Assembly (NCBI RefSeq): GCF_030056815.1
Contig: NZ_JASHKR010000033.1
Location: 1-50,556 of the forward strand
Direction: 5' to 3'
Source of the DNA: Rhodococcus sp. IEGM 1379
Lineage (GTDB): Bacteria; Actinomycetota; Actinomycetes; Mycobacteriales; Mycobacteriaceae
DNA: 50,556 nt
A program made the translations under genes and the position numbers. Under the pieces are notes generated by a model. The model was not told the DNA's origin, made no database searches, and was given only the letters and a program-made list of their open reading frames with translations. Positions within the stretch are counted from its first letter, which is position 1. Every line of letters begins with the position of its first letter. Of the stretch, positions 1 through 50,556 are shown piece after piece.

Positions 1-50
1 GTGTCGGCGGCGGACAGGGCATGGCAATGGTGATCGAGCGCCTCAGCTGA
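1..50 (+). CDS. Thiolase (acetyl-CoA acetyltransferase family), C-terminal end only
   Basis: Only the last 15 codons lie in the window. They read VGGGQGMAMVIERLS and end at TGA 48-50. The GGGQGMA stretch is the conserved C-terminal glycine loop of thiolases, which closes the active site around the C-terminal Cys-Gly. Thiolases catalyse the last step of beta-oxidation or acetoacetyl-CoA formation in the cytoplasm. The enoyl-CoA hydratase genes that follow on the other strand fit a fatty-acid catabolic neighbourhood. The rest of the gene is outside the window, so the subfamily cannot be assigned. Confidence 0.8.
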   Translation, partial: VGGGQGMAMVIERLS

Positions 51-64
51 TCCCCGGCTTTTCC

Positions 65-106
65 GCGATGACAGCCGCCCGGCATCTGCTGGGCGGCTGT
101 CATCGC
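65..106. terminator. Strong bidirectional terminator hairpin
   Basis: A perfect 16-bp inverted repeat (65-80 pairs with 91-106; the left arm starts GCGATGACAG) closes a 10-nt loop. It lies 14 bp after the thiolase stop and just beyond the 3' end of the convergent enoyl-CoA hydratase remnant. The stem is GC-rich, with only a short T-containing tail. Position and symmetry fit a shared terminator for two convergent genes. Confidence 0.8.
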
Positions 107-113
107 TTGTCAG

Positions 114-605
114 TCAGGTGGCGCTCTGACTCCGGCCACGGTCGATGACCGCTTGCCGCCGTTCCGCTACTCGCGACGCTCTGGCCCGGGCATGCGTATC
201 GGCGAAACTCGCACGCTCGGACGCGATCAGGAAATCGCAGGCGAGCGCGAATCGAGTCCCCCGGTGATAGCCGCACCGTTGATCGCGCCGATCACCGGCT
301 TCGACAGAGGTCGCCACGGATACTCAACGGGGACTTCCTGTTCCGAGACCAGCACAGCATTTCCCCCGGTCCCACCCAGCTCACGCAGGTCCAAACCCGC
401 ACAGAAAGCGGGATCCGTTCCGGTCAGGATGACGACATCGACCTCATCGTCCGAGTCCGCCCGGGCCAGAGCGTCGCGCGTCGCGCGTCGCGGCGATCAA
501 CTCCGAACTGAGAGCGTTGCGCACGCGGGGACGATTGAGCGTCAGTATCCGAACTCGTCGCCGGTCCTCTTCGAGCAGGACCGCTGAGCTTTGTCCGTCA
601 CTCAA
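114..605 (-). pseudogene. Decayed enoyl-CoA hydratase/isomerase
   Basis: Crotonase-family protein fragments are spread over three frames. From a TTG at 605, overlapping the stop of the upstream hydratase, the reading gives a crotonase N-terminus (LTLNRPRVRNALSSEL). Three perfect copies of a 7-bp unit at 471-491 then shift the frame. Removing one copy restores DEVDVVILTGTDPAFCAGLD and continues to SKPVIGAINGAAITGG. A second 1-bp loss near 249-255 shifts the frame again before LALACDFLIASERASFADTHA. After that the family sequence is lost and the frame stops at 114. Total length would be about 165 residues against about 260 for the family, so the C-terminal third is missing. It is very unlikely to make an active enzyme, unless the frameshifts are sequencing errors. 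Confidence 0.8.
172..478. repeat. 20-bp perfect inverted repeat inside the hydratase remnant
   Basis: CGCGACGCTCTGGCCCGGGC at 172-191 is the exact reverse complement of positions 459-478. The arms are 267 bp apart and both lie inside the decayed hydratase. The 172-191 arm sits exactly where recognisable crotonase sequence ends, so the repeat may mark a template-switch or rearrangement that destroyed the C-terminus. Confidence 0.7.
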
Positions 606-1357
606 TGAGGCAGCGCTCCCTTCGCGAAACTCCCCAACTGCCGAATCAACTCTCGCGCAGCATCGTCCTCGCGCTGAACTGCGGCTCGCGCTTCTTCCAC
701 CCAGCCTTGGCGCAGAAGCTTTTTCGCGGCCAGCACGGCCGGTCCGACATTGCCGGCTATCTGCGCGGCGGATTCCTGCGCGCGAGCCTGTAGCTGATCG
801 ACCGGAACCGCAGCGACTGCAATGCCGATCTCGGCAGCTTCCACGCCACTCACCCACCGGGCCGTCAACAGAAGTTCCGAAGCACGCTGTGCGCCAATCA
901 CCTTCGGCAGCATCCAACTACTTGCTGCCTCGGGTGCGGTTCCGAGTGACGTGAACGGGGCCCGCAACCGAGCGTCCTCGGCGACGTAGACGACGTCGCA
1001 GAAAAGCAACATTGTCAGTCCGATTCCGACGGCAGCACCGTGCACCGCGGCGATGAGCGGTTTCGGAAACTCCACCAAAGCCACGATCAGCGGCGCAAAC
1101 GCGAGCCCGAAATCAGCTGTGTCCGCACCAGGTTCGGAAAGTGCGCGCAGGTCGACGCCACTCGAGAACGCCTTGCCCGCGCCTTCGATGACCACCACCG
1201 CGACGGTTGAATCTGCCGCTGCGTCGTCGAGCGCTTTGGTCAGTGCGCGGAACCCTGCCGGGTTGAAGGCGTTGAGTCGAGCGGGGTTGTTGAGCGTCAC
1301 CGTCCGCACAGATCCGGCATCGGAAACAAGGACGGGTTCAAATGTTGGTGTCGACAT
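602..1357 (-). CDS. Enoyl-CoA hydratase/isomerase family protein
   Basis: This is a full-length 251-residue crotonase-fold protein. The N-terminus carries the family signature VRTVTLNNPARLNAFNP. The oxyanion-hole segments are GKAFSSGVDLRAL (about residues 60-72) and AAVHGAAVGIGLTMLLFCDV (about 103-122). It should hydrate or isomerise an acyl-CoA in the cytoplasm; the exact substrate cannot be read. At the second catalytic position the usual Glu of bacterial hydratases is not obvious (LGTAPEAASSW), so an isomerase or other crotonase activity is possible. Its TGA overlaps the TTG of the decayed paralogue downstream, which suggests the two were once a translationally coupled pair. The ATG at 1357 has only a distant purine-rich stretch upstream. 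Confidence 0.9.
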   Translation of the reverse strand: MSTPTFEPVLVSDAGSVRTVTLNNPARLNAFNPAGFRALTKALDDAAADSTVAVVVIEGAGKAFSSGVDLRALSEPGADTADFGLAFAPLIVALVEFPKPLIAAVHGAAVGIGLTMLLFCDVVYVAEDARLRAPFTSLGTAPEAASSWMLPKVIGAQRASELLLTARWVSGVEAAEIGIAVAAVPVDQLQARAQESAAQIAGNVGPAVLAAKKLLRQGWVEEARAAVQREDDAARELIRQLGSFAKGALPH

Positions 1358-1437
1358 GGGTTGTACGTACGCCCTTCACTTCAACGGGAACCAAGCACTT
1401 GCTCGGATATTGAAAGGTAACCCGACTACACCGACAA

Positions 1438-1471
1438 AAGAAGGGCCTCCGCCGAAGCAGAGACCCTTCTT
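1438..1471 (-). terminator. Rho-independent terminator after the Bax-inhibitor gene
   Basis: On the minus strand AAGAAGGG and CCCTTCTT form an 8-bp perfect stem around an 18-nt loop that can pair further, followed by TTGT. It begins 19 bp downstream of the stop of the gene ending at 1490 and separates it from the hydratase start at 1357. Confidence 0.75.
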
Positions 1472-1489
1472 GTAAAGCGAGGAGTTGTA

Positions 1490-2350
1490 TCAGTTCCTGT
1501 TGAAGTAGCTCAGCAGGCGCAGGATCTCGACGTACAGCCACACCAGGGTAACGGTAAGGCCGAGAGCGACGCCCCAGGCTGCCTTCTCCGGTGCCTGTGC
1601 GCGGATCAACTGATCAGCAGCATCGAAGTCCAGCAGGAAGCTGAAAGCTGCCAGGCCAATGCAGAAGAGGCTGAAAATGATAGCCATCGGGCCGCCGTCA
1701 CGCAAGATGTTGAAGCTTCCGCCGGAAATGACCGTGGCAAGAAGATTCCCCAGCGACAACACGACAACACCGATCAGGGCACCGATGATCATGCGGGTCA
1801 GACGCGGCGTCACACGAATTGCACCGGTCTTGTAGACCACGAGCATTCCGAAGAACACGCCGAACGTGCCGAGAACGGCCTGCCCGATCAAGGTCGAAGC
1901 AGATATGCCGCCGGCGGCCTCAATCGGTGCCGTGAACATGAACGACAGCGCACCGAGGAAGAATCCCTCGGCAACGGCATAGGCCAGCACAATTGCCGGG
2001 TTGTCCATCTTGCGCCCGAAGGTGGCGACCAGCACCAGAACCAAGCCGACCAGGCCACCGCCGATAACGAACGGCGAGGCAAGATCAGGATTGTTGTTCA
2101 CCAGGAAGTACGAGATGATCGCCGTCAAAGTCAGCACACCGAGTGTGATGCCAGTCTTGGTAACGACATCGTCGATCGTCATGGCCCGCGATACGGGACC
2201 GGTCTGGTAGGGCTCGGCCGGCGCGTACTGCGGCTGACCGAACTGCTGGGTGGCCTGCGCGGCGCCCGCCGTCGCAGATCCGAACGAGGCGTATCCGTTG
2301 CCCTCTTGCTTGGGCAGATTGCGGAACACCGGGTTGCTAGTGGTGCGCAC
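1490..2350 (-). CDS. Bax inhibitor-1/YccA family membrane protein
   Basis: This is a 286-residue integral membrane protein. A soluble N-terminal tail of about 75 residues begins with RTTSNPVFRNLPKQ, the conserved opening of actinobacterial members. Seven hydrophobic helices follow, for example GITLGVLTLTAIISYFLV, PFVIGGGLVGLVLVLVATFG and WGVALGLTVTLVWLYVEILR near the C-terminus. The family consists of pH-sensitive calcium-leak or stress-related channels; the bacterial role is poorly defined. I chose the GTG at 2350 because AAGGG lies 9 nt upstream, whereas the ATG at 2359 abuts that same AAGGG with no spacing. It is monocistronic: a terminator follows and about 170 bp of non-coding DNA lies upstream. 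Confidence 0.9.
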   Translation of the reverse strand: MRTTSNPVFRNLPKQEGNGYASFGSATAGAAQATQQFGQPQYAPAEPYQTGPVSRAMTIDDVVTKTGITLGVLTLTAIISYFLVNNNPDLASPFVIGGGLVGLVLVLVATFGRKMDNPAIVLAYAVAEGFFLGALSFMFTAPIEAAGGISASTLIGQAVLGTFGVFFGMLVVYKTGAIRVTPRLTRMIIGALIGVVVLSLGNLLATVISGGSFNILRDGGPMAIIFSLFCIGLAAFSFLLDFDAADQLIRAQAPEKAAWGVALGLTVTLVWLYVEILRLLSYFNRN

Positions 2351-2529
2351 CGTGATCATCCCTTCATCGTGGTGACCTGCGACGGGTATGTCGCGGGTTC
2401 GCCGGACGGATCCGAGTTTCTCGACACGGTCCGTGTACTTTCAAAAAAGTAAAGCACTCGTAATTTACAACGTCGGAGCAGTCGGTGTGGTTCCCGGCGC
2501 GTTTCGGGAATATCAACACTCCCCGATAT

Positions 2530-3663
2530 TTAAGACGCTTTGATCGATTTCATGACGATGAACTTTGCGTTCTTCGCCATAGCCTCACTCGCACCGACGG
2601 CAGCCTTCAAGGGTTCGCGGTAACCCAGATGTGCGTTGTGTACGGTCCACAACTCTCCACCTGGACGCAGGACACGGCCCGCTGCCTCGAACAATTTGAG
2701 CGCGCCACCGGTATGAACGGCGGCACCGACATGGAACGGCGGGTTCAGGAGAACCAGGTCGACGCTGGCATCGGGAAGGGTGCTCATGGCGTCGTCGCGC
2801 AGTCCGCGTACTCGATCGCCCACCCCATTGGCCGACGCGGTTGCCAGCGACGACGCGACCGCTGCCGACGACTGATCCGTGGCGACAACCTGTGCGTCCG
2901 CAAACTTCAGAGCGATCGCCGTCGCGAGGATGCCGCTTCCGCAGCCCAGATCCACGATATCGCGGGGCGTGATGGCGATCTTGCCGAGATTTTCGAGCAG
3001 CAAGCGGGTTCCGATGTCGAGGCTCGCACCGGCGAACACGGAGCCGTGCGCAACGACGTCGAGGCCGAATTCGTCGAGCCACTCGGTCTTGGGGAACGTG
3101 ACTGCTACGTCGGACTTCGGCTCGGCAGCCCTGAGGACCCGCGACTTCTGGCGTCCACGTGACGCACTCACCGATGAAAATGATTCGGCGAGAACCTTGT
3201 TCATCGCCGGCGTGATGTGTTTGTCGCGTCCGCCTGCGAACACGAGCACCTCTGGGTCGCCGTGGAGAGCAACGAGTTCGCTGATTTCTGCCAGTTCGGC
3301 GAGGCTACGCGGCAACTGCATCAGGACGACGCGAGCACCGCGAAGCAGATCCGCGTCGAGACCGTGCGAGGTGTAAGCGTCGGCGAAGCCGAGTTCGCGG
3401 GCATTGTTCGCCAATGCCAGTTCTCCGGTGAGCGGATCCTGATGAACCCGCACACCGGACTGGCCGGCCACGACTGCAACGCCGGCGGTGAGTGCGCCGT
3501 AGTGATCGCCGATAACAACCACGGTTCCGGACGGTGCCGCAGCGAGGGCATCGGCGGCCTCGTCGAGAATCAGCCGATCAGCCGCGTCGACGGCAAACAG
3601 ATTGGGTGCCTCGATATCGGGAAAGCGGCGAAGTCGATCGAACAGTTCGGGAGTCTCGGACAT
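2530..3663 (-). CDS. Class I SAM methyltransferase, RsmC/RlmG-like (rRNA guanine-N2 type)
   Basis: This 377-residue protein has two halves. The N-terminal half (1-190) is a degenerate methyltransferase-like domain. The C-terminal half holds the SAM-binding loop VDLGCGSG (237-244) and the NPPFH motif (307-311), which is typical of enzymes that methylate exocyclic amino groups of guanine in rRNA. That two-domain layout is the one seen in RsmC and RlmG. The likely role is modification of G1207 of 16S or G1835 of 23S rRNA; which of them cannot be decided here. An in-frame extension to 3765 exists, but homologous sequence begins at the ATG at 3663 (MSETPELFDRL), which also leaves a sensible gap to the nitroreductase gene upstream. 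Confidence 0.85.
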   Translation of the reverse strand: MSETPELFDRLRRFPDIEAPNLFAVDAADRLILDEAADALAAAPSGTVVVIGDHYGALTAGVAVVAGQSGVRVHQDPLTGELALANNARELGFADAYTSHGLDADLLRGARVVLMQLPRSLAELAEISELVALHGDPEVLVFAGGRDKHITPAMNKVLAESFSSVSASRGRQKSRVLRAAEPKSDVAVTFPKTEWLDEFGLDVVAHGSVFAGASLDIGTRLLLENLGKIAITPRDIVDLGCGSGILATAIALKFADAQVVATDQSSAAVASSLATASANGVGDRVRGLRDDAMSTLPDASVDLVLLNPPFHVGAAVHTGGALKLFEAAGRVLRPGGELWTVHNAHLGYREPLKAAVGASEAMAKNAKFIVMKSIKAS

Positions 3664-3739
3664 GTCGACCAGTGTATTGCGGCCGGGCACCCCAATACTC
3701 AATTCGTCAACCCTGCAGTGACCAGACGAACAACCTCGA

Positions 3740-4426
3740 TCAGTTGGCAACCCACTGCGTGACATTTTCCACGGCCTCGCGCGTCGTCCGGAATCCGTTC
3801 ACCGGATGGTCGGTGTCGGGGTAGCCGAAGGAAATTGCACACACAACCTTGCGGGTGTCGTCGATTCCGAAGAACTCGTGGATGAACTTGGAACTACCGG
3901 CGAGCGCGGCCTGCGGGATGGTGGCGACGCCCAGGCTCTGCGCAGCCAGGAGGAAGGTGTTGACGTAGAGGCCGCAGTCGACGGCTCCGTACGTTCCCAG
4001 AGCCTCATCGGTGGTGATGATAGCGACGTGCGGAGCCCCGAAGAGTTCGAAGTTCTTCATCGTCTGAGCGCCGGATGCCGCACGATCACCCTCGGCGATA
4101 CCCACGCTCGAGTACAACGCCATCGCGCACTCGAAACGTCGCGCCTTGTAGACGCCTTGGTATTCCCGAGGGAACTCGAAGTCGGATTCCTGCGCGTGGG
4201 ACATCACGTAGGCGCCGAGACCTTCGCGGAATCGCTGCGTCCCTTCACCTTCGGTGATCGATACCTGCCACGGCTGAGTGTTGCACCACGAAGGCGCCTT
4301 CTGCGCGAGTCGCAGAATCTCGTCGATGACGTCGCGAGGGACCTGACGATCTTCGTAGGCGCGGCAACTGATCCGCGCGTCAAGTAGTGCTTCCAGACTC
4401 GACTCTACGATGGTGCTTTCGGTCAT
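3740..4426 (-). CDS. Nitroreductase family protein (FMN-dependent)
   Basis: The product is 228 residues, normal for the family. The N-terminus has the conserved RISCRAYEDRQVPRDVIDEIL, and the flavin-binding motif APSWCNTQPWQV lies at about residues 44-55. The C-terminal ISFGYPDTDHPVNGFRT contacts the second face of FMN in relatives. Such enzymes reduce nitro-aromatics, quinones or related compounds using NAD(P)H. GAGGAG lies 7 nt upstream of the ATG at 4426. It precedes the methyltransferase gene on the same strand by 76 bp and follows the LLM oxidoreductase by 34 bp, so it may share that operon. Confidence 0.9.
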   Translation of the reverse strand: MTESTIVESSLEALLDARISCRAYEDRQVPRDVIDEILRLAQKAPSWCNTQPWQVSITEGEGTQRFREGLGAYVMSHAQESDFEFPREYQGVYKARRFECAMALYSSVGIAEGDRAASGAQTMKNFELFGAPHVAIITTDEALGTYGAVDCGLYVNTFLLAAQSLGVATIPQAALAGSSKFIHEFFGIDDTRKVVCAISFGYPDTDHPVNGFRTTREAVENVTQWVAN

Positions 4427-4460
4427 GTGTCATCTCCTCGATATCGAAAACGTGTGTCGG

Positions 4461-5369
4461 TCAAGACGGCGTGACGGTGCGGAATGCCGACACCAATTCC
4501 CCGAATATATCCATCGCTGCATCAGGGTCGGGATCGACCGCTGCCAGCGCAACCAGCACGTCTGTCGCACCCGATTCCACCAGTTGCTCGGCGCCGAGCA
4601 TGGTGGCCGGCAGATCGATGGATCCGTCGGATGCGCGCACGACGGTCAGACGCCCGCGAATCTGCAGGTCGGAGGGGTCCCGTCCGAGGTCAACCATCGC
4701 CTTGCGGATGACGTCGCCGCCCTCGCGTAGATCGTCGTTGCCGGCACCCATGATCGGAATCCAGCCATCACCCCACGTCGCGACACGTCGTACAACGGCC
4801 TTGGACAAAGACCCTGACACCCAGATCGGGATTCCTACAGCCGGCCGGGGCGCGCAGTACACGTCGTCGAACGTCAGTCGCGGCGTATCAACGCTCGCGG
4901 GTGCGGAGGTCCACAGTGCGCGGCATACGACCAGCGCGTCGTCGAGTAGCGGTCCACGTTTGCCGAAATCCATGCCGACGGCCTCGTATTCACGTTCCTG
5001 CCAACCGGTCCCGACTCCGAGATCGAACCGGCCACCCGAAAGCAGGTCGAGCGTGGCCGCAGTCTTGGCCAGCACCGCTCCCCCACGCAGTGCTGCAATC
5101 ACGATGCCGGTGCCCAGACGAATCGTCTTAGTTTGTCCGGCAACAAAAGCCAGCACCGTCAGCGGTTCGAGCCAGTTCGCGTCGGGTTCTGTGGGAAACG
5201 CCGACCAGGTGTACGCCGAGTTGTCCGAGCCCATCACGACGTGATCGGTGACAAGTACCCGGTCGAAGCCCGTTGCTTCCGCGCTTTGGCATACCTGCAC
5301 CAGCTTGCCGTAGGAATCCGAAGCCAGAGTAGTACCGAAGTTCGGAACATTGAGACTCAAAGTTGTCAT
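4461..5369 (-). CDS. LLM-class oxidoreductase, probably F420-dependent
   Basis: This 302-residue protein belongs to the bacterial luciferase-like (LLM) superfamily. Visible marks are the opening strand LSLNVPNFG, the LGTGIVIAALR segment (about 82-92), the core motif FDLGVGTGWQEREYEAVGMDF (about 115-135) and IPIWVSGSLSKAVVRR (about 176-191). In actinobacteria, members with this TGW-EYEA core usually use coenzyme F420 rather than FMN; this comes from family knowledge, not a diagnostic residue. The substrate is unknown. Its ATG lies 3 bp after the stop of the SDR gene, with AAAGG inside that gene's end as ribosome-binding site, so the two are almost certainly co-translated. Confidence 0.87.
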   Translation of the reverse strand: MTTLSLNVPNFGTTLASDSYGKLVQVCQSAEATGFDRVLVTDHVVMGSDNSAYTWSAFPTEPDANWLEPLTVLAFVAGQTKTIRLGTGIVIAALRGGAVLAKTAATLDLLSGGRFDLGVGTGWQEREYEAVGMDFGKRGPLLDDALVVCRALWTSAPASVDTPRLTFDDVYCAPRPAVGIPIWVSGSLSKAVVRRVATWGDGWIPIMGAGNDDLREGGDVIRKAMVDLGRDPSDLQIRGRLTVVRASDGSIDLPATMLGAEQLVESGATDVLVALAAVDPDPDAAMDIFGELVSAFRTVTPS

Positions 5370-5372
5370 GTG

Positions 5373-6215
5373 TCAAGCCTTTCGTGGGCGGTTGGTCCAA
5401 CCGCCCTCTTCTCTGGGAAACCAGCCACCCGCGGCATGGGAGCCGCCGTCGACGTGGATGACCGTGCCAGTGATGTACCGGGAGAGATCGGACGCAAGAA
5501 ACAGTGCCGGTCCGGCTATGTCTTCGGGTTGACCCGGGCCGCCGAGCGGCGCCCACTGCGGCCATTTCGACCAGTCGTCGTCGGAGACGATCTTTCGGTA
5601 CGGCACCTGCACCGATTCGATGAGGTCAGGGGCAATTGCGTTGACCCGCACTCCGGTTCGACCGACCTCGACACCCAGGCTCCTGGTGAACTGCGTCAGT
5701 GCGGCCTTGTATGCCGAATACACGCTGTGGCCCGGGATCGCTCGATGCGCCTCCACCGTCGTCAGGTTCACGATCGATCCGCCCGAGCCACGTTCAATCA
5801 TGCCCGGCAACAGGGAATGCGTCAGACGCAGAACATGATCGAAGTTGATGTTGCCCATCTCGGACCAGAATTGGGGCGTCGTGGCAACAAATTGCTGCGG
5901 CGGCGCGAGAAAGTGACCGACATTGTTCACCAGAATATCCGGTTCGAAGTCGATCATCTCGTGCGGTACTACAGGTTCCCGGACGTCGTAGCACAGGCTC
6001 GTCACCGAACCGCCTGCTGCGGTGTCGAATTGGAGACCTTCTACCGGATCTGTATCGACGTCGACAACCAGAACATCAGCACCGTGTGACGCATAGGCGC
6101 GTGCAATCGCAGCCCCGATGGCGTGTGCGCCACCCGTGACCACCGCTTTCTTGCCTACCAACATCGGTCCTGGAGAGTACACAGAACTGTCCACCGCAAG
6201 CATCCTTCCGCACAT
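5373..6215 (-). CDS. Short-chain dehydrogenase/reductase (SDR)
   Basis: This is a classical SDR of up to 280 residues. The cofactor-binding motif TGGAHAIG lies near residue 27, NNVG near 105 and the catalytic Tyr-Lys in VYSAYKAA near 165. The end (YITGTVIHVDGG) is typical of NAD(P)-dependent alcohol dehydrogenases and ketoreductases. The ATG at 6215 has AAGG 9 nt upstream. A shorter start at 6164 (MLVGKKAVV) would fit the usual family length better, and its upstream CCAGGA is only 3 nt away. It is the first gene of a tight pair with the LLM oxidoreductase and may act on the same substrate. Confidence 0.88.
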   Translation of the reverse strand: MCGRMLAVDSSVYSPGPMLVGKKAVVTGGAHAIGAAIARAYASHGADVLVVDVDTDPVEGLQFDTAAGGSVTSLCYDVREPVVPHEMIDFEPDILVNNVGHFLAPPQQFVATTPQFWSEMGNINFDHVLRLTHSLLPGMIERGSGGSIVNLTTVEAHRAIPGHSVYSAYKAALTQFTRSLGVEVGRTGVRVNAIAPDLIESVQVPYRKIVSDDDWSKWPQWAPLGGPGQPEDIAGPALFLASDLSRYITGTVIHVDGGSHAAGGWFPREEGGWTNRPRKA

Positions 6216-6242
6216 CGATCAAAGCCTTGACTGCGAGCACCA

Positions 6243-8657
6243 TTACATATCTCGAGGCCGAGGACTCTCGACGTTCTCACTCAGCGGCAGACCCAGATCT
6301 ATTTTTTCGCGCGACGCGATGAATGCGGGAATTTCCGACGCCGGCATGGGCCGCCCTTCGAGGAAACCCTGAATCACCCGGCACCCACACGCGGCCACAA
6401 CGGCTCGTTGCCGCTCGGTCTCCACTCCCTCGGCGACGGTTTCCAACCCCATCGACTCCGCGATATCGACGATGGCCCGAAACACTGCACTTCTCGAATC
6501 GCCGGAGTCGACATCCAACTGATCGACGAAGGTACGGTCGATCTTCAGCCGATCGAGCGGCAGGATGGAAAGACTCGCGACCGATGAGAACCCAGTACCG
6601 AAATCGTCCATGGCAATACCGACACCCAACGCGGCGATACGCACCAAAACCTCGCGTTCCGCGTCGTCGATGACCAACGACTCGGTCACTTCGATCTCGA
6701 GCCGCTCCGCCGGCAAACCGGTTTCACGTAGTGCCTCACGAACCGAATCCACGTATCCCACCGAACGTAGCTGCACCTGAGAGACATTCACCGCGATGCG
6801 CATGTTCTCGGACCAGGTAGCAGCTTCAGCACACGCAACACGCAACACCTGCGCACCGATAGGCACGATAAGGCCGGTCTCCTCGGCAACCGAGACAAAA
6901 TCAGTCGGTCCAACCAGCCCGGAAACCGGGTGATTCCACCGCAACAATGCCTCGAACCCCACAACCTCACCGGAAATCGCCAACACTTGCGGCTGGTATG
7001 CCAGTTCGAACTCGTTGTTCTGCAATGCCATCCGAAGATCAAGTAGTGCTCGCGCCCTCCCCTGGGCACGCTCACGCAAAGTCGAGTCGAACGGTCGAAT
7101 CTGATTCCGGCCACTGCTCTTGGCGTGATAGAGCGCAAGGTCCGCGACAACCACCAGATCATCGAGGCTGTCCGCGTCACCGGGGAGCGAGCCGTACCCC
7201 AGGCTCACACGAACCCGAATCGATTTCCCGTCGAACAGAAATGGGACGTCAATGGCGTCGATAATCTCCTGGAACCGTTCATTGACCTCGGATTCGTCCT
7301 CGATGTCACAGAACGCCACGGCGAACTCGTCGCCTCCGAGTCGCGCACACATTTCGCTCGGACGCAGCACTCCGATCAGTCGAGCGGCTACGTCACGCAA
7401 AACGTTGTCGCCGACGCTGTGGCCCCAGCGGTCGTTGATCGATTTGAAGTTGTCGAGATCGAGCATGCCCAACCAGACACGCGCCCCGTCGTTGATCATC
7501 GACGACAATCGCGCGGTAAATGCGTACCGATTGCGCAGACCGGTGATCGAGTCCACTTCCGCTAGTTCCAGGATGTACTCCCGCTGGCGGTGGGCGCGGG
7601 TTATATCCGAACCGACACCGCGCCAGCCGTCGTCGGAGGGCTCGCCGGTACTGCTGTGTGTGTCGTTTTTGCGGTGTCCCGAGATCGACCAGCGACGAAA
7701 TCTGCCACCCACCCAGACGTCGAGTTCGACATCTCGAAATTCGTCATTGTGCTCGAAACATTCGTCAAGCAAGCGCAACGCGAGACGACCCGACTCAGAG
7801 CGGTTCGCACCGATGCCGTCCAGGATGTCGAGCATCGTCCGGCCACGAATCTCCGAGACCGGGAGGGCGAGGCGTTCCGCAAAACGGTGCGAGACCGTGC
7901 CCAGGACCCCGTCTCGGTCGGTTTCCCACAACCAGTCCTGGGCACCGTCCTCGAGATCATTGAGGAGCAATTCCACGAGATCACGCTGATCCTCAGCATT
8001 GAGTTCGGCGCGCAGCCTCCGCTCGAAGACGTTGGCTAACACCAAAGTTCCGCCGGACAGAGACACTGCGTAGCCGGTGAGGATCCCGATCAGGACCCAC
8101 CGCTCCGAACCCGGTTCGGTCGAGAAACCCCATCCCACACCGACACTGACCAACACGATCCAGATGATCGTCACGCCGCGGTACATGACTATCGGAAAGA
8201 TCCCAACGGCAATGCCGCCCAACAAGGTCGCCGTCACTGTCAACTCGTCGCCGGCTCCGAGAGTCGGATAGAGCACTATTGCCGACCAGGCCAGAAGCAG
8301 TCCCCACACGATCACCTGAATTGCCAGCACGACCAGATCGACAATCGATCGGTCAGGATCGCGAGTCCGGGCACGTGTGGACCAGAAAATGCTCAGTGCG
8401 ATGTTCGATCCGAGAGTGAGTGCAGCCCACGTCCATCGAAACCACCCGGTTTCGACAGGCATGAAGACAACGATGATGCTCAGTGCGCTCGCTGCGACGA
8501 GAAATGTCCAAGGTTGGACGCGCGCAGAGTATTGCAATCGTCGTTGAACGAGTCGGCGTTCTTCGTAGTTCGATGCGTAGTCACCCGTCCACATCGGATC
8601 GATCAGGCGTAGCAAGACATTGACTGCCCGACGCCGAATCCCGCCGGACTCAGGCAT
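6243..8657 (-). CDS. Membrane GGDEF-EAL protein (cyclic-di-GMP synthase/phosphodiesterase)
   Basis: The order of this 804-residue protein is: N-terminal membrane region (about 50-210, five or six helices), PAS-like region (about 236-360), GGDEF domain with intact LGGDEF at 440-445, and EAL domain with EALLRW at 569-574, ITVTES-type motif EVTES, DDFGTG at 684-689 and QGFLEGRP near the C-terminus. Both active sites look intact, so it may make and degrade c-di-GMP. The inhibitory I-site is RPSE rather than RxxD (432-435). Its start overlaps the stop of the upstream paralogue by 8 bp, so the two are translationally coupled. Confidence 0.92.
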   Translation of the reverse strand: MPESGGIRRRAVNVLLRLIDPMWTGDYASNYEERRLVQRRLQYSARVQPWTFLVAASALSIIVVFMPVETGWFRWTWAALTLGSNIALSIFWSTRARTRDPDRSIVDLVVLAIQVIVWGLLLAWSAIVLYPTLGAGDELTVTATLLGGIAVGIFPIVMYRGVTIIWIVLVSVGVGWGFSTEPGSERWVLIGILTGYAVSLSGGTLVLANVFERRLRAELNAEDQRDLVELLLNDLEDGAQDWLWETDRDGVLGTVSHRFAERLALPVSEIRGRTMLDILDGIGANRSESGRLALRLLDECFEHNDEFRDVELDVWVGGRFRRWSISGHRKNDTHSSTGEPSDDGWRGVGSDITRAHRQREYILELAEVDSITGLRNRYAFTARLSSMINDGARVWLGMLDLDNFKSINDRWGHSVGDNVLRDVAARLIGVLRPSEMCARLGGDEFAVAFCDIEDESEVNERFQEIIDAIDVPFLFDGKSIRVRVSLGYGSLPGDADSLDDLVVVADLALYHAKSSGRNQIRPFDSTLRERAQGRARALLDLRMALQNNEFELAYQPQVLAISGEVVGFEALLRWNHPVSGLVGPTDFVSVAEETGLIVPIGAQVLRVACAEAATWSENMRIAVNVSQVQLRSVGYVDSVREALRETGLPAERLEIEVTESLVIDDAEREVLVRIAALGVGIAMDDFGTGFSSVASLSILPLDRLKIDRTFVDQLDVDSGDSRSAVFRAIVDIAESMGLETVAEGVETERQRAVVAACGCRVIQGFLEGRPMPASEIPAFIASREKIDLGLPLSENVESPRPRDM

Positions 8658-10956
8658 ATATCACCGAGAAGATCCGCGTCAGATCTTCGAGCACCATCGC
8701 GTCACCGGCAACGCGACCCTGCACCGTTCGAACCCCCATATCTGCGGCGGCCGAGAGTTCTTCGTCGCTGTCCACACCCAACATCACCGCTTCCATCCCC
8801 AGCGAATCGACCAGGGTGACGACGGCGGCAAGGATCGGCCACTGCCCCCGAACAGCTCCCGAGAACGACCGATCGACGCGGACGCGGGTGAAGGGTAGAT
8901 CCGATAATGAAGCCAGCGTGGAGAATCCGGTTCCGAATTCGTCGACGGTCAGTGAAGCGCCGAGACTCGCTGCTCCACGGATTCCGGCCTTCGCTCGATC
9001 AGAGATCGCCGACGATTCGGTGAGCTGTAACTCCACACGACGAGGCGGTATGCCCCACCGGTCGAGTGCTGCTGCGAGATTGTCGATAAACGAATCCGAT
9101 TCGAGTTCACGCGCGGACAGTGTGATTGCAACTCGAATGTCATCGGGTATTCGCGACGCGGCACCACACGCCATCTCGAACACCGTTGCACCGAGAACTG
9201 ATGCCAAACCTGCGTCCTCGGCGATCCCCATGAATTCCGCGGCCGGTACCGTCCCCAGCCTGGGATTCCGCCACGTTGCCTCGCACTCGACTGCGACTAT
9301 CGCATGCGTGGCCACATCGCGTTGGGGCAGAAATCTCAGTTCGATGTCGCTGGCAGAAACGCCGTTTCCGATGTCTTCCAGAAGGTTTGCGCGTCTGGCG
9401 GCCACCAGCTGCATCGAATGCCGGTATTGGAGGATTGTTCCGCGTCCCGATTCTTTTGCCGCGTACAGTGCCAGATCCGCAGCAACCATCATGTCGTCGA
9501 TGGACAAACGCTCGTCGTCCGAAAAGTGAAAGCCGATGCTGCACCCGATTTCCAGCCTGGTTCCCGATACCGAAATCGGGTCACGCAGTGAATCTGCGTA
9601 AGACTGAAGCAGAGTGCGCACGCTCTCGTGATCGTCGATATCGCGGAACAGGATTGCGAACTCGTCGCCGCCGAGTCGAGCACACAGTTGCGATTCGTCT
9701 GCGACAGCGGACAACCTGGTGCCCACCTCCATCAGCACCTCGTCGCCGATCGAGTGTCCCAGCGTGTCATTCACCGATTTGAAGTTGTCCAGGTCGAGTA
9801 CGGCGACAGCAAGCCGATGTCGGCTCTGCCGAGATTCGCTAATGCTGCGCTCGAGTTCCGTCCAGAAGGTGTGGCGATTGGGCATGCCGGTCAGTGCGTC
9901 GACCTTCCCCATCCGAACGATCTCGTCGCTCTGCGCCTTCACCCCCGTGACGTCCGAGCCGACGCCTCGCCACATCAGTTCGTCGGGTGCAAGCCCCGGC
10001 GTCGGCCTGCCCGACAACTTCCACCACCGCATGTCTGCGTTCACACGCACCGGGATCACGATGTCGGCAAACGCACCCTTCGACTGACGCGCCCGCTCGA
10101 TTTCCGACAACGCGTCGATTCCACCGGCCAACTCGACAGTTCCGAGTTCCGTGAAGAGTTCCTGCCAGGACAAACCCAGCAGCGAGTCAGGATCCAGCCC
10201 ACCACCCATCGCGAGCTTTGTGGGTATCCGCGAAAACTTGCCCTTTCGATCGGTCTCCCACACGAAGTCTCCGGCATTCCCCTCGAAATCGTCGAGCAGC
10301 ATCTGTGCAACAGCGCCCTGCGCTGCTGCACTTCTTTCTGCCAGGTAGCGTGCTTCGAGATTTCCCGATACCACGACCGCGCCGCCGATCAACGCGCACC
10401 CGTACGCCGCCAAGCTGACCAGAATGCGCCCGAATTCCGGGCCTGGCTGCAGCCAGAACGCGACTCCGAGAACCACCGTGCTCGCCAGTACCCAGGTGAC
10501 TCCCAACGAACGCAGCATCGCCGTCGCAAGTGTGCCTGCGCCGATTATCGCCGCCAGCGTCGCGGTCAACACGAGGTCCCCGACCTCGTCGAGAATCGGG
10601 TACAAGAGGATCGCAAGAACCGAATACAAGAGGCCGACAGCAGCAAACTCGATGATCAAGAAGCGATATCCGAGTCGGTCGGACGCCACGATCGTTCCTC
10701 GTTTGATCGCGAACCCCACGTACGCACCGACCAGGCCGACAGTGCCGGCGACGATAGGCCAGGCTCTCGCCAGAAATCCGCCGTCACTCGGAATGACGTA
10801 GATCGACAATCCGATCACGGCCAGCAGATGCACCACTGCAGCCCACGGAAGGACGCTGAAGCTGACGGCAATCTGCCGGCTCCGGACATCACGTCGTTGC
10901 GCAGCTGTCAGTGCACGTGACTGACCGAGTAGTTGCGATCGTGGTTCGAATAGCAT
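8650..10956 (-). CDS. Membrane GGDEF protein with degenerate EAL domain
   Basis: This 768-residue protein has the same architecture as its downstream neighbour: membrane helices (about 30-200), PAS-like region and GGDEF domain with intact LGGDEF at 428-433. The EAL domain has lost key residues: EALLRW became ECEATW (557-562), the NVS strand reads ITLS, DDFGTG became VDEFGTG, LKID became VRVD, and the terminal QGYLFGRP-type motif reads QGRVAGDA. No RxxD I-site precedes GGDEF (DESQ instead). It is probably a cyclase with a non-catalytic EAL domain used for binding or regulation. GAGGGGG precedes the ATG by 5 nt. It is the first gene of the pair. Confidence 0.92.
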   Translation of the reverse strand: MLFEPRSQLLGQSRALTAAQRRDVRSRQIAVSFSVLPWAAVVHLLAVIGLSIYVIPSDGGFLARAWPIVAGTVGLVGAYVGFAIKRGTIVASDRLGYRFLIIEFAAVGLLYSVLAILLYPILDEVGDLVLTATLAAIIGAGTLATAMLRSLGVTWVLASTVVLGVAFWLQPGPEFGRILVSLAAYGCALIGGAVVVSGNLEARYLAERSAAAQGAVAQMLLDDFEGNAGDFVWETDRKGKFSRIPTKLAMGGGLDPDSLLGLSWQELFTELGTVELAGGIDALSEIERARQSKGAFADIVIPVRVNADMRWWKLSGRPTPGLAPDELMWRGVGSDVTGVKAQSDEIVRMGKVDALTGMPNRHTFWTELERSISESRQSRHRLAVAVLDLDNFKSVNDTLGHSIGDEVLMEVGTRLSAVADESQLCARLGGDEFAILFRDIDDHESVRTLLQSYADSLRDPISVSGTRLEIGCSIGFHFSDDERLSIDDMMVAADLALYAAKESGRGTILQYRHSMQLVAARRANLLEDIGNGVSASDIELRFLPQRDVATHAIVAVECEATWRNPRLGTVPAAEFMGIAEDAGLASVLGATVFEMACGAASRIPDDIRVAITLSARELESDSFIDNLAAALDRWGIPPRRVELQLTESSAISDRAKAGIRGAASLGASLTVDEFGTGFSTLASLSDLPFTRVRVDRSFSGAVRGQWPILAAVVTLVDSLGMEAVMLGVDSDEELSAAADMGVRTVQGRVAGDAMVLEDLTRIFSVIYA

Positions 10957-11307
10957 CGAGCCCCCTCGCTCCTTGGACTAATGTCACTACGGATTGCGTC
11001 GTTTTGTACGTTTTGAGCAATTATCTCGTAACTATGCGGTAACTCATTAAAGCAAACGTCCAAGTACTTTTTCGCAATACATACGCAGACGGTACGGTCC
11101 TACAGCAAACATTTGACTTCTTTCCCGCAACATCGAGGCGCGACGGTCCGGGTTACGCGCTCAGCGGTATCGGCGTCTCACCTGTCACCAAAACCGGACA
11201 TCAGTAACAATGGGTCCTGATCGCTCATCACATCGACAGAGATTTCAGCCAGACCGCACGCCCCGTTCCACGATCGAACTTTCCCGGTTCAGACAAGGAC
11301 AACAACG
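10957..11307. other. Non-coding divergent promoter region
   Basis: These 351 bp separate the GGDEF/EAL pair (leftward) from the TerD-family gene (rightward). The stretch is AT-richer than its surroundings around 11000-11120. I see no convincing ORF, RNA gene or strong inverted repeat. Promoters for both directions must lie here, but I cannot place them securely. Confidence 0.5.
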
Positions 11308-11985
11308 ATGGCTATCGACTACACCCGACGACCCGGGGAGTCCACGCCCTCCCAGGCTTCGGTCAATCTGAGCAAAATCACCCTCACCAAGGCTGCGCCC
11401 ACCGTCAACCTCGCCAAGGCCGGCGAACGCCAAGGAAACTTGCGCGTGAACTTGAACTGGTCACAAGGAGCAGCGCCCAAGAAGCAAGGCTTCCTGGCCA
11501 AACTCGCAGGCGGAGGATCCGGTGCCGTCGACCTCGACCTCGGCTGCCTCTACGAACTCGCCGACGGCTCCAAAGGGGTCGTCCAGGCGCTGGGCAACAG
11601 TTTCGGTGCGTTGAACAGCGCACCATTCATCCAGTTGGACGGTGACGACCGCAGTGGCTCGAACACCGGCGGCGAAAACATGCACGTCAACCTCGCTGAC
11701 CCCAGCGTTTTCCGACGGATCCTCATCTTCGCGATGATCTACGACGGCGCCCCCAACTGGGCTGCAGTCGACGGCGTCGTCACCCTGTACCCGACCAGTG
11801 GACCCGAAGTGGAGGTGCGACTCGATTCGGCCAGCAATCAAGCCCGCATCTGCGCGATCGCGCTCATCCAAAGTTCCGGTCAAGGAGTGAGCGTGACACG
11901 CGAGGTGCAGTACATCGACGGCAGCCAGTCCGATCTCGACCGTGCCTACAGTTGGGGCATGAAATGGGCTGCGGGACGCAAATAG
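11308..11985 (+). CDS. TerD-family protein (tellurium-resistance/stress domain)
   Basis: This is a 225-residue protein. The N-terminal 50 residues are variable and contain SVNLSKITLTKAAPTVNLAKAG. A TerD domain follows: NLRVNLNWSQG, a VDLDLGCLYELADGSKGVVQALG core, the acidic segment LDGDDRSG that binds calcium in TerD relatives, and FAMIYDGAPNWAAVDGVVTL. Family members are cytoplasmic calcium-binding stress proteins found in ter gene sets and also as singletons. No other ter genes are nearby, so this is an orphan copy. AGGA lies 8 nt before the ATG at 11308. Confidence 0.88.
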   Translation: MAIDYTRRPGESTPSQASVNLSKITLTKAAPTVNLAKAGERQGNLRVNLNWSQGAAPKKQGFLAKLAGGGSGAVDLDLGCLYELADGSKGVVQALGNSFGALNSAPFIQLDGDDRSGSNTGGENMHVNLADPSVFRRILIFAMIYDGAPNWAAVDGVVTLYPTSGPEVEVRLDSASNQARICAIALIQSSGQGVSVTREVQYIDGSQSDLDRAYSWGMKWAAGRK

Positions 11986-12079
11986 TCGCGCAGCCTTCAC
12001 CTCCGGTTTCAGCCACATCCAACTCGGGTACAACGAGCCGAGAAGCAGTTCTTCCCAACACTTTCACACAGCAGAACTG

Positions 12080-12262
12080 GTGATCCGGATGTGGGCGAAG
12101 CGAACGGACACGGCGCTGATTATCATCGTCGCCGTAGTCCTCGGGGTCATGGTGTGGGTTTCGAGTTCCCACGTCATCGCTTCCATCGGCGTGGCGGTCG
12201 CGACGGCCGCAACCTGTTGGATCGCAGGGGGATTCATCCACGGATTCCGCTCGCCGAAATGA
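12080..12262 (+). CDS. Possible small membrane protein, unknown function
   Basis: A 60-codon reading frame from a GTG (an ATG lies three codons later) encodes two hydrophobic helices, ALIIIVAVVLGVMVWVSSS and VIASIGVAVATAATCWIAGG, with a charged start and end (MWAKR, HGFRSPK). The pattern looks like a genuine two-helix membrane peptide. No clear ribosome-binding site precedes it and I do not recognise a family. Confidence 0.4.
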   Translation: MIRMWAKRTDTALIIIVAVVLGVMVWVSSSHVIASIGVAVATAATCWIAGGFIHGFRSPK

Positions 12263-12306
12263 CGGGAAACACGCCGATTCATGAAAATTGAAGTGAGGCA
12301 GGACGT

Positions 12307-12630
12307 CTGGCGAAAAAACAAGGACATTCGTCCCAGCGCGTTGTCGTACACCGAATTTCGATCCTGTTCTCCAGTTCGACCATCACCACCGGCGACTACG
12401 AATGGGACAGCATCTTCACGTACTTCGTCCACTTCCTCGTAGCCTGCAGATTCCGAAATCAGATCGTCGACGCCACCGAACGGGGCAGCTTTGCCGCTCT
12501 CGCCCTCACGTCAGGTGCCTGTGTGGCGGTGTCAGTGCTCGCGTGCGTGCGTCGGGATCCACCGAGTCACCGAAAAAGTACCCGGCCTGTACACGCTCCC
12601 CGTATCCCGACACTGCAGAAGTCGGCCTAG
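12307..12630 (+). pseudogene. Coding-like stretch without a normal start codon
   Basis: The frame ending at TAG 12628-12630 is open back to a TGA at 12289-12291 but has no ATG, GTG or TTG near its beginning. It still shows coding character: third codon positions are mostly G or C through about 90 codons. The translation looks protein-like (AKKQGHSSQRVVVHRISI near the start, FTYFVHFLVACRFRNQIVDA, then a hydrophobic ALALTSGACVAVSVLACV). A CTG at 12307, with AGGA 3 nt upstream, could be a mutated start. It may be a decayed gene or an ORF with an unusual start. I recognise no family. Confidence 0.35.
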
Positions 12631-12738
12631 CTGCCCGTAGCGTCGTTGCACACAACTCGACTAGAGGTGGTTGATCCAGCCAAATCGGCGAGGGTTGCGT
12701 GCATCCACGAACACGATGGCAGCATGCTCCTGCAACGG

Positions 12739-12812
12739 TGCCCCCAGTCGGACTTGAACCGACACTTTACGGATTTTAAGTCCGTTGCCTCTGCCAATTG
12801 GGCTATGGGGGC
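12739..12812 (-). tRNA. tRNA-Leu (anticodon UAA)
   Basis: Read on the minus strand, a full cloverleaf folds: acceptor GCCCCCA with TGGGGGC, D-arm, anticodon stem ACGGA/TCCGT with loop CTTAAAA (anticodon TAA), T-arm GTCGG/CCGAC with TTCAAGT loop, and discriminator A. It is about 74 nt long. The variable region is only about 5 nt (AAAGT), whereas leucine tRNAs normally carry a long variable arm. CCA is not encoded (CCG follows). Confidence 0.85.
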
Positions 12813-12815
12813 TTC

Positions 12816-12846
12816 CCTGTTGTTAACGGCTACCGACAACAACAGG
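12816..12846. terminator. Hairpin between ppx and tRNA-Leu
   Basis: CCTGTTGTT (12816-12824) pairs perfectly with AACAACAGG (12838-12846) around a 13-nt loop. On the minus strand it lies after the ppx stop and only 3 nt before the tRNA-Leu 5' end. There is no U-tract, so it could be a weak terminator of the ppx operon or a processing signal. Confidence 0.45.
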
Positions 12847-12920
12847 CATCACACTATCGTGCGTGTGAAAGCATCGCGATCAGACCCACCGATCATGATG
12901 CCCATCAACATCATTGAGCG

Positions 12921-13889
12921 TCATTCGAGAGGGATCGACATCGCGATACCGTCGAGAATATCGTGCTCACTGACGACAAGTTCCGTGATCCCGGCCTTCT
13001 CCGCGAATGCTCGCGCCAAAACCGTGGTGACGATGGCTCCGCCGCCGATAACATCGACGCGACCGGGATGCATGGGTCCGAACTTTGCACGCTCGACACG
13101 AGGCATTGCGGTGAGCCGGTCACACAGGTCCGTCAATTTCTCGAACGAGATTCGCGACAGGTGCACTTTGTCGGCGTCGTAATCCGGCAGGTCCTGCGCG
13201 ATTGCCGAGAGCGTGGTCATGGTTCCGGCGACGCCCACCAAGGTGCGAGCCTTTTCGATGGGCACTGCGGCAAATGCTTCGGCCAGCTTCGCCGAAGCGA
13301 ATTCTGTTGCCTCAGCGACTTGTTCCACGCTTGGCGGATCGGAATGCAGGCACCGTTCGGTAATCCGCACACAGCCGATGTCGGTGGAGTACGCGGCAAC
13401 GACGCCAGCAGAATCACCGAGAACCAACTCGGTGGATCCGCCGCCGAGGTCGACGACCACAAACGGTCCCTCGGATGGATCCAGTTCTCCCACAGCACCA
13501 CTGAACGACAAACGTGCTTCTTCGTCGCCCGTGATGACCTCGGCACCGGAGCCGGGAATAACGCTGCCCAGCACGTCGCGAGTCATCGAGAAGAAATCGT
13601 CGCGGTTGGAAGCATCGCGAGTGGCGGAGGTAGCAACCATCCGGACGGCACTTGCTCCCGCGTCGGCGATCATGCCCGCGTATTCGACCAACGCGACGCG
13701 AGTGCGTTCGATGGCTTCGGGCGCCAAAGACCCTGTTGCGTCTACGCCTTGACCGAGTCGAACAACCCGCATCTCGCGCCGGACGTCGACCAATCGACCA
13801 TCAGTGCCGACGTCCGCGATCAGCAGACGAATGGAGTTGGTGCCGCAGTCGACGGCAGCGACGCGTCGAGTCACTTCTCGGGGACTCAC
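12921..13889 (-). CDS. ppx: Ppx/GppA family exopolyphosphatase
   Basis: This 322-residue member of the sugar kinase/Hsp70/actin superfamily has phosphate-binding motif 1 in AAVDCGTNSIRLLIADV (about 11-27), the catalytic Glu region GDEEARLSFSGAVGEL, and phosphate 2 loop VVDLGGGSTELVLGD (about 145-159). It releases phosphate from polyphosphate or acts on pppGpp; short actinobacterial paralogues of this type lack the C-terminal HD domain of E. coli Ppx. In mycobacteria this gene (ppx1, Rv1026 from memory) follows DUF501 and ftsB in the same order as here. Its start overlaps the DUF501 stop by 4 bp (ATGA). Confidence 0.92.
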   Translation of the reverse strand: MSPREVTRRVAAVDCGTNSIRLLIADVGTDGRLVDVRREMRVVRLGQGVDATGSLAPEAIERTRVALVEYAGMIADAGASAVRMVATSATRDASNRDDFFSMTRDVLGSVIPGSGAEVITGDEEARLSFSGAVGELDPSEGPFVVVDLGGGSTELVLGDSAGVVAAYSTDIGCVRITERCLHSDPPSVEQVAEATEFASAKLAEAFAAVPIEKARTLVGVAGTMTTLSAIAQDLPDYDADKVHLSRISFEKLTDLCDRLTAMPRVERAKFGPMHPGRVDVIGGGAIVTTVLARAFAEKAGITELVVSEHDILDGIAMSIPLE

Positions 13890-14431
13890 TTCTCCGGATC
13901 AACCGCGGCGTCGATGCCCGGCCAGTCGGCGGGAATAGCGGTGCCACGGAGCTTGCCGTGCCCGGCCAGGGCAACGGACTCGTCGCCGAGCGGGTTGACA
14001 CCCGGACCCTTCGCGAGCGAATGCGCCATGAGGACATGCAGACACTTGACACGGTCCGGCATTCCGCCGCCGGCAAAGTCGGTACCGAGGGATTCGATGG
14101 CGTCGCGCTCGGCGAGATACGACTCGTAGGCCCGGCGGTAGGCCGTGGCAAGCTCAGGGTCCTGCGTCAGACGCTCGGACATCTCACGCATCACACCGGC
14201 AGATTCCTGGCGGCTGGCCTCAGCGGTCAGACGAGGATCCGTGAGGTAGTAGAGCGTCGGAAACGGTGTTCCGTCAGGAAGTTTGGGAGCCGTCTTGACT
14301 ACACCGGGGGTGCCGTCGGGACTGCGGTAAGCAATCTCGAGCACTCCGCGCGGTTCGCGGCCCAACTGAGCTGCGACGGCATCAAGATCCGCCTGCGCGA
14401 CGTTGGGGGAATTTTCGGACTGATTGCTCAC
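13886..14431 (-). CDS. DUF501 domain protein
   Basis: This 181-residue soluble protein has the DUF501 features LGREPRGVLEIAYR, TPFPTLYYLTDP, the segment DFAGGGMPDRVKCLHVLMAHSL and NPLGDE near the C-terminus. The Cys and two His in the middle (VKCLHVLMAH) could bind a metal; that is inference. The function is unknown, but the gene is almost always next to ftsB and ppx in actinobacteria. A longer frame to 14554 overlaps ftsB deeply. I prefer the GTG at 14431, which overlaps the ftsB stop as GTGA and begins VSNQSENSPN. Confidence 0.9.
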   Translation of the reverse strand: MSNQSENSPNVAQADLDAVAAQLGREPRGVLEIAYRSPDGTPGVVKTAPKLPDGTPFPTLYYLTDPRLTAEASRQESAGVMREMSERLTQDPELATAYRRAYESYLAERDAIESLGTDFAGGGMPDRVKCLHVLMAHSLAKGPGVNPLGDESVALAGHGKLRGTAIPADWPGIDAAVDPEK

Positions 14432-15078
14432 CCGGTGGGTACTCCTTGTTCTTCTGGCTGCTGCGTCGGGGTAGCCGACGCAGGCGCCGGTTTTGGCTTT
14501 GTCTCGGGCACCACTGGCGGTTCCGAAATCGTTTGCCACAGATCGCGATACCACGGACCTGTCAGCGGGGTCTCTTTGACTTTCTTCTTCTCGGGTTCCT
14601 TGTAGTCACCGGGAAGTTGAACTTGAAACGGTGTTTCACCAGGCTTGACGTACCGAAGACGTTCCCGCGCAAGAGCTTCGATGTACGCAGGGTCATCGAA
14701 GCGTGCATTCTGCGCCCGCAGTGCGTCGACCTCTTCCTGGAGGACGCGTCGCTCGGCAGCGATCTGTGCGGCGTCGGAACGTTGAGAGATGTAGGTGCGC
14801 AACGGCACTGCCAACGTCAACGCCAACATCAGTACGACCATCGCGAGAACGACTGCACGCGAAGTCGAGAGCCCGAAAACGGTGTTGTCGGAATGGGGCA
14901 GTCTCGACCAGAACCTGCCCGAGGACGCCGTTGCCGTGTTGTCGGTAGCTTCCGCATCGGCACCACGGACGCGTCGCGCACTGGTGGATCTGCCGCGGCG
15001 AGCACCCTCGCCGCGCCCGGAACCACGACCCCCCGGACTTCCGCCGGGGGATCGTGGTTTACCGCGCTGTGCAGACAC
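14428..15078 (-). CDS. ftsB: FtsB/DivIC-like septum formation initiator
   Basis: This 216-residue protein has a basic, Gly/Arg/Ser-rich cytoplasmic N-terminus (about 1-70), a single membrane helix AVVLAMVVLMLALTLAVPL (about 75-93) and a periplasmic coiled coil (RSDAAQIAAERRVLQEEVDALRA). The ARERLRYVKPGETPF box follows, then a proline-rich C-terminus. This is the topology of FtsB, which bridges FtsL and FtsQ in the divisome. Actinobacterial forms carry long disordered termini like these. The start is a GTG at 15078. The gene follows eno by 20 bp and is coupled to DUF501, matching the mycobacterial eno-Rv1024-Rv1025 order. Confidence 0.88.
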   Translation of the reverse strand: MSAQRGKPRSPGGSPGGRGSGRGEGARRGRSTSARRVRGADAEATDNTATASSGRFWSRLPHSDNTVFGLSTSRAVVLAMVVLMLALTLAVPLRTYISQRSDAAQIAAERRVLQEEVDALRAQNARFDDPAYIEALARERLRYVKPGETPFQVQLPGDYKEPEKKKVKETPLTGPWYRDLWQTISEPPVVPETKPKPAPASATPTQQPEEQGVPTG

Positions 15079-15098
15079 TACCGATACTTAAATTGTTG

Positions 15099-16457
<1,359 letters not shown>

Positions 16458-16524
16458 CTAACCGCAGCGGCCGACGGCTTCTTGATCGACGCGTAGACAT
16501 CGGCCCGACCTGCGGTCATTCGAT

Positions 16525-17310
16525 TCAGTCGGGTCGTGTTCCCACCGAGTACGCCGACGCTCGGTCACGGACCAAGGCCAGGTAGTCACCTGACAGGTTG
16601 TAGGCCATGAGCGCCTGTTGCCACCCGGCGGCGGTCGTCAGGTCTCCCCCACGCGCGCACAGATACCGGGCCGCAGTGAGGGCTGCGTCGTCAATGTTGT
16701 CCGGGTCGATTCTCCCGTCACCGTTGGCATCGACGCCCCACTTCAGCCAAGTTTCGGGGATGAATTGCATGGGCCCCATAGCCCGGTCGTGTACCGGATC
16801 ACCGTCCATCGTGCCGCCGTCGGTGTCTGCGATTTCGGCTACGCCAGGTCCGCCGTCGAGCGGGATTCCGCGAATGGCCGGCGCGACCTGTCCCAACACG
16901 GAGACTTTCGAACCGCCATACGTTCCGTGGCGACTTTCGACGCTTCCGATCCCGGCGAGGGTGGTCCACCCGATCCCGCAACTCGGCAACGTTTCCGTCA
17001 TGACAGTTGCCGCGTAGCCATAGGCCTCGAGAGCTGTTCTGCCGATTCCGACGTCACCACTCAAATCTGCTGCCCACTCGGCAAGCTGATCAGCACTGCG
17101 ACCGGGTGCGTTGATGTCAATCGGCGGCGTCGGCGCCCCCACTCCGGGCGGGATTCCTTCCGGAATCACGATCTTCGGCTCATCCGATCCACAGGCTGCG
17201 GCGCCCACCCCTACAAGGATTGTTCCTGCAGCTAGCGCGGCGACAACGCGCACGAAGCGCCGCGGTCTCGAGGACTTGGCGGGGTTTGGGTGCACCTCCC
17301 CATCATCCAT
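16525..17310 (-). CDS. LpqU-like lytic transglycosylase, probable lipoprotein
   Basis: This 262-residue exported peptidoglycan lytic transglycosylase has a basic start (RPRRFVR), a hydrophobic helix and GVGAAAC at 35-40 forming a signal sequence with a weak lipobox at Cys40. The SLT domain (about 105-262) has the catalytic Glu in GIGSVESRHGTYGG, then AMGPMQFIPETWLKWGVD and a calcium-loop-like DANGDGRIDP typical of MltB-type enzymes. It should cleave murein outside the membrane. It lies directly upstream of eno, as lpqU does in mycobacteria. The ATG at 17310 begins MDDGEVHPN; a longer frame to 17382 lacks a signal peptide at its start. Confidence 0.87.
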   Translation of the reverse strand: MDDGEVHPNPAKSSRPRRFVRVVAALAAGTILVGVGAAACGSDEPKIVIPEGIPPGVGAPTPPIDINAPGRSADQLAEWAADLSGDVGIGRTALEAYGYAATVMTETLPSCGIGWTTLAGIGSVESRHGTYGGSKVSVLGQVAPAIRGIPLDGGPGVAEIADTDGGTMDGDPVHDRAMGPMQFIPETWLKWGVDANGDGRIDPDNIDDAALTAARYLCARGGDLTTAAGWQQALMAYNLSGDYLALVRDRASAYSVGTRPD

Positions 17311-17407
17311 GCGACCCGAAAGTTGGACCGCACTTGATGGTAAAGAAATGCAAAAGTCCTGGTGGGGGAGCAAAGCCTGCAAAAAACGTGGAGTATCTTC
17401 GTCTGAG

Positions 17408-17427
17408 TTAAGGCTGCCCTAGCCTAA
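17408..17427 (+). promoter_or_regulatory. Iron box (IdeR/DtxR-like) upstream of efeU
   Basis: TTAAGGCT and AGCCTAA form an imperfect inverted repeat around a short spacer, 34 bp before the efeU start. It resembles the actinobacterial IdeR/DtxR operator (TTAGGTTAGGCTAACCTAA from memory), with one inserted base and some mismatches. An iron-repressed promoter would fit an iron-uptake operon. Confidence 0.6.
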
Positions 17428-17461
17428 ATCGTGCATCTCAGTCGTCCAGTCAGGAGTCCCC

Positions 17462-18361
17462 GTGTCAGTGTCGGTACTCGCTGCGGCCAGCACCCCCTCG
17501 GTTGCCACACAGCTTTTCGGCAGTGGTCTGATCGGGCTCCGCGAAGGCCTCGAAGCCGGCATCGTCGTCATGATCCTGGCCGCCTATCTGGTCAAGGCAC
17601 AGCGCAAAGACGCGTTGAAATGGGTGTGGCTCGGTGTTCTCGCGGCTGTCGTCATGGTGGCGATCATCTTCTTTGCGATCCATTACGGAACCTCGACCGT
17701 CGACGGACTGACCGCCGAGATCATCGCCGGAATCGCGTCGCTCATTGCCGTGGTCATCGTGACCGCGATGGTCCTGTGGATGCGAACCGCCGCCAAGAAC
17801 ATCTCCGGTGAACTGAAAGCAGGCATGGAGAAGGCACTCGTCGCCGGACCTGTCGCGATCTTGACCCTCGCGTTCTTCGCCGTCGGCCGCGAAGGCGTCG
17901 AGACGGCTCTCCTGATGGTGGGTTACGCCGAGAACACCGCCGGCAGCTCCTGGCCGCTCATCGGACTGCTGCTCGGAATTCTTGTGGCCGCCGTCCTGAC
18001 CGTTGCCCTGTACTTCGGGGCCCTCCGACTCAATCTCACGACGTTCTTCCGCTACACCGCAATCTTCCTCATCGTCGTAGCTGCCGGAATCCTTTCGTAC
18101 GGTGTTCGCGCGCTGCAGACCGGAAACGTTCTTCCCGGCGTCGACAACTTCGCGTTCAACCTCACCGGGTATGACCCGTCTACCTGGTACGGCACGGTCC
18201 TGGCCGGCATCTTCAATTTCCGTCCCGACCCGACGGTTCTGCAAGCGTCGGCTTGGGTGATCTATCTCGTCGTTGTACTCACTCTCTTCTTACGTCCGCA
18301 ATCGTCACCGGCGCCCGCCGCTGCGGCGACTATCTCTGCTTCCGAAACACATGAATCCTGA
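17462..18361 (+). CDS. efeU: EfeU, FTR1-type iron permease
   Basis: This 299-residue polytopic membrane protein has about seven helices. The two REXXE iron-binding motifs of the Ftr1/EfeU family are present: REGLE at 27-31 in the first helix and REGVE at 143-147 in the fourth. It carries iron across the membrane after EfeO and EfeB have handled it outside. AGGAG at 17452-17456 lies 5 nt before the GTG start. efeO follows after 14 bp and efeB follows that, so this is a full efeUOB operon. The iron box upstream suggests repression when iron is plentiful. Confidence 0.95.
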   Translation: MSVSVLAAASTPSVATQLFGSGLIGLREGLEAGIVVMILAAYLVKAQRKDALKWVWLGVLAAVVMVAIIFFAIHYGTSTVDGLTAEIIAGIASLIAVVIVTAMVLWMRTAAKNISGELKAGMEKALVAGPVAILTLAFFAVGREGVETALLMVGYAENTAGSSWPLIGLLLGILVAAVLTVALYFGALRLNLTTFFRYTAIFLIVVAAGILSYGVRALQTGNVLPGVDNFAFNLTGYDPSTWYGTVLAGIFNFRPDPTVLQASAWVIYLVVVLTLFLRPQSSPAPAAAATISASETHES

Positions 18362-18375
18362 GAGGCATTTCTCCG

Positions 18376-19506
18376 ATGCGTAAATCCACCCTCGCGCTCA
18401 TGGCGGCTACGGCACTTCCCTTTTCGCTTGTGGCGTGCACCGAGAAGTCGACGGCGAGCGACGGCGACGTCATCGTCACTGCCACGGACGACTCGTGCGA
18501 CATCAGTGCCACCACCGGCACAACGGGTAAGACCACCTTCCAGGTAACGAACAACGGCTCGAAGGTCACCGAGTTCTACGTCTTCGCCGAGGGCGACCGA
18601 GCGATGGGTGAAGTCGAGAACATCGGCCCCGGCCTGCAGCGTCAACTGATCGTCACACTCCCCGAAGCTGCGACGTACCAGCTTGCCTGCAAGCCCGGCA
18701 TGGTCGGAACCGGTATCCGCCAGGACTTCGTCGTCACCGGCGATTCTCAGGCAGCCACCGACGAAAATGGTCAGCTCGCCGAAGCCGCCGACGGTTACCG
18801 CCGATACATCCGCAGCCAGATCGTGGCACTGCAGGACACCACCGCTCAGTTCGTCGCCGCGATCCAGGCCGGCAACATCGAGCAGGCCAAGGCCTTGTTC
18901 CCGATTGCTCGCACCTATTACGAGCGCATCGAACCTGAGGCTGAGAGCTTCGGCGAGCTCGATCCCAAGCTCGATCTGCGTGAGGCCGATCTCGAGCCGG
19001 GTCAGGTGTGGACCGGATTCCACCGGCTCGAAAAGGACTTGTGGGTCACCGGAATTCAGCCCGATACCAACGCGGTCGCAGATCAGCTGAAGGTAGATAT
19101 CGCGTACCTGGCAGATCAGGTGAACGCCGCGGACTACTCGATCGATCCCACCAAGATCGCGGGCGACGCCCAGGGACTGCTCGACGAGATCTCGACATCC
19201 AAGATCAGCGGCGAGGAAGACATCTTCTCGCACACCGATCTCTGGGATTTCCAGGCCAATGTCGACGGTTCCCAGGCCGCGATCGCCGCACTGAACCCCA
19301 TCCTGCAGGAACGGAATCCGGAACTCGCCCAACGAATTTCGGATCGTTTTGCCGATCTAGACGCGACGCTCGCGCAGTTCCGCGTCGGCGACGGCTTCGT
19401 GTTCTACGACACCGTCACCGAGGCTCAGCGCCAGGAACTCTCACGCAAGATCGATGCGCTCTCCGCCGAGGTCAGCCAGGTTCAGGAAGTAGTTGCAGGA
19501 CAGTAA
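18376..19506 (+). CDS. efeO: EfeO, periplasmic iron-binding lipoprotein (cupredoxin + M75)
   Basis: This is a 376-residue protein. A signal sequence ends in lipobox LVAC with Cys21. An N-terminal cupredoxin-like domain (about 30-120) precedes an imelysin/M75 domain (about 130-376) with the metal-binding HXXE motif HRLE at 216-219. It is thought to bind iron outside the membrane and pass it to EfeU. GAGG lies 10 nt before the ATG. The two-domain layout matches E. coli EfeO, with the lipid anchor expected of a Gram-positive-type version. Confidence 0.93.
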   Translation: MRKSTLALMAATALPFSLVACTEKSTASDGDVIVTATDDSCDISATTGTTGKTTFQVTNNGSKVTEFYVFAEGDRAMGEVENIGPGLQRQLIVTLPEAATYQLACKPGMVGTGIRQDFVVTGDSQAATDENGQLAEAADGYRRYIRSQIVALQDTTAQFVAAIQAGNIEQAKALFPIARTYYERIEPEAESFGELDPKLDLREADLEPGQVWTGFHRLEKDLWVTGIQPDTNAVADQLKVDIAYLADQVNAADYSIDPTKIAGDAQGLLDEISTSKISGEEDIFSHTDLWDFQANVDGSQAAIAALNPILQERNPELAQRISDRFADLDATLAQFRVGDGFVFYDTVTEAQRQELSRKIDALSAEVSQVQEVVAGQ

Positions 19507-19507
19507 T

Positions 19508-20788
19508 ATGGCCGAATCATCCGAAGGTTCATCTGTTCCGGAAAGACCAGCACCACAAGGTCTTTCACGTCGCCGACTGTTCGGCGCAGTAGGCGCCGGT
19601 GCCGTACTGGCCGGCGCAGGTGCCGTCGTCGGCCGAGCCACTGCCGACAGCGGCAGCTCTGCCGATCACGGCGATGTAGTCGCGTTTCGCGGCGACCATC
19701 AGGCCGGCATCTCGACGCCGGCGCAGGATCGCATGCACTTCGTGGCATTCGACGTGACAACAAAGTCTCGCGACGAATTGATCGCGCTGCTGCAGACCTG
19801 GACTGCGATGGCAGAACGGATGACCAAGGGTGAAGAAGCAACCGAGGACGGCGCAACCGGCGACGGTCCGTACGCACCGCCGAGTGACACCGGCGAAGCC
19901 CTCGACCTCGCGCCTTCGCAACTGACCCTGACCATCGGGTTCGGACCGTCACTCTTCGACGACCGCTTCGGGCTGGCCGGCAAGAAACCCGCTGCGCTGC
20001 TGGATCTTCCGCATTTCCGCGCCGACAACCTCGACCCGAATCGCAGCGGCGGCGATATCGCAATTCAGGCGTGTGCCAATGATCCGCAGGTAGCCGTCCA
20101 CGCGATCCGCAACCTAGCCCGCGTCGCTTTCGGCACGGCATCGGTGAAGTGGTCACAACTCGGCTTCGGCCGTACGTCGTCAACGTCGACGGCTCAGGCA
20201 ACTCCACGAAACCTCTTCGGGTTCAAGGACGGAACTGCAAATATCAAGGCCGAGGACCCCGAAGTACTGAATGAGCACGTCTGGGTTGACGCTGCCGACG
20301 ATCAAGAATGGATGGCCGGCGGGTCATTCCTCGTCGCCCGCCGTATTCGAATGCTGATCGAGCAGTGGGACCGCGCCGTACTCAAAGAGCAGGAAGCCGT
20401 CATCGGGCGCGACAAGCGCAGCGGAGCGCCTCTCGGGGGAAAAGACGAGTTCGACGAACTCGATCTCGATTCCAAGGTCGGACACGACTTCGTCATTCCC
20501 GCTGATTCGCACGTCCGCCTTGCCTCCGCCCAGGAGTTGGGTGGAATCCAAATCCTGAGGCGCGGATACAATTTCACGGAAGGGTCCGACGGATTCGGCC
20601 ACCTCGATGCCGGATTGTTCTTTGTGGCCTATTGTCGCAATCCCGTCGAACAGTTTGTTCCGATGCAGCAAAACCTTTCGCGGCACGACGCTTTGAACGA
20701 ATACATCCAGCACGTCGGTTCAGCTGTCTTTGCCTGCCCCGGTGGACTTTCGAATGGAAGTTACTGGGGTTCCACACTGTTCACGTAG
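19508..20788 (+). CDS. efeB: EfeB, Tat-exported Dyp-type haem peroxidase
   Basis: This 426-residue protein has a twin-arginine signal: LSRRRLFGAVGAGAVLAGAG (19-38, RR at 21-22). The Dyp-peroxidase domain carries the GXXDG motif GFKDG at 238-242 and ends with a conserved FFVAYCRNPVEQFVPMQ. In relatives it oxidises ferrous iron or takes iron from haem, supplying EfeO/EfeU. The ATG at 19508 follows the efeO stop by 1 bp; another in-frame ATG at 19493 would overlap efeO. The last 28 bp overlap the 3' end of the convergent glycosyltransferase gene. Confidence 0.94.
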   Translation: MAESSEGSSVPERPAPQGLSRRRLFGAVGAGAVLAGAGAVVGRATADSGSSADHGDVVAFRGDHQAGISTPAQDRMHFVAFDVTTKSRDELIALLQTWTAMAERMTKGEEATEDGATGDGPYAPPSDTGEALDLAPSQLTLTIGFGPSLFDDRFGLAGKKPAALLDLPHFRADNLDPNRSGGDIAIQACANDPQVAVHAIRNLARVAFGTASVKWSQLGFGRTSSTSTAQATPRNLFGFKDGTANIKAEDPEVLNEHVWVDAADDQEWMAGGSFLVARRIRMLIEQWDRAVLKEQEAVIGRDKRSGAPLGGKDEFDELDLDSKVGHDFVIPADSHVRLASAQELGGIQILRRGYNFTEGSDGFGHLDAGLFFVAYCRNPVEQFVPMQQNLSRHDALNEYIQHVGSAVFACPGGLSNGSYWGSTLFT

Positions 20789-21897
20789 GTAGCCGCTTCG
20801 ACGCCCGTCCACGTCGAGATCTCGGCATGAAACCGCCCCACAGAGTACTTGTCGTAATTGTTCGATCGAGTAGTATTCACGCTGTCGATATTCAGGATGC
20901 ACTCCGCAATCGACTCCCACCGGTCGTCGTGAAAATGCAGTCCGTCGACGCCTTGCACAACTGTTTCCGACGCACCCCCAACACTATTGGTGATCAATCG
21001 CGCACCGGCGGCCATCGCCTCCACCGGCATGATCCCGAAGTCTTCGATCGGCGGAAATACGTAGGCCAGCGCCTGCTGATACAGCGCGAACAGCATCGAG
21101 TCCGAGGGCCGATGAAGAATCCGAACGGGCACGGACGCCGCCGACGCCATTGCGCGCAGTCGCTTTTCCTCCGGCCCCGACCCCGCAACCACGGCCGCGA
21201 TGCCGGCCTTCTCCGCAGCCTTGATCACCCAGTCGAGTCGCTTGTACGGAATGAACCTCGAAGCGCCGAGAACAAACGGCGAAGGTAAACTGGAGAGTAA
21301 CTGCGACTCTTCCTGCGTCAACCTTGAACGCCAGTCATCAACCCCGGCGATTCGAACAACATCGACCGGCGGATAAATGACCTTCGACTGCACGCCCCAA
21401 GCACGCACTATACGGCTACTGACAAACTCACTGTTGGCCGCGAAGGACGCACCCTCGGATGCCCGCTTGCGATCGATCCCCCGCAAGAACGGAGAGGCCA
21501 GCCTCGCCGGCAGCGAATTTCCTCGCTCGTCGAGTTCCGGGTTCCACACGTACCGAGCCGGCGTGTGAACGTAGACAAACTTACGAAGTTCGGCCGATCC
21601 TCGGGCGAATGTTGCATGATGCGCGAACAAATGTGAACTGATCAGGGCAAAATCGTAGTCACGATTCTCGAGTCCGCGCCACGTGAACGGCATCGCCGGG
21701 ATCGCCAGCGCTTTTCTCCCCCTCAGCGGCGTCCTGGCCAGCACACTTTCACGAACAATCGCGGCTGGGTACCGGTCCGGCGCATCGTTCCAGAGACAGT
21801 ACAAATCCGCATCCGGGTAGCAATGAACGAACTCGTCGAGCACCTTCTCAGCTCCGCCTGAACGCTCGATCCATTCATGGACGAGTACACCTGCCAT
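20761..21897 (-). CDS. Glycosyltransferase, GT4 family (EPS cluster)
   Basis: This 378-residue GT-B fold enzyme has an N-terminal acceptor domain beginning VLVHEWIERSGGAEKVLDEF. The C-terminal donor domain contains the ASRFIPYKRLDWVIKAAEK motif (about 215) and the E-x7-E region FPPIEDFGIMPVEAMAAGARLITNSVGG (about 285-312). It resembles WbaZ-type mannosyltransferases that act on lipid-linked oligosaccharides at the cytoplasmic membrane face. It is transcribed away from the hydrolase-led EPS operon and shares with it a 214-bp intergenic region containing operator-like site A. Its 3' end overlaps efeB. Confidence 0.9.
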   Translation of the reverse strand: MAGVLVHEWIERSGGAEKVLDEFVHCYPDADLYCLWNDAPDRYPAAIVRESVLARTPLRGRKALAIPAMPFTWRGLENRDYDFALISSHLFAHHATFARGSAELRKFVYVHTPARYVWNPELDERGNSLPARLASPFLRGIDRKRASEGASFAANSEFVSSRIVRAWGVQSKVIYPPVDVVRIAGVDDWRSRLTQEESQLLSSLPSPFVLGASRFIPYKRLDWVIKAAEKAGIAAVVAGSGPEEKRLRAMASAASVPVRILHRPSDSMLFALYQQALAYVFPPIEDFGIMPVEAMAAGARLITNSVGGASETVVQGVDGLHFHDDRWESIAECILNIDSVNTTRSNNYDKYSVGRFHAEISTWTGVEAATYVNSVEPQ

Positions 21898-21957
21898 ATC
21901 GGACTCCCGTATGCCCTTTGGGCTAGATCAGATACCTATTGACGGAAAGGATGCCAT

Positions 21958-21980
21958 CAAACAAACCAATGGTATGTTTG
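21958..21980. promoter_or_regulatory. ARE-like inverted repeat, site A
   Basis: CAAACAAACC, spacer AAT, then GGTATGTTTG. On the minus strand the arms read CAAACATACC and GGTTTGTTTG and match site B at 36174 in all 20 arm positions. The site lies 60 bp upstream of the leftward glycosyltransferase start and 131 bp upstream of the rightward hydrolase start. It resembles the autoregulatory elements bound by butyrolactone-receptor repressors (established family knowledge); binding here is inferred. Confidence 0.75.
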
Positions 21981-22057
21981 ACAGCAACATACAGGCAACT
22001 TCAATCAGCTAGCTCATCCCGGCTCAAATCGGGGTCTGCACGGACATCAGTTCACGG

Positions 22058-22103
22058 CACTGTCCGCACGCCGGCACTGTCCGCACGCCGGCACTGTCCG
22101 CAC
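22058..22103 (+). repeat. 2.7 tandem copies of a 17-bp unit
   Basis: CACTGTCCGCACGCCGG occurs at 22058-22074 and 22075-22091, and its first 12 bases recur at 22092-22103. The array ends 8 bp before the GTG of the hydrolase gene, in its leader. No protein-coding frame explains it. Confidence 0.85.
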
Positions 22104-22111
22104 TACACGGA

Positions 22112-23881
22112 GTGATCCCAATCGAGACTCAACTGGCAACGTGGTTCGGACCGGCGACGACGCCGCTGCTCGGATTCGTCCATGTACCGCAGTCGGGCAC
22201 TGCTCGCGAAGCTGTCGTGCTGTGCTCGCCTATCGGCAAGGAACACATCGATACATACCGCGGGATGCGACTCCTGGCGAACGAGCTCGCGACCCGCGGG
22301 ATCGTGGCGTTCCGGTTCGACTACGAGGCCATCGGCGATTCAACCGGTGCAGAAGATGCTCCCGACGCAATGCACCGTTGGCAGGACAGCATTGTCAGTG
22401 CCATCGACTATGTCAGGAGGAGCGGTGCGCAGTCCGTCAGTATTGTCGGACTGCGACTCGGTGCACTCTTGGCCGCTTCAGCGCTCACTGAGTGCGGGGC
22501 TATCAATTCGATCGTCCTCTGGGATCCGATCATCAATGGGCGCAACTACGTCAGGGAACAGCGCGCGTTCTACGCAATCAGTGTGGGCAAAGACGATCCA
22601 GCCGACCCACGCGTGTCGATCATGGGTGGAACATTGGCGCCCGAATGTGCCGATGAACTCATGACCAGTCGCATCAACGGTCCGTTTCCGGGAAATCCGC
22701 GTGCCCTACTCGCCGTCCGGTCATCGATGAGAGACAGCAGTGCAATCACCCGACTGACGTCGACGATTCAACCTGACGTTCTGGTTCTGGAGAATCACGA
22801 AACATTCACGTCTCCCCCGAGCTTCTATGTCGATATTCCGTACGGTTACATCGACGAGATCGCCGACTGGATCGACAAAAACACGCCGGAGGCTTCCCAC
22901 GCCTTCGTCCCCACCATCGTGCCCACTGCACGCGTGGCCGTGACAGCCAGTGGGGAAGACGTCTACGAATCACTCGAACGAGTCGGTGCCCATCAACTTT
23001 TCGCGATTCGCACACATCCCGTGAGTCCCGCCACCGAATCTGCTCTTGAAGCTCAGCCTGTTGCCTTCCAGAAGCCTGGACGCGGCCTGGTGTTCTTCAC
23101 AACTGCCATCGAGCATCGCATCGGACCCGGACGTTCCTGGGTGAAGATTGCGCGCGAAGCCGCTGAGCACTCTGTTACCACTTTGCGGTTCGACCGACGC
23201 GGCGTCGGTGACACCGGGCGCATCGATGTAAACAACCCGACGTCGGTGTATTCACTTTCGGCAGACGATGATGCGATGACGGCCGTCACTGCACTCGGAG
23301 CATCTCCCGAAAACCTGATTCTGGCGGGACTGTGTTCGGGCGGTTGGACTGCCGCGTCGGTAGCACTGAAGGTGGGTGCTCGGTCAACGATTCTCGTCAA
23401 CATGATCTTGTGGTCGGTACGAAGGAAGCGGGCCCTCACCGACGCAGTGCTACCCGAATCCCCGAAAATAAGTCCTGAAGGCGGCACAACAAAGCTGTCT
23501 TTCCGGGTGAAAATCAAGGCGCATTTGCAGGCACGACTTCCCTATTTTGCATGGAAGATACTGGGCAACAATGGAATAACTCAGGTTCCCGAAGTCATGC
23601 TCGACGCACTTTACAGGCGCGGCGTGCACACGAAGGCCATTCTCTCACCCGCCGACGCGGAGTGGTTCCAGTACCAGCGCGGCCCGCAAGGTATCGAACG
23701 AATGATTCGCCGTGGTTACACCTTCGACGTTGTCATGCCCAATGTCGGAGACCACCCGTCTTACCATCGCGACCTGCGAAGCATCATCCATCGTGAGTCG
23801 ATATCTGCCATAACAACACAATTCGGCAGTTCGACAGGACGATCGATCAGCAGCGCTGATGCGAAGCGGACAACGGTGTGA
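22112..23881 (+). CDS. Two-domain alpha/beta hydrolase of the EPS cluster
   Basis: This 589-residue protein contains two successive alpha/beta-hydrolase domains. Domain 1 (about 1-260) has VVLCSPIGKEHIDTYRG, FRFDYEAIGDSTG and VGLRLGALLAAS, where the nucleophile-elbow Ser is replaced by Arg. Domain 2 (about 310-560) has LRFDRRGVGDTGR and LAGLCSGGWTAAS, with Cys at the elbow. Both resemble the hydrolases I recall as exosortase A system-associated (TIGR03100/TIGR03101 types), here fused in one chain. No exosortase is in the window. The role in polysaccharide synthesis is unknown. The GTG start at 22112 overlaps GGAG (22109-22112), so normal ribosome-binding spacing is absent. Its GTG-TGA end overlaps the next gene. 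Confidence 0.8.
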   Translation: MIPIETQLATWFGPATTPLLGFVHVPQSGTAREAVVLCSPIGKEHIDTYRGMRLLANELATRGIVAFRFDYEAIGDSTGAEDAPDAMHRWQDSIVSAIDYVRRSGAQSVSIVGLRLGALLAASALTECGAINSIVLWDPIINGRNYVREQRAFYAISVGKDDPADPRVSIMGGTLAPECADELMTSRINGPFPGNPRALLAVRSSMRDSSAITRLTSTIQPDVLVLENHETFTSPPSFYVDIPYGYIDEIADWIDKNTPEASHAFVPTIVPTARVAVTASGEDVYESLERVGAHQLFAIRTHPVSPATESALEAQPVAFQKPGRGLVFFTTAIEHRIGPGRSWVKIAREAAEHSVTTLRFDRRGVGDTGRIDVNNPTSVYSLSADDDAMTAVTALGASPENLILAGLCSGGWTAASVALKVGARSTILVNMILWSVRRKRALTDAVLPESPKISPEGGTTKLSFRVKIKAHLQARLPYFAWKILGNNGITQVPEVMLDALYRRGVHTKAILSPADAEWFQYQRGPQGIERMIRRGYTFDVVMPNVGDHPSYHRDLRSIIHRESISAITTQFGSSTGRSISSADAKRTTV

Positions 23882-25281
23882 ACCCCGTGATCTTGCTGCT
23901 CGGCGTGATGGCTGCGTCCCCGATTGCAGTTGCCCTCTACAGACGGCCACAACGAGGACTCCTGCTCCTCGCCCTTCTCGCGCCCCTTCACGGCCTGCTG
24001 GCAATCATCCCGAACGGGCAATCCTTGGCCGGGTGGAAAGAAGGCCTGATCCTGCTGACATTGTTGTGCACCTTCGTAAGTCCGAATCGCCAACGGGCCG
24101 TACGTCCATCGATGCCCTGGTGGCCGGCAGCAGTCGCCTGGGTGCTCATGGGATCTGTGTCCGCACTGATCCTTTCCGGATTAGGTGGACTGGTATCGAT
24201 CAAGATCACATACTTCTACGCGTTGATCCCCGTCGTCCTCTGGCGTGCACCCTTCACCCGAACAGATCGAGACCATCTGGTCACGATCCTCATGGGTATG
24301 GGCATCTTCACTGCGGCGATCGGACTACTCCAGCAAATCGTCGGGCCTGCATATCTTGTCGAACTCGGCTACAGCTACACCGAACAGATCAGAATCACCG
24401 GTTCGCTGCTACGCAGCTTCAGCACGTTCACCGGCCCATTCGCATTTGCACTCTTTGTCAGCATGAGCCTGATCATCGGTATATCAGTCAGCCTCGCTGA
24501 TCCAAAACGCCTGCGTAACACGATCTTCCTAGCCGCAACTCCGATCATGATCGCCGGGATGGGGGTTTCCATCGTGCGCGCTAGTTACATCGCGCTCGCT
24601 GTCGGTCTCTTCTACCTGGCGATCTACCGATATCGTTCTCTGCTTGTATTGTTCGCCGGTATCGCTGCCGCAGTTCCAGTGGCATTACTTCTCGCGCCGG
24701 CCTCCGTCGTCAAGCCATTGTTCTCCTCATACAGCCTGTCGGAGCGCGGCAGTGGTTGGTCGTCGACGATCAGTTCGTTGTTTGTCCATCCCCTTGGCCA
24801 GGGACTTGGCGCAACCGGGTCCGCGGCCGCGAAAGCTGCCGAAACTGCCCACCCGATGCTGAACACGATGACCATCAAAGCAGCAACGACTCTTGGACTG
24901 ATTCCATACCAACCCGACAACTACTACATCAAAGTACTTGTCGAGCTGGGCCCAGTCGGGATGTGGATCTTCGCCCTACTCCTGATCTCCGCAGCACTCA
25001 CTGCACTCAGAAGCTCCCGGGTACTCCCCGGACAGGACGGCGCCTTCGCTTTGGGCGTCAGCGCTTCCATCATCGCCGCAGCCTGTGCGTCGGTGTTCGC
25101 TACGTACTTCGAGATATTCCCTCTCGACTTGTACTTCTGGTTACTGATTGGAACTGTGGGATGCGCATTGAGTCAACATCACTCCGCACGAGCAACGGCG
25201 GAGGTTCAGGAATCACGTTCGGCGCCATGGCCCTCCGCCCAGGCGGAGGCGGAGTACAGACCTACGCTCGCGAAGTCCTGA
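23878..25281 (+). CDS. O-antigen ligase/polymerase-like membrane protein (Wzy/WaaL type)
   Basis: This 467-residue polytopic membrane protein has roughly eleven or twelve helices and a large extracytoplasmic loop (about 285-345, SSYSLSERGSGWSSTISSL onward) containing HPLGQGLG and NYYIKVLVELGPVG. This is the layout of Wzy_C/O-antigen ligase proteins. In this setting it most likely polymerises the EPS repeat units after flipping. The GTG start overlaps the hydrolase stop (GTGA). The C-terminal tail (about 435-467) is soluble and lies on DNA shared with the following glycosyltransferase. Confidence 0.85.
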   Translation: MNPVILLLGVMAASPIAVALYRRPQRGLLLLALLAPLHGLLAIIPNGQSLAGWKEGLILLTLLCTFVSPNRQRAVRPSMPWWPAAVAWVLMGSVSALILSGLGGLVSIKITYFYALIPVVLWRAPFTRTDRDHLVTILMGMGIFTAAIGLLQQIVGPAYLVELGYSYTEQIRITGSLLRSFSTFTGPFAFALFVSMSLIIGISVSLADPKRLRNTIFLAATPIMIAGMGVSIVRASYIALAVGLFYLAIYRYRSLLVLFAGIAAAVPVALLLAPASVVKPLFSSYSLSERGSGWSSTISSLFVHPLGQGLGATGSAAAKAAETAHPMLNTMTIKAATTLGLIPYQPDNYYIKVLVELGPVGMWIFALLLISAALTALRSSRVLPGQDGAFALGVSASIIAAACASVFATYFEIFPLDLYFWLLIGTVGCALSQHHSARATAEVQESRSAPWPSAQAEAEYRPTLAKS

Positions 25282-26249
25282 AAGAGATTGCCCCGCTGAT
25301 CAATGGAGCGGTGAAGTTGAGCGCCTCGATCCAGAGCGACGCAGTCTCCGAGATTCCGGCATCGTTGAGCGTCATCCCGCGACCAGTGGTCGCCGGAGCC
25401 AGAAGGGCAGCGTGGGCGATGGTGCCGATCCTCGGGTCGGCTTTGTACCACAGTCTCGATGTCGATCTCCCGATCAGGCAAACAGGACTGACTGTTTCGA
25501 CGTTCCACGATATGTCGGTATTCGATGTTCCCTGGGCATTCAGCAAATTCCGAGCCGCCGGCGAACGCCAATTACTGTCGATGGCCCTGCGTAAGGCTGA
25601 TGTGCTCATCGCCGTGTCCGACTTTACCGCCGAGCGAATCAAATCGCTGAGCGGTCGCGAGGCAATTGTCACTCCACTGGCACCTGCACCGTGGGCCACG
25701 GTGCCTACGTCTACCGAAGTAGCCGAGGTCCGTCGCCGCTTGAACCTACCTGAGCGATTTGTACTTCAAGTCGGAACCATCGAACCGCGCAAAGACGTCG
25801 CACTGGTTGCAAATGCCTGCTCCGAACTATCAATTCCCTTTGTCCTCGCTGGGTCCGGATCTCGCGGACCTGACGCACCCGGTTCCGCGATCGGCCTTGG
25901 CTACGTTGCAACAGAAGACCTTCCAGCGCTATATTCTGCAGCAACTGCTGTTGCGTACGCGTCGCACTACGAGGGTTTCGGCCTCCCACCACTCGAGGCG
26001 ATGGCGTGTGGCAGCGCTGTCGTCGCCAGCGCCGTTGGGGCACTGCCTGATTTTGCCGACGACGCCGCAGCCCTAGTTCACACACACGACAAGGATTCAT
26101 GGGTACGTGCGCTCCGCTCGGTGATCGACGACTCCGAATACAATGCGGCCCTGCGCACCTCAGCGCCTCGAGTTGCATCGCGATTCACTTGGGCACAAAC
26201 TGCCGAGCAGACTGTCGAGGCATACCGGACTGCCGGGTTGGACGTATGA
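25161..26249 (+). CDS. Glycosyltransferase, GT4 family (EPS cluster)
   Basis: This protein of about 362 residues opens with ITFGAMALRPGGGGVQTYAREVL, the glycine loop of GT-B enzymes. The donor-domain features are VLQVGTIEPRKDVALVANAC and VAYASHYEGFGLPPLEAMACGSAVVAS (E-x7-E). It should add a sugar to the lipid-linked EPS unit. The ATG at 25161 gives a 121-bp overlap with the polymerase gene; an ATG at 25227 would shorten the overlap to 55 bp but cut the first strand. A much longer open frame back to 24756 is not supported by homology. Confidence 0.87.
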   Translation: MRIESTSLRTSNGGGSGITFGAMALRPGGGGVQTYAREVLKEIAPLINGAVKLSASIQSDAVSEIPASLSVIPRPVVAGARRAAWAMVPILGSALYHSLDVDLPIRQTGLTVSTFHDMSVFDVPWAFSKFRAAGERQLLSMALRKADVLIAVSDFTAERIKSLSGREAIVTPLAPAPWATVPTSTEVAEVRRRLNLPERFVLQVGTIEPRKDVALVANACSELSIPFVLAGSGSRGPDAPGSAIGLGYVATEDLPALYSAATAVAYASHYEGFGLPPLEAMACGSAVVASAVGALPDFADDAAALVHTHDKDSWVRALRSVIDDSEYNAALRTSAPRVASRFTWAQTAEQTVEAYRTAGLDV

Positions 26250-26259
26250 GTTGGGCTTT

Positions 26260-27849
26260 ATGACAGACCGCCGATCCTCCGATACAGACCATGTGTCACC
26301 TCGTAAATTCGCCGAACTGAAGCGGGCTGCGCAACTGAAGTTCGAGAAGGAACGCCGCGAACGAGAAACCATGATTCACCAACCGTCGACACCCGAGTTG
26401 ACGGCAAACGCGGCCCGTCGTAGCACCGCGATCATGTTGGGGAGCAGAGTCGCCGTCGCCGCAATGGGCTGGACCGGTTCCGTTCTGATCGCTCGCGCAA
26501 TCAGCCCCGAGCAATTCGGTCAGTTCTCATTGATCTTCGGTCTACTCGGATTGCTTTCCGTCATCACTGATCTCGGAGTCGGACGAGTTGTACTCGCAAA
26601 ACTGGTCGAGAGCAATCCTTGGGAAATCTCGCTGGTTACAACCGCATTCATCTCGCTACGCATCGCTTTAGGACTGCTCGGATACCTCTTGGCTCTCGGC
26701 TACGTCTGGATACTGGGGTACCCCGCAGAAGTCGTCGAGGCGACTGCGATTGCAGGCCTCGTCGTCGTTGTCGCGACACCAAGTCACGCGCTGTCGGTGA
26801 TGTACCAGAGTCGCCTCAAGATGACCTATGTGGCAGTCGCCGAAGGCGCCGGACAACTTGCGCAGCTGATGGCGACAATCGCTGCTGTACTGTGGCAACC
26901 CCTCCTCATCATCCTCGTCATTCCAGCGGTGATCAACGAAATGGTCGCTGCGGTCATCAAGATCCGCGGTGTTCGCAAGGGCATCGCCGGCCCCCTCCCC
27001 GCCTCGCGCGCCCAGTTTCGACGGTGGCGAGAAATGCTGATCGAAGCGATCCCGCTCAGCATCGGATTCGCTTTTATCACCTTGCTCTCCAAAATAGACG
27101 TCCTCATGCTCGGCAAACTCGATACGTTCGATTCTGTCGGGTTGTACAGCATCGGATACAAGTTCGCGGATCTTCTACAGATCGTCGCCATCACCGTCGT
27201 CACCCCCGTAACCACACTCCTCGTATCCTCATGGCCTGACAAACTCGATATCTTTCGGGAGCGGAGTCGTGAGGCGTTTATCGTCCTCGCAGTACTCGGA
27301 AGCGCGTCTATCGCGGCATTTTGGCCGGCGGCCACCGAGGTTCTATCACTGCTGTACGGCGAAAGATTCACTGTTGCAGAAACTTCCACACGACTCCTCG
27401 TCTTGGGTGCCTGCTTCTCGATGCTGACTCAACTCGGCCTGATGGTGCTGATCGCCAGTGGACGGCATCGCACGTACCCGTGGGTGGCGCTGGCCGGACT
27501 CGGTTTCAACATCGTTGCCAACCTTGTCCTCATCCCTCGCTTCTCGTTCAACGGCGCTGCAATTGCAACAGTTGTCACCGAAATGCTTCTGTTCGTTGCG
27601 ATTTGGATCGTCGTTGTTCGAACAGTTCCTGCCTACAACCTGTTTCCTGCTATCCCCGTCGTCGCGACGACCGCGATCGGCGCACTGGTCACGACCGTGG
27701 GGACAATCTGCGTCGAACGATTTTCCATTCCATGGCTTCTCGTGTCGATCGCCGCACCTGCAGTAATCGCTGCAATCTTCGTAGTCGTTCCGATCTCCAA
27801 CGGGAAAACCCTGTTGGCGCTCATCAAACCCGGTGGAGACAACACATGA
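26260..27849 (+). CDS. Polysaccharide flippase (Wzx/MOP family)
   Basis: This protein of about 529 residues has twelve to fourteen predicted helices from residue 50 onward, beginning IMLGSRVAVAAMGWTGSVLIARAIS and EQFGQFSLIFGLLGLLSVITDLGVG. These are conserved in Wzx-like flippases, which move lipid-linked oligosaccharide across the membrane. The first 45 residues (SPRKFAELKRAAQLKFEKER) are charged and helical and may be an extra cytoplasmic extension or mis-assigned start; no good ribosome-binding site precedes the ATG at 26260. The stop overlaps the next gene as ATGA. Confidence 0.88.
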   Translation: MTDRRSSDTDHVSPRKFAELKRAAQLKFEKERRERETMIHQPSTPELTANAARRSTAIMLGSRVAVAAMGWTGSVLIARAISPEQFGQFSLIFGLLGLLSVITDLGVGRVVLAKLVESNPWEISLVTTAFISLRIALGLLGYLLALGYVWILGYPAEVVEATAIAGLVVVVATPSHALSVMYQSRLKMTYVAVAEGAGQLAQLMATIAAVLWQPLLIILVIPAVINEMVAAVIKIRGVRKGIAGPLPASRAQFRRWREMLIEAIPLSIGFAFITLLSKIDVLMLGKLDTFDSVGLYSIGYKFADLLQIVAITVVTPVTTLLVSSWPDKLDIFRERSREAFIVLAVLGSASIAAFWPAATEVLSLLYGERFTVAETSTRLLVLGACFSMLTQLGLMVLIASGRHRTYPWVALAGLGFNIVANLVLIPRFSFNGAAIATVVTEMLLFVAIWIVVVRTVPAYNLFPAIPVVATTAIGALVTTVGTICVERFSIPWLLVSIAAPAVIAAIFVVVPISNGKTLLALIKPGGDNT

Positions 27850-28928
27850 TTCGAACACTGATCTTCGTCAGTCACACCGGAGAGGTTTCCGGAGCCGAAC
27901 TCGTCATGATTCAGGTAATGCAACTCGCGAAAGAAAGCGGGGCCACCGTAATTTTGGCATGCCCGGAGGGCCCGCTGACTCGGCGAGTCACTGGCATCTG
28001 CGAAGTTCTCCCAATACCGAGCCTCGCACTCAAGGGGGAAGGTGGCATCAATCGCATTCTCGCTATCGCTACCGTGGTGAAGAACTGGCGAATCGCAGGA
28101 CGCATGATCGCGTCCCGTACGCGATCCGAGAATGCAAGAGTGATCGTCAATTCCCTGTTTGCCTTGCCTGCAATCAGATTCGGCCGGGTCGATGGCGGCG
28201 CAACATGGCTCATCCACGACACGCTCTCCAACACCAAACAACGCACTGTCGTCCGCATTGCCAAGCCTTCGATCCGACGAGCAGTTTCCGTCTCCGGGCC
28301 GACAGCAATACCTGTACGCGCGCTAGGAATTCCCACCACGATCTCACGACTCGGTGTTGCGGTACCCGACGAAATCGCGGTAGTCCAATCCCCCGCGCCC
28401 GGGATTGTCGGCATAATCGGATCTATCACTCTGTGGAAGGGACACACCGTCCTGTTGGAGGCAATTGCCAGAACGCCTGACGTATTACTCGAAATTGCCG
28501 GTGTCCCATTCCCTGGAGACGAGCCGTATGCCGAAGCGCTACAACAACGTTCCGAAGAACCAGATTTGAGGGGCCGTGTCCGGTTCCTTGGATACGTCGA
28601 TTCACTGTCCACCGTCAGAAACTGGGACCTCGCTATCTCAGCCAGCACCTCTCCTGAGGCCAGCCCGCTGGTAGTTCTCGAAGCCATGAGCCTCGGAGTG
28701 CCCGTCATCGGAACCGATCATGGGGGTACGAGCGAGCTACTCGAGGACGGTGCGGGTTCCCTCGTCGCAGTTGATGACCCTGCCCAACTGGCTGCAGAAA
28801 TCGCCAGACTGTTGAACGACGAATGCGCGCGATCTACATTTGCGCGCGCTGGTCGAAAACGAGTGGTTGAGCGCTATGACATCCGAAAAAACTTACCGGT
28901 GCTCCTCGAGGAACTCGTTCGTGACTAA
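27846..28928 (+). CDS. Glycosyltransferase, GT4 family (EPS cluster)
   Basis: This 360-residue GT-B enzyme begins IRTLIFVSHTGEVSGAELVMIQVM, the acceptor-side glycine loop. The donor domain contains VGIIGSITLWKGHTVLLEAIA and the E-x7-E segment SPEASPLVVLEAMSLGVPVIGTDHGG. It is the third glycosyltransferase of the locus (not counting the initiating sugar transferase), which suggests a repeat unit of at least four sugars. The ATG at 27846 overlaps the flippase stop, and its own end overlaps the following glycosidase start by 8 bp. Confidence 0.9.
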   Translation: MIRTLIFVSHTGEVSGAELVMIQVMQLAKESGATVILACPEGPLTRRVTGICEVLPIPSLALKGEGGINRILAIATVVKNWRIAGRMIASRTRSENARVIVNSLFALPAIRFGRVDGGATWLIHDTLSNTKQRTVVRIAKPSIRRAVSVSGPTAIPVRALGIPTTISRLGVAVPDEIAVVQSPAPGIVGIIGSITLWKGHTVLLEAIARTPDVLLEIAGVPFPGDEPYAEALQQRSEEPDLRGRVRFLGYVDSLSTVRNWDLAISASTSPEASPLVVLEAMSLGVPVIGTDHGGTSELLEDGAGSLVAVDDPAQLAAEIARLLNDECARSTFARAGRKRVVERYDIRKNLPVLLEELVRD

Positions 28929-30006
28929 AGCGCTTCGCCTATCAGCAGCCGCAGTGGTTCTCGTTGTCCTCGGAGTTGTCGTTCAGTCGTCGGTCTCCGA
29001 ATCGAGTAAGCCATGCGAACCAGCTCGGTCCACCGACAGCACCGGCATAGCCCTCGGATCTGGTTACACTGCACTCAGTCAGCCTGAAATAGACAAGATC
29101 ATCGAGGATATTCGGGACTCAGGTTCGGATTGGATCAGATTCGACTTCGACTGGTCATTTATCGAATCCACAAAGGGAACGTTCGACTGGTCAGGAACTG
29201 ACCGACTTGTCGAGGCTGCGAAGGCCACCGGACTCCATGTGCTCGGCTTGATGACCTATACACCGGAATGGGCTCGCGACCCGTCGGATTCGGAAGCGGA
29301 CAGCCATTCTCGCCCTGCTGACCCCACATCTTTTGGTCACTTCGCAGGAATTGCTGCAGAACGCTACACCGACTCGGTGTCTGCCTGGGAAATCTGGAAC
29401 GAACCCAATCTCCAGTCTTTCTTCAACCCTGTGCCGGACGTATCGTTTTACTCCGAACTGCTGACCGCTGCGAGCACCTCGATCAAAAAGGTTCAGCCAA
29501 ATGCGACCATCGTTTCCGGTGGGCTGTCCCCCGCAACGGATAACGGTACGGACATCAGCCCCACGACCTTTCTCTCCGACCTATACGACGCCGGAGCAGG
29601 CTCGCAGTTCGACGTCGTAGGCATGCACCCATACAGCTATCCCGCGCTGCCGTCCGATGCCCTTACCCAAAGTTGGAATTCCTTCTATCGGATGCGGTTC
29701 ATGCACGACACCATGGTGACAAACGGCGACACCGCCAAGTCGATCTGGGCAACGGAGTTCGGTTCGCCAACCGGCAGCAGTCCAGAAGCTGTCACCAAGG
29801 CCGTTCAAGCTGAAATTCTCCGCGACGGAATCAACGAGGCCCGCCGGCTCGGATTCGTCTCCAAGTTGTTCGTCTACAGCCTCCAGGACCGTGGATCCGA
29901 TTTGGGGGATCGCGAACAGAACTTCGGACTTCTCGACACAAACTCTGATCCGAAGCCTGCAATGACCGTCCTGGAAAATGCCAACAAAACTGGAGGGTGC
30001 TTCTGA
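28921..30006 (+). CDS. Secreted/anchored clan-A glycoside hydrolase (GH39/GH5-like), copy 1
   Basis: This 361-residue protein starts with an uncleaved-looking signal or anchor helix (AAAVVLVVLGVVVQSSV). A TIM-barrel glycosidase follows, with the acid/base Glu in WEIWNEPN (Glu161) and the nucleophile candidate in WATEFG (Glu279). Clan-A retaining enzymes use this Glu pair. In an EPS locus it is probably an extracellular trimming or depolymerising enzyme for the polymer itself; this is inference. The GTG at 28921 overlaps the glycosyltransferase stop. A paralogue follows 229 bp downstream. The next 229 bp hold no ORF and no clear hairpin. Confidence 0.85.
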   Translation: MTKALRLSAAAVVLVVLGVVVQSSVSESSKPCEPARSTDSTGIALGSGYTALSQPEIDKIIEDIRDSGSDWIRFDFDWSFIESTKGTFDWSGTDRLVEAAKATGLHVLGLMTYTPEWARDPSDSEADSHSRPADPTSFGHFAGIAAERYTDSVSAWEIWNEPNLQSFFNPVPDVSFYSELLTAASTSIKKVQPNATIVSGGLSPATDNGTDISPTTFLSDLYDAGAGSQFDVVGMHPYSYPALPSDALTQSWNSFYRMRFMHDTMVTNGDTAKSIWATEFGSPTGSSPEAVTKAVQAEILRDGINEARRLGFVSKLFVYSLQDRGSDLGDREQNFGLLDTNSDPKPAMTVLENANKTGGCF

Positions 30007-30235
30007 AAAGATTCTCCGACTTAATCCCCAGTCAGAAAAAATCGGACAATACCAACCGATGCATTCCAATCGCCTTCATAAGCAAGCATAGTTGCTGAAG
30101 AACCGACCTTGGGACTGCTCACCACAGATCGAATTCGTGCAATTCTACTTATTGCCGGATTCGTCAGCGATATCCGGATCCATCATCTTATTGTGGCCCC
30201 TGTTTCGCGACCCCTGTGGAAAGAAGGTGGTCGAC

Positions 30236-31327
30236 GTGCGTCGACTTCGATTACCCCTCCTGTGTTCCCTGATCCTTGCCATCGGATCGTTGAGTGCCTG
30301 CGCCCCCTCACCCCCGCCACCTACAACTACTTCTCCACCATCGACCTGCAGTTCCGCCAGTTTCGGCATCGCCGGCGGCGCCCCCTTGAATTGGCTCTCG
30401 CAAAACGAGCTTGATGCAGAGTTGACCGCTATGAAGAATGCGGGCACCACATGGCTCCGATTCGATATCGACTGGTCGGCCGTCGAACCAACCAAGGGCC
30501 AACAGAATTGGGCAGTAACTGATCGCGTCGTCGAACGCGCGAGGCTACAAGGCCTGAGCCTTCTTGCCATCGTCACGTACACACCTCCGTGGGCACGCGT
30601 TGCCGGAGCCACCGACAGTCACGGCTACCCATCCGACGTGGCGGCATATGCCAATTTCGCACAACAAGCGGCACAACGCTATTCAGACAAGATCAGTACC
30701 TGGGAGATCTGGAACGAACCGAATCTCGCTCAATTCTTCCGCCCGAAGCCCAATGCCAATACCTACACATCAATGCTGAAGGCCGCAGCGACAAGCATTC
30801 GAGCTGTACAATCTGGTGCAAAGATTCTCAACGGTGGATTGGCGCCGGCGGTCGACAACGGTTCCGACATCTCACCGGTAACCTATCTCAACTCCCTCTA
30901 CGCTGCCGGCGCGAAATCGTCCTTCGATGCCTTCTCCATACACCCCTACAGTTGGCCCGCATTGCCATCCGACGCGTCCACTCAAAGCTGGAACACCTTC
31001 TATCGGATTCGTCTCATGCGAGAGACGATGATCAAGAATGGCGACAGCGGAAAGAAGGTCTGGGCAACCGAATTCGGCGCTCCCACCGGAACCGGACCTA
31101 CCGCTGTCAGCCCCCAACTTCAGGCCAGCATCATCGCCGACGGATTCGCACAGGCCAAATCACTCGGCTACATCGAGCGTATTTTCGTCTACAGCATGCG
31201 TGATCGCGGAACCAACACCAGTGACATCGAGCAGAACTTCGGACTGATGACAATGAACTTCACTCCGAAACCTGCACTGGCCGCGGTGAAGCAAGCGATC
31301 GGCGGATGCACGACACCCAAAATTTGA
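30236..31327 (+). CDS. Clan-A glycoside hydrolase lipoprotein, copy 2
   Basis: This 363-residue protein has a lipobox (LSAC, Cys22), a Pro/Thr-rich linker (APSPPPPTTTSPP) and a TIM-barrel domain aligned without gaps to copy 1 around the active site: WEIWNEPN with Glu161 and WATEFG with Glu279, the same residue numbers. Differences in the loops (TPPWARVAGATDSHGY here, TPEWARDPSDSEADSH in copy 1) suggest different substrate positions. The GTG at 30236 has AAGAAGG 9 nt upstream; a longer frame to 30092 would hide the signal peptide. The stop faces the Wzz-like gene 17 bp away. Confidence 0.87.
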   Translation: MRRLRLPLLCSLILAIGSLSACAPSPPPPTTTSPPSTCSSASFGIAGGAPLNWLSQNELDAELTAMKNAGTTWLRFDIDWSAVEPTKGQQNWAVTDRVVERARLQGLSLLAIVTYTPPWARVAGATDSHGYPSDVAAYANFAQQAAQRYSDKISTWEIWNEPNLAQFFRPKPNANTYTSMLKAAATSIRAVQSGAKILNGGLAPAVDNGSDISPVTYLNSLYAAGAKSSFDAFSIHPYSWPALPSDASTQSWNTFYRIRLMRETMIKNGDSGKKVWATEFGAPTGTGPTAVSPQLQASIIADGFAQAKSLGYIERIFVYSMRDRGTNTSDIEQNFGLMTMNFTPKPALAAVKQAIGGCTTPKI

Positions 31328-31344
31328 TCTGACTCCGCCGACCG

Positions 31345-33072
31345 TCAGTCCGTCTTGGACGTCCCGCGGGTTCCTTCATGCCGCAGTAGTCCCACCCGTG
31401 AAACAGGCCGACCATCACGGGTCCTGCCCTTTTTACTGGTGTTCAACACAATTCGCTCGGTAGCCGCTTCGGAGTTGATGTCGTCGACGTGATCAACGAC
31501 ATCAACTCCGTCAAGGTCACCAGCACCGACTGCACCCACTATCGTTCGTGGGCCTTCCACCGGAGACGAATGGTCCTCCGGCTCCAGCGCAGGCAATTGG
31601 CGACGGTCGATCGTCACAGTCTGCGCGTCGATCAGCCCCGCTCGTGTCCTACGGTCACCGGAATCAACCACTAGCCCGGACGTCGCTTCCGCACTACTTG
31701 ATGGAGCTCCTGTGACTCTGTTCAAATCTTCCGCGACTCCGTTCGAATACAGTGGCGCGTCTTCCGCCGACAGCGGCCCTACCGCCGATTCTCCCACTAC
31801 TGCGGGTGAACTCACCGGTGTCGTGTCGCCACTCCGACCCCGTATCGAAGATAATGTGAGGAAGTCGATGACAGGTTCGGGCGCTGCCGGTCCGACCAAC
31901 ACCAGTGACCGCGCCACATCAACTTCCGCCAAAGTCCGAAGACAACTGACAATTTCACTTTGATCAGCGTCTTGTGCCGAAACGACAACGATCGCAAACG
32001 CAGTGCCACTCGAATCGACTACGCTCCACCAGTTCGAACTCAATGCATGGACGGATACACGCGCCTGCAAGCCTTCCGGCACGTCCCACGAGTTCATGTC
32101 TACGCCCTCCCCGACCAATACGAGAACGTGATCCCCCAAGCTCGCGCGTTGACTCAACGTGAGAGCAACATTAGACGGCATCTCGACCACAGAAGAGTGT
32201 TGCACAAGCAGTGACGCGCCGAATTTCTTCGCCGTACGACGGGCCCAGGCATCAGTGACGCGAGAACTGAAACGTCCGCGACATGCCACGAGAATCTCTG
32301 CCACCAGAATGAGAACGACCAGAAAGGCCACCGCAGATTCGACAAACGGCTTGGGAGCAACAGGAAGTCCCGTCCCTGACGGTGCCGACAGCAATTGCAA
32401 CCTGTCGGAATTTGACTCTGCAGCGCGCAGTTGCCTCAGTTGCTCAAGCCTGGCATCAAGATCCGCTGCGACCGTCGGATCATCCTTGGCTGTTTCGTAG
32501 TTGTCGATACTCTTTTGGCGCGCTGCTGCCAACTGTGAGTTGAGCCGGGCGATGTCGTCCGTCAGTATCTTGGTCCGCCGATCGAGAGTTTCGGCATTAC
32601 GTTGCCCCTGAGCATCACTCAATGTCTCCACGACGACGCGCGCAAGCTTGTCGGACTCCTCCTGACTGAATCCTGTGGCCTTCACGAAGACCAGAGCGGG
32701 TGAAGTTCCCGGGGTTACCGCTATGTGACTCGAAACGTCAGCGGCGGCCCACCCGTTGCCCATCTTCTGCTCAATTTCGGCAACTACAGCGCTATCCGTC
32801 GACAGCGCTATGTAGGGCGCGACCATCTGCCCGAGATTGGCATCGGTAACCACAACCTGCGCACCGGTCTGGACTTCCGCGACGATATCGGATTCGTACA
32901 CCGGCGTCGCACTTCCTCTGACCATGTACACGACGCCACCGACAATCAATGCAATCACCAGCGCAGGAAGGGCCACTCGCGACAAATTCCGCACGTGACC
33001 AACCAAGTCGAATGTTGGCGGCACGCCCAGCTCTCGACGAATCACTGCGTCCCTAGCCCGCACATCTGACAC
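31345..33072 (-). CDS. Wzz-like polysaccharide chain-length protein with long cytoplasmic tail
   Basis: This 575-residue protein has helix 1 at about 34-54 (ALPALVIALIVGGVVYMV), an extracytoplasmic domain with coiled-coil stretches (TKILTDDIARLNSQLAAARQ) to about 235, and helix 2 (AVAFLVVLILVAEILVACRG) at about 250. This is the Wzz/polysaccharide co-polymerase layout. The C-terminal 300 residues contain a Rossmann-like region (DHVLVLVGEGVDMNSWDVP, FAIVVVSAQDADQSE) but no Walker A motif, then a disordered acidic/Ser-rich tail with a basic end. It resembles a BY-kinase module that lost its ATP site. The GTG at 33072 is chosen because GGAGG lies 8 nt upstream; the longer TTG frame to 33114 lacks this. 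Confidence 0.75.
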   Translation of the reverse strand: MSDVRARDAVIRRELGVPPTFDLVGHVRNLSRVALPALVIALIVGGVVYMVRGSATPVYESDIVAEVQTGAQVVVTDANLGQMVAPYIALSTDSAVVAEIEQKMGNGWAAADVSSHIAVTPGTSPALVFVKATGFSQEESDKLARVVVETLSDAQGQRNAETLDRRTKILTDDIARLNSQLAAARQKSIDNYETAKDDPTVAADLDARLEQLRQLRAAESNSDRLQLLSAPSGTGLPVAPKPFVESAVAFLVVLILVAEILVACRGRFSSRVTDAWARRTAKKFGASLLVQHSSVVEMPSNVALTLSQRASLGDHVLVLVGEGVDMNSWDVPEGLQARVSVHALSSNWWSVVDSSGTAFAIVVVSAQDADQSEIVSCLRTLAEVDVARSLVLVGPAAPEPVIDFLTLSSIRGRSGDTTPVSSPAVVGESAVGPLSAEDAPLYSNGVAEDLNRVTGAPSSSAEATSGLVVDSGDRRTRAGLIDAQTVTIDRRQLPALEPEDHSSPVEGPRTIVGAVGAGDLDGVDVVDHVDDINSEAATERIVLNTSKKGRTRDGRPVSRVGLLRHEGTRGTSKTD

Positions 33073-33142
33073 GTCGAAAACCTCCAGCTCGGCAACACTC
33101 AAAACGACCAACAAAAGAAACCAGCAGTTTGCTAAATCTCCA

Positions 33143-33165
33143 TAAACATACCTGAAGTCTGCTAA
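33143..33165. promoter_or_regulatory. Partial ARE-like site C upstream of the Wzz-like gene
   Basis: TAAACATACC matches the left arm of sites A and B in 9 of 10 positions; the right half AGTCTGCTAA matches GGTTTGTTTG in only 5 of 10. It lies 70 bp upstream of the Wzz-like start. It may be a weak operator or coincidence. Confidence 0.35.
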
Positions 33166-33816
33166 TCAGCTACCCGGGAGCCGCCGAGGCCTCGACCACA
33201 TCTGCCAATACCCGACGATGCCCACGCCACCCAGGTCGTACAGTCTTTCTCCGGCCGGACTGGCAAGCCCACACACGGCGTACTCCCCAACCTCCGCAAA
33301 AGCGGCGGCGGACACCTGACGCAACATACGCAGGCCGTTTCCTCGCCTCTGCCCACCCTTGCGGGTACCTCCGGCCCATACCGTGCTGATCGGATTCCCA
33401 GGTGACAACATCGCTGCCGAATGGAGCTTTCCATCGTCGAACAGACCGATGACACGTCGCTTCGAAGAAATACTGCCAGCCGAGTACACCAATGCAGCAG
33501 AGTCGGCATCAACTCCGAACAAGTCCTCGGCAAGGGACCGTGCGTCGCCCAAGCCACGCCCGGCGAGCATCACCACCGCGCGCACGTACGCCCTCATCAC
33601 GCGATCGAGCACCTCGGAAATATTCCGGGCGATGTCACCATCGTGCACCAGAGCAAGGTTGTAACTAGGATCGGGCGCACCCGTCAGCGCCGTCCACCAA
33701 CCAGCCTCCAAAATGTGAGGACCTGTAGGCGGAACAAGACCAGACATGTTTTGTCCGTATGCATTTCGCGATGTGTACAGGTCCGCGACAGTCAAGCGAT
33801 GACGCCATCCGCTCAT
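33166..33816 (-). CDS. Uncharacterised protein, possibly GNAT-like
   Basis: This 216-residue soluble protein has no signal or membrane helix. The middle (AYVRAVVMLAGRGLGDARSLAEDLFGVDADSAALVY) and the C-terminal half (RRGNGLRMLRQVSAAAFAEVGEYAVCGLASPAGERLYDLGGVGIVGYWQMW) look like an acetyltransferase fold, with RRGNGLRML at the place of the acetyl-CoA loop and a C-terminal 'old-yeller' type motif. This assignment is tentative. It is encoded just upstream of the Wzz-like gene in the same direction, 93 bp apart. AAGGA lies 7 nt before the ATG at 33816. It may modify a sugar nucleotide or the polymer, or be unrelated. Confidence 0.65.
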   Translation of the reverse strand: MSGWRHRLTVADLYTSRNAYGQNMSGLVPPTGPHILEAGWWTALTGAPDPSYNLALVHDGDIARNISEVLDRVMRAYVRAVVMLAGRGLGDARSLAEDLFGVDADSAALVYSAGSISSKRRVIGLFDDGKLHSAAMLSPGNPISTVWAGGTRKGGQRRGNGLRMLRQVSAAAFAEVGEYAVCGLASPAGERLYDLGGVGIVGYWQMWSRPRRLPGS

Positions 33817-33857
33817 GCGTTTTTCCTTGATCCAGGTATCATCGGAATATCAAAAAG

Positions 33858-34391
33858 ATGTCGAAAGTCTCGAAGGCCGCGGCCGTTTCACTGTCAGTGC
33901 TCGCCATGACAGCAATCGCAGGTTGGCCGGTCTATGTCGCGCCCAAGCTCGACGAGCCACACGCTGCCGATGCGGTTGTCGTGCTCGGCGGCGCCCACGA
34001 CGGGCGTGAGGAAGTGGGCCTCGACTTGATGAGGCGAGGCTACGCACCACGCATCGTCTTCTCGAATCCGTACGGCAACAACGACAAAAAGATGCGATCG
34101 ATATGCGATGGATCATTCGATTTTCCAGTCGACTGCTTTATACCGTCCCCGTCTACGACAGAAGGCGAAGGCTTCGAGATCGAACGGCTTGCGCGCCTGC
34201 ATGATTGGAACACGGTCATTGTCGTAACCTTCGTTCCTCATATCTCGCGAGCTCGATACATTATTTCTCGGTGCTACTCCGGTGAACTGCTGATGGTTGC
34301 GAGCCGTCCTGAGCTATCGCTCCGCACTTGGGCATTCAACTACGTCTACCAAACTGCTGGATATCTCAGAAATCTGCGCGCCGGCTGCTGA
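33858..34391 (+). CDS. YdcF/SanA/ElyC family protein (DUF218)
   Basis: This 177-residue protein has an N-terminal membrane helix (AAAVSLSVLAMTAIAGWPVYV) and an extracytoplasmic DUF218 domain that begins DAVVVLGGAHDGREEVGLDLMRRGYAPRIVFS and contains NTVIVVTFVPHISRARYIISRCY. Family members are linked to envelope polysaccharide and lipid-carrier metabolism. It is the only rightward gene among leftward EPS genes. Just 41 bp separate its start from the divergent GNAT-like gene, so each promoter must extend into the other gene or be shared. Confidence 0.85.
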   Translation: MSKVSKAAAVSLSVLAMTAIAGWPVYVAPKLDEPHAADAVVVLGGAHDGREEVGLDLMRRGYAPRIVFSNPYGNNDKKMRSICDGSFDFPVDCFIPSPSTTEGEGFEIERLARLHDWNTVIVVTFVPHISRARYIISRCYSGELLMVASRPELSLRTWAFNYVYQTAGYLRNLRAGC

Positions 34392-34450
34392 CCAGTCAGG
34401 CTTGTCCTGGTGGCCAGCAGCGCTGGAACCCGAGCCTGCGCAGACCTGGT

Positions 34451-35932
34451 TCAGTAGGCTCCATCACTGCGAACCACAGCGGACACAGTACGCGCGATGA
34501 TCGAAAGGTCTTGTACCGCTGACCAGTTCTCGACGTACGAGGAATCCAGGCGAACCGATTCTTCCCACGAGAGATCACTACGACCGCTGACCTGCCACAG
34601 TCCGGTAATACCGGGTTTCACGAACAACCGGCGAGACACCTCGTCGTCGTACATCTCGACTTCGCGTCGAAGTGGCGGACGCGGACCGACGACGCTCATT
34701 TCACCGCGAATGACGTTGAAGAACTGTGGAAGTTCGTCGATGCTCAACCGGCGGAGAATTTTGCCGATCGGAGTGATGCGCGGATCTTCGCGCATCTTGA
34801 AGAGCACACAGCCTGCACCCTCATTGTCGCCCATCAGATCGACTACCTGCTGATCTGCACCGGCGACCATCGTACGAAACTTGTACATGGGAAACGGTTT
34901 CCCGTTCAATCCGATCCGTTCAGCCTTGTAGAAAACAGAGCCTTTCGAGGTGACCTTGACTGCGACTGCCGCCGCAATCATGACGGGCGCGACCAGCAGG
35001 ATCATCAAGACCGAGAACAGCGTGTCGAAAATTGCCGGTGCCCAACGGTTTGCGCCTTCGTAGCGCGGACGCTCGACGTGGATGAGCGGCAGCCCGGCTA
35101 CGGGCCGAAACATCAGTCGGGCCTTGGATACATCCGCAATGACCGGCGAAACAACAAGATCCACACCTTCTGCTTCCAGATCCCACATCAGTTTGCGGAT
35201 TCCGACCTGGCCGAGATCTTCGGTGCCGGTCACGATGACGGTGTCGGCGTTGCACGAGCGCATGGCCTCGATCACTTCGAATTCGTTGCCCAACACCGGA
35301 ACATGAGCACCGTCGACCATGATGTGGTCGTCGAGCACTGTGGCGCGACGCGGAATGCAGGTGCCCACGACGTCATATCCTGCCGATGCCGCTCGTACGA
35401 AGGACCGCGTAGTGGCAACAACGGAAGCATGCCCACCGACCAGCAGAACTGCGTTCCGGCATTGCCCGGACGCCCGCTTGTTTCGAATATCCCGACGCCA
35501 GAGGTACCGGCCGAGAAGCAAGGCACCCAAGCCGAGCGGCAGAGCGATCATGAGGTAGCTTCGGGCAATTTCGACGCCGAGAACGATCCCGGCAAGTGCG
35601 CCGAGTCCGAATACCTGACCTGTTGCCAACAGAACACGCTCGTATTCGTCGCCACCGTCTCCCAACATCGATTGATGGCGACTACGACCCCGAGAGAGTG
35701 TGATCATCCACAGCACACCGAGCAAAACGGATGCAACAACCTTGAGCGGAGTCAGCCACTCGAAAGGATGGGGCCAAACACTGCCGAACTGCGCGAGTGC
35801 AATCACAAGAATTACGGTGACGGAGTCGGTGATCGCAATTCTGCTCCGATACGCACGCCGCCAGTCTCGACTCAGATCAGCCGAATTCCGCAGTGCCGTC
35901 GGCTGGATCCCCACCTCAGCATGAACGCTCAT
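34451..35932 (-). CDS. Initiating sugar transferase (polyprenyl-phosphate glycosylphosphotransferase, WbaP-like)
   Basis: This 493-residue protein has an N-terminal block of four helices (about 28-140), a CoA-binding-like Rossmann region (about 150-260, NAVLLVGGHASVVATTRSFV) and a fifth helix at about 290 (FDTLFSVLMILLVAPVMIAAAVAVKV). The C-terminal bacterial sugar transferase domain contains YKAERIGLNGKPFPMYKFRTM, DELPQFFNVIRGEMSVVGPRPP and FVKPGITGLWQVSGRSD. It transfers a hexose-1-phosphate from a nucleotide sugar to undecaprenyl phosphate, the first committed step of EPS assembly. It has a long 343-bp upstream region with operator-like site B and a hairpin. Confidence 0.94.
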   Translation of the reverse strand: MSVHAEVGIQPTALRNSADLSRDWRRAYRSRIAITDSVTVILVIALAQFGSVWPHPFEWLTPLKVVASVLLGVLWMITLSRGRSRHQSMLGDGGDEYERVLLATGQVFGLGALAGIVLGVEIARSYLMIALPLGLGALLLGRYLWRRDIRNKRASGQCRNAVLLVGGHASVVATTRSFVRAASAGYDVVGTCIPRRATVLDDHIMVDGAHVPVLGNEFEVIEAMRSCNADTVIVTGTEDLGQVGIRKLMWDLEAEGVDLVVSPVIADVSKARLMFRPVAGLPLIHVERPRYEGANRWAPAIFDTLFSVLMILLVAPVMIAAAVAVKVTSKGSVFYKAERIGLNGKPFPMYKFRTMVAGADQQVVDLMGDNEGAGCVLFKMREDPRITPIGKILRRLSIDELPQFFNVIRGEMSVVGPRPPLRREVEMYDDEVSRRLFVKPGITGLWQVSGRSDLSWEESVRLDSSYVENWSAVQDLSIIARTVSAVVRSDGAY

Positions 35933-36034
35933 TGGTCATCAGTCTTTCTTGTCATCGATTGGTGTCGCGGGTTGCGTCGCGGGCCGTATCGGGCCTTTCT
36001 GCAGAAATCGCTGATCATTAACCAACTGTGGGAT

Positions 36035-36071
36035 CCAGGAACGGCAACACCCCGCCGGTTGCCGTGCCTGG
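36035..36071 (-). promoter_or_regulatory. Leader hairpin upstream of the sugar transferase
   Basis: CCAGG plus ACGGCAAC (36035-36048, one unpaired position at 36040) pairs with GTTGCCGT plus CCTGG (36058-36071) around a 9-nt loop. No U-tract follows on either strand, so an intrinsic terminator is unlikely; it may be an RNA structure in the leader or a protein-binding palindrome. Confidence 0.5.
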
Positions 36072-36173
36072 CGTCGACTGACGCTTATAAAATTCACCAC
36101 CAACCCCTTCGTCAAAGTGCAGACCAGGGGCTAATTCCTGCAAAATCCAACCGCATTACGCTCTTTCCATACG

Positions 36174-36196
36174 CAAACATACCTCAGGTTTGTTTG
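36174..36196. promoter_or_regulatory. ARE-like inverted repeat, site B
   Basis: CAAACATACC, spacer TCA, GGTTTGTTTG. Both arms are identical to those of site A read on the opposite strand. It lies 241 bp upstream of the sugar transferase ATG, in the only sizeable non-coding gap before mazG. It is a likely operator over the promoter that starts EPS synthesis. Confidence 0.75.
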
Positions 36197-36275
36197 TGGT
36201 GCACTCGAGAGCGGCGAGCTACCCAGAGATTGCCAACTAATTACCAGGAATCGCGGGCCTTCGGGGCAAAGCCTT

Positions 36276-37103
36276 CTACGTACGAGACTGTTGCGTCTCC
36301 CAGTGGCGGACTTCGGCGATCAGCAGGTCGAGGGCGTCGACAAGCGCTGCGTCAGCTTCTCGGCACCGCTCGATCAAGCCCTCCAATGTTGCTTCGGGAA
36401 TGATCTCGGTCACCCCGGCTCGGGCTGCCCGGTTCATCACCTTCTTCGCCAGCAGTATCGGCGGTTGCGACTTCGCGATGCCGTCCATCGACGACGCGCG
36501 GGCCTTCTCCGCATCCTTGAGTCGCTCCCACGCCAACTCCTGCTCGGCGATATCCACTACTCCGGAACTCGTCAAGTGCGGACTGCGATGAACCAACTTG
36601 TCGATCAGCGCGCCGGCGACGTCGTCCAACTCGAAGACACCATGTGCTTGCGCGATACGCGAGTGGAACAGCACCTGAAGCAGAAGGTCACCGAGTTCCT
36701 CCCTCAGGTTTGTCTCATCGCCGCTGAGGATGGCGTCGAGCACCTCGTACGTCTCCTCCACGAGATAGACCGAGAGGCTCTCGTGAGTCTGCGTCGCCTC
36801 CCACCCGCCGCGCTTCCACAACCGGTCCATGATGGAGGCTGCCTCCACCAATCTGTCGCCGCGAACAGGCGCCGCCCGCACAATCCGAGCCCCCGACGCC
36901 GCGAAGGCCGCGATCCGCGGTCCGTCGCCGTCCATCATCACGATCACCGCCGCGCCCGCAGCGGAATCAGGCAGGGCTGCCCGAACCGGTTCCGGCACCG
37001 TGCCGTCGATGTGGACGGGCCCCGTCAAGAACCAAACCGCTTCGATCGGAACAACATCCGGCCGTAATGGATCGAGCAGAACGACAATAGAAACCTCGGT
37101 CAC
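36276..37103 (-). CDS. mazG: MazG nucleoside triphosphate pyrophosphohydrolase
   Basis: This is a 275-residue protein. The N-terminal 90 residues are a variable region found in actinobacterial MazG. The MazG domain follows, beginning IMDRLWKRGGWEATQTHESL, with the metal-binding EExxE in LVEETYEVLDAI and the downstream ELGDLLLQVLFHSRIA (ExxD). A C-terminal helical region contains VDIAEQELAWERLKDAEK. It hydrolyses NTPs, including damaged ones, to NMP and pyrophosphate. The GTG start lies 6 bp after the mfd stop, with GGAGG in the mfd end as ribosome-binding site. The mfd-mazG order is conserved in mycobacteria. Confidence 0.93.
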   Translation of the reverse strand: MTEVSIVVLLDPLRPDVVPIEAVWFLTGPVHIDGTVPEPVRAALPDSAAGAAVIVMMDGDGPRIAAFAASGARIVRAAPVRGDRLVEAASIMDRLWKRGGWEATQTHESLSVYLVEETYEVLDAILSGDETNLREELGDLLLQVLFHSRIAQAHGVFELDDVAGALIDKLVHRSPHLTSSGVVDIAEQELAWERLKDAEKARASSMDGIAKSQPPILLAKKVMNRAARAGVTEIIPEATLEGLIERCREADAALVDALDLLIAEVRHWETQQSRT

Positions 37104-37109
37104 GTGCGC

Positions 37110-40100
37110 TCAAGCCTCCATGACGACAGCGCCGGCTGCCCGACCGTCGAGGGCCAGGATGAAGTCCGCGATGTACTGCAGCAGTTCCACATCACGCAGG
37201 CGATCGGAACCGACACCACCGGTTCGCGGCATCGGCAACTGCACCAAACCCGTGGTTGCCCGGTACTGAGCGCTCGGATAGATCCGTTTGAGCCTGATCT
37301 GCTTGGAATCCGGCAACGCCATCGGCGCAACCTTGATCTGCGTACCGGTGACCGTTATTTCTTCGAGTTGGTACTCCCGAGCCAGGAGTCGCAGCTTCGC
37401 CACGGACACAAGACGACGGACTTCTTCCGGCAACGGTCCGTAACGGTCGACGAGTTCCTCGACCACGGCGGCGATGCCGTCCGAATCCGTTGCGGCAGCG
37501 ATCTTCCGGTAGCCCTCGAGCCTGAGCCGATCACTGGTGACGTAATCCGGCGGAATGTGCGCATCGACGGGGAGGTCGATCCGGACTTCCTTGGGCGCAT
37601 CGTCGGTGGTGATGGGGCGTCCGTCAGCGGCGGCCCGATACGCCTCGACTGCTTCGCCGACCAACCGCACGTAGAGGTCGAATCCGACTCCGGCTACGTG
37701 ACCGGACTGCTCGGCACCGAGAACGTTACCAGCGCCACGGATTTCGAGGTCCTTCATGGCGACGGCCATGCCGGCACCGAGATCGGAGTTCTGCGAAATG
37801 GTGGCCAGACGGTCGTAGGCCGTTTCGGTCAACGGCTTTTCGGGGGGATACAAGAAGTATGCGTACCCGCGTTCGCGGCTACGCCCCACCCGGCCTCTCA
37901 ACTGATGGAGTTGCGAGAGTCCGAGCGAATCGGCGCGCTCGACGATCAGCGTGTTCGCATTGGAGATATCGAGTCCGGTCTCGATGATGGTGGTGCATAC
38001 CAGGACGTCGAAGTCTCGCTCCCAGAATCCTTGAACGGTCTTCTCGAGAGTGTCTTCGTTCATCTGTCCGTGCGCGACCACGACGCGCGCTTCCGGGACA
38101 AGTTCACGAATCTTCTTGGCTGCCTTGCCGATCGAACTCACGCGGTTGTGAACATAGAAGATCTGACCGTCACGCAGAAGTTCACGACGAATTGCCGCAG
38201 CAACTTGCTTGTCCGCATAGGCGCCGACGTATGTCAGGATCGGATGACGTTCCTCGGGAGGCGTGAGAATTGTCGACATCTCCCGGATGCCCGCCATGCT
38301 CATTTCCAGCGTACGAGGGATCGGGGTGGCAGACATCGTCAGTACGTCGACGTGTGTACGCAACGCCTTGATGTGTTCCTTGTGCTCGACGCCGAACCGC
38401 TGCTCCTCGTCGACGATGACCAGTCCGAGGTCCTTCCAGCGGACGGCAGTCTGCAACAAACGATGTGTTCCGATGACGATGTCGACCTCGCCCTCGGCCA
38501 TCCCGGCAATGATCTCCTTGGAATCTCGCGCATCGGTGAAGCGTGAGAGCCCGCGAACCTTGACCGGGAACGATGCCATCCGCTCGGTGAAAGTCTGAAG
38601 ATGCTGCTGCGCAAGCAGAGTCGTCGGCACCAGAACCGCAACCTGCTTGCCGTCCTGAACAGCCTTGAACGCTGCGCGAACTGCGATCTCCGTCTTGCCG
38701 TATCCGACGTCGCCGATGACAACGCGGTCCATCGGGACAGGTTTTTCCATGTCGCCCTTGACTTCACTGATCACCGTCAACTGGTCGACGGTCTCGGTGA
38801 AGGCAAACGCGTCCTCGAGTTCCTTCTGCCACGGAGTATCCGGCCCGAAGGCGTGCCCGGGGGCTGCCTGACGCGCAGCGTAGAGCTGCACGAGCTCGCC
38901 GGCGATCTCGCGAACTGCCTTGCGTGCCTTGGTTTTTGTATTGGCCCAGTCGGATCCGCCGAGCTTGCTGAGCGCCGGCATCTCGCCACCGACGTAGCGG
39001 GACAATTGATCCAGCGACTCCATCGGCACAAACAGCCGGTCTCCGGGCTGCCCACGCTTACTGGCGGAGTATTCGATGACCAGGTACTCGCGTCGCGCGC
39101 CGCCGATGGTGCGCTCCACCATCTCCACGAACCGCCCGATGCCATGCTGATCGTGAACAACCATGTCGCCGGCGGCAAGCGCGAGCGGATCCACCTGGTT
39201 ACGACGCTTGGCTGGTAGACGTTTACCGTCACCGACTGCGGCAACCCGATTGCCGGTGAGGTCAGCTTCGGTGACGATGACCATTCCCGGCACGTCGCCC
39301 AATCCGGGGATATTGCTACCGCCGTGCAGAACCAGACCGTCGTGCAACGATCCGCGCAACACCGAGACCTGACCACGCGCCGGAACCGCGCTGGGTTCGA
39401 GCATCGTGGCCGGAACCTCGGCCTCGCCGAGTCGCTCGTAGATGCGCTTTGCAGTACCAGTGCCGGCGACGACGACTGCCGCACGCCCACCGGTGCTCAC
39501 ATGCGCGCGGAGACTGACAAAAAGCTCAGCCAGGAGGTCGTCGGATCCGCGTATCTGTGGGGCCGCCTGAATCGGAAGTTCCAGTTCTTCGCCGTTGCCC
39601 GACGCCAGCGGGCTGATGGTCCACCACGGACGCCCACCGGCTTCTGCGGACTCGCGTATCTGACGCAACGACCGATAGGCAGAGGCACCGAGACCGGACT
39701 CTCCGGCCAGAATGGACGTATCGAGAGGCGCCGCACCGCCGATCGATGCTGCGGTCCATGACGCTTCCAGAAACTCCTGCCCGGTTCGAACCAAATCCGT
39801 TGCGCGCGTGCGCACCTTCTCCGGATCGCACAGAACGATATGGGTTCCGTCCGGAAGAATGTCGGAAAGCAGTTGCAGTTCACCGGGTTTCAACACCGGC
39901 AGGAGCGCTTCCATGCCTTCGACTGCAATGCCCGCCGAGATCTTGTCCAGCATTTCCACGAGCGACGCGTCGGCCTGGTTTTCGGCTGCGATCTTCGCTG
40001 CCCGATCCCGGACGTCCTGCGTCAACAGCAATTCCCGGCACGGTGGCGCGATCACGACGTCGACGTCGATATCAGGCAGTGACCGCTGATCGGCGACCGA

Positions 40101-40769
40101 GAAATACCTGAGTTCCGAAACCTCGTCGCCCCAGAATTCGACTCGAACCGGATGATCGGCGGTTGGTGAGAAGAGGTCCAGAATGCCGCCGCGTACCGCG
40201 AACTCGCCTCGTTTGCCCACCATGTCGACGCGTGTGTACGCCATCTCCACCAGTCGGACCAGCACGGATTCGAAGTCGATCTCGGTGCCCGCGCGCAGGG
40301 TTATCGGCTCGATCTCCCCCAACCCGGGTGCCATCGGCTGAACCAGCGAGCGCACCGTCGTCACCACAACACGCAACGGCGCGCCGTACGACGCGTCCTC
40401 CGGACGTGCGAGCCGACGCAGCACCTCGATACGTCGCCCGACGGTATCGGCGCTCGGCGAAAGCCGCTCGTGCGGCAACGTTTCCCACGACGGGAACTGC
40501 GCGACAGCGCCCCCGATCATCTCGGTGAGTTCCTCAGTCAGATCATCGGCCTCACGACCCGTCGCAGTGACCAGTAGCACCGGATTGTGCGCTGCGAGCG
40601 CAGCCGCAATGAACGGCCTCGCCGGTTTGGGCGCAACGATATCGAGTCTGGCGCTACCGATCGCCTCGGTCACCGCGGTAAATGCCGTGTCCGCGAGTGC
40701 GGCCTCGGCAAGTCCGGCAAGCGAAGTCTGGGCAGCGGGCGGCAGGGCAGCAGGCGGCAGGGCAGACAA
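37110..40769 (-). CDS. mfd: Transcription-repair coupling factor
   Basis: This 1219-residue DNA translocase removes RNA polymerase stalled at lesions and recruits UvrA. Its order is: UvrB-like N-terminal modules ([22 protein letters not shown]), RNA polymerase interaction domain starting [15 protein letters not shown], then SF2 helicase motifs: Walker [18 protein letters not shown] box [22 protein letters not shown], and [17 protein letters not shown]. The C-terminal TRCF domain ends DFILALDG. The start is a TTG at 40769 with GAGGAG 8 nt upstream; no ATG fits. Length equals the family norm. It belongs to the glmU-eno backbone. Confidence 0.97.
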
Positions 40770-40872
40770 AGAATGCGCTCCTCAGCGGTGACGACGAGCT
40801 GCGGACGAACAACCCGGGCGTCACCGCTCCAAGAGTGAGTGACGCCGAGTTGATTCTATCCGCGAGCGCGCC

Positions 40873-43425
40873 CTACCTACGCGGAACCCGCCTGGTCGGC
40901 GCAACCCGAGGAGGATCGGCCACCGTCGACGGCGCGACCGCCACGCTTTCGTGTGAGTTGAGCGCCCGCACCCGACCGATCACAGTCTTCGCGTGACCGA
41001 CGCGGCGCAACCTCACTGTCCGCGAGCCTCCGGGTGCCAGATGGAACCAGGAATCCTCCGGATCGAATCCGTGCAGGTCCAGCGAAACGTACTGCGCCGT
41101 ACCTTCGGACGTGACGTCGACGACCCACTCGTCGTCGCCGACCGCGCGTGCGATTGCCGACAGCCCCAACGAGCGTTCGAGAGGCCGGGCGGCGCTCCCC
41201 AACAGGTGCACTACCTCGTCGAGCACCGTTCCCTCGTCGTTCTCGAGGGTGACTGTGACGGCGTCGTAATTGGGCGGGCCGAACTTGAAAACATGTGTGA
41301 GATCGGTGAATCGTCCGACCACGGCGTCGACGGACAGGCTCTGGCTTCCGTGAGCCTCGATCTTGACCGCGGCGACGGCATTCACCGGCACGATCCCGGA
41401 CCTGCTGTGCGCCCGGATACGGATTTCGCCGACGACCGGCTGCGCGGTCTCGTTCAGCACGTCGAGACGAAGCCCGTCCATTCCATCGTCTGTGACGATG
41501 AGAGCCAGTGGTTTCGAGTAGCGCCGAAGCACGTACCACGGCGCTTTGGGGGTGCCCTGCCAGTCGAGGACTCCCCATCCCGGCCCCGGTTCGAGATCCA
41601 TCAGTGCCAGGGTGAGGGCGCCGTCGCATCCGGAATCTGCTCGACGCCAATGGCCGAGAACTGCCCCGAACGCTTCACAGATCGCTGCTCGGCCCAGGTC
41701 GAGATAATGTTCGGGATCGGACCAGCGCACCTCGCTCGGATCCTCACCGAACAACGTCTTGACGTAGTGATCGCGAACGTCTTCGAAATCCCACGAAGAC
41801 CCGTTGTCACGCGGTACCGCTGCTTTCCACGCCGGATGATGACCCGCCGCCGACACGGAACCGAATGCGGATTCGATGACGTTGTTGGAAGGCGGAATCG
41901 CAAATGCCAGGCACTCTGCCGCAAATCGCACGCGTGCGCGCGTCACGTCGTCGAGCGGACGACGGTAGGCACCCACTCCGAAATAGTGCGCGATACCGCT
42001 ACCGACGTGGGTAACCAACTCGTCGCGCTCGGGCGGAGCGGACGGCGACGACGTCACGTATTCGACGTGGGGTGCGAGATCGGCGATCAACGACGGCAAC
42101 TGAGAGTGAATGATCGAGATCTGCTGATCGACCAAACCGAGCATGGCCGGCTGTTGCTCGGTTTCGCTTCCACCACAGAGGACCACGAGAGCAGGATTGC
42201 CGCCGACGCGCCGGAGAAACGCACGTATCTCAGCTGAGAACAGTGCGAAGAACTCTGCGGTGTCCGGAGGATCGAGTGTCGCAAGCATCGCATCCTGCCA
42301 GACGAGAATGCCCAGCCGTGCGCACTCGTTCCAGAAATGATCGCTCTCGTAAACCATGGTGCCCGGAACCCGAAGCATGTTCACGCCGGCGCCGGCGCAC
42401 CGTTCGAGCACCTGAGTTGTCAAGGTCTCGGATTGGAAGGAGATCGGATCGGTAGGCACCCACACCGAGCCCCGGCAGTACACGTCAATATCGTTGACCG
42501 ACAGGCGAAATCCGCCACCGCTTCGATCAACCTCGAGGCTGCGAAAACCGACGTTCCCCAGCTCGAAGACCTTTCCGCCGACCTCGATCGACACCGGGTA
42601 CCGGTGCTGGGCGCCATGCGTGTGCGGCCACCAGAGATCCACGTCGGGAATCTCGACGACACCGGTGACGTCGGCCAGTCCATCTCTGCCTGGTTTGACG
42701 GCGAGCGACCCGCGCACCGCACCGACAGCCACCGCGACGGCCACAACACCGTTCGGCAAGCCCGAGAGCCGTGCCGTGATCTCGACCTCACCTGCGCCGC
42801 CGACGACGCTGGCATCCAACGCCCGAGAAACAACGCCAACCTTGTGGGTATCCAGTAATCGGATGCCTCGCCACGGTCCCACCGGAACGGGAACTCCGGA
42901 AAACACCGCCGCCCGCCCCAGCAGGGTCGTGCGTATCCACCTCAACCCTTGCTCGCGGACCAAAGCCGAACGCCATCGGCCGCGTGGCCGACGCGAACTC
43001 AATACCGCTGCCAGCGAATGAAAGTGAATGGCGATCGTGATCTCACGCCCGCTCGTCGTATCACGGGTCACGATCGCTTCACCGGGAACGAACATAGACT
43101 CCGACGAGATGGTCAACGTGTTGTCTATCCAGACATCGGCAAACGCTGTCAGCCCGTCGAAGTGGAGCAGCCACGACCCCTCACCGGTCGTGGCCACCCG
43201 AGTGACGAACCACCAGTCCATGGTGTCGAGCGCCTTGATGTCAACGGACCCGGGCCCGTCCAATTCGCGAATCGCCCCCGCCACGGTTCCCGGTACCGTC
43301 GCCCGGTGCCACTCCCCGGAGATCGCGGCCAGCTCGGCCGGATTCGACACCACTCCGGGATCTGTTGCGATACAACGCCAATCTGCTCCGTCAAGCAAAT
43401 CTTCTCGAGAGTAGCGTGCCATCAC
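40873..43425 (-). CDS. GH2-family beta-glycosidase (beta-mannosidase-like)
   Basis: This 850-residue protein has the GH2 order: sugar-binding domain (1-200, WHRATVPGTVAGAIREL, GPWRGIRLLD), immunoglobulin-like domain, TIM barrel (about 310-640) and C-terminal beta domains. The acid/base is probably Glu421 in LVVLCGGSETEQ and the nucleophile Glu504 in RFAAECLAF, matching the GNNE and SEFG positions of beta-mannosidases. There is no signal peptide, so it should act in the cytoplasm. It ends the six-gene carrier-protein operon, overlapping DUF1839 as GTGA. That place is unusual: I know of no role for a GH2 enzyme with aminoacyl carrier proteins. It may act on a glycosylated product or on polysaccharide fragments. 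Confidence 0.85.
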   Translation of the reverse strand: MMARYSREDLLDGADWRCIATDPGVVSNPAELAAISGEWHRATVPGTVAGAIRELDGPGSVDIKALDTMDWWFVTRVATTGEGSWLLHFDGLTAFADVWIDNTLTISSESMFVPGEAIVTRDTTSGREITIAIHFHSLAAVLSSRRPRGRWRSALVREQGLRWIRTTLLGRAAVFSGVPVPVGPWRGIRLLDTHKVGVVSRALDASVVGGAGEVEITARLSGLPNGVVAVAVAVGAVRGSLAVKPGRDGLADVTGVVEIPDVDLWWPHTHGAQHRYPVSIEVGGKVFELGNVGFRSLEVDRSGGGFRLSVNDIDVYCRGSVWVPTDPISFQSETLTTQVLERCAGAGVNMLRVPGTMVYESDHFWNECARLGILVWQDAMLATLDPPDTAEFFALFSAEIRAFLRRVGGNPALVVLCGGSETEQQPAMLGLVDQQISIIHSQLPSLIADLAPHVEYVTSSPSAPPERDELVTHVGSGIAHYFGVGAYRRPLDDVTRARVRFAAECLAFAIPPSNNVIESAFGSVSAAGHHPAWKAAVPRDNGSSWDFEDVRDHYVKTLFGEDPSEVRWSDPEHYLDLGRAAICEAFGAVLGHWRRADSGCDGALTLALMDLEPGPGWGVLDWQGTPKAPWYVLRRYSKPLALIVTDDGMDGLRLDVLNETAQPVVGEIRIRAHSRSGIVPVNAVAAVKIEAHGSQSLSVDAVVGRFTDLTHVFKFGPPNYDAVTVTLENDEGTVLDEVVHLLGSAARPLERSLGLSAIARAVGDDEWVVDVTSEGTAQYVSLDLHGFDPEDSWFHLAPGGSRTVRLRRVGHAKTVIGRVRALNSHESVAVAPSTVADPPRVAPTRRVPRR

Positions 43426-44411
43426 ACCAGCCTGAGGTGTCGCTGCGATTCGACTCCGACGATGGCCGTAATGATTTCCATGGAGTTCTTCCAGGACACT
43501 GCCATCTCGTCGAGTTGATCACGGGGGTCCACGGCGCGTCCCCTCGCCGCACGCGCCATCTGGAATTGAACACTCTTTGCTCCCGCAGCAACCTTGCGGA
43601 AGCCTTCGGCAGCCTCAACTGTTCCGGAAAACCCTGCCGTGTCGAGAAATTCGCTGACATCGCCCGCAAGTTCAGCGCTGGCACCGCATTGACGCAACAA
43701 TCCGAACGACCAGAGATGAAAGGCATCCATACCTGCCGCCTGGACCCACTCGGAATCCTCGACCACTCGTCGGCCCAACTCGCGCACCGGATTTCCCGGC
43801 GGACGGACTGCAACATTTCGACGCGCAACGTCCGCGACGTTCCCGGCATTCATTGCATAACCTGGAGAGAGTCGAATCTGTTCGACGTAAGGAACAAACG
43901 ACGGCAAACTCGAACGATCGAGGTCGAAAACACCGGAGAAATCTTCACCCCGCAAAACATGGTATCCACTGTTGTGAAAGTACTCGAGTTCGCCCGCTAC
44001 CCGATCGATCCGATTGGGAACAATCGTGGTTTTGGTATGCGCCTCATGGTAACTCGTCCCCAATGTGTCGGGAAGCCAATAGCCGTCGACCTCCACGGTC
44101 GACAACATTCCCGCCGCGAGATTGTCCTCGATATGTACCAGCGGAGCTCGCCAGACATTCATCTCTGCGACGTCGATTCCGTACAGCGCCACAATGTCTT
44201 CGGCCTTGAGCTTCAGAAAAGTCCACTGCGTACCGTCGAACCTCGACGAAAATGCACAGGCCAACGCCGGCACCGGGTCGAGCTCGAGCGAATGCAGCAC
44301 CTCGATCCACAAGTCCAGGTAGCAGTTGGTCTGCGCCCACACCCGATCATCGCGGTGAATGGCGTGCGAGGAGTACCCGTCGGGGACAACATCCAGGAGG
44401 CGTGCCATCAC
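43422..44411 (-). CDS. DUF1839 family protein
   Basis: This 329-residue soluble protein carries the family hallmark WLPDTLGTSYHEAHTKTTI (about 113-131), preceded by NCYLDLWIEVLHSLELDP and FTFLKL-type segments, with YFHNSGYHVLRGED after it. The conserved Cys29, the YHEAH/K cluster and the Asp-rich region suggest an enzyme active site, possibly a thioester-cleaving or transferase-like one; this is inference. From memory, DUF1839 genes lie beside amino acid:[carrier protein] ligases in Bradyrhizobium and other bacteria, as here. The start (GTG 44411 or ATG 44408) overlaps the ligase stop. Confidence 0.82.
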   Translation of the reverse strand: MMARLLDVVPDGYSSHAIHRDDRVWAQTNCYLDLWIEVLHSLELDPVPALACAFSSRFDGTQWTFLKLKAEDIVALYGIDVAEMNVWRAPLVHIEDNLAAGMLSTVEVDGYWLPDTLGTSYHEAHTKTTIVPNRIDRVAGELEYFHNSGYHVLRGEDFSGVFDLDRSSLPSFVPYVEQIRLSPGYAMNAGNVADVARRNVAVRPPGNPVRELGRRVVEDSEWVQAAGMDAFHLWSFGLLRQCGASAELAGDVSEFLDTAGFSGTVEAAEGFRKVAAGAKSVQFQMARAARGRAVDPRDQLDEMAVSWKNSMEIITAIVGVESQRHLRLV

Positions 44412-45364
44412 AAACCCATACGTCCGCGAATTTCCACCGGCCAGCCTGAGACCTTCAAGCCATGTGTCCGTAAGAGCGCCAAAGCAATACGTTCCATTCC
44501 GAATCCGACACAGGAACTGTGAGCAACCTCGCCGTCGGAAGTCGTAATTCCGAACGTCTGGCCGAAGTGGTCGAGGTGATTGTTGGACGACACGATCGCT
44601 GTGCCCGCGTCGTGGTCACCGTACAACCGAACCACGAGCTCCGTCTTCAGGTTTTCTTCACGTTGGTTTGCGGCCAACATACGGCCGGCCCGCCCGAAGA
44701 AGGGATCGTTTGCAATGACCGGCGTGGCCTCGAGGCCAAGTTCGTCGAGGACGCCGAGGCCGCGTCGAATCCAGGTTTCACGGTGAGCAGCCGCCACGTG
44801 GGCATCGCCGATGGTGACGAACTCGTGCATCCGGAACGCCTGCATACGCGCCGGGTCAATCGCGGGTTCGTGACGGAAGCAGAAACCGTAGATATCAAGC
44901 AGCACTCCGCCCTTGGGAAGGACGCCCGAGTACTGGGCATAGGCCGGATGGCAGGCAGCCGACACCAGCATCGTCTCTGTCGGTTCGAGATATCGATCCC
45001 ACGATTCACCACTTGCACGATCAGAGAGCAACTGTGCGTGATCAAGATTGCTTCCGGTGAAAGTGTTGATCGCACCGGTCAGGTTGGGGAACGACGCGAT
45101 GTAATCGGTACGTTCGAAACTGGTCCGCGGAAACACGGGAGGAAAGCGCAGGCGTGTCGCCGATGACCCCGGACCTGCCGCCACCACCACGCGGTCGATG
45201 CCGTCGATGATGTCCTCGAAAACCCCTGAGCGTCCGTACAGACCGTCCACATCAGTCTTGATGAGGAGGCCGCCTGCCAACAACTCCCGCTGAAACTCCG
45301 CCCTCGCAAGGTCGAGTTCAGAAGGGAAAGAATCAGTTTCGCTAGTTTCGGTACTGGTAGTCAC
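44408..45364 (-). CDS. Amino acid:[carrier protein] ligase (seryl-tRNA-synthetase-like)
   Basis: This 318-residue class II synthetase core lacks any tRNA-binding domain. Motif 2 is FCFRHEP (161-167) with FRMHEF (177-182), and motif 3 is GFGMERIALALL (287-298). Cys138 (SAACHP), Glu181 (RMHEF) and Cys285 (HSSCVGFG) are placed like the zinc ligands of atypical SerRS and of the aa:CP ligases described by Mocibob and colleagues. Those enzymes activate small amino acids (Gly or Ala) with ATP and load them on the phosphopantetheine of a carrier protein. The carrier protein and its modifying enzyme are in the same operon. The GTG start overlaps the flavoprotein stop (GTGA). Confidence 0.9.
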   Translation of the reverse strand: MTTSTETSETDSFPSELDLARAEFQRELLAGGLLIKTDVDGLYGRSGVFEDIIDGIDRVVVAAGPGSSATRLRFPPVFPRTSFERTDYIASFPNLTGAINTFTGSNLDHAQLLSDRASGESWDRYLEPTETMLVSAACHPAYAQYSGVLPKGGVLLDIYGFCFRHEPAIDPARMQAFRMHEFVTIGDAHVAAAHRETWIRRGLGVLDELGLEATPVIANDPFFGRAGRMLAANQREENLKTELVVRLYGDHDAGTAIVSSNNHLDHFGQTFGITTSDGEVAHSSCVGFGMERIALALLRTHGLKVSGWPVEIRGRMGL

Positions 45365-46551
45365 AGTGTTCCTCGGTATCCGATAGCCATCTGGGCAGAC
45401 CCCGCCATAATCCGATCGTTGTTCACCATTACCGCGGCGCCGTGCGCATCACGGAGATGCCGTCCGAGTGAATACTCGCTGTCCTCGCGATAACCCGAGA
45501 TCCCGCAGATGAGCATTGTCTGACCGATGATCTCCACCACCGAGATCGACGTGGTGACCTTCAAGTTGTTCATCGACAATGCAAAACCGATGCTATCTGT
45601 TGTGGCCGACTCGTCGGACCCGTCTCGGGTCTGCGTAGCGAGGTCGTACCGACGAGCAGATGAATCCACCAGATCGGCGAATTGTTGTGCCACAGCAGCT
45701 GTTTCGGCCAACCGTAGAGCGCCGGGAGATGACACTCCCGGCTGCTTCCGGGCTGCAGCGCGCACATACTTGCGAGCTTTCTCGAGCGCTGCATCCGCAA
45801 TACCCAGCCACACCGAACTCCACACCACATGCGAGACCGGAAGCATGGTGTTGGTGGAGATATGGGAATACGGCGCCTCCGCCACCATGTCCGGGGTGGA
45901 GGTGGCTCGAAGGATATATCCGACACTGCACGTTCCCCTCAGTCCGAGGGTATTCCAGTCGGTAGTCTTCTCCAGTGTGAGATCAGCTCGACGGCAGACG
46001 ACCAGGACCTGGTCATTGGGCTGACTTTCCGGTGTTCGGCGAGCCGTGACGACTATCGCGTCTGCGTCCTCGCCGTACGAAATGACCGGCGCATTTTTGA
46101 TCAGCAGCAAATGACCACCGAGATCTTCGACCGCACAATAACTTCGGCTGACGTCTCCGCCGATACCCAGTTCTGTGGTTGCCGATGCGAGCAACAATTG
46201 ATTCGAGGTGACCTCGACAACAAATGCCCGAAGTGCCTCGGTATTTCCATGCTTGACCAACGAATAGATCTGGGTCTGATGCATCGCGAAGATCATTCCG
46301 CTGGCCGCACAGCGCGATCCGAGAATCCGTGCGATCTCGGAGACCTCACGCAAGGACAGCCCCTCACCGCCGAACTCCGTCGGCACGGCCACGGACAACA
46401 ACCGCTGTTTACGCATCGCAGCAACCGCTTCTGCGGGGAAGCGCGCTTCCGCGTCGACCTCGTCGGCCCACAGTGCGGCAACCTCGTCCGCAACGAACCG
46501 CGCTCGTTCGTGGGCGGTTCCGACAACTAACTCGGACATCGGCATGCTCAC
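45361..46551 (-). CDS. Acyl-CoA-dehydrogenase-like flavoprotein
   Basis: This 396-residue protein has the three-domain acyl-CoA dehydrogenase fold: N-terminal helices with LLSVAVPTEFGGEGLSLREV, a middle beta domain (LASATTELGIGGDVSRSY, WNTLGLRGTCSVGYIL) and a C-terminal four-helix bundle ending GISGYREDSEYSLGRHLRDAHGAAVMVNNDRI. FAD binding is expected. The usual catalytic Glu is not where typical members place it, so the reaction may differ. In this operon it could oxidise or otherwise alter the aminoacyl group held on the carrier protein; that is inference. The GTG at 46551 overlaps the carrier-protein stop. Confidence 0.85.
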   Translation of the reverse strand: MSMPMSELVVGTAHERARFVADEVAALWADEVDAEARFPAEAVAAMRKQRLLSVAVPTEFGGEGLSLREVSEIARILGSRCAASGMIFAMHQTQIYSLVKHGNTEALRAFVVEVTSNQLLLASATTELGIGGDVSRSYCAVEDLGGHLLLIKNAPVISYGEDADAIVVTARRTPESQPNDQVLVVCRRADLTLEKTTDWNTLGLRGTCSVGYILRATSTPDMVAEAPYSHISTNTMLPVSHVVWSSVWLGIADAALEKARKYVRAAARKQPGVSSPGALRLAETAAVAQQFADLVDSSARRYDLATQTRDGSDESATTDSIGFALSMNNLKVTTSISVVEIIGQTMLICGISGYREDSEYSLGRHLRDAHGAAVMVNNDRIMAGSAQMAIGYRGTL

Positions 46552-46790
46552 GCGGCACCCAGACCGATCAATGCGTCTTCGATCGATTTGACGCTCGCGA
46601 ATGTACTCTTGCGCAGCAACTCGTCCGGAAATTCGATATCGAACGAATCTTCCAGTGCCAGCATCACATTGACACTGGCATGGGATGTCAACCCCAATTC
46701 GTAGAGATCAGCTTCCACATCAATCGTGCTGACGTCGACTGCGAGCCGACCGTGCTCCACGAGCACCTTGCGAATTGCCTGATCACTCAT
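46548..46790 (-). CDS. Acyl/aminoacyl carrier protein
   Basis: This 80-residue four-helix carrier protein has the phosphopantetheine attachment site ELGLTSHASV, Ser36 in the LTSH context, followed by the acidic helix II (VMLALEDSFDIEFPDEL). Its own phosphopantetheinyl transferase is encoded just upstream and its presumed loading enzyme two genes downstream. I chose the ATG at 46790, which overlaps the transferase stop as ATGA and has AAGGA about 11 nt upstream. The ATG at 46799 sits too close to that purine stretch. Confidence 0.93.
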   Translation of the reverse strand: MSDQAIRKVLVEHGRLAVDVSTIDVEADLYELGLTSHASVNVMLALEDSFDIEFPDELLRKSTFASVKSIEDALIGLGAA

Positions 46791-47266
46791 CGGTGACATC
46801 GTCCTTCTGTTTTTTGCGAAATGTCGCAGCGCGTGGCAATCACCATTGCAATGGCGACGTCCGCCTCATGCGAAATAGATACTTGAAAATCTTGAAGGTC
46901 TTGCGCTAAGGCAAGTTTCGCTGCTTCACCGGAAAGTACTACTCCACATCCCCCCCACAGTTCTCGCGTGATCTCGATCGAATTCCACGGAAGCGGCGAG
47001 TCGAGTGGCCGGAGAACCTTGACCACCGCCTCCTTGGCCGCAAAACGAGCAGCCAACCGTTGATCTCGAGCCGGACCGTCACACGTCGTCAACTCGTGCG
47101 CCGTGAACGTCCGTTCCAGATAACGACGTCCGAAAAGATCGATACTCCGACTGATGTCGACAACGTTGACGACGTCGCAACCAATCCGAGGTCCGAAGTC
47201 CCGAGAGTCGACGTCCCGAGAGTCGACGTCCCGAGAGTCGACCGCCGACATGTGCCCACCGCTCAT
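46787..47266 (-). CDS. AcpS-type phosphopantetheinyl transferase
   Basis: This 159-residue protein has the AcpS features: IGCDVVNVVDISRSI (metal-binding Asp near 31), FGRRYLERTFTAHEL, RLAARFAAKEAVVKVL (Lys78-Glu79) and a C-terminal VSISHEADVAIAMVIAT. It converts apo to holo carrier protein using CoA, presumably the carrier protein encoded immediately after it. The N-terminal 25 residues are extra to the family and contain VDSRD three times in a row, encoded by a perfect 15-bp triplication. Start could be the ATG at 47266 or 47251. It is the first gene of the six-gene operon. Confidence 0.87.
   Translation of the reverse strand: MSGGHMSAVDSRDVDSRDVDSRDFGPRIGCDVVNVVDISRSIDLFGRRYLERTFTAHELTTCDGPARDQRLAARFAAKEAVVKVLRPLDSPLPWNSIEITRELWGGCGVVLSGEAAKLALAQDLQDFQVSISHEADVAIAMVIATRCDISQKTEGRCHR
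47198..47242. repeat. Three perfect tandem copies of a 15-bp unit
   Basis: GTCCCGAGAGTCGAC is repeated at 47198-47212, 47213-47227 and 47228-47242. Because 15 is a multiple of three, it adds VDSRD repeats to the N-terminus of the phosphopantetheinyl transferase without shifting the frame. Confidence 0.9.
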
Positions 47267-47574
47267 CTGGTTACCCCTTCCATCGGTGTACCGGGCGACC
47301 CCCTACGCCGCCCGCTACACCGACTTTGTGTCGTCGAACCCGTCTGCCTTGATCAACCCGACCAGTACAGCAACTGCCTGGCTACCAGGAGAACATACCG
47401 CAACATCTCAATGGTGGGCAAGATCGGACCAATCGATATTCAACTACCCGTTAAACATACTCTTGGTTTGTTTTAAAGTGCTGGTAACGAGAAAACCCGA
47501 AGAGCGAAATGGGAAAGCAGCAGTTTTCGAACCGCGGAATCACCCATCCGCGATTTCCTGCACCTAGCCTGAGC
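47267..47574. other. Leader/promoter region of the carrier-protein operon
   Basis: These 308 bp lie between the phosphopantetheinyl transferase start and the 3' end of the butyrolactone-receptor-like gene. There is no credible protein. The region contains operator-like site D at 47452-47474 and a lone half-site GAACATACC at 47391-47399, so the operon promoter probably lies near 47390-47480, giving a leader of 100-200 nt. Confidence 0.55.
47452..47474. promoter_or_regulatory. ARE-like inverted repeat, site D
   Basis: TAAACATACT, spacer CTT, GGTTTGTTTT. It matches the arms of sites A and B in 17 of 20 positions and keeps the same 3-nt spacing. Outer bases extend the symmetry (TTAAAC on the left, GTTTTAA on the right). 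It lies about 186 bp upstream of the phosphopantetheinyl transferase ATG and about 100 bp downstream of the receptor-like gene. Confidence 0.7.
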
Positions 47575-48216
47575 TCAGTGTTCCGTCCCAAGACGGCGTG
47601 CAGCGAACTGACGGAAATATTCAACCTTCGACTCAGGCACGACAACAGGAAGGACCATATTCCAGGACGACTTCATCGACTCGGACAACTCACGCACTGT
47701 TCCAGTCGCGGCCGCCACCAATCGAACACCCGACACCATCTGAAGCAAGAAACGTGCAATGTCCGAGGAATCGACGTCATGGCGCAAGTCGCCCTCATCG
47801 GCAGCGCGACTGGCAAGTTCCCGGAAGATGTCGAGCCAAACGTCGAATGTTGCCGGCCCCGATCCCCGGTAGTCACCGATCTCGACCAGCAAGCGGAAAG
47901 TCGCCCGAACAAGCACGTCGTGCGCACCGATGTCGACCGTCACCGACGAGATGCCGATCAGCGATTCCAATGCCGGCGTCCGACGGTCCAACCACAGCTC
48001 GCACTTGGCGTCGAACCGGGCTGCGCCTTCGTCGATCACCGCCCTGGCCAACTCTTCTTTGGAACCGAAGTGGAAGTACAGCGCCCCCTTGGTCACCTGC
48101 GATTCAGCGATGATCTCGCTCAAACTGGCGTTTGCGTACCCCAGACGTATGAATACGCCGGCCGCTCCGCGCAGTACCGAATCACGGGTGGCTTCCGCCC
48201 GTTCCTGCCTCACCAT
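47575..48216 (-). CDS. TetR regulator of the gamma-butyrolactone receptor type (ArpA/ScbR/CprB-like)
   Basis: This 213-residue repressor has an N-terminal helix-turn-helix, RAEATRDSVLRGAAGVFIRLGY then SLSEIIAESQVTKGALYFHF and SKEELARAVIDEG; the VTKGALYFHF-SKEELA wording is characteristic of butyrolactone receptors. Trp127 (ATFDVWLDI) sits where CprB has its ligand-contact Trp127, and the end has the MVLPVVVP-type segment of that family. It likely represses ARE-type operators until a butyrolactone-like signal binds. The ATG at 48216 has GGAGG 8 nt upstream; the GTG at 48240 does not. It adjoins the carrier-protein operon and is an orphan: no butenolide synthase (AfsA-like) is in the window. 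Confidence 0.83.
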   Translation of the reverse strand: MVRQERAEATRDSVLRGAAGVFIRLGYANASLSEIIAESQVTKGALYFHFGSKEELARAVIDEGAARFDAKCELWLDRRTPALESLIGISSVTVDIGAHDVLVRATFRLLVEIGDYRGSGPATFDVWLDIFRELASRAADEGDLRHDVDSSDIARFLLQMVSGVRLVAAATGTVRELSESMKSSWNMVLPVVVPESKVEYFRQFAARRLGTEH

Positions 48217-48314
48217 CGATCCGGCCTCCAATAACCACACATCGAACGCATCCTGACCCTTACCCGTTCACAGCGTCAAAATGGAAGGCACGGTCCAGCT
48301 TTCGGCGCACCTTA

Positions 48315-48334
48315 CAAACAAACCGCATTTGTCC
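48315..48334. promoter_or_regulatory. ARE half-site E upstream of the receptor-like gene
   Basis: CAAACAAACC at 48315-48324 equals one arm of site A in all 10 positions. The other half is degenerate (GCATTTGTCC). It lies about 100 bp upstream of the regulator ATG, a reasonable place for autoregulation. Confidence 0.4.
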
Positions 48335-48404
48335 ATCAAACGATCGTGATACAGCCAGCACAGCTTAGACTGCGATCCTGGTTCTACCGACAGGCACGCC
48401 TGCG

Positions 48405-49058
48405 TTAACCCTCCAATTGAGGGTCGGCCTCGAGATTGGTAAGCCCGTTCCAGCACAAATTCACCAAGTGCGCTGCCACAACTTCCTTGGACGGCGAGCG
48501 CTCGTCGAGCCACCACGTAGCCGTCGTCGACACCATTCCGACCAGCGCCTGCGCGTACATAGTTGCTAGTCCAGGGTCGAATCCACGCCGCGAGAAGTCT
48601 CCGGCCAGGAGGTACCCCACCTGACTGATCGCGTCGTTGAGGAGACTGGAATAAGTGCCACTGGGAGCCACGACAGATGAATCACGAACCAGGATTCGAA
48701 ACCCGTCGGTATGTTCCTCGACATACGTGAGCAAAGCCAACGCAACCCGTTCGACTCGAACTCTCGAGCGATTCTGCGACAGCGAAGACGTGACCATCTC
48801 CAGCAGCCTCGACATCTCCCGATCGACCACGACGGCGTACAAACCTTCCTTGCCGCCGAAATGCTCGTAGACGACCGGTTTCGACACGTTGGCACGCTGA
48901 GCGATTTCCTCGATCGAGGTTGCTTCGTATCCGCGCTCGGCAAAGAGTGCCCGGCCGATCTCGATCAACTGCTGGCGACGCTGGGTGCCCGTCATCCGGA
49001 CCCGAATCGCTCGCTCGGGTGCGCGGTCAACGCCCGTCGGACCGGGAACCGTTGCCAT
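48405..49058 (-). CDS. TetR-family regulator (Rv1019-like)
   Basis: This 217-residue protein has a helix-turn-helix in RRQQLIEIGRALFAERGYEATSIEEIAQRANVSKPVVYEHFGGKEGLYAVVVDRE (about 26-80) and an all-helical ligand domain with HTDGFRILVRDSS. It is the TetR that sits beside mfd and glmU in mycobacteria (Rv1019 from memory), so it belongs to the backbone and not to the carrier-protein block. The ligand and targets are unknown. GAGG lies 5 nt before the ATG at 49058. Unlike its neighbour it lacks the VTKGALYFHF signature of butyrolactone receptors. Confidence 0.88.
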   Translation of the reverse strand: MATVPGPTGVDRAPERAIRVRMTGTQRRQQLIEIGRALFAERGYEATSIEEIAQRANVSKPVVYEHFGGKEGLYAVVVDREMSRLLEMVTSSLSQNRSRVRVERVALALLTYVEEHTDGFRILVRDSSVVAPSGTYSSLLNDAISQVGYLLAGDFSRRGFDPGLATMYAQALVGMVSTTATWWLDERSPSKEVVAAHLVNLCWNGLTNLEADPQLEG

Positions 49059-49222
49059 GACTGCCTCTTTCCACCGTGCTGTCGGGCGGTTGTTACCGCA
49101 CCTGTGGAAGCAAGCCTATCGGCACCGCGCGACCCGAAACCGAGGAGCGGTTCGACCTACGTGGGGTCGGCATGCGATTATTCTCTCGCGTAATCCACCG
49201 TAAGGTACGGAGAGCGTGGCAG

Positions 49223-49293
49223 TCCGCCGTGGTGTAATGGCAGCACCTCTGATTTTGGTTCAGATAGTTCAGGTTCGAGTCCTGGCGGCGGAG
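49223..49293 (+). tRNA. tRNA-Gln (anticodon UUG)
   Basis: A 71-nt cloverleaf folds: acceptor TCCGCCG with CGGCGGA, D-arm GTG/CAC, anticodon stem TCTGA/TCAGA with loop TTTTGGT (anticodon TTG), T-arm TCAGG/CCTGG with TTCGAGT, discriminator G. CCA is not encoded. It lies 53 bp upstream of glmU on the same strand. Confidence 0.93.
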
Positions 49294-49346
49294 CTGGTAG
49301 TTGATGATCGGCCGCAGTTGATGATCTATAGAGGGAGCTCAAACCA

Positions 49347-50556
49347 GTGCAAACCGCCGTGATCGTTCTCGCAGCGGGTGCAGGCACTCGGATGAAGTCC
49401 AAAACTCCCAAGGTCTTGCACACTCTCGCCGGCCGCACAATGCTCGCGCACTCCCTCCACGCCGCAGCGGCCCTGAATCCGACTCATCTCGTGACCGTCG
49501 TCGGACACGATCGTGAGCGAGTATCCGCAGCCGTGACATCCGTCGCCGCAGATTTGGACCGCTCGATCACCATCGCGGTGCAGGACGAGCAGAAGGGCAC
49601 CGGGCACGCCGTCAGTTGCGGCCTCGAAGGCTTGCCCGCCGATTTCCGCGGCACCGTCCTGGTCACCGCAGCCGACGTCCCCCTCCTCGACGGCACGACC
49701 ATCGCGAACCTTCTCGAGCGCCACACGAGTACACCGGCCGCCGCCGTGACGGTGTTGACGTCCACAGCTTCGGATCCCACCGGTTACGGCCGGATCCTGC
49801 GCACTACCGACGGCGAAGTCAACGCCATCGTCGAGGAGAAGGAAGCGACCGAGTCGCAGCGTTCGATCACCGAGGTCAACTCAGGCGTCTACGCCTTCGA
49901 TTTCGAGACGCTGCGCGACGCACTGGCATCGCTCGATTCGAACAACGCGCAACACGAGTTCTATCTCACCGATGTGATCATGATCGCCCGACGAGCCGGT
50001 AAACGAGTTCGAGCGCAGCACATCGCCGATTCGGTTCTCGTCGCCGGCGCCAACGATCGTGTGCAGCTCGCGACCCTAGGTCGCGAATTGAACCGTCGGA
50101 TCGTCGAAAAGTGGATGCGCGCCGGAGTATCCGTCGTTGATCCCGCGAGTACGTGGATCGACTGCGACGTCACCCTCGAACAAGACGTCACGCTGCTTCC
50201 CGGAGTGCAGTTAACCGGTGCCACTTCTGTCGGCGAAGACGCTGTGATCGGCCCAGATACAACTCTGACGGATATGACGGTGGGCGCCCGCGCCGTTGTC
50301 ATCCGTTCACACGCCAGCGGGTCGACTGTCGGCGAGGACACCTCTGTGGGTCCCTTCGCCTACATTCGTCCGGGCACGAACCTTGGCGCCCACGGCAAAC
50401 TCGGCGCCTACGTGGAAACGAAGAACGCCGATATCGGCGAGCATTCGAAGGTTCCGCATCTTACCTACGTCGGCGATGCCACCATCGGCCATCACAGCAA
50501 CATCGGAGCTTCGAGCGTCTTCGTCAATTACGACGGGGTGAACAAGAGCCGTACTG
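49347..50556 (+). CDS. glmU: GlmU, N-acetylglucosamine-1-phosphate uridyltransferase / glucosamine-1-phosphate acetyltransferase (cut by window end)
   Basis: 403 codons are present of about 490, with the 3' end outside the window. The N-terminal pyrophosphorylase domain has [42 protein letters not shown] and [10 protein letters not shown]; the left-handed beta-helix acetyltransferase domain follows ([44 protein letters not shown]). It makes UDP-GlcNAc for peptidoglycan and possibly for EPS. The GTG at 49347 has GAGGGAG about 9 nt upstream. Its neighbours tRNA-Gln, TetR and mfd match the mycobacterial order. Confidence 0.97.

Follow-up and report, generated by a model that had tools for sequence, protein, structure and literature searches.

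A conserved operator palindrome in front of exopolysaccharide genes and a carrier-protein operon in Rhodococcus, and an orphan ScbR-type regulator as its predicted binder

The palindrome described here is a conserved operator in front of exopolysaccharide (EPS) genes and a carrier-protein operon in many Rhodococcus. From the operator, its conservation and positions, and the protein family of the regulator P0001, all observed directly, we infer binding, repression, cooperativity, a non-AfsA ligand and the chemistry, and on the whole it is probable that P0001, as an orphan ScbR-type repressor, controls an EPS regulon including the carrier-protein operon. Searches of the open-licence literature on Rhodococcus butyrolactones, EPS clusters, carrier-protein ligases and DUF1839 gave no earlier report of this regulon among the papers listed; work on EPS genes of Rhodococcus published in 2025, in its accessible part, proposed regulators of the AraC, PhoU, XRE and OmpR types (PMC12298843).

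The window, which is the whole stretch of 50,556 nucleotides analysed, carries the conserved operator AAACAWACYNNNRGTWTGTTT, to which sites A, B and D belong, and additional sites forming a tandem pair C.

21958..21980, minus strand: operator site A, flanked by the divergently oriented glycosyltransferase gene (20761-21897, minus strand) and EPS hydrolase operon (from 22112, plus strand)
33114..33134, plus strand: operator site C1, weaker (score 18.3), opening pair C
33144..33164, plus strand: operator site C2 (score 23.8), 30 bp from C1 and immediately upstream of the gene at 31345-33114 (minus strand)
36174..36196, plus strand: operator site B, past mazG and 241 bp upstream of the initiating sugar transferase start (35932)
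47452..47474, plus strand: operator site D, 185 bp upstream of the phosphopantetheinyl transferase start (47266) and 3' of the regulator gene

Direct reading of the letters indicated that the 23-mers at sites A and B are identical at 20/20 arm positions and that the third, at site D, matches at 17/20, confirming both the coordinates and the arm identities of the 23-bp inverted repeat that the earlier note had described at three places. The copy at site A reads CAAACATACCATTGGTTTGTTTG on the minus strand, and the operator arms are self-complementary at 9 of 10 positions. The non-coding positions upstream of genes, as had been claimed, were also borne out, with site A being 60 bp from the start of the glycosyltransferase gene and 131 bp from that of the hydrolase gene, and sites B and D lying at the distances listed. 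Palindromes are common in intergenic DNA, and these could be the work of chance or copies of a repeated DNA element (a mobile repeat or terminator) and no operators. However, this is very improbable, considering that shuffles of the window gave a mean chance expectation of 0.01 per window for sites A, B and D, that the arms at sites B and D are conserved with divergent flanks and a variable three-base spacer, and that 64 of the 97 strong sites in the genus scan described below are followed within 350 bp by the start of a called gene.

The EPS genes next to sites A and B and pair C were assigned by profile searches as follows.

20761..21897, minus strand: glycosyltransferase, whose gene site A may control (no profile match reached its cut-off)
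22112..23881, plus strand: double alpha/beta hydrolase, encoded nearest to site A on its right (profile search)
23878..25281, plus strand: O-antigen ligase-like protein, encoded next after the hydrolase on the right of site A (PF04932, E 5.3e-6; short of the curated cut-off)
31345..33114, minus strand: 589-aa protein downstream of pair C (no Pfam match)
34451..35932, minus strand: initiating sugar transferase for EPS, thought likely to be controlled from site B (TIGR03025, 401.7 bits; cut-off 295.55)

In close genomes, the operator sites were found as conserved islands within variable DNA. Site D was such an island in 10/10, and site B preceded the sugar transferase gene in nine aligned close genomes and was located past mazG in the tenth (G001). 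A site was present in the same divergent gap as site A in five of seven close layouts compared (the window and six others), and G001 and G022 had different cassettes. Pairs spaced by 30 bp like pair C were present in G016, G013 and G003. Moreover, EPS cassettes of G001, G022, G004, G009 and G026, in which the hydrolase is 35-40% identical, carry sites of their own.

When the whole genome (6.14 Mb) was searched with up to three mismatches to the 21-bp core, seven distinct places were found (none in the backwards control): three in the window, two on contig C94 (50983 and 51013), and one each on contigs C124 and C133. The two on C94 form pair E, with the sites 30 bp apart and a small gene behind pnuC; in the relative G001, pair E is 26 kb from site D. 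As five of the seven places were sites A, B and D and pair E, the motif was not scattered over many unrelated intergenic places in this genome. In the genus scan, which covered 24 stretches from 22 genomes, 75 sites of 47 distinct sequences scored at least 20 in 1.81 Mb of neighbourhood DNA, compared with 0.0 per shuffled set; 14 sites of these genomes had served to train the matrix, and their own high scores are thus built in. At a score of at least 18, 88 of 97 sites were outside script-called genes, where the non-genic share amounted to 11.4% of bases. A pattern search across the family gave matches in at least 50 of 301 genomes (backwards control, 1/301). Among the matches listed, 20 places outside the locus or genus were picked by hand, of which four had an EPS or regulator link and five were beside PucR-type genes; part of the family-wide matches therefore probably belongs to another regulator, and this search was dropped as support for the regulon.

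The genes of the carrier-protein operon behind site D are listed below.

40873..43425, minus strand: glycoside hydrolase family 2-like protein, last before mfd (profile match)
43422..44411, minus strand: DUF1839 protein (PF08893, 335.4 bits)
44408..45364, minus strand: amino acid:[carrier protein] ligase (NF005479, 428.6 bits, cut-off 357; structure 4h2w, E 2e-67)
45361..46551, minus strand: acyl-CoA dehydrogenase-like protein (profile match)
46548..46799, minus strand: acyl carrier protein, PRK07081 type (NF005480, 104.1 bits; cut-off 72)
46787..47266, minus strand: phosphopantetheinyl transferase, first gene of the operon (profile match)
47282..47324, minus strand: RNA hairpin in the operon leader (z-score -6.06)

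The ligase and its cognate carrier protein thus both exceeded curated cut-offs. An equivalent of the leader hairpin was present in 10/10 close genomes, and an Rfam search of the leader gave no match. For the DUF1839 protein, no credible match to a solved structure was obtained (best E 0.082); the accessible part of a published classification assigns DUF1839 a papain-like fold and, as a guess from genomic context, glycan processing at the cell wall (PMC10318531). Importantly, the operator was found directly upstream of the operon in 18 of the 19 genomes that carry it, which, along with the 75 sites in the genus scan, upheld the earlier note's proposal that a single operator is common to the EPS locus and the carrier-protein operon. 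The presence of the same operator before both suggests that the two work together.

The ligase family is shared with Bradyrhizobium ligase clusters (Bll0957, PDB 3mey; also 4h2w), where, according to the accessible part of PMC10888616, an acyl-CoA dehydrogenase gene bears the locus tag that follows bll0957, namely bll0958. The Rhodococcus operon is distinguished by the accompanying DUF1839 protein, GH2-like protein and phosphopantetheinyl transferase, by its location between an ScbR-type gene and mfd, and by the EPS operator in front of it.

The gene next to site D on its other side encodes P0001.

47575..48216, minus strand: P0001, ScbR-family TetR regulator and proposed operator binder (NF041196, similarity to CprB, structure model)
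48316..48336, minus strand: half-site-like sequence upstream of the regulator gene (score 6.2, not scored as an operator)

P0001 is a member of the ScbR/ArpA autoregulator receptor family, in agreement with the receptor-like TetR gene claimed beside the third site: its whole-protein match to NF041196 scored 162.7 bits against a curated cut-off of 150, and the match to the CprB structure 1ui5 had an E-value of 1.3e-23. The structure model of P0001 (pLDDT 91.9) retrieved CprB first in a Foldseek search (TM 0.84), followed by AvaR1 and then TylP. W127 of P0001, which is invariant in alignment A2 and aligned with a Trp of CprB and AvaR1, is presumably the conserved pocket tryptophan of ScbR/ArpA receptors. 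The residues by which CprB contacts bases, given in the accessible part of PMC4150764 as K43, G44, Y47 and F48, are identical in P0001 with the same numbering. P0001 is therefore the best candidate for the predicted binder of the operator.

Autoregulation of P0001 was considered and was not found in this genome. The operator was absent upstream of the P0001 gene, where the best score was 6.2, and upstream of its orthologues, with scores of no more than 4.2 in the other nine close genomes and no more than 2.7 in the 12 distant ones scored. At 78 further loci of P0001-type genes, none reached 8 in 76; the exceptions were L262 and L232, from two distant species, in which sites scoring 17.9 and 16.4, above the best of 1560 shuffles (14.7), were located 66-71 bp upstream, which speaks for P0001 as the binder. 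Scores of at least 5 were found at four of the 78 loci, which is not commoner than in shuffles (4.9%).

P0001-type genes hold the same position (glmU-TetR-P0001-mfd) in Nocardia and others, and among 80 such or similar loci a site scoring at least 15 was present within about 10 kb in just seven, none of them from Nocardia. Being widespread and mostly without local sites, the regulator predates this regulon and has a broader distribution. Site D is retained in G003 although 113 kb separate it from the regulator there, which favours P0001; in G007, by contrast, the regulator and the carrier-protein operon are present and the site is absent (3.0). Co-occurrence turned out to carry less weight than expected as proof of binding by P0001, since almost every genome has ScbR-like paralogues and the P0001-type genes of Nocardia lack sites. 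Relatives of two such paralogues, C75 and C65, were detected in 27/28 and 26/28 genomes, respectively, at E 1e-40, and could be alternative binders. The operator might then be owned by one of these GblR-like paralogues or by another unlinked regulator, with P0001 a mere neighbour, as both exceed the ScbR-family cut-off, both are present in all 10 close genomes (at least 78% and at least 70% identity, respectively), and P0001-type genes in Nocardia are without local sites. However, no operator was found near C75 or C65 in this genome (about 3.6 kb scanned around each, with top scores of 4.8 and 2.6), GblR-like genes beside AfsA, present at 16 of the 20 AfsA loci scanned, were without the operator, and in EPS-bearing species the sites are concentrated in the block adjoining P0001 orthologues. 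We consider such ownership unlikely and P0001 the favoured binder.

The earlier note had further claimed that a butyrolactone-type signal controls these genes. In the classical circuit, an AfsA-type butyrolactone would bind P0001 at ARE boxes and switch on the EPS and carrier-protein pathways; in its favour are the score of P0001 above the ScbR cut-off, the production of a butyrolactone-like molecule by R. jostii RHA1, as given in the accessible part of PMC5735094, and the similarity of the half-site GGTWTGT to ARE half-sites. In addition, G004 has a 57% identical P0001 homologue adjoining an AfsA gene, indicating that P0001-like receptors can be synthase-linked, and the signal of a neighbour strain could still act. 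However, AfsA had no match in this genome, whereas the same search was positive in 20 of 28 genus genomes, and it was absent from four of the 10 genomes, this one among them, in which P0001 identity was at least 88%. The operator was found at 0/20 AfsA loci in a scan of one locus of about 3.4 kb in each of 20 genomes, from which second AfsA loci of G006, G008 and G026 were left aside and that of G004 was scored separately as L057; the G004 locus with the 57% homologue had no operator either (best score 5.2). The GblA/GblR pair is therefore an unlikely owner of the operator. With no AfsA here, no operator at the 20 AfsA loci and none before the P0001 gene, the claimed signal is unsupported, and the AfsA searches and locus scan ruled out the canonical circuit as the first choice, leaving it improbable.

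The likeness of the arms to ARE boxes held in part. P0001 shares family, fold and DNA-contact residues with the Streptomyces receptors ScbR, ArpA, CprB, AvaR1 and TylP, and the operator, like their ARE operators, is an AT-rich palindrome with AAAC/GTTT and ACC/GGT elements. The half-site elements are thus common, but the spacing differs: compared by eye, the 18-bp ARE consensus AWWCCRBBHDDNMSGTWT or AAACVGNNBVNNCSGTTT does not fit the operator. The operator has an inner ACC-GGT spacing of 3, compared with 8 for the AvaR1 consensus, which also speaks against the classical circuit, and an outer AAAC..GTTT spacing of 13, compared with 10 in the ARE of SfbR. Unlike the Streptomyces autoregulator systems, this one has no site before the P0001 gene and no AfsA in the genome, and the proposed targets of P0001 are EPS genes and the carrier-protein operon.

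GblA/GblR of R. jostii belongs to the same genus and to the same ScbR-like receptor family as P0001; the accessible part of the report predicts the AfsA-adjacent GblR to be the butyrolactone receptor, names no target genes and describes growth and colony shape as unchanged (PMC5735094). As a difference, the receptor that adjoins AfsA in G009 shares 35% identity with P0001 and is distinct from that genome's own P0001 homologue, and the AfsA locus of G009 (L079) has no operator. Orphan or pseudo receptors (ScbR2, AvaR2 and SfbR2) resemble P0001 in being ScbR-like, and the sites they read are of the ARE type. According to the accessible part of PMC7480387, SfbR2 has antimycin A as a ligand and is part of a butyrolactone gene cluster, whereas P0001 is encoded among housekeeping genes (glmU-mfd-mazG) and EPS genes.

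As a mechanism consistent with these results, P0001 without ligand would occupy AAACAWACYNNNRGTWTGTTT and hold its targets off, namely the sugar transferase (site B), the EPS cassette (site A and pair C), the carrier-protein operon (site D) and the small gene behind pnuC (pair E). The spacing of exactly 30 bp within the pairs, about three helical turns, suggests that proteins at the two sites bind cooperatively and face the same side of the DNA. A small molecule fitting the receptor-type pocket would free P0001 from DNA, so that polymer synthesis and the carrier-protein operon would be switched on together. The operon would most likely supply the polymer with an amino-acid-derived group. The ligase would charge the carrier with an amino acid, which may be modified by the dehydrogenase and then transferred by the papain-fold DUF1839 protein, and in this way the operon may decorate the polysaccharide.

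The regulon would be a matrix regulon of EPS genes and, in related species, also those of GGDEF/EAL proteins. A more speculative idea, to which we give little weight, is that this receptor-type regulator without a hormone synthase runs the regulon with the product of the carrier-protein operon as its signal. If this is true, the operon would both decorate the polysaccharide and report its supply via P0001. To our knowledge, such a signal would be a new ligand class for the ScbR family, and we know of no earlier polysaccharide role of an amino acid:[carrier protein] ligase, so that this would be the first. The finding provides targets that can be tested for a member of the ScbR family with no hormone synthase next to it in this genome, and it connects a poorly understood carrier-protein pathway with exopolysaccharide.

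The three 23-bp palindromes that the earlier note had proposed as a shared operator of the exopolysaccharide (EPS) genes and the carrier-protein operon were confirmed in position and in degree of match by direct reading of the letters, and the mean number of chance matches per shuffled window at the tolerance used was 0.01. A search of the organism's own genome (6.14 Mb, 230 contigs) with the 21-bp core, allowing at most three mismatches, found seven distinct places, listed below, and a backwards control of the core found none in the same genome.

Places of the 21-bp core in the own genome
Window 21958-21980: site A, in the divergent gap at the EPS genes
Window 36174-36196: site B, before the gene for the initiating sugar transferase
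Window 47452-47474: site D, before the carrier-protein operon
Contig C94: two places, pair E
Contig C124: one place
Contig C133: one place

The C124 site is located about 330 bp before a 332-aa open reading frame, the start of which looks like a secretion signal. The palindrome before a secreted-looking protein (locus L006, 1501-1521) scores 29.7, and a similar one in G022 (locus L299, 6798, score 28.0) stands before a copy with an Ig-like domain. Pair E lies just before the start of a 180-aa protein (C94, locus L004, 907-1449, minus strand), which had no Pfam match and was found in nine close genomes, including the own one, at 65-100%; the genes ahead of it read as prfC- and pnuC-like.

To describe the operator across the genus, a score matrix built from 14 sites was applied to 1.81 Mb of sequence, made up of 24 stretches of 22 genus genomes. 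As a result, 75 sites, 47 of them distinct, scored at least 20, with 0.0 per set in first-order shuffles, and 105 scored at least 16, compared with 0.4 in such shuffles, giving the consensus AAACAWACYNNNRGTWTGTTT with a variable centre. Among the 97 sites scoring at least 18, 88 fell outside script-called genes, where the non-genic share is 11.4% of bases, and 64 had a called gene start no more than 350 bp downstream, although these counts are not independent because many of the genomes are close kin. The scan also indicated a further pair, C, at 33114 and 33144 of the window, the spacing of which was exactly 30 bp in four genomes. The spacing of pair E was likewise exactly 30 bp in nine of the ten close genomes (those among 28 genus genomes, own included, with the regulator P0001 at 88% or more), the E region of the tenth, G003, not being covered.

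Site D was a conserved island in all ten close genomes, as was site B in all nine whose sequence ahead of the sugar transferase gene allowed alignment; the tenth, G001, has a site after mazG. The gap of site A holds a site in five of seven close layouts compared (the window and six relatives), and G001 and G022 carry different EPS cassettes, each with sites of its own. Seven distant genomes were also compared, with a regulator that is about 50% identical, or 43% in the case of G026. Sites recurred there after mazG, before EPS genes, before GGDEF/EAL genes and, in all six having the operon there, before the carrier-protein operon. The carrier-protein ligase was found in 19 genomes, 18 of which have a site scoring at least 16.5 just upstream of the operon, each outscoring every one of 200 shuffled versions of its own stretch; in the remaining one, G007, no operator was found upstream of the operon (3.0). 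The linking operator is real and conserved. The distance from regulator to site D was 113 kb in G003 (G003:C3 792519-905683), compared with 0.1 kb in the window, reflecting an insertion or a rearrangement.

In G005 (L163 12193-18034), genes encoding a GyrI-like effector-binding protein follow one operator, and a second operator stands ahead of an operon for a GAF-GGDEF-EAL protein and a ThiF/nitroreductase protein, from which c-di-GMP turnover may be part of the regulon. Two consecutive GGDEF-EAL proteins are encoded left of the EPS locus (window 6243-10956, minus strand), and the matrix scan found no operator at this pair in the own genome. In one other genus, look-alike palindromes adjoin PucR-type regulator genes (L280, L281, L289, L290 and L295), which perhaps belong to another regulator whose site is similar.

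P0001, the TetR regulator encoded at 47575-48216 (minus strand), scored above the curated ScbR-family cut-off in a profile match, and its nearest relatives, both by sequence and by fold, were CprB, AvaR1 and TylP. The base-contact residues described for CprB (PMC4150764) are present in P0001 at the same positions. The operator's likely, albeit unproven, binder is P0001. No operator was found before its gene in the own genome or in 21 relatives scored; in R. spelaei (L262 9936, 17.9) and Antrihabitans cavernicola (L232 9931, 16.4), an operator-like site 66-71 bp ahead of the P0001-type gene hints at autoregulation in these two. Relatives of two GblR-like paralogues were near-universal (27 and 26 of 28 genus genomes at E 1e-40), and no operator was found near either paralogue in the own genome. 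The gene order glmU-TetR-P0001-mfd is also present in Nocardia and other Nocardiaceae, and among 80 such or similar loci the carrier-protein operon was found in two and any site scoring at least 15 in seven, so the regulator predates the regulon. The second TetR gene (window 48405-49058, minus strand), FasR-like below the cut-off (110 of 330 bits), is kept beside glmU in most of these loci.

As for the signal, the earlier note had suggested butyrolactone-type control of EPS and a thio-template pathway. The shared operator stands; the genome evidence does not support a butyrolactone signal, since the synthase AfsA had no match in the own genome and the operator was found in none of 20 AfsA loci scanned. 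The same search found AfsA in 20 of 28 genus genomes, and among the ten closest it was also not found in G003, G022 and G023. The predicted R. jostii butyrolactone receptor is described as part of a GblA/GblR cluster (PMC5735094). In G004 (L057, G004:C79), a second P0001 homologue (57%) has an AfsA gene and a further TetR gene as neighbours, which counts against a clean separation; no operator was found at this locus (5.2). The operator shares half-site elements with the ARE consensus sequences given in PMC5744401 and PMC7480387, but not the spacing, ACC being separated from GGT by 8 bases in the AvaR1 consensus and by 3 here. CprB is described as binding DNA as a dimer of dimers (PMC4150764), and the two spacings might be reconciled if a pair of dimers, with a span of 17 bp each, bound at an offset of 4 bp.

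The carrier-protein operon has a strong RNA hairpin directly ahead of its first gene (window 47282-47324, minus strand; z-score -6.06), without an Rfam match; an equivalent one was found in all ten close genomes, with both stem sides changed and with TAGGGG either inside the loop or next to it, and it could possibly represent leader control of the operon. The operon encodes a phosphopantetheinyl transferase, a carrier protein, an acyl-CoA dehydrogenase-like protein, an amino acid:[carrier protein] ligase, a DUF1839 protein and a GH2-like protein. PMC10318531 assigns DUF1839 to the papain-like proteins, with a C(T/S)H triad, and offers glycan processing at the cell wall as a guess from genomic context; Cys30 was invariant in 18 sequences, as were several His, Ser and Thr residues. 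Because control is shared with the EPS genes, the most likely predicted role of the carrier-protein operon is the decoration of EPS.
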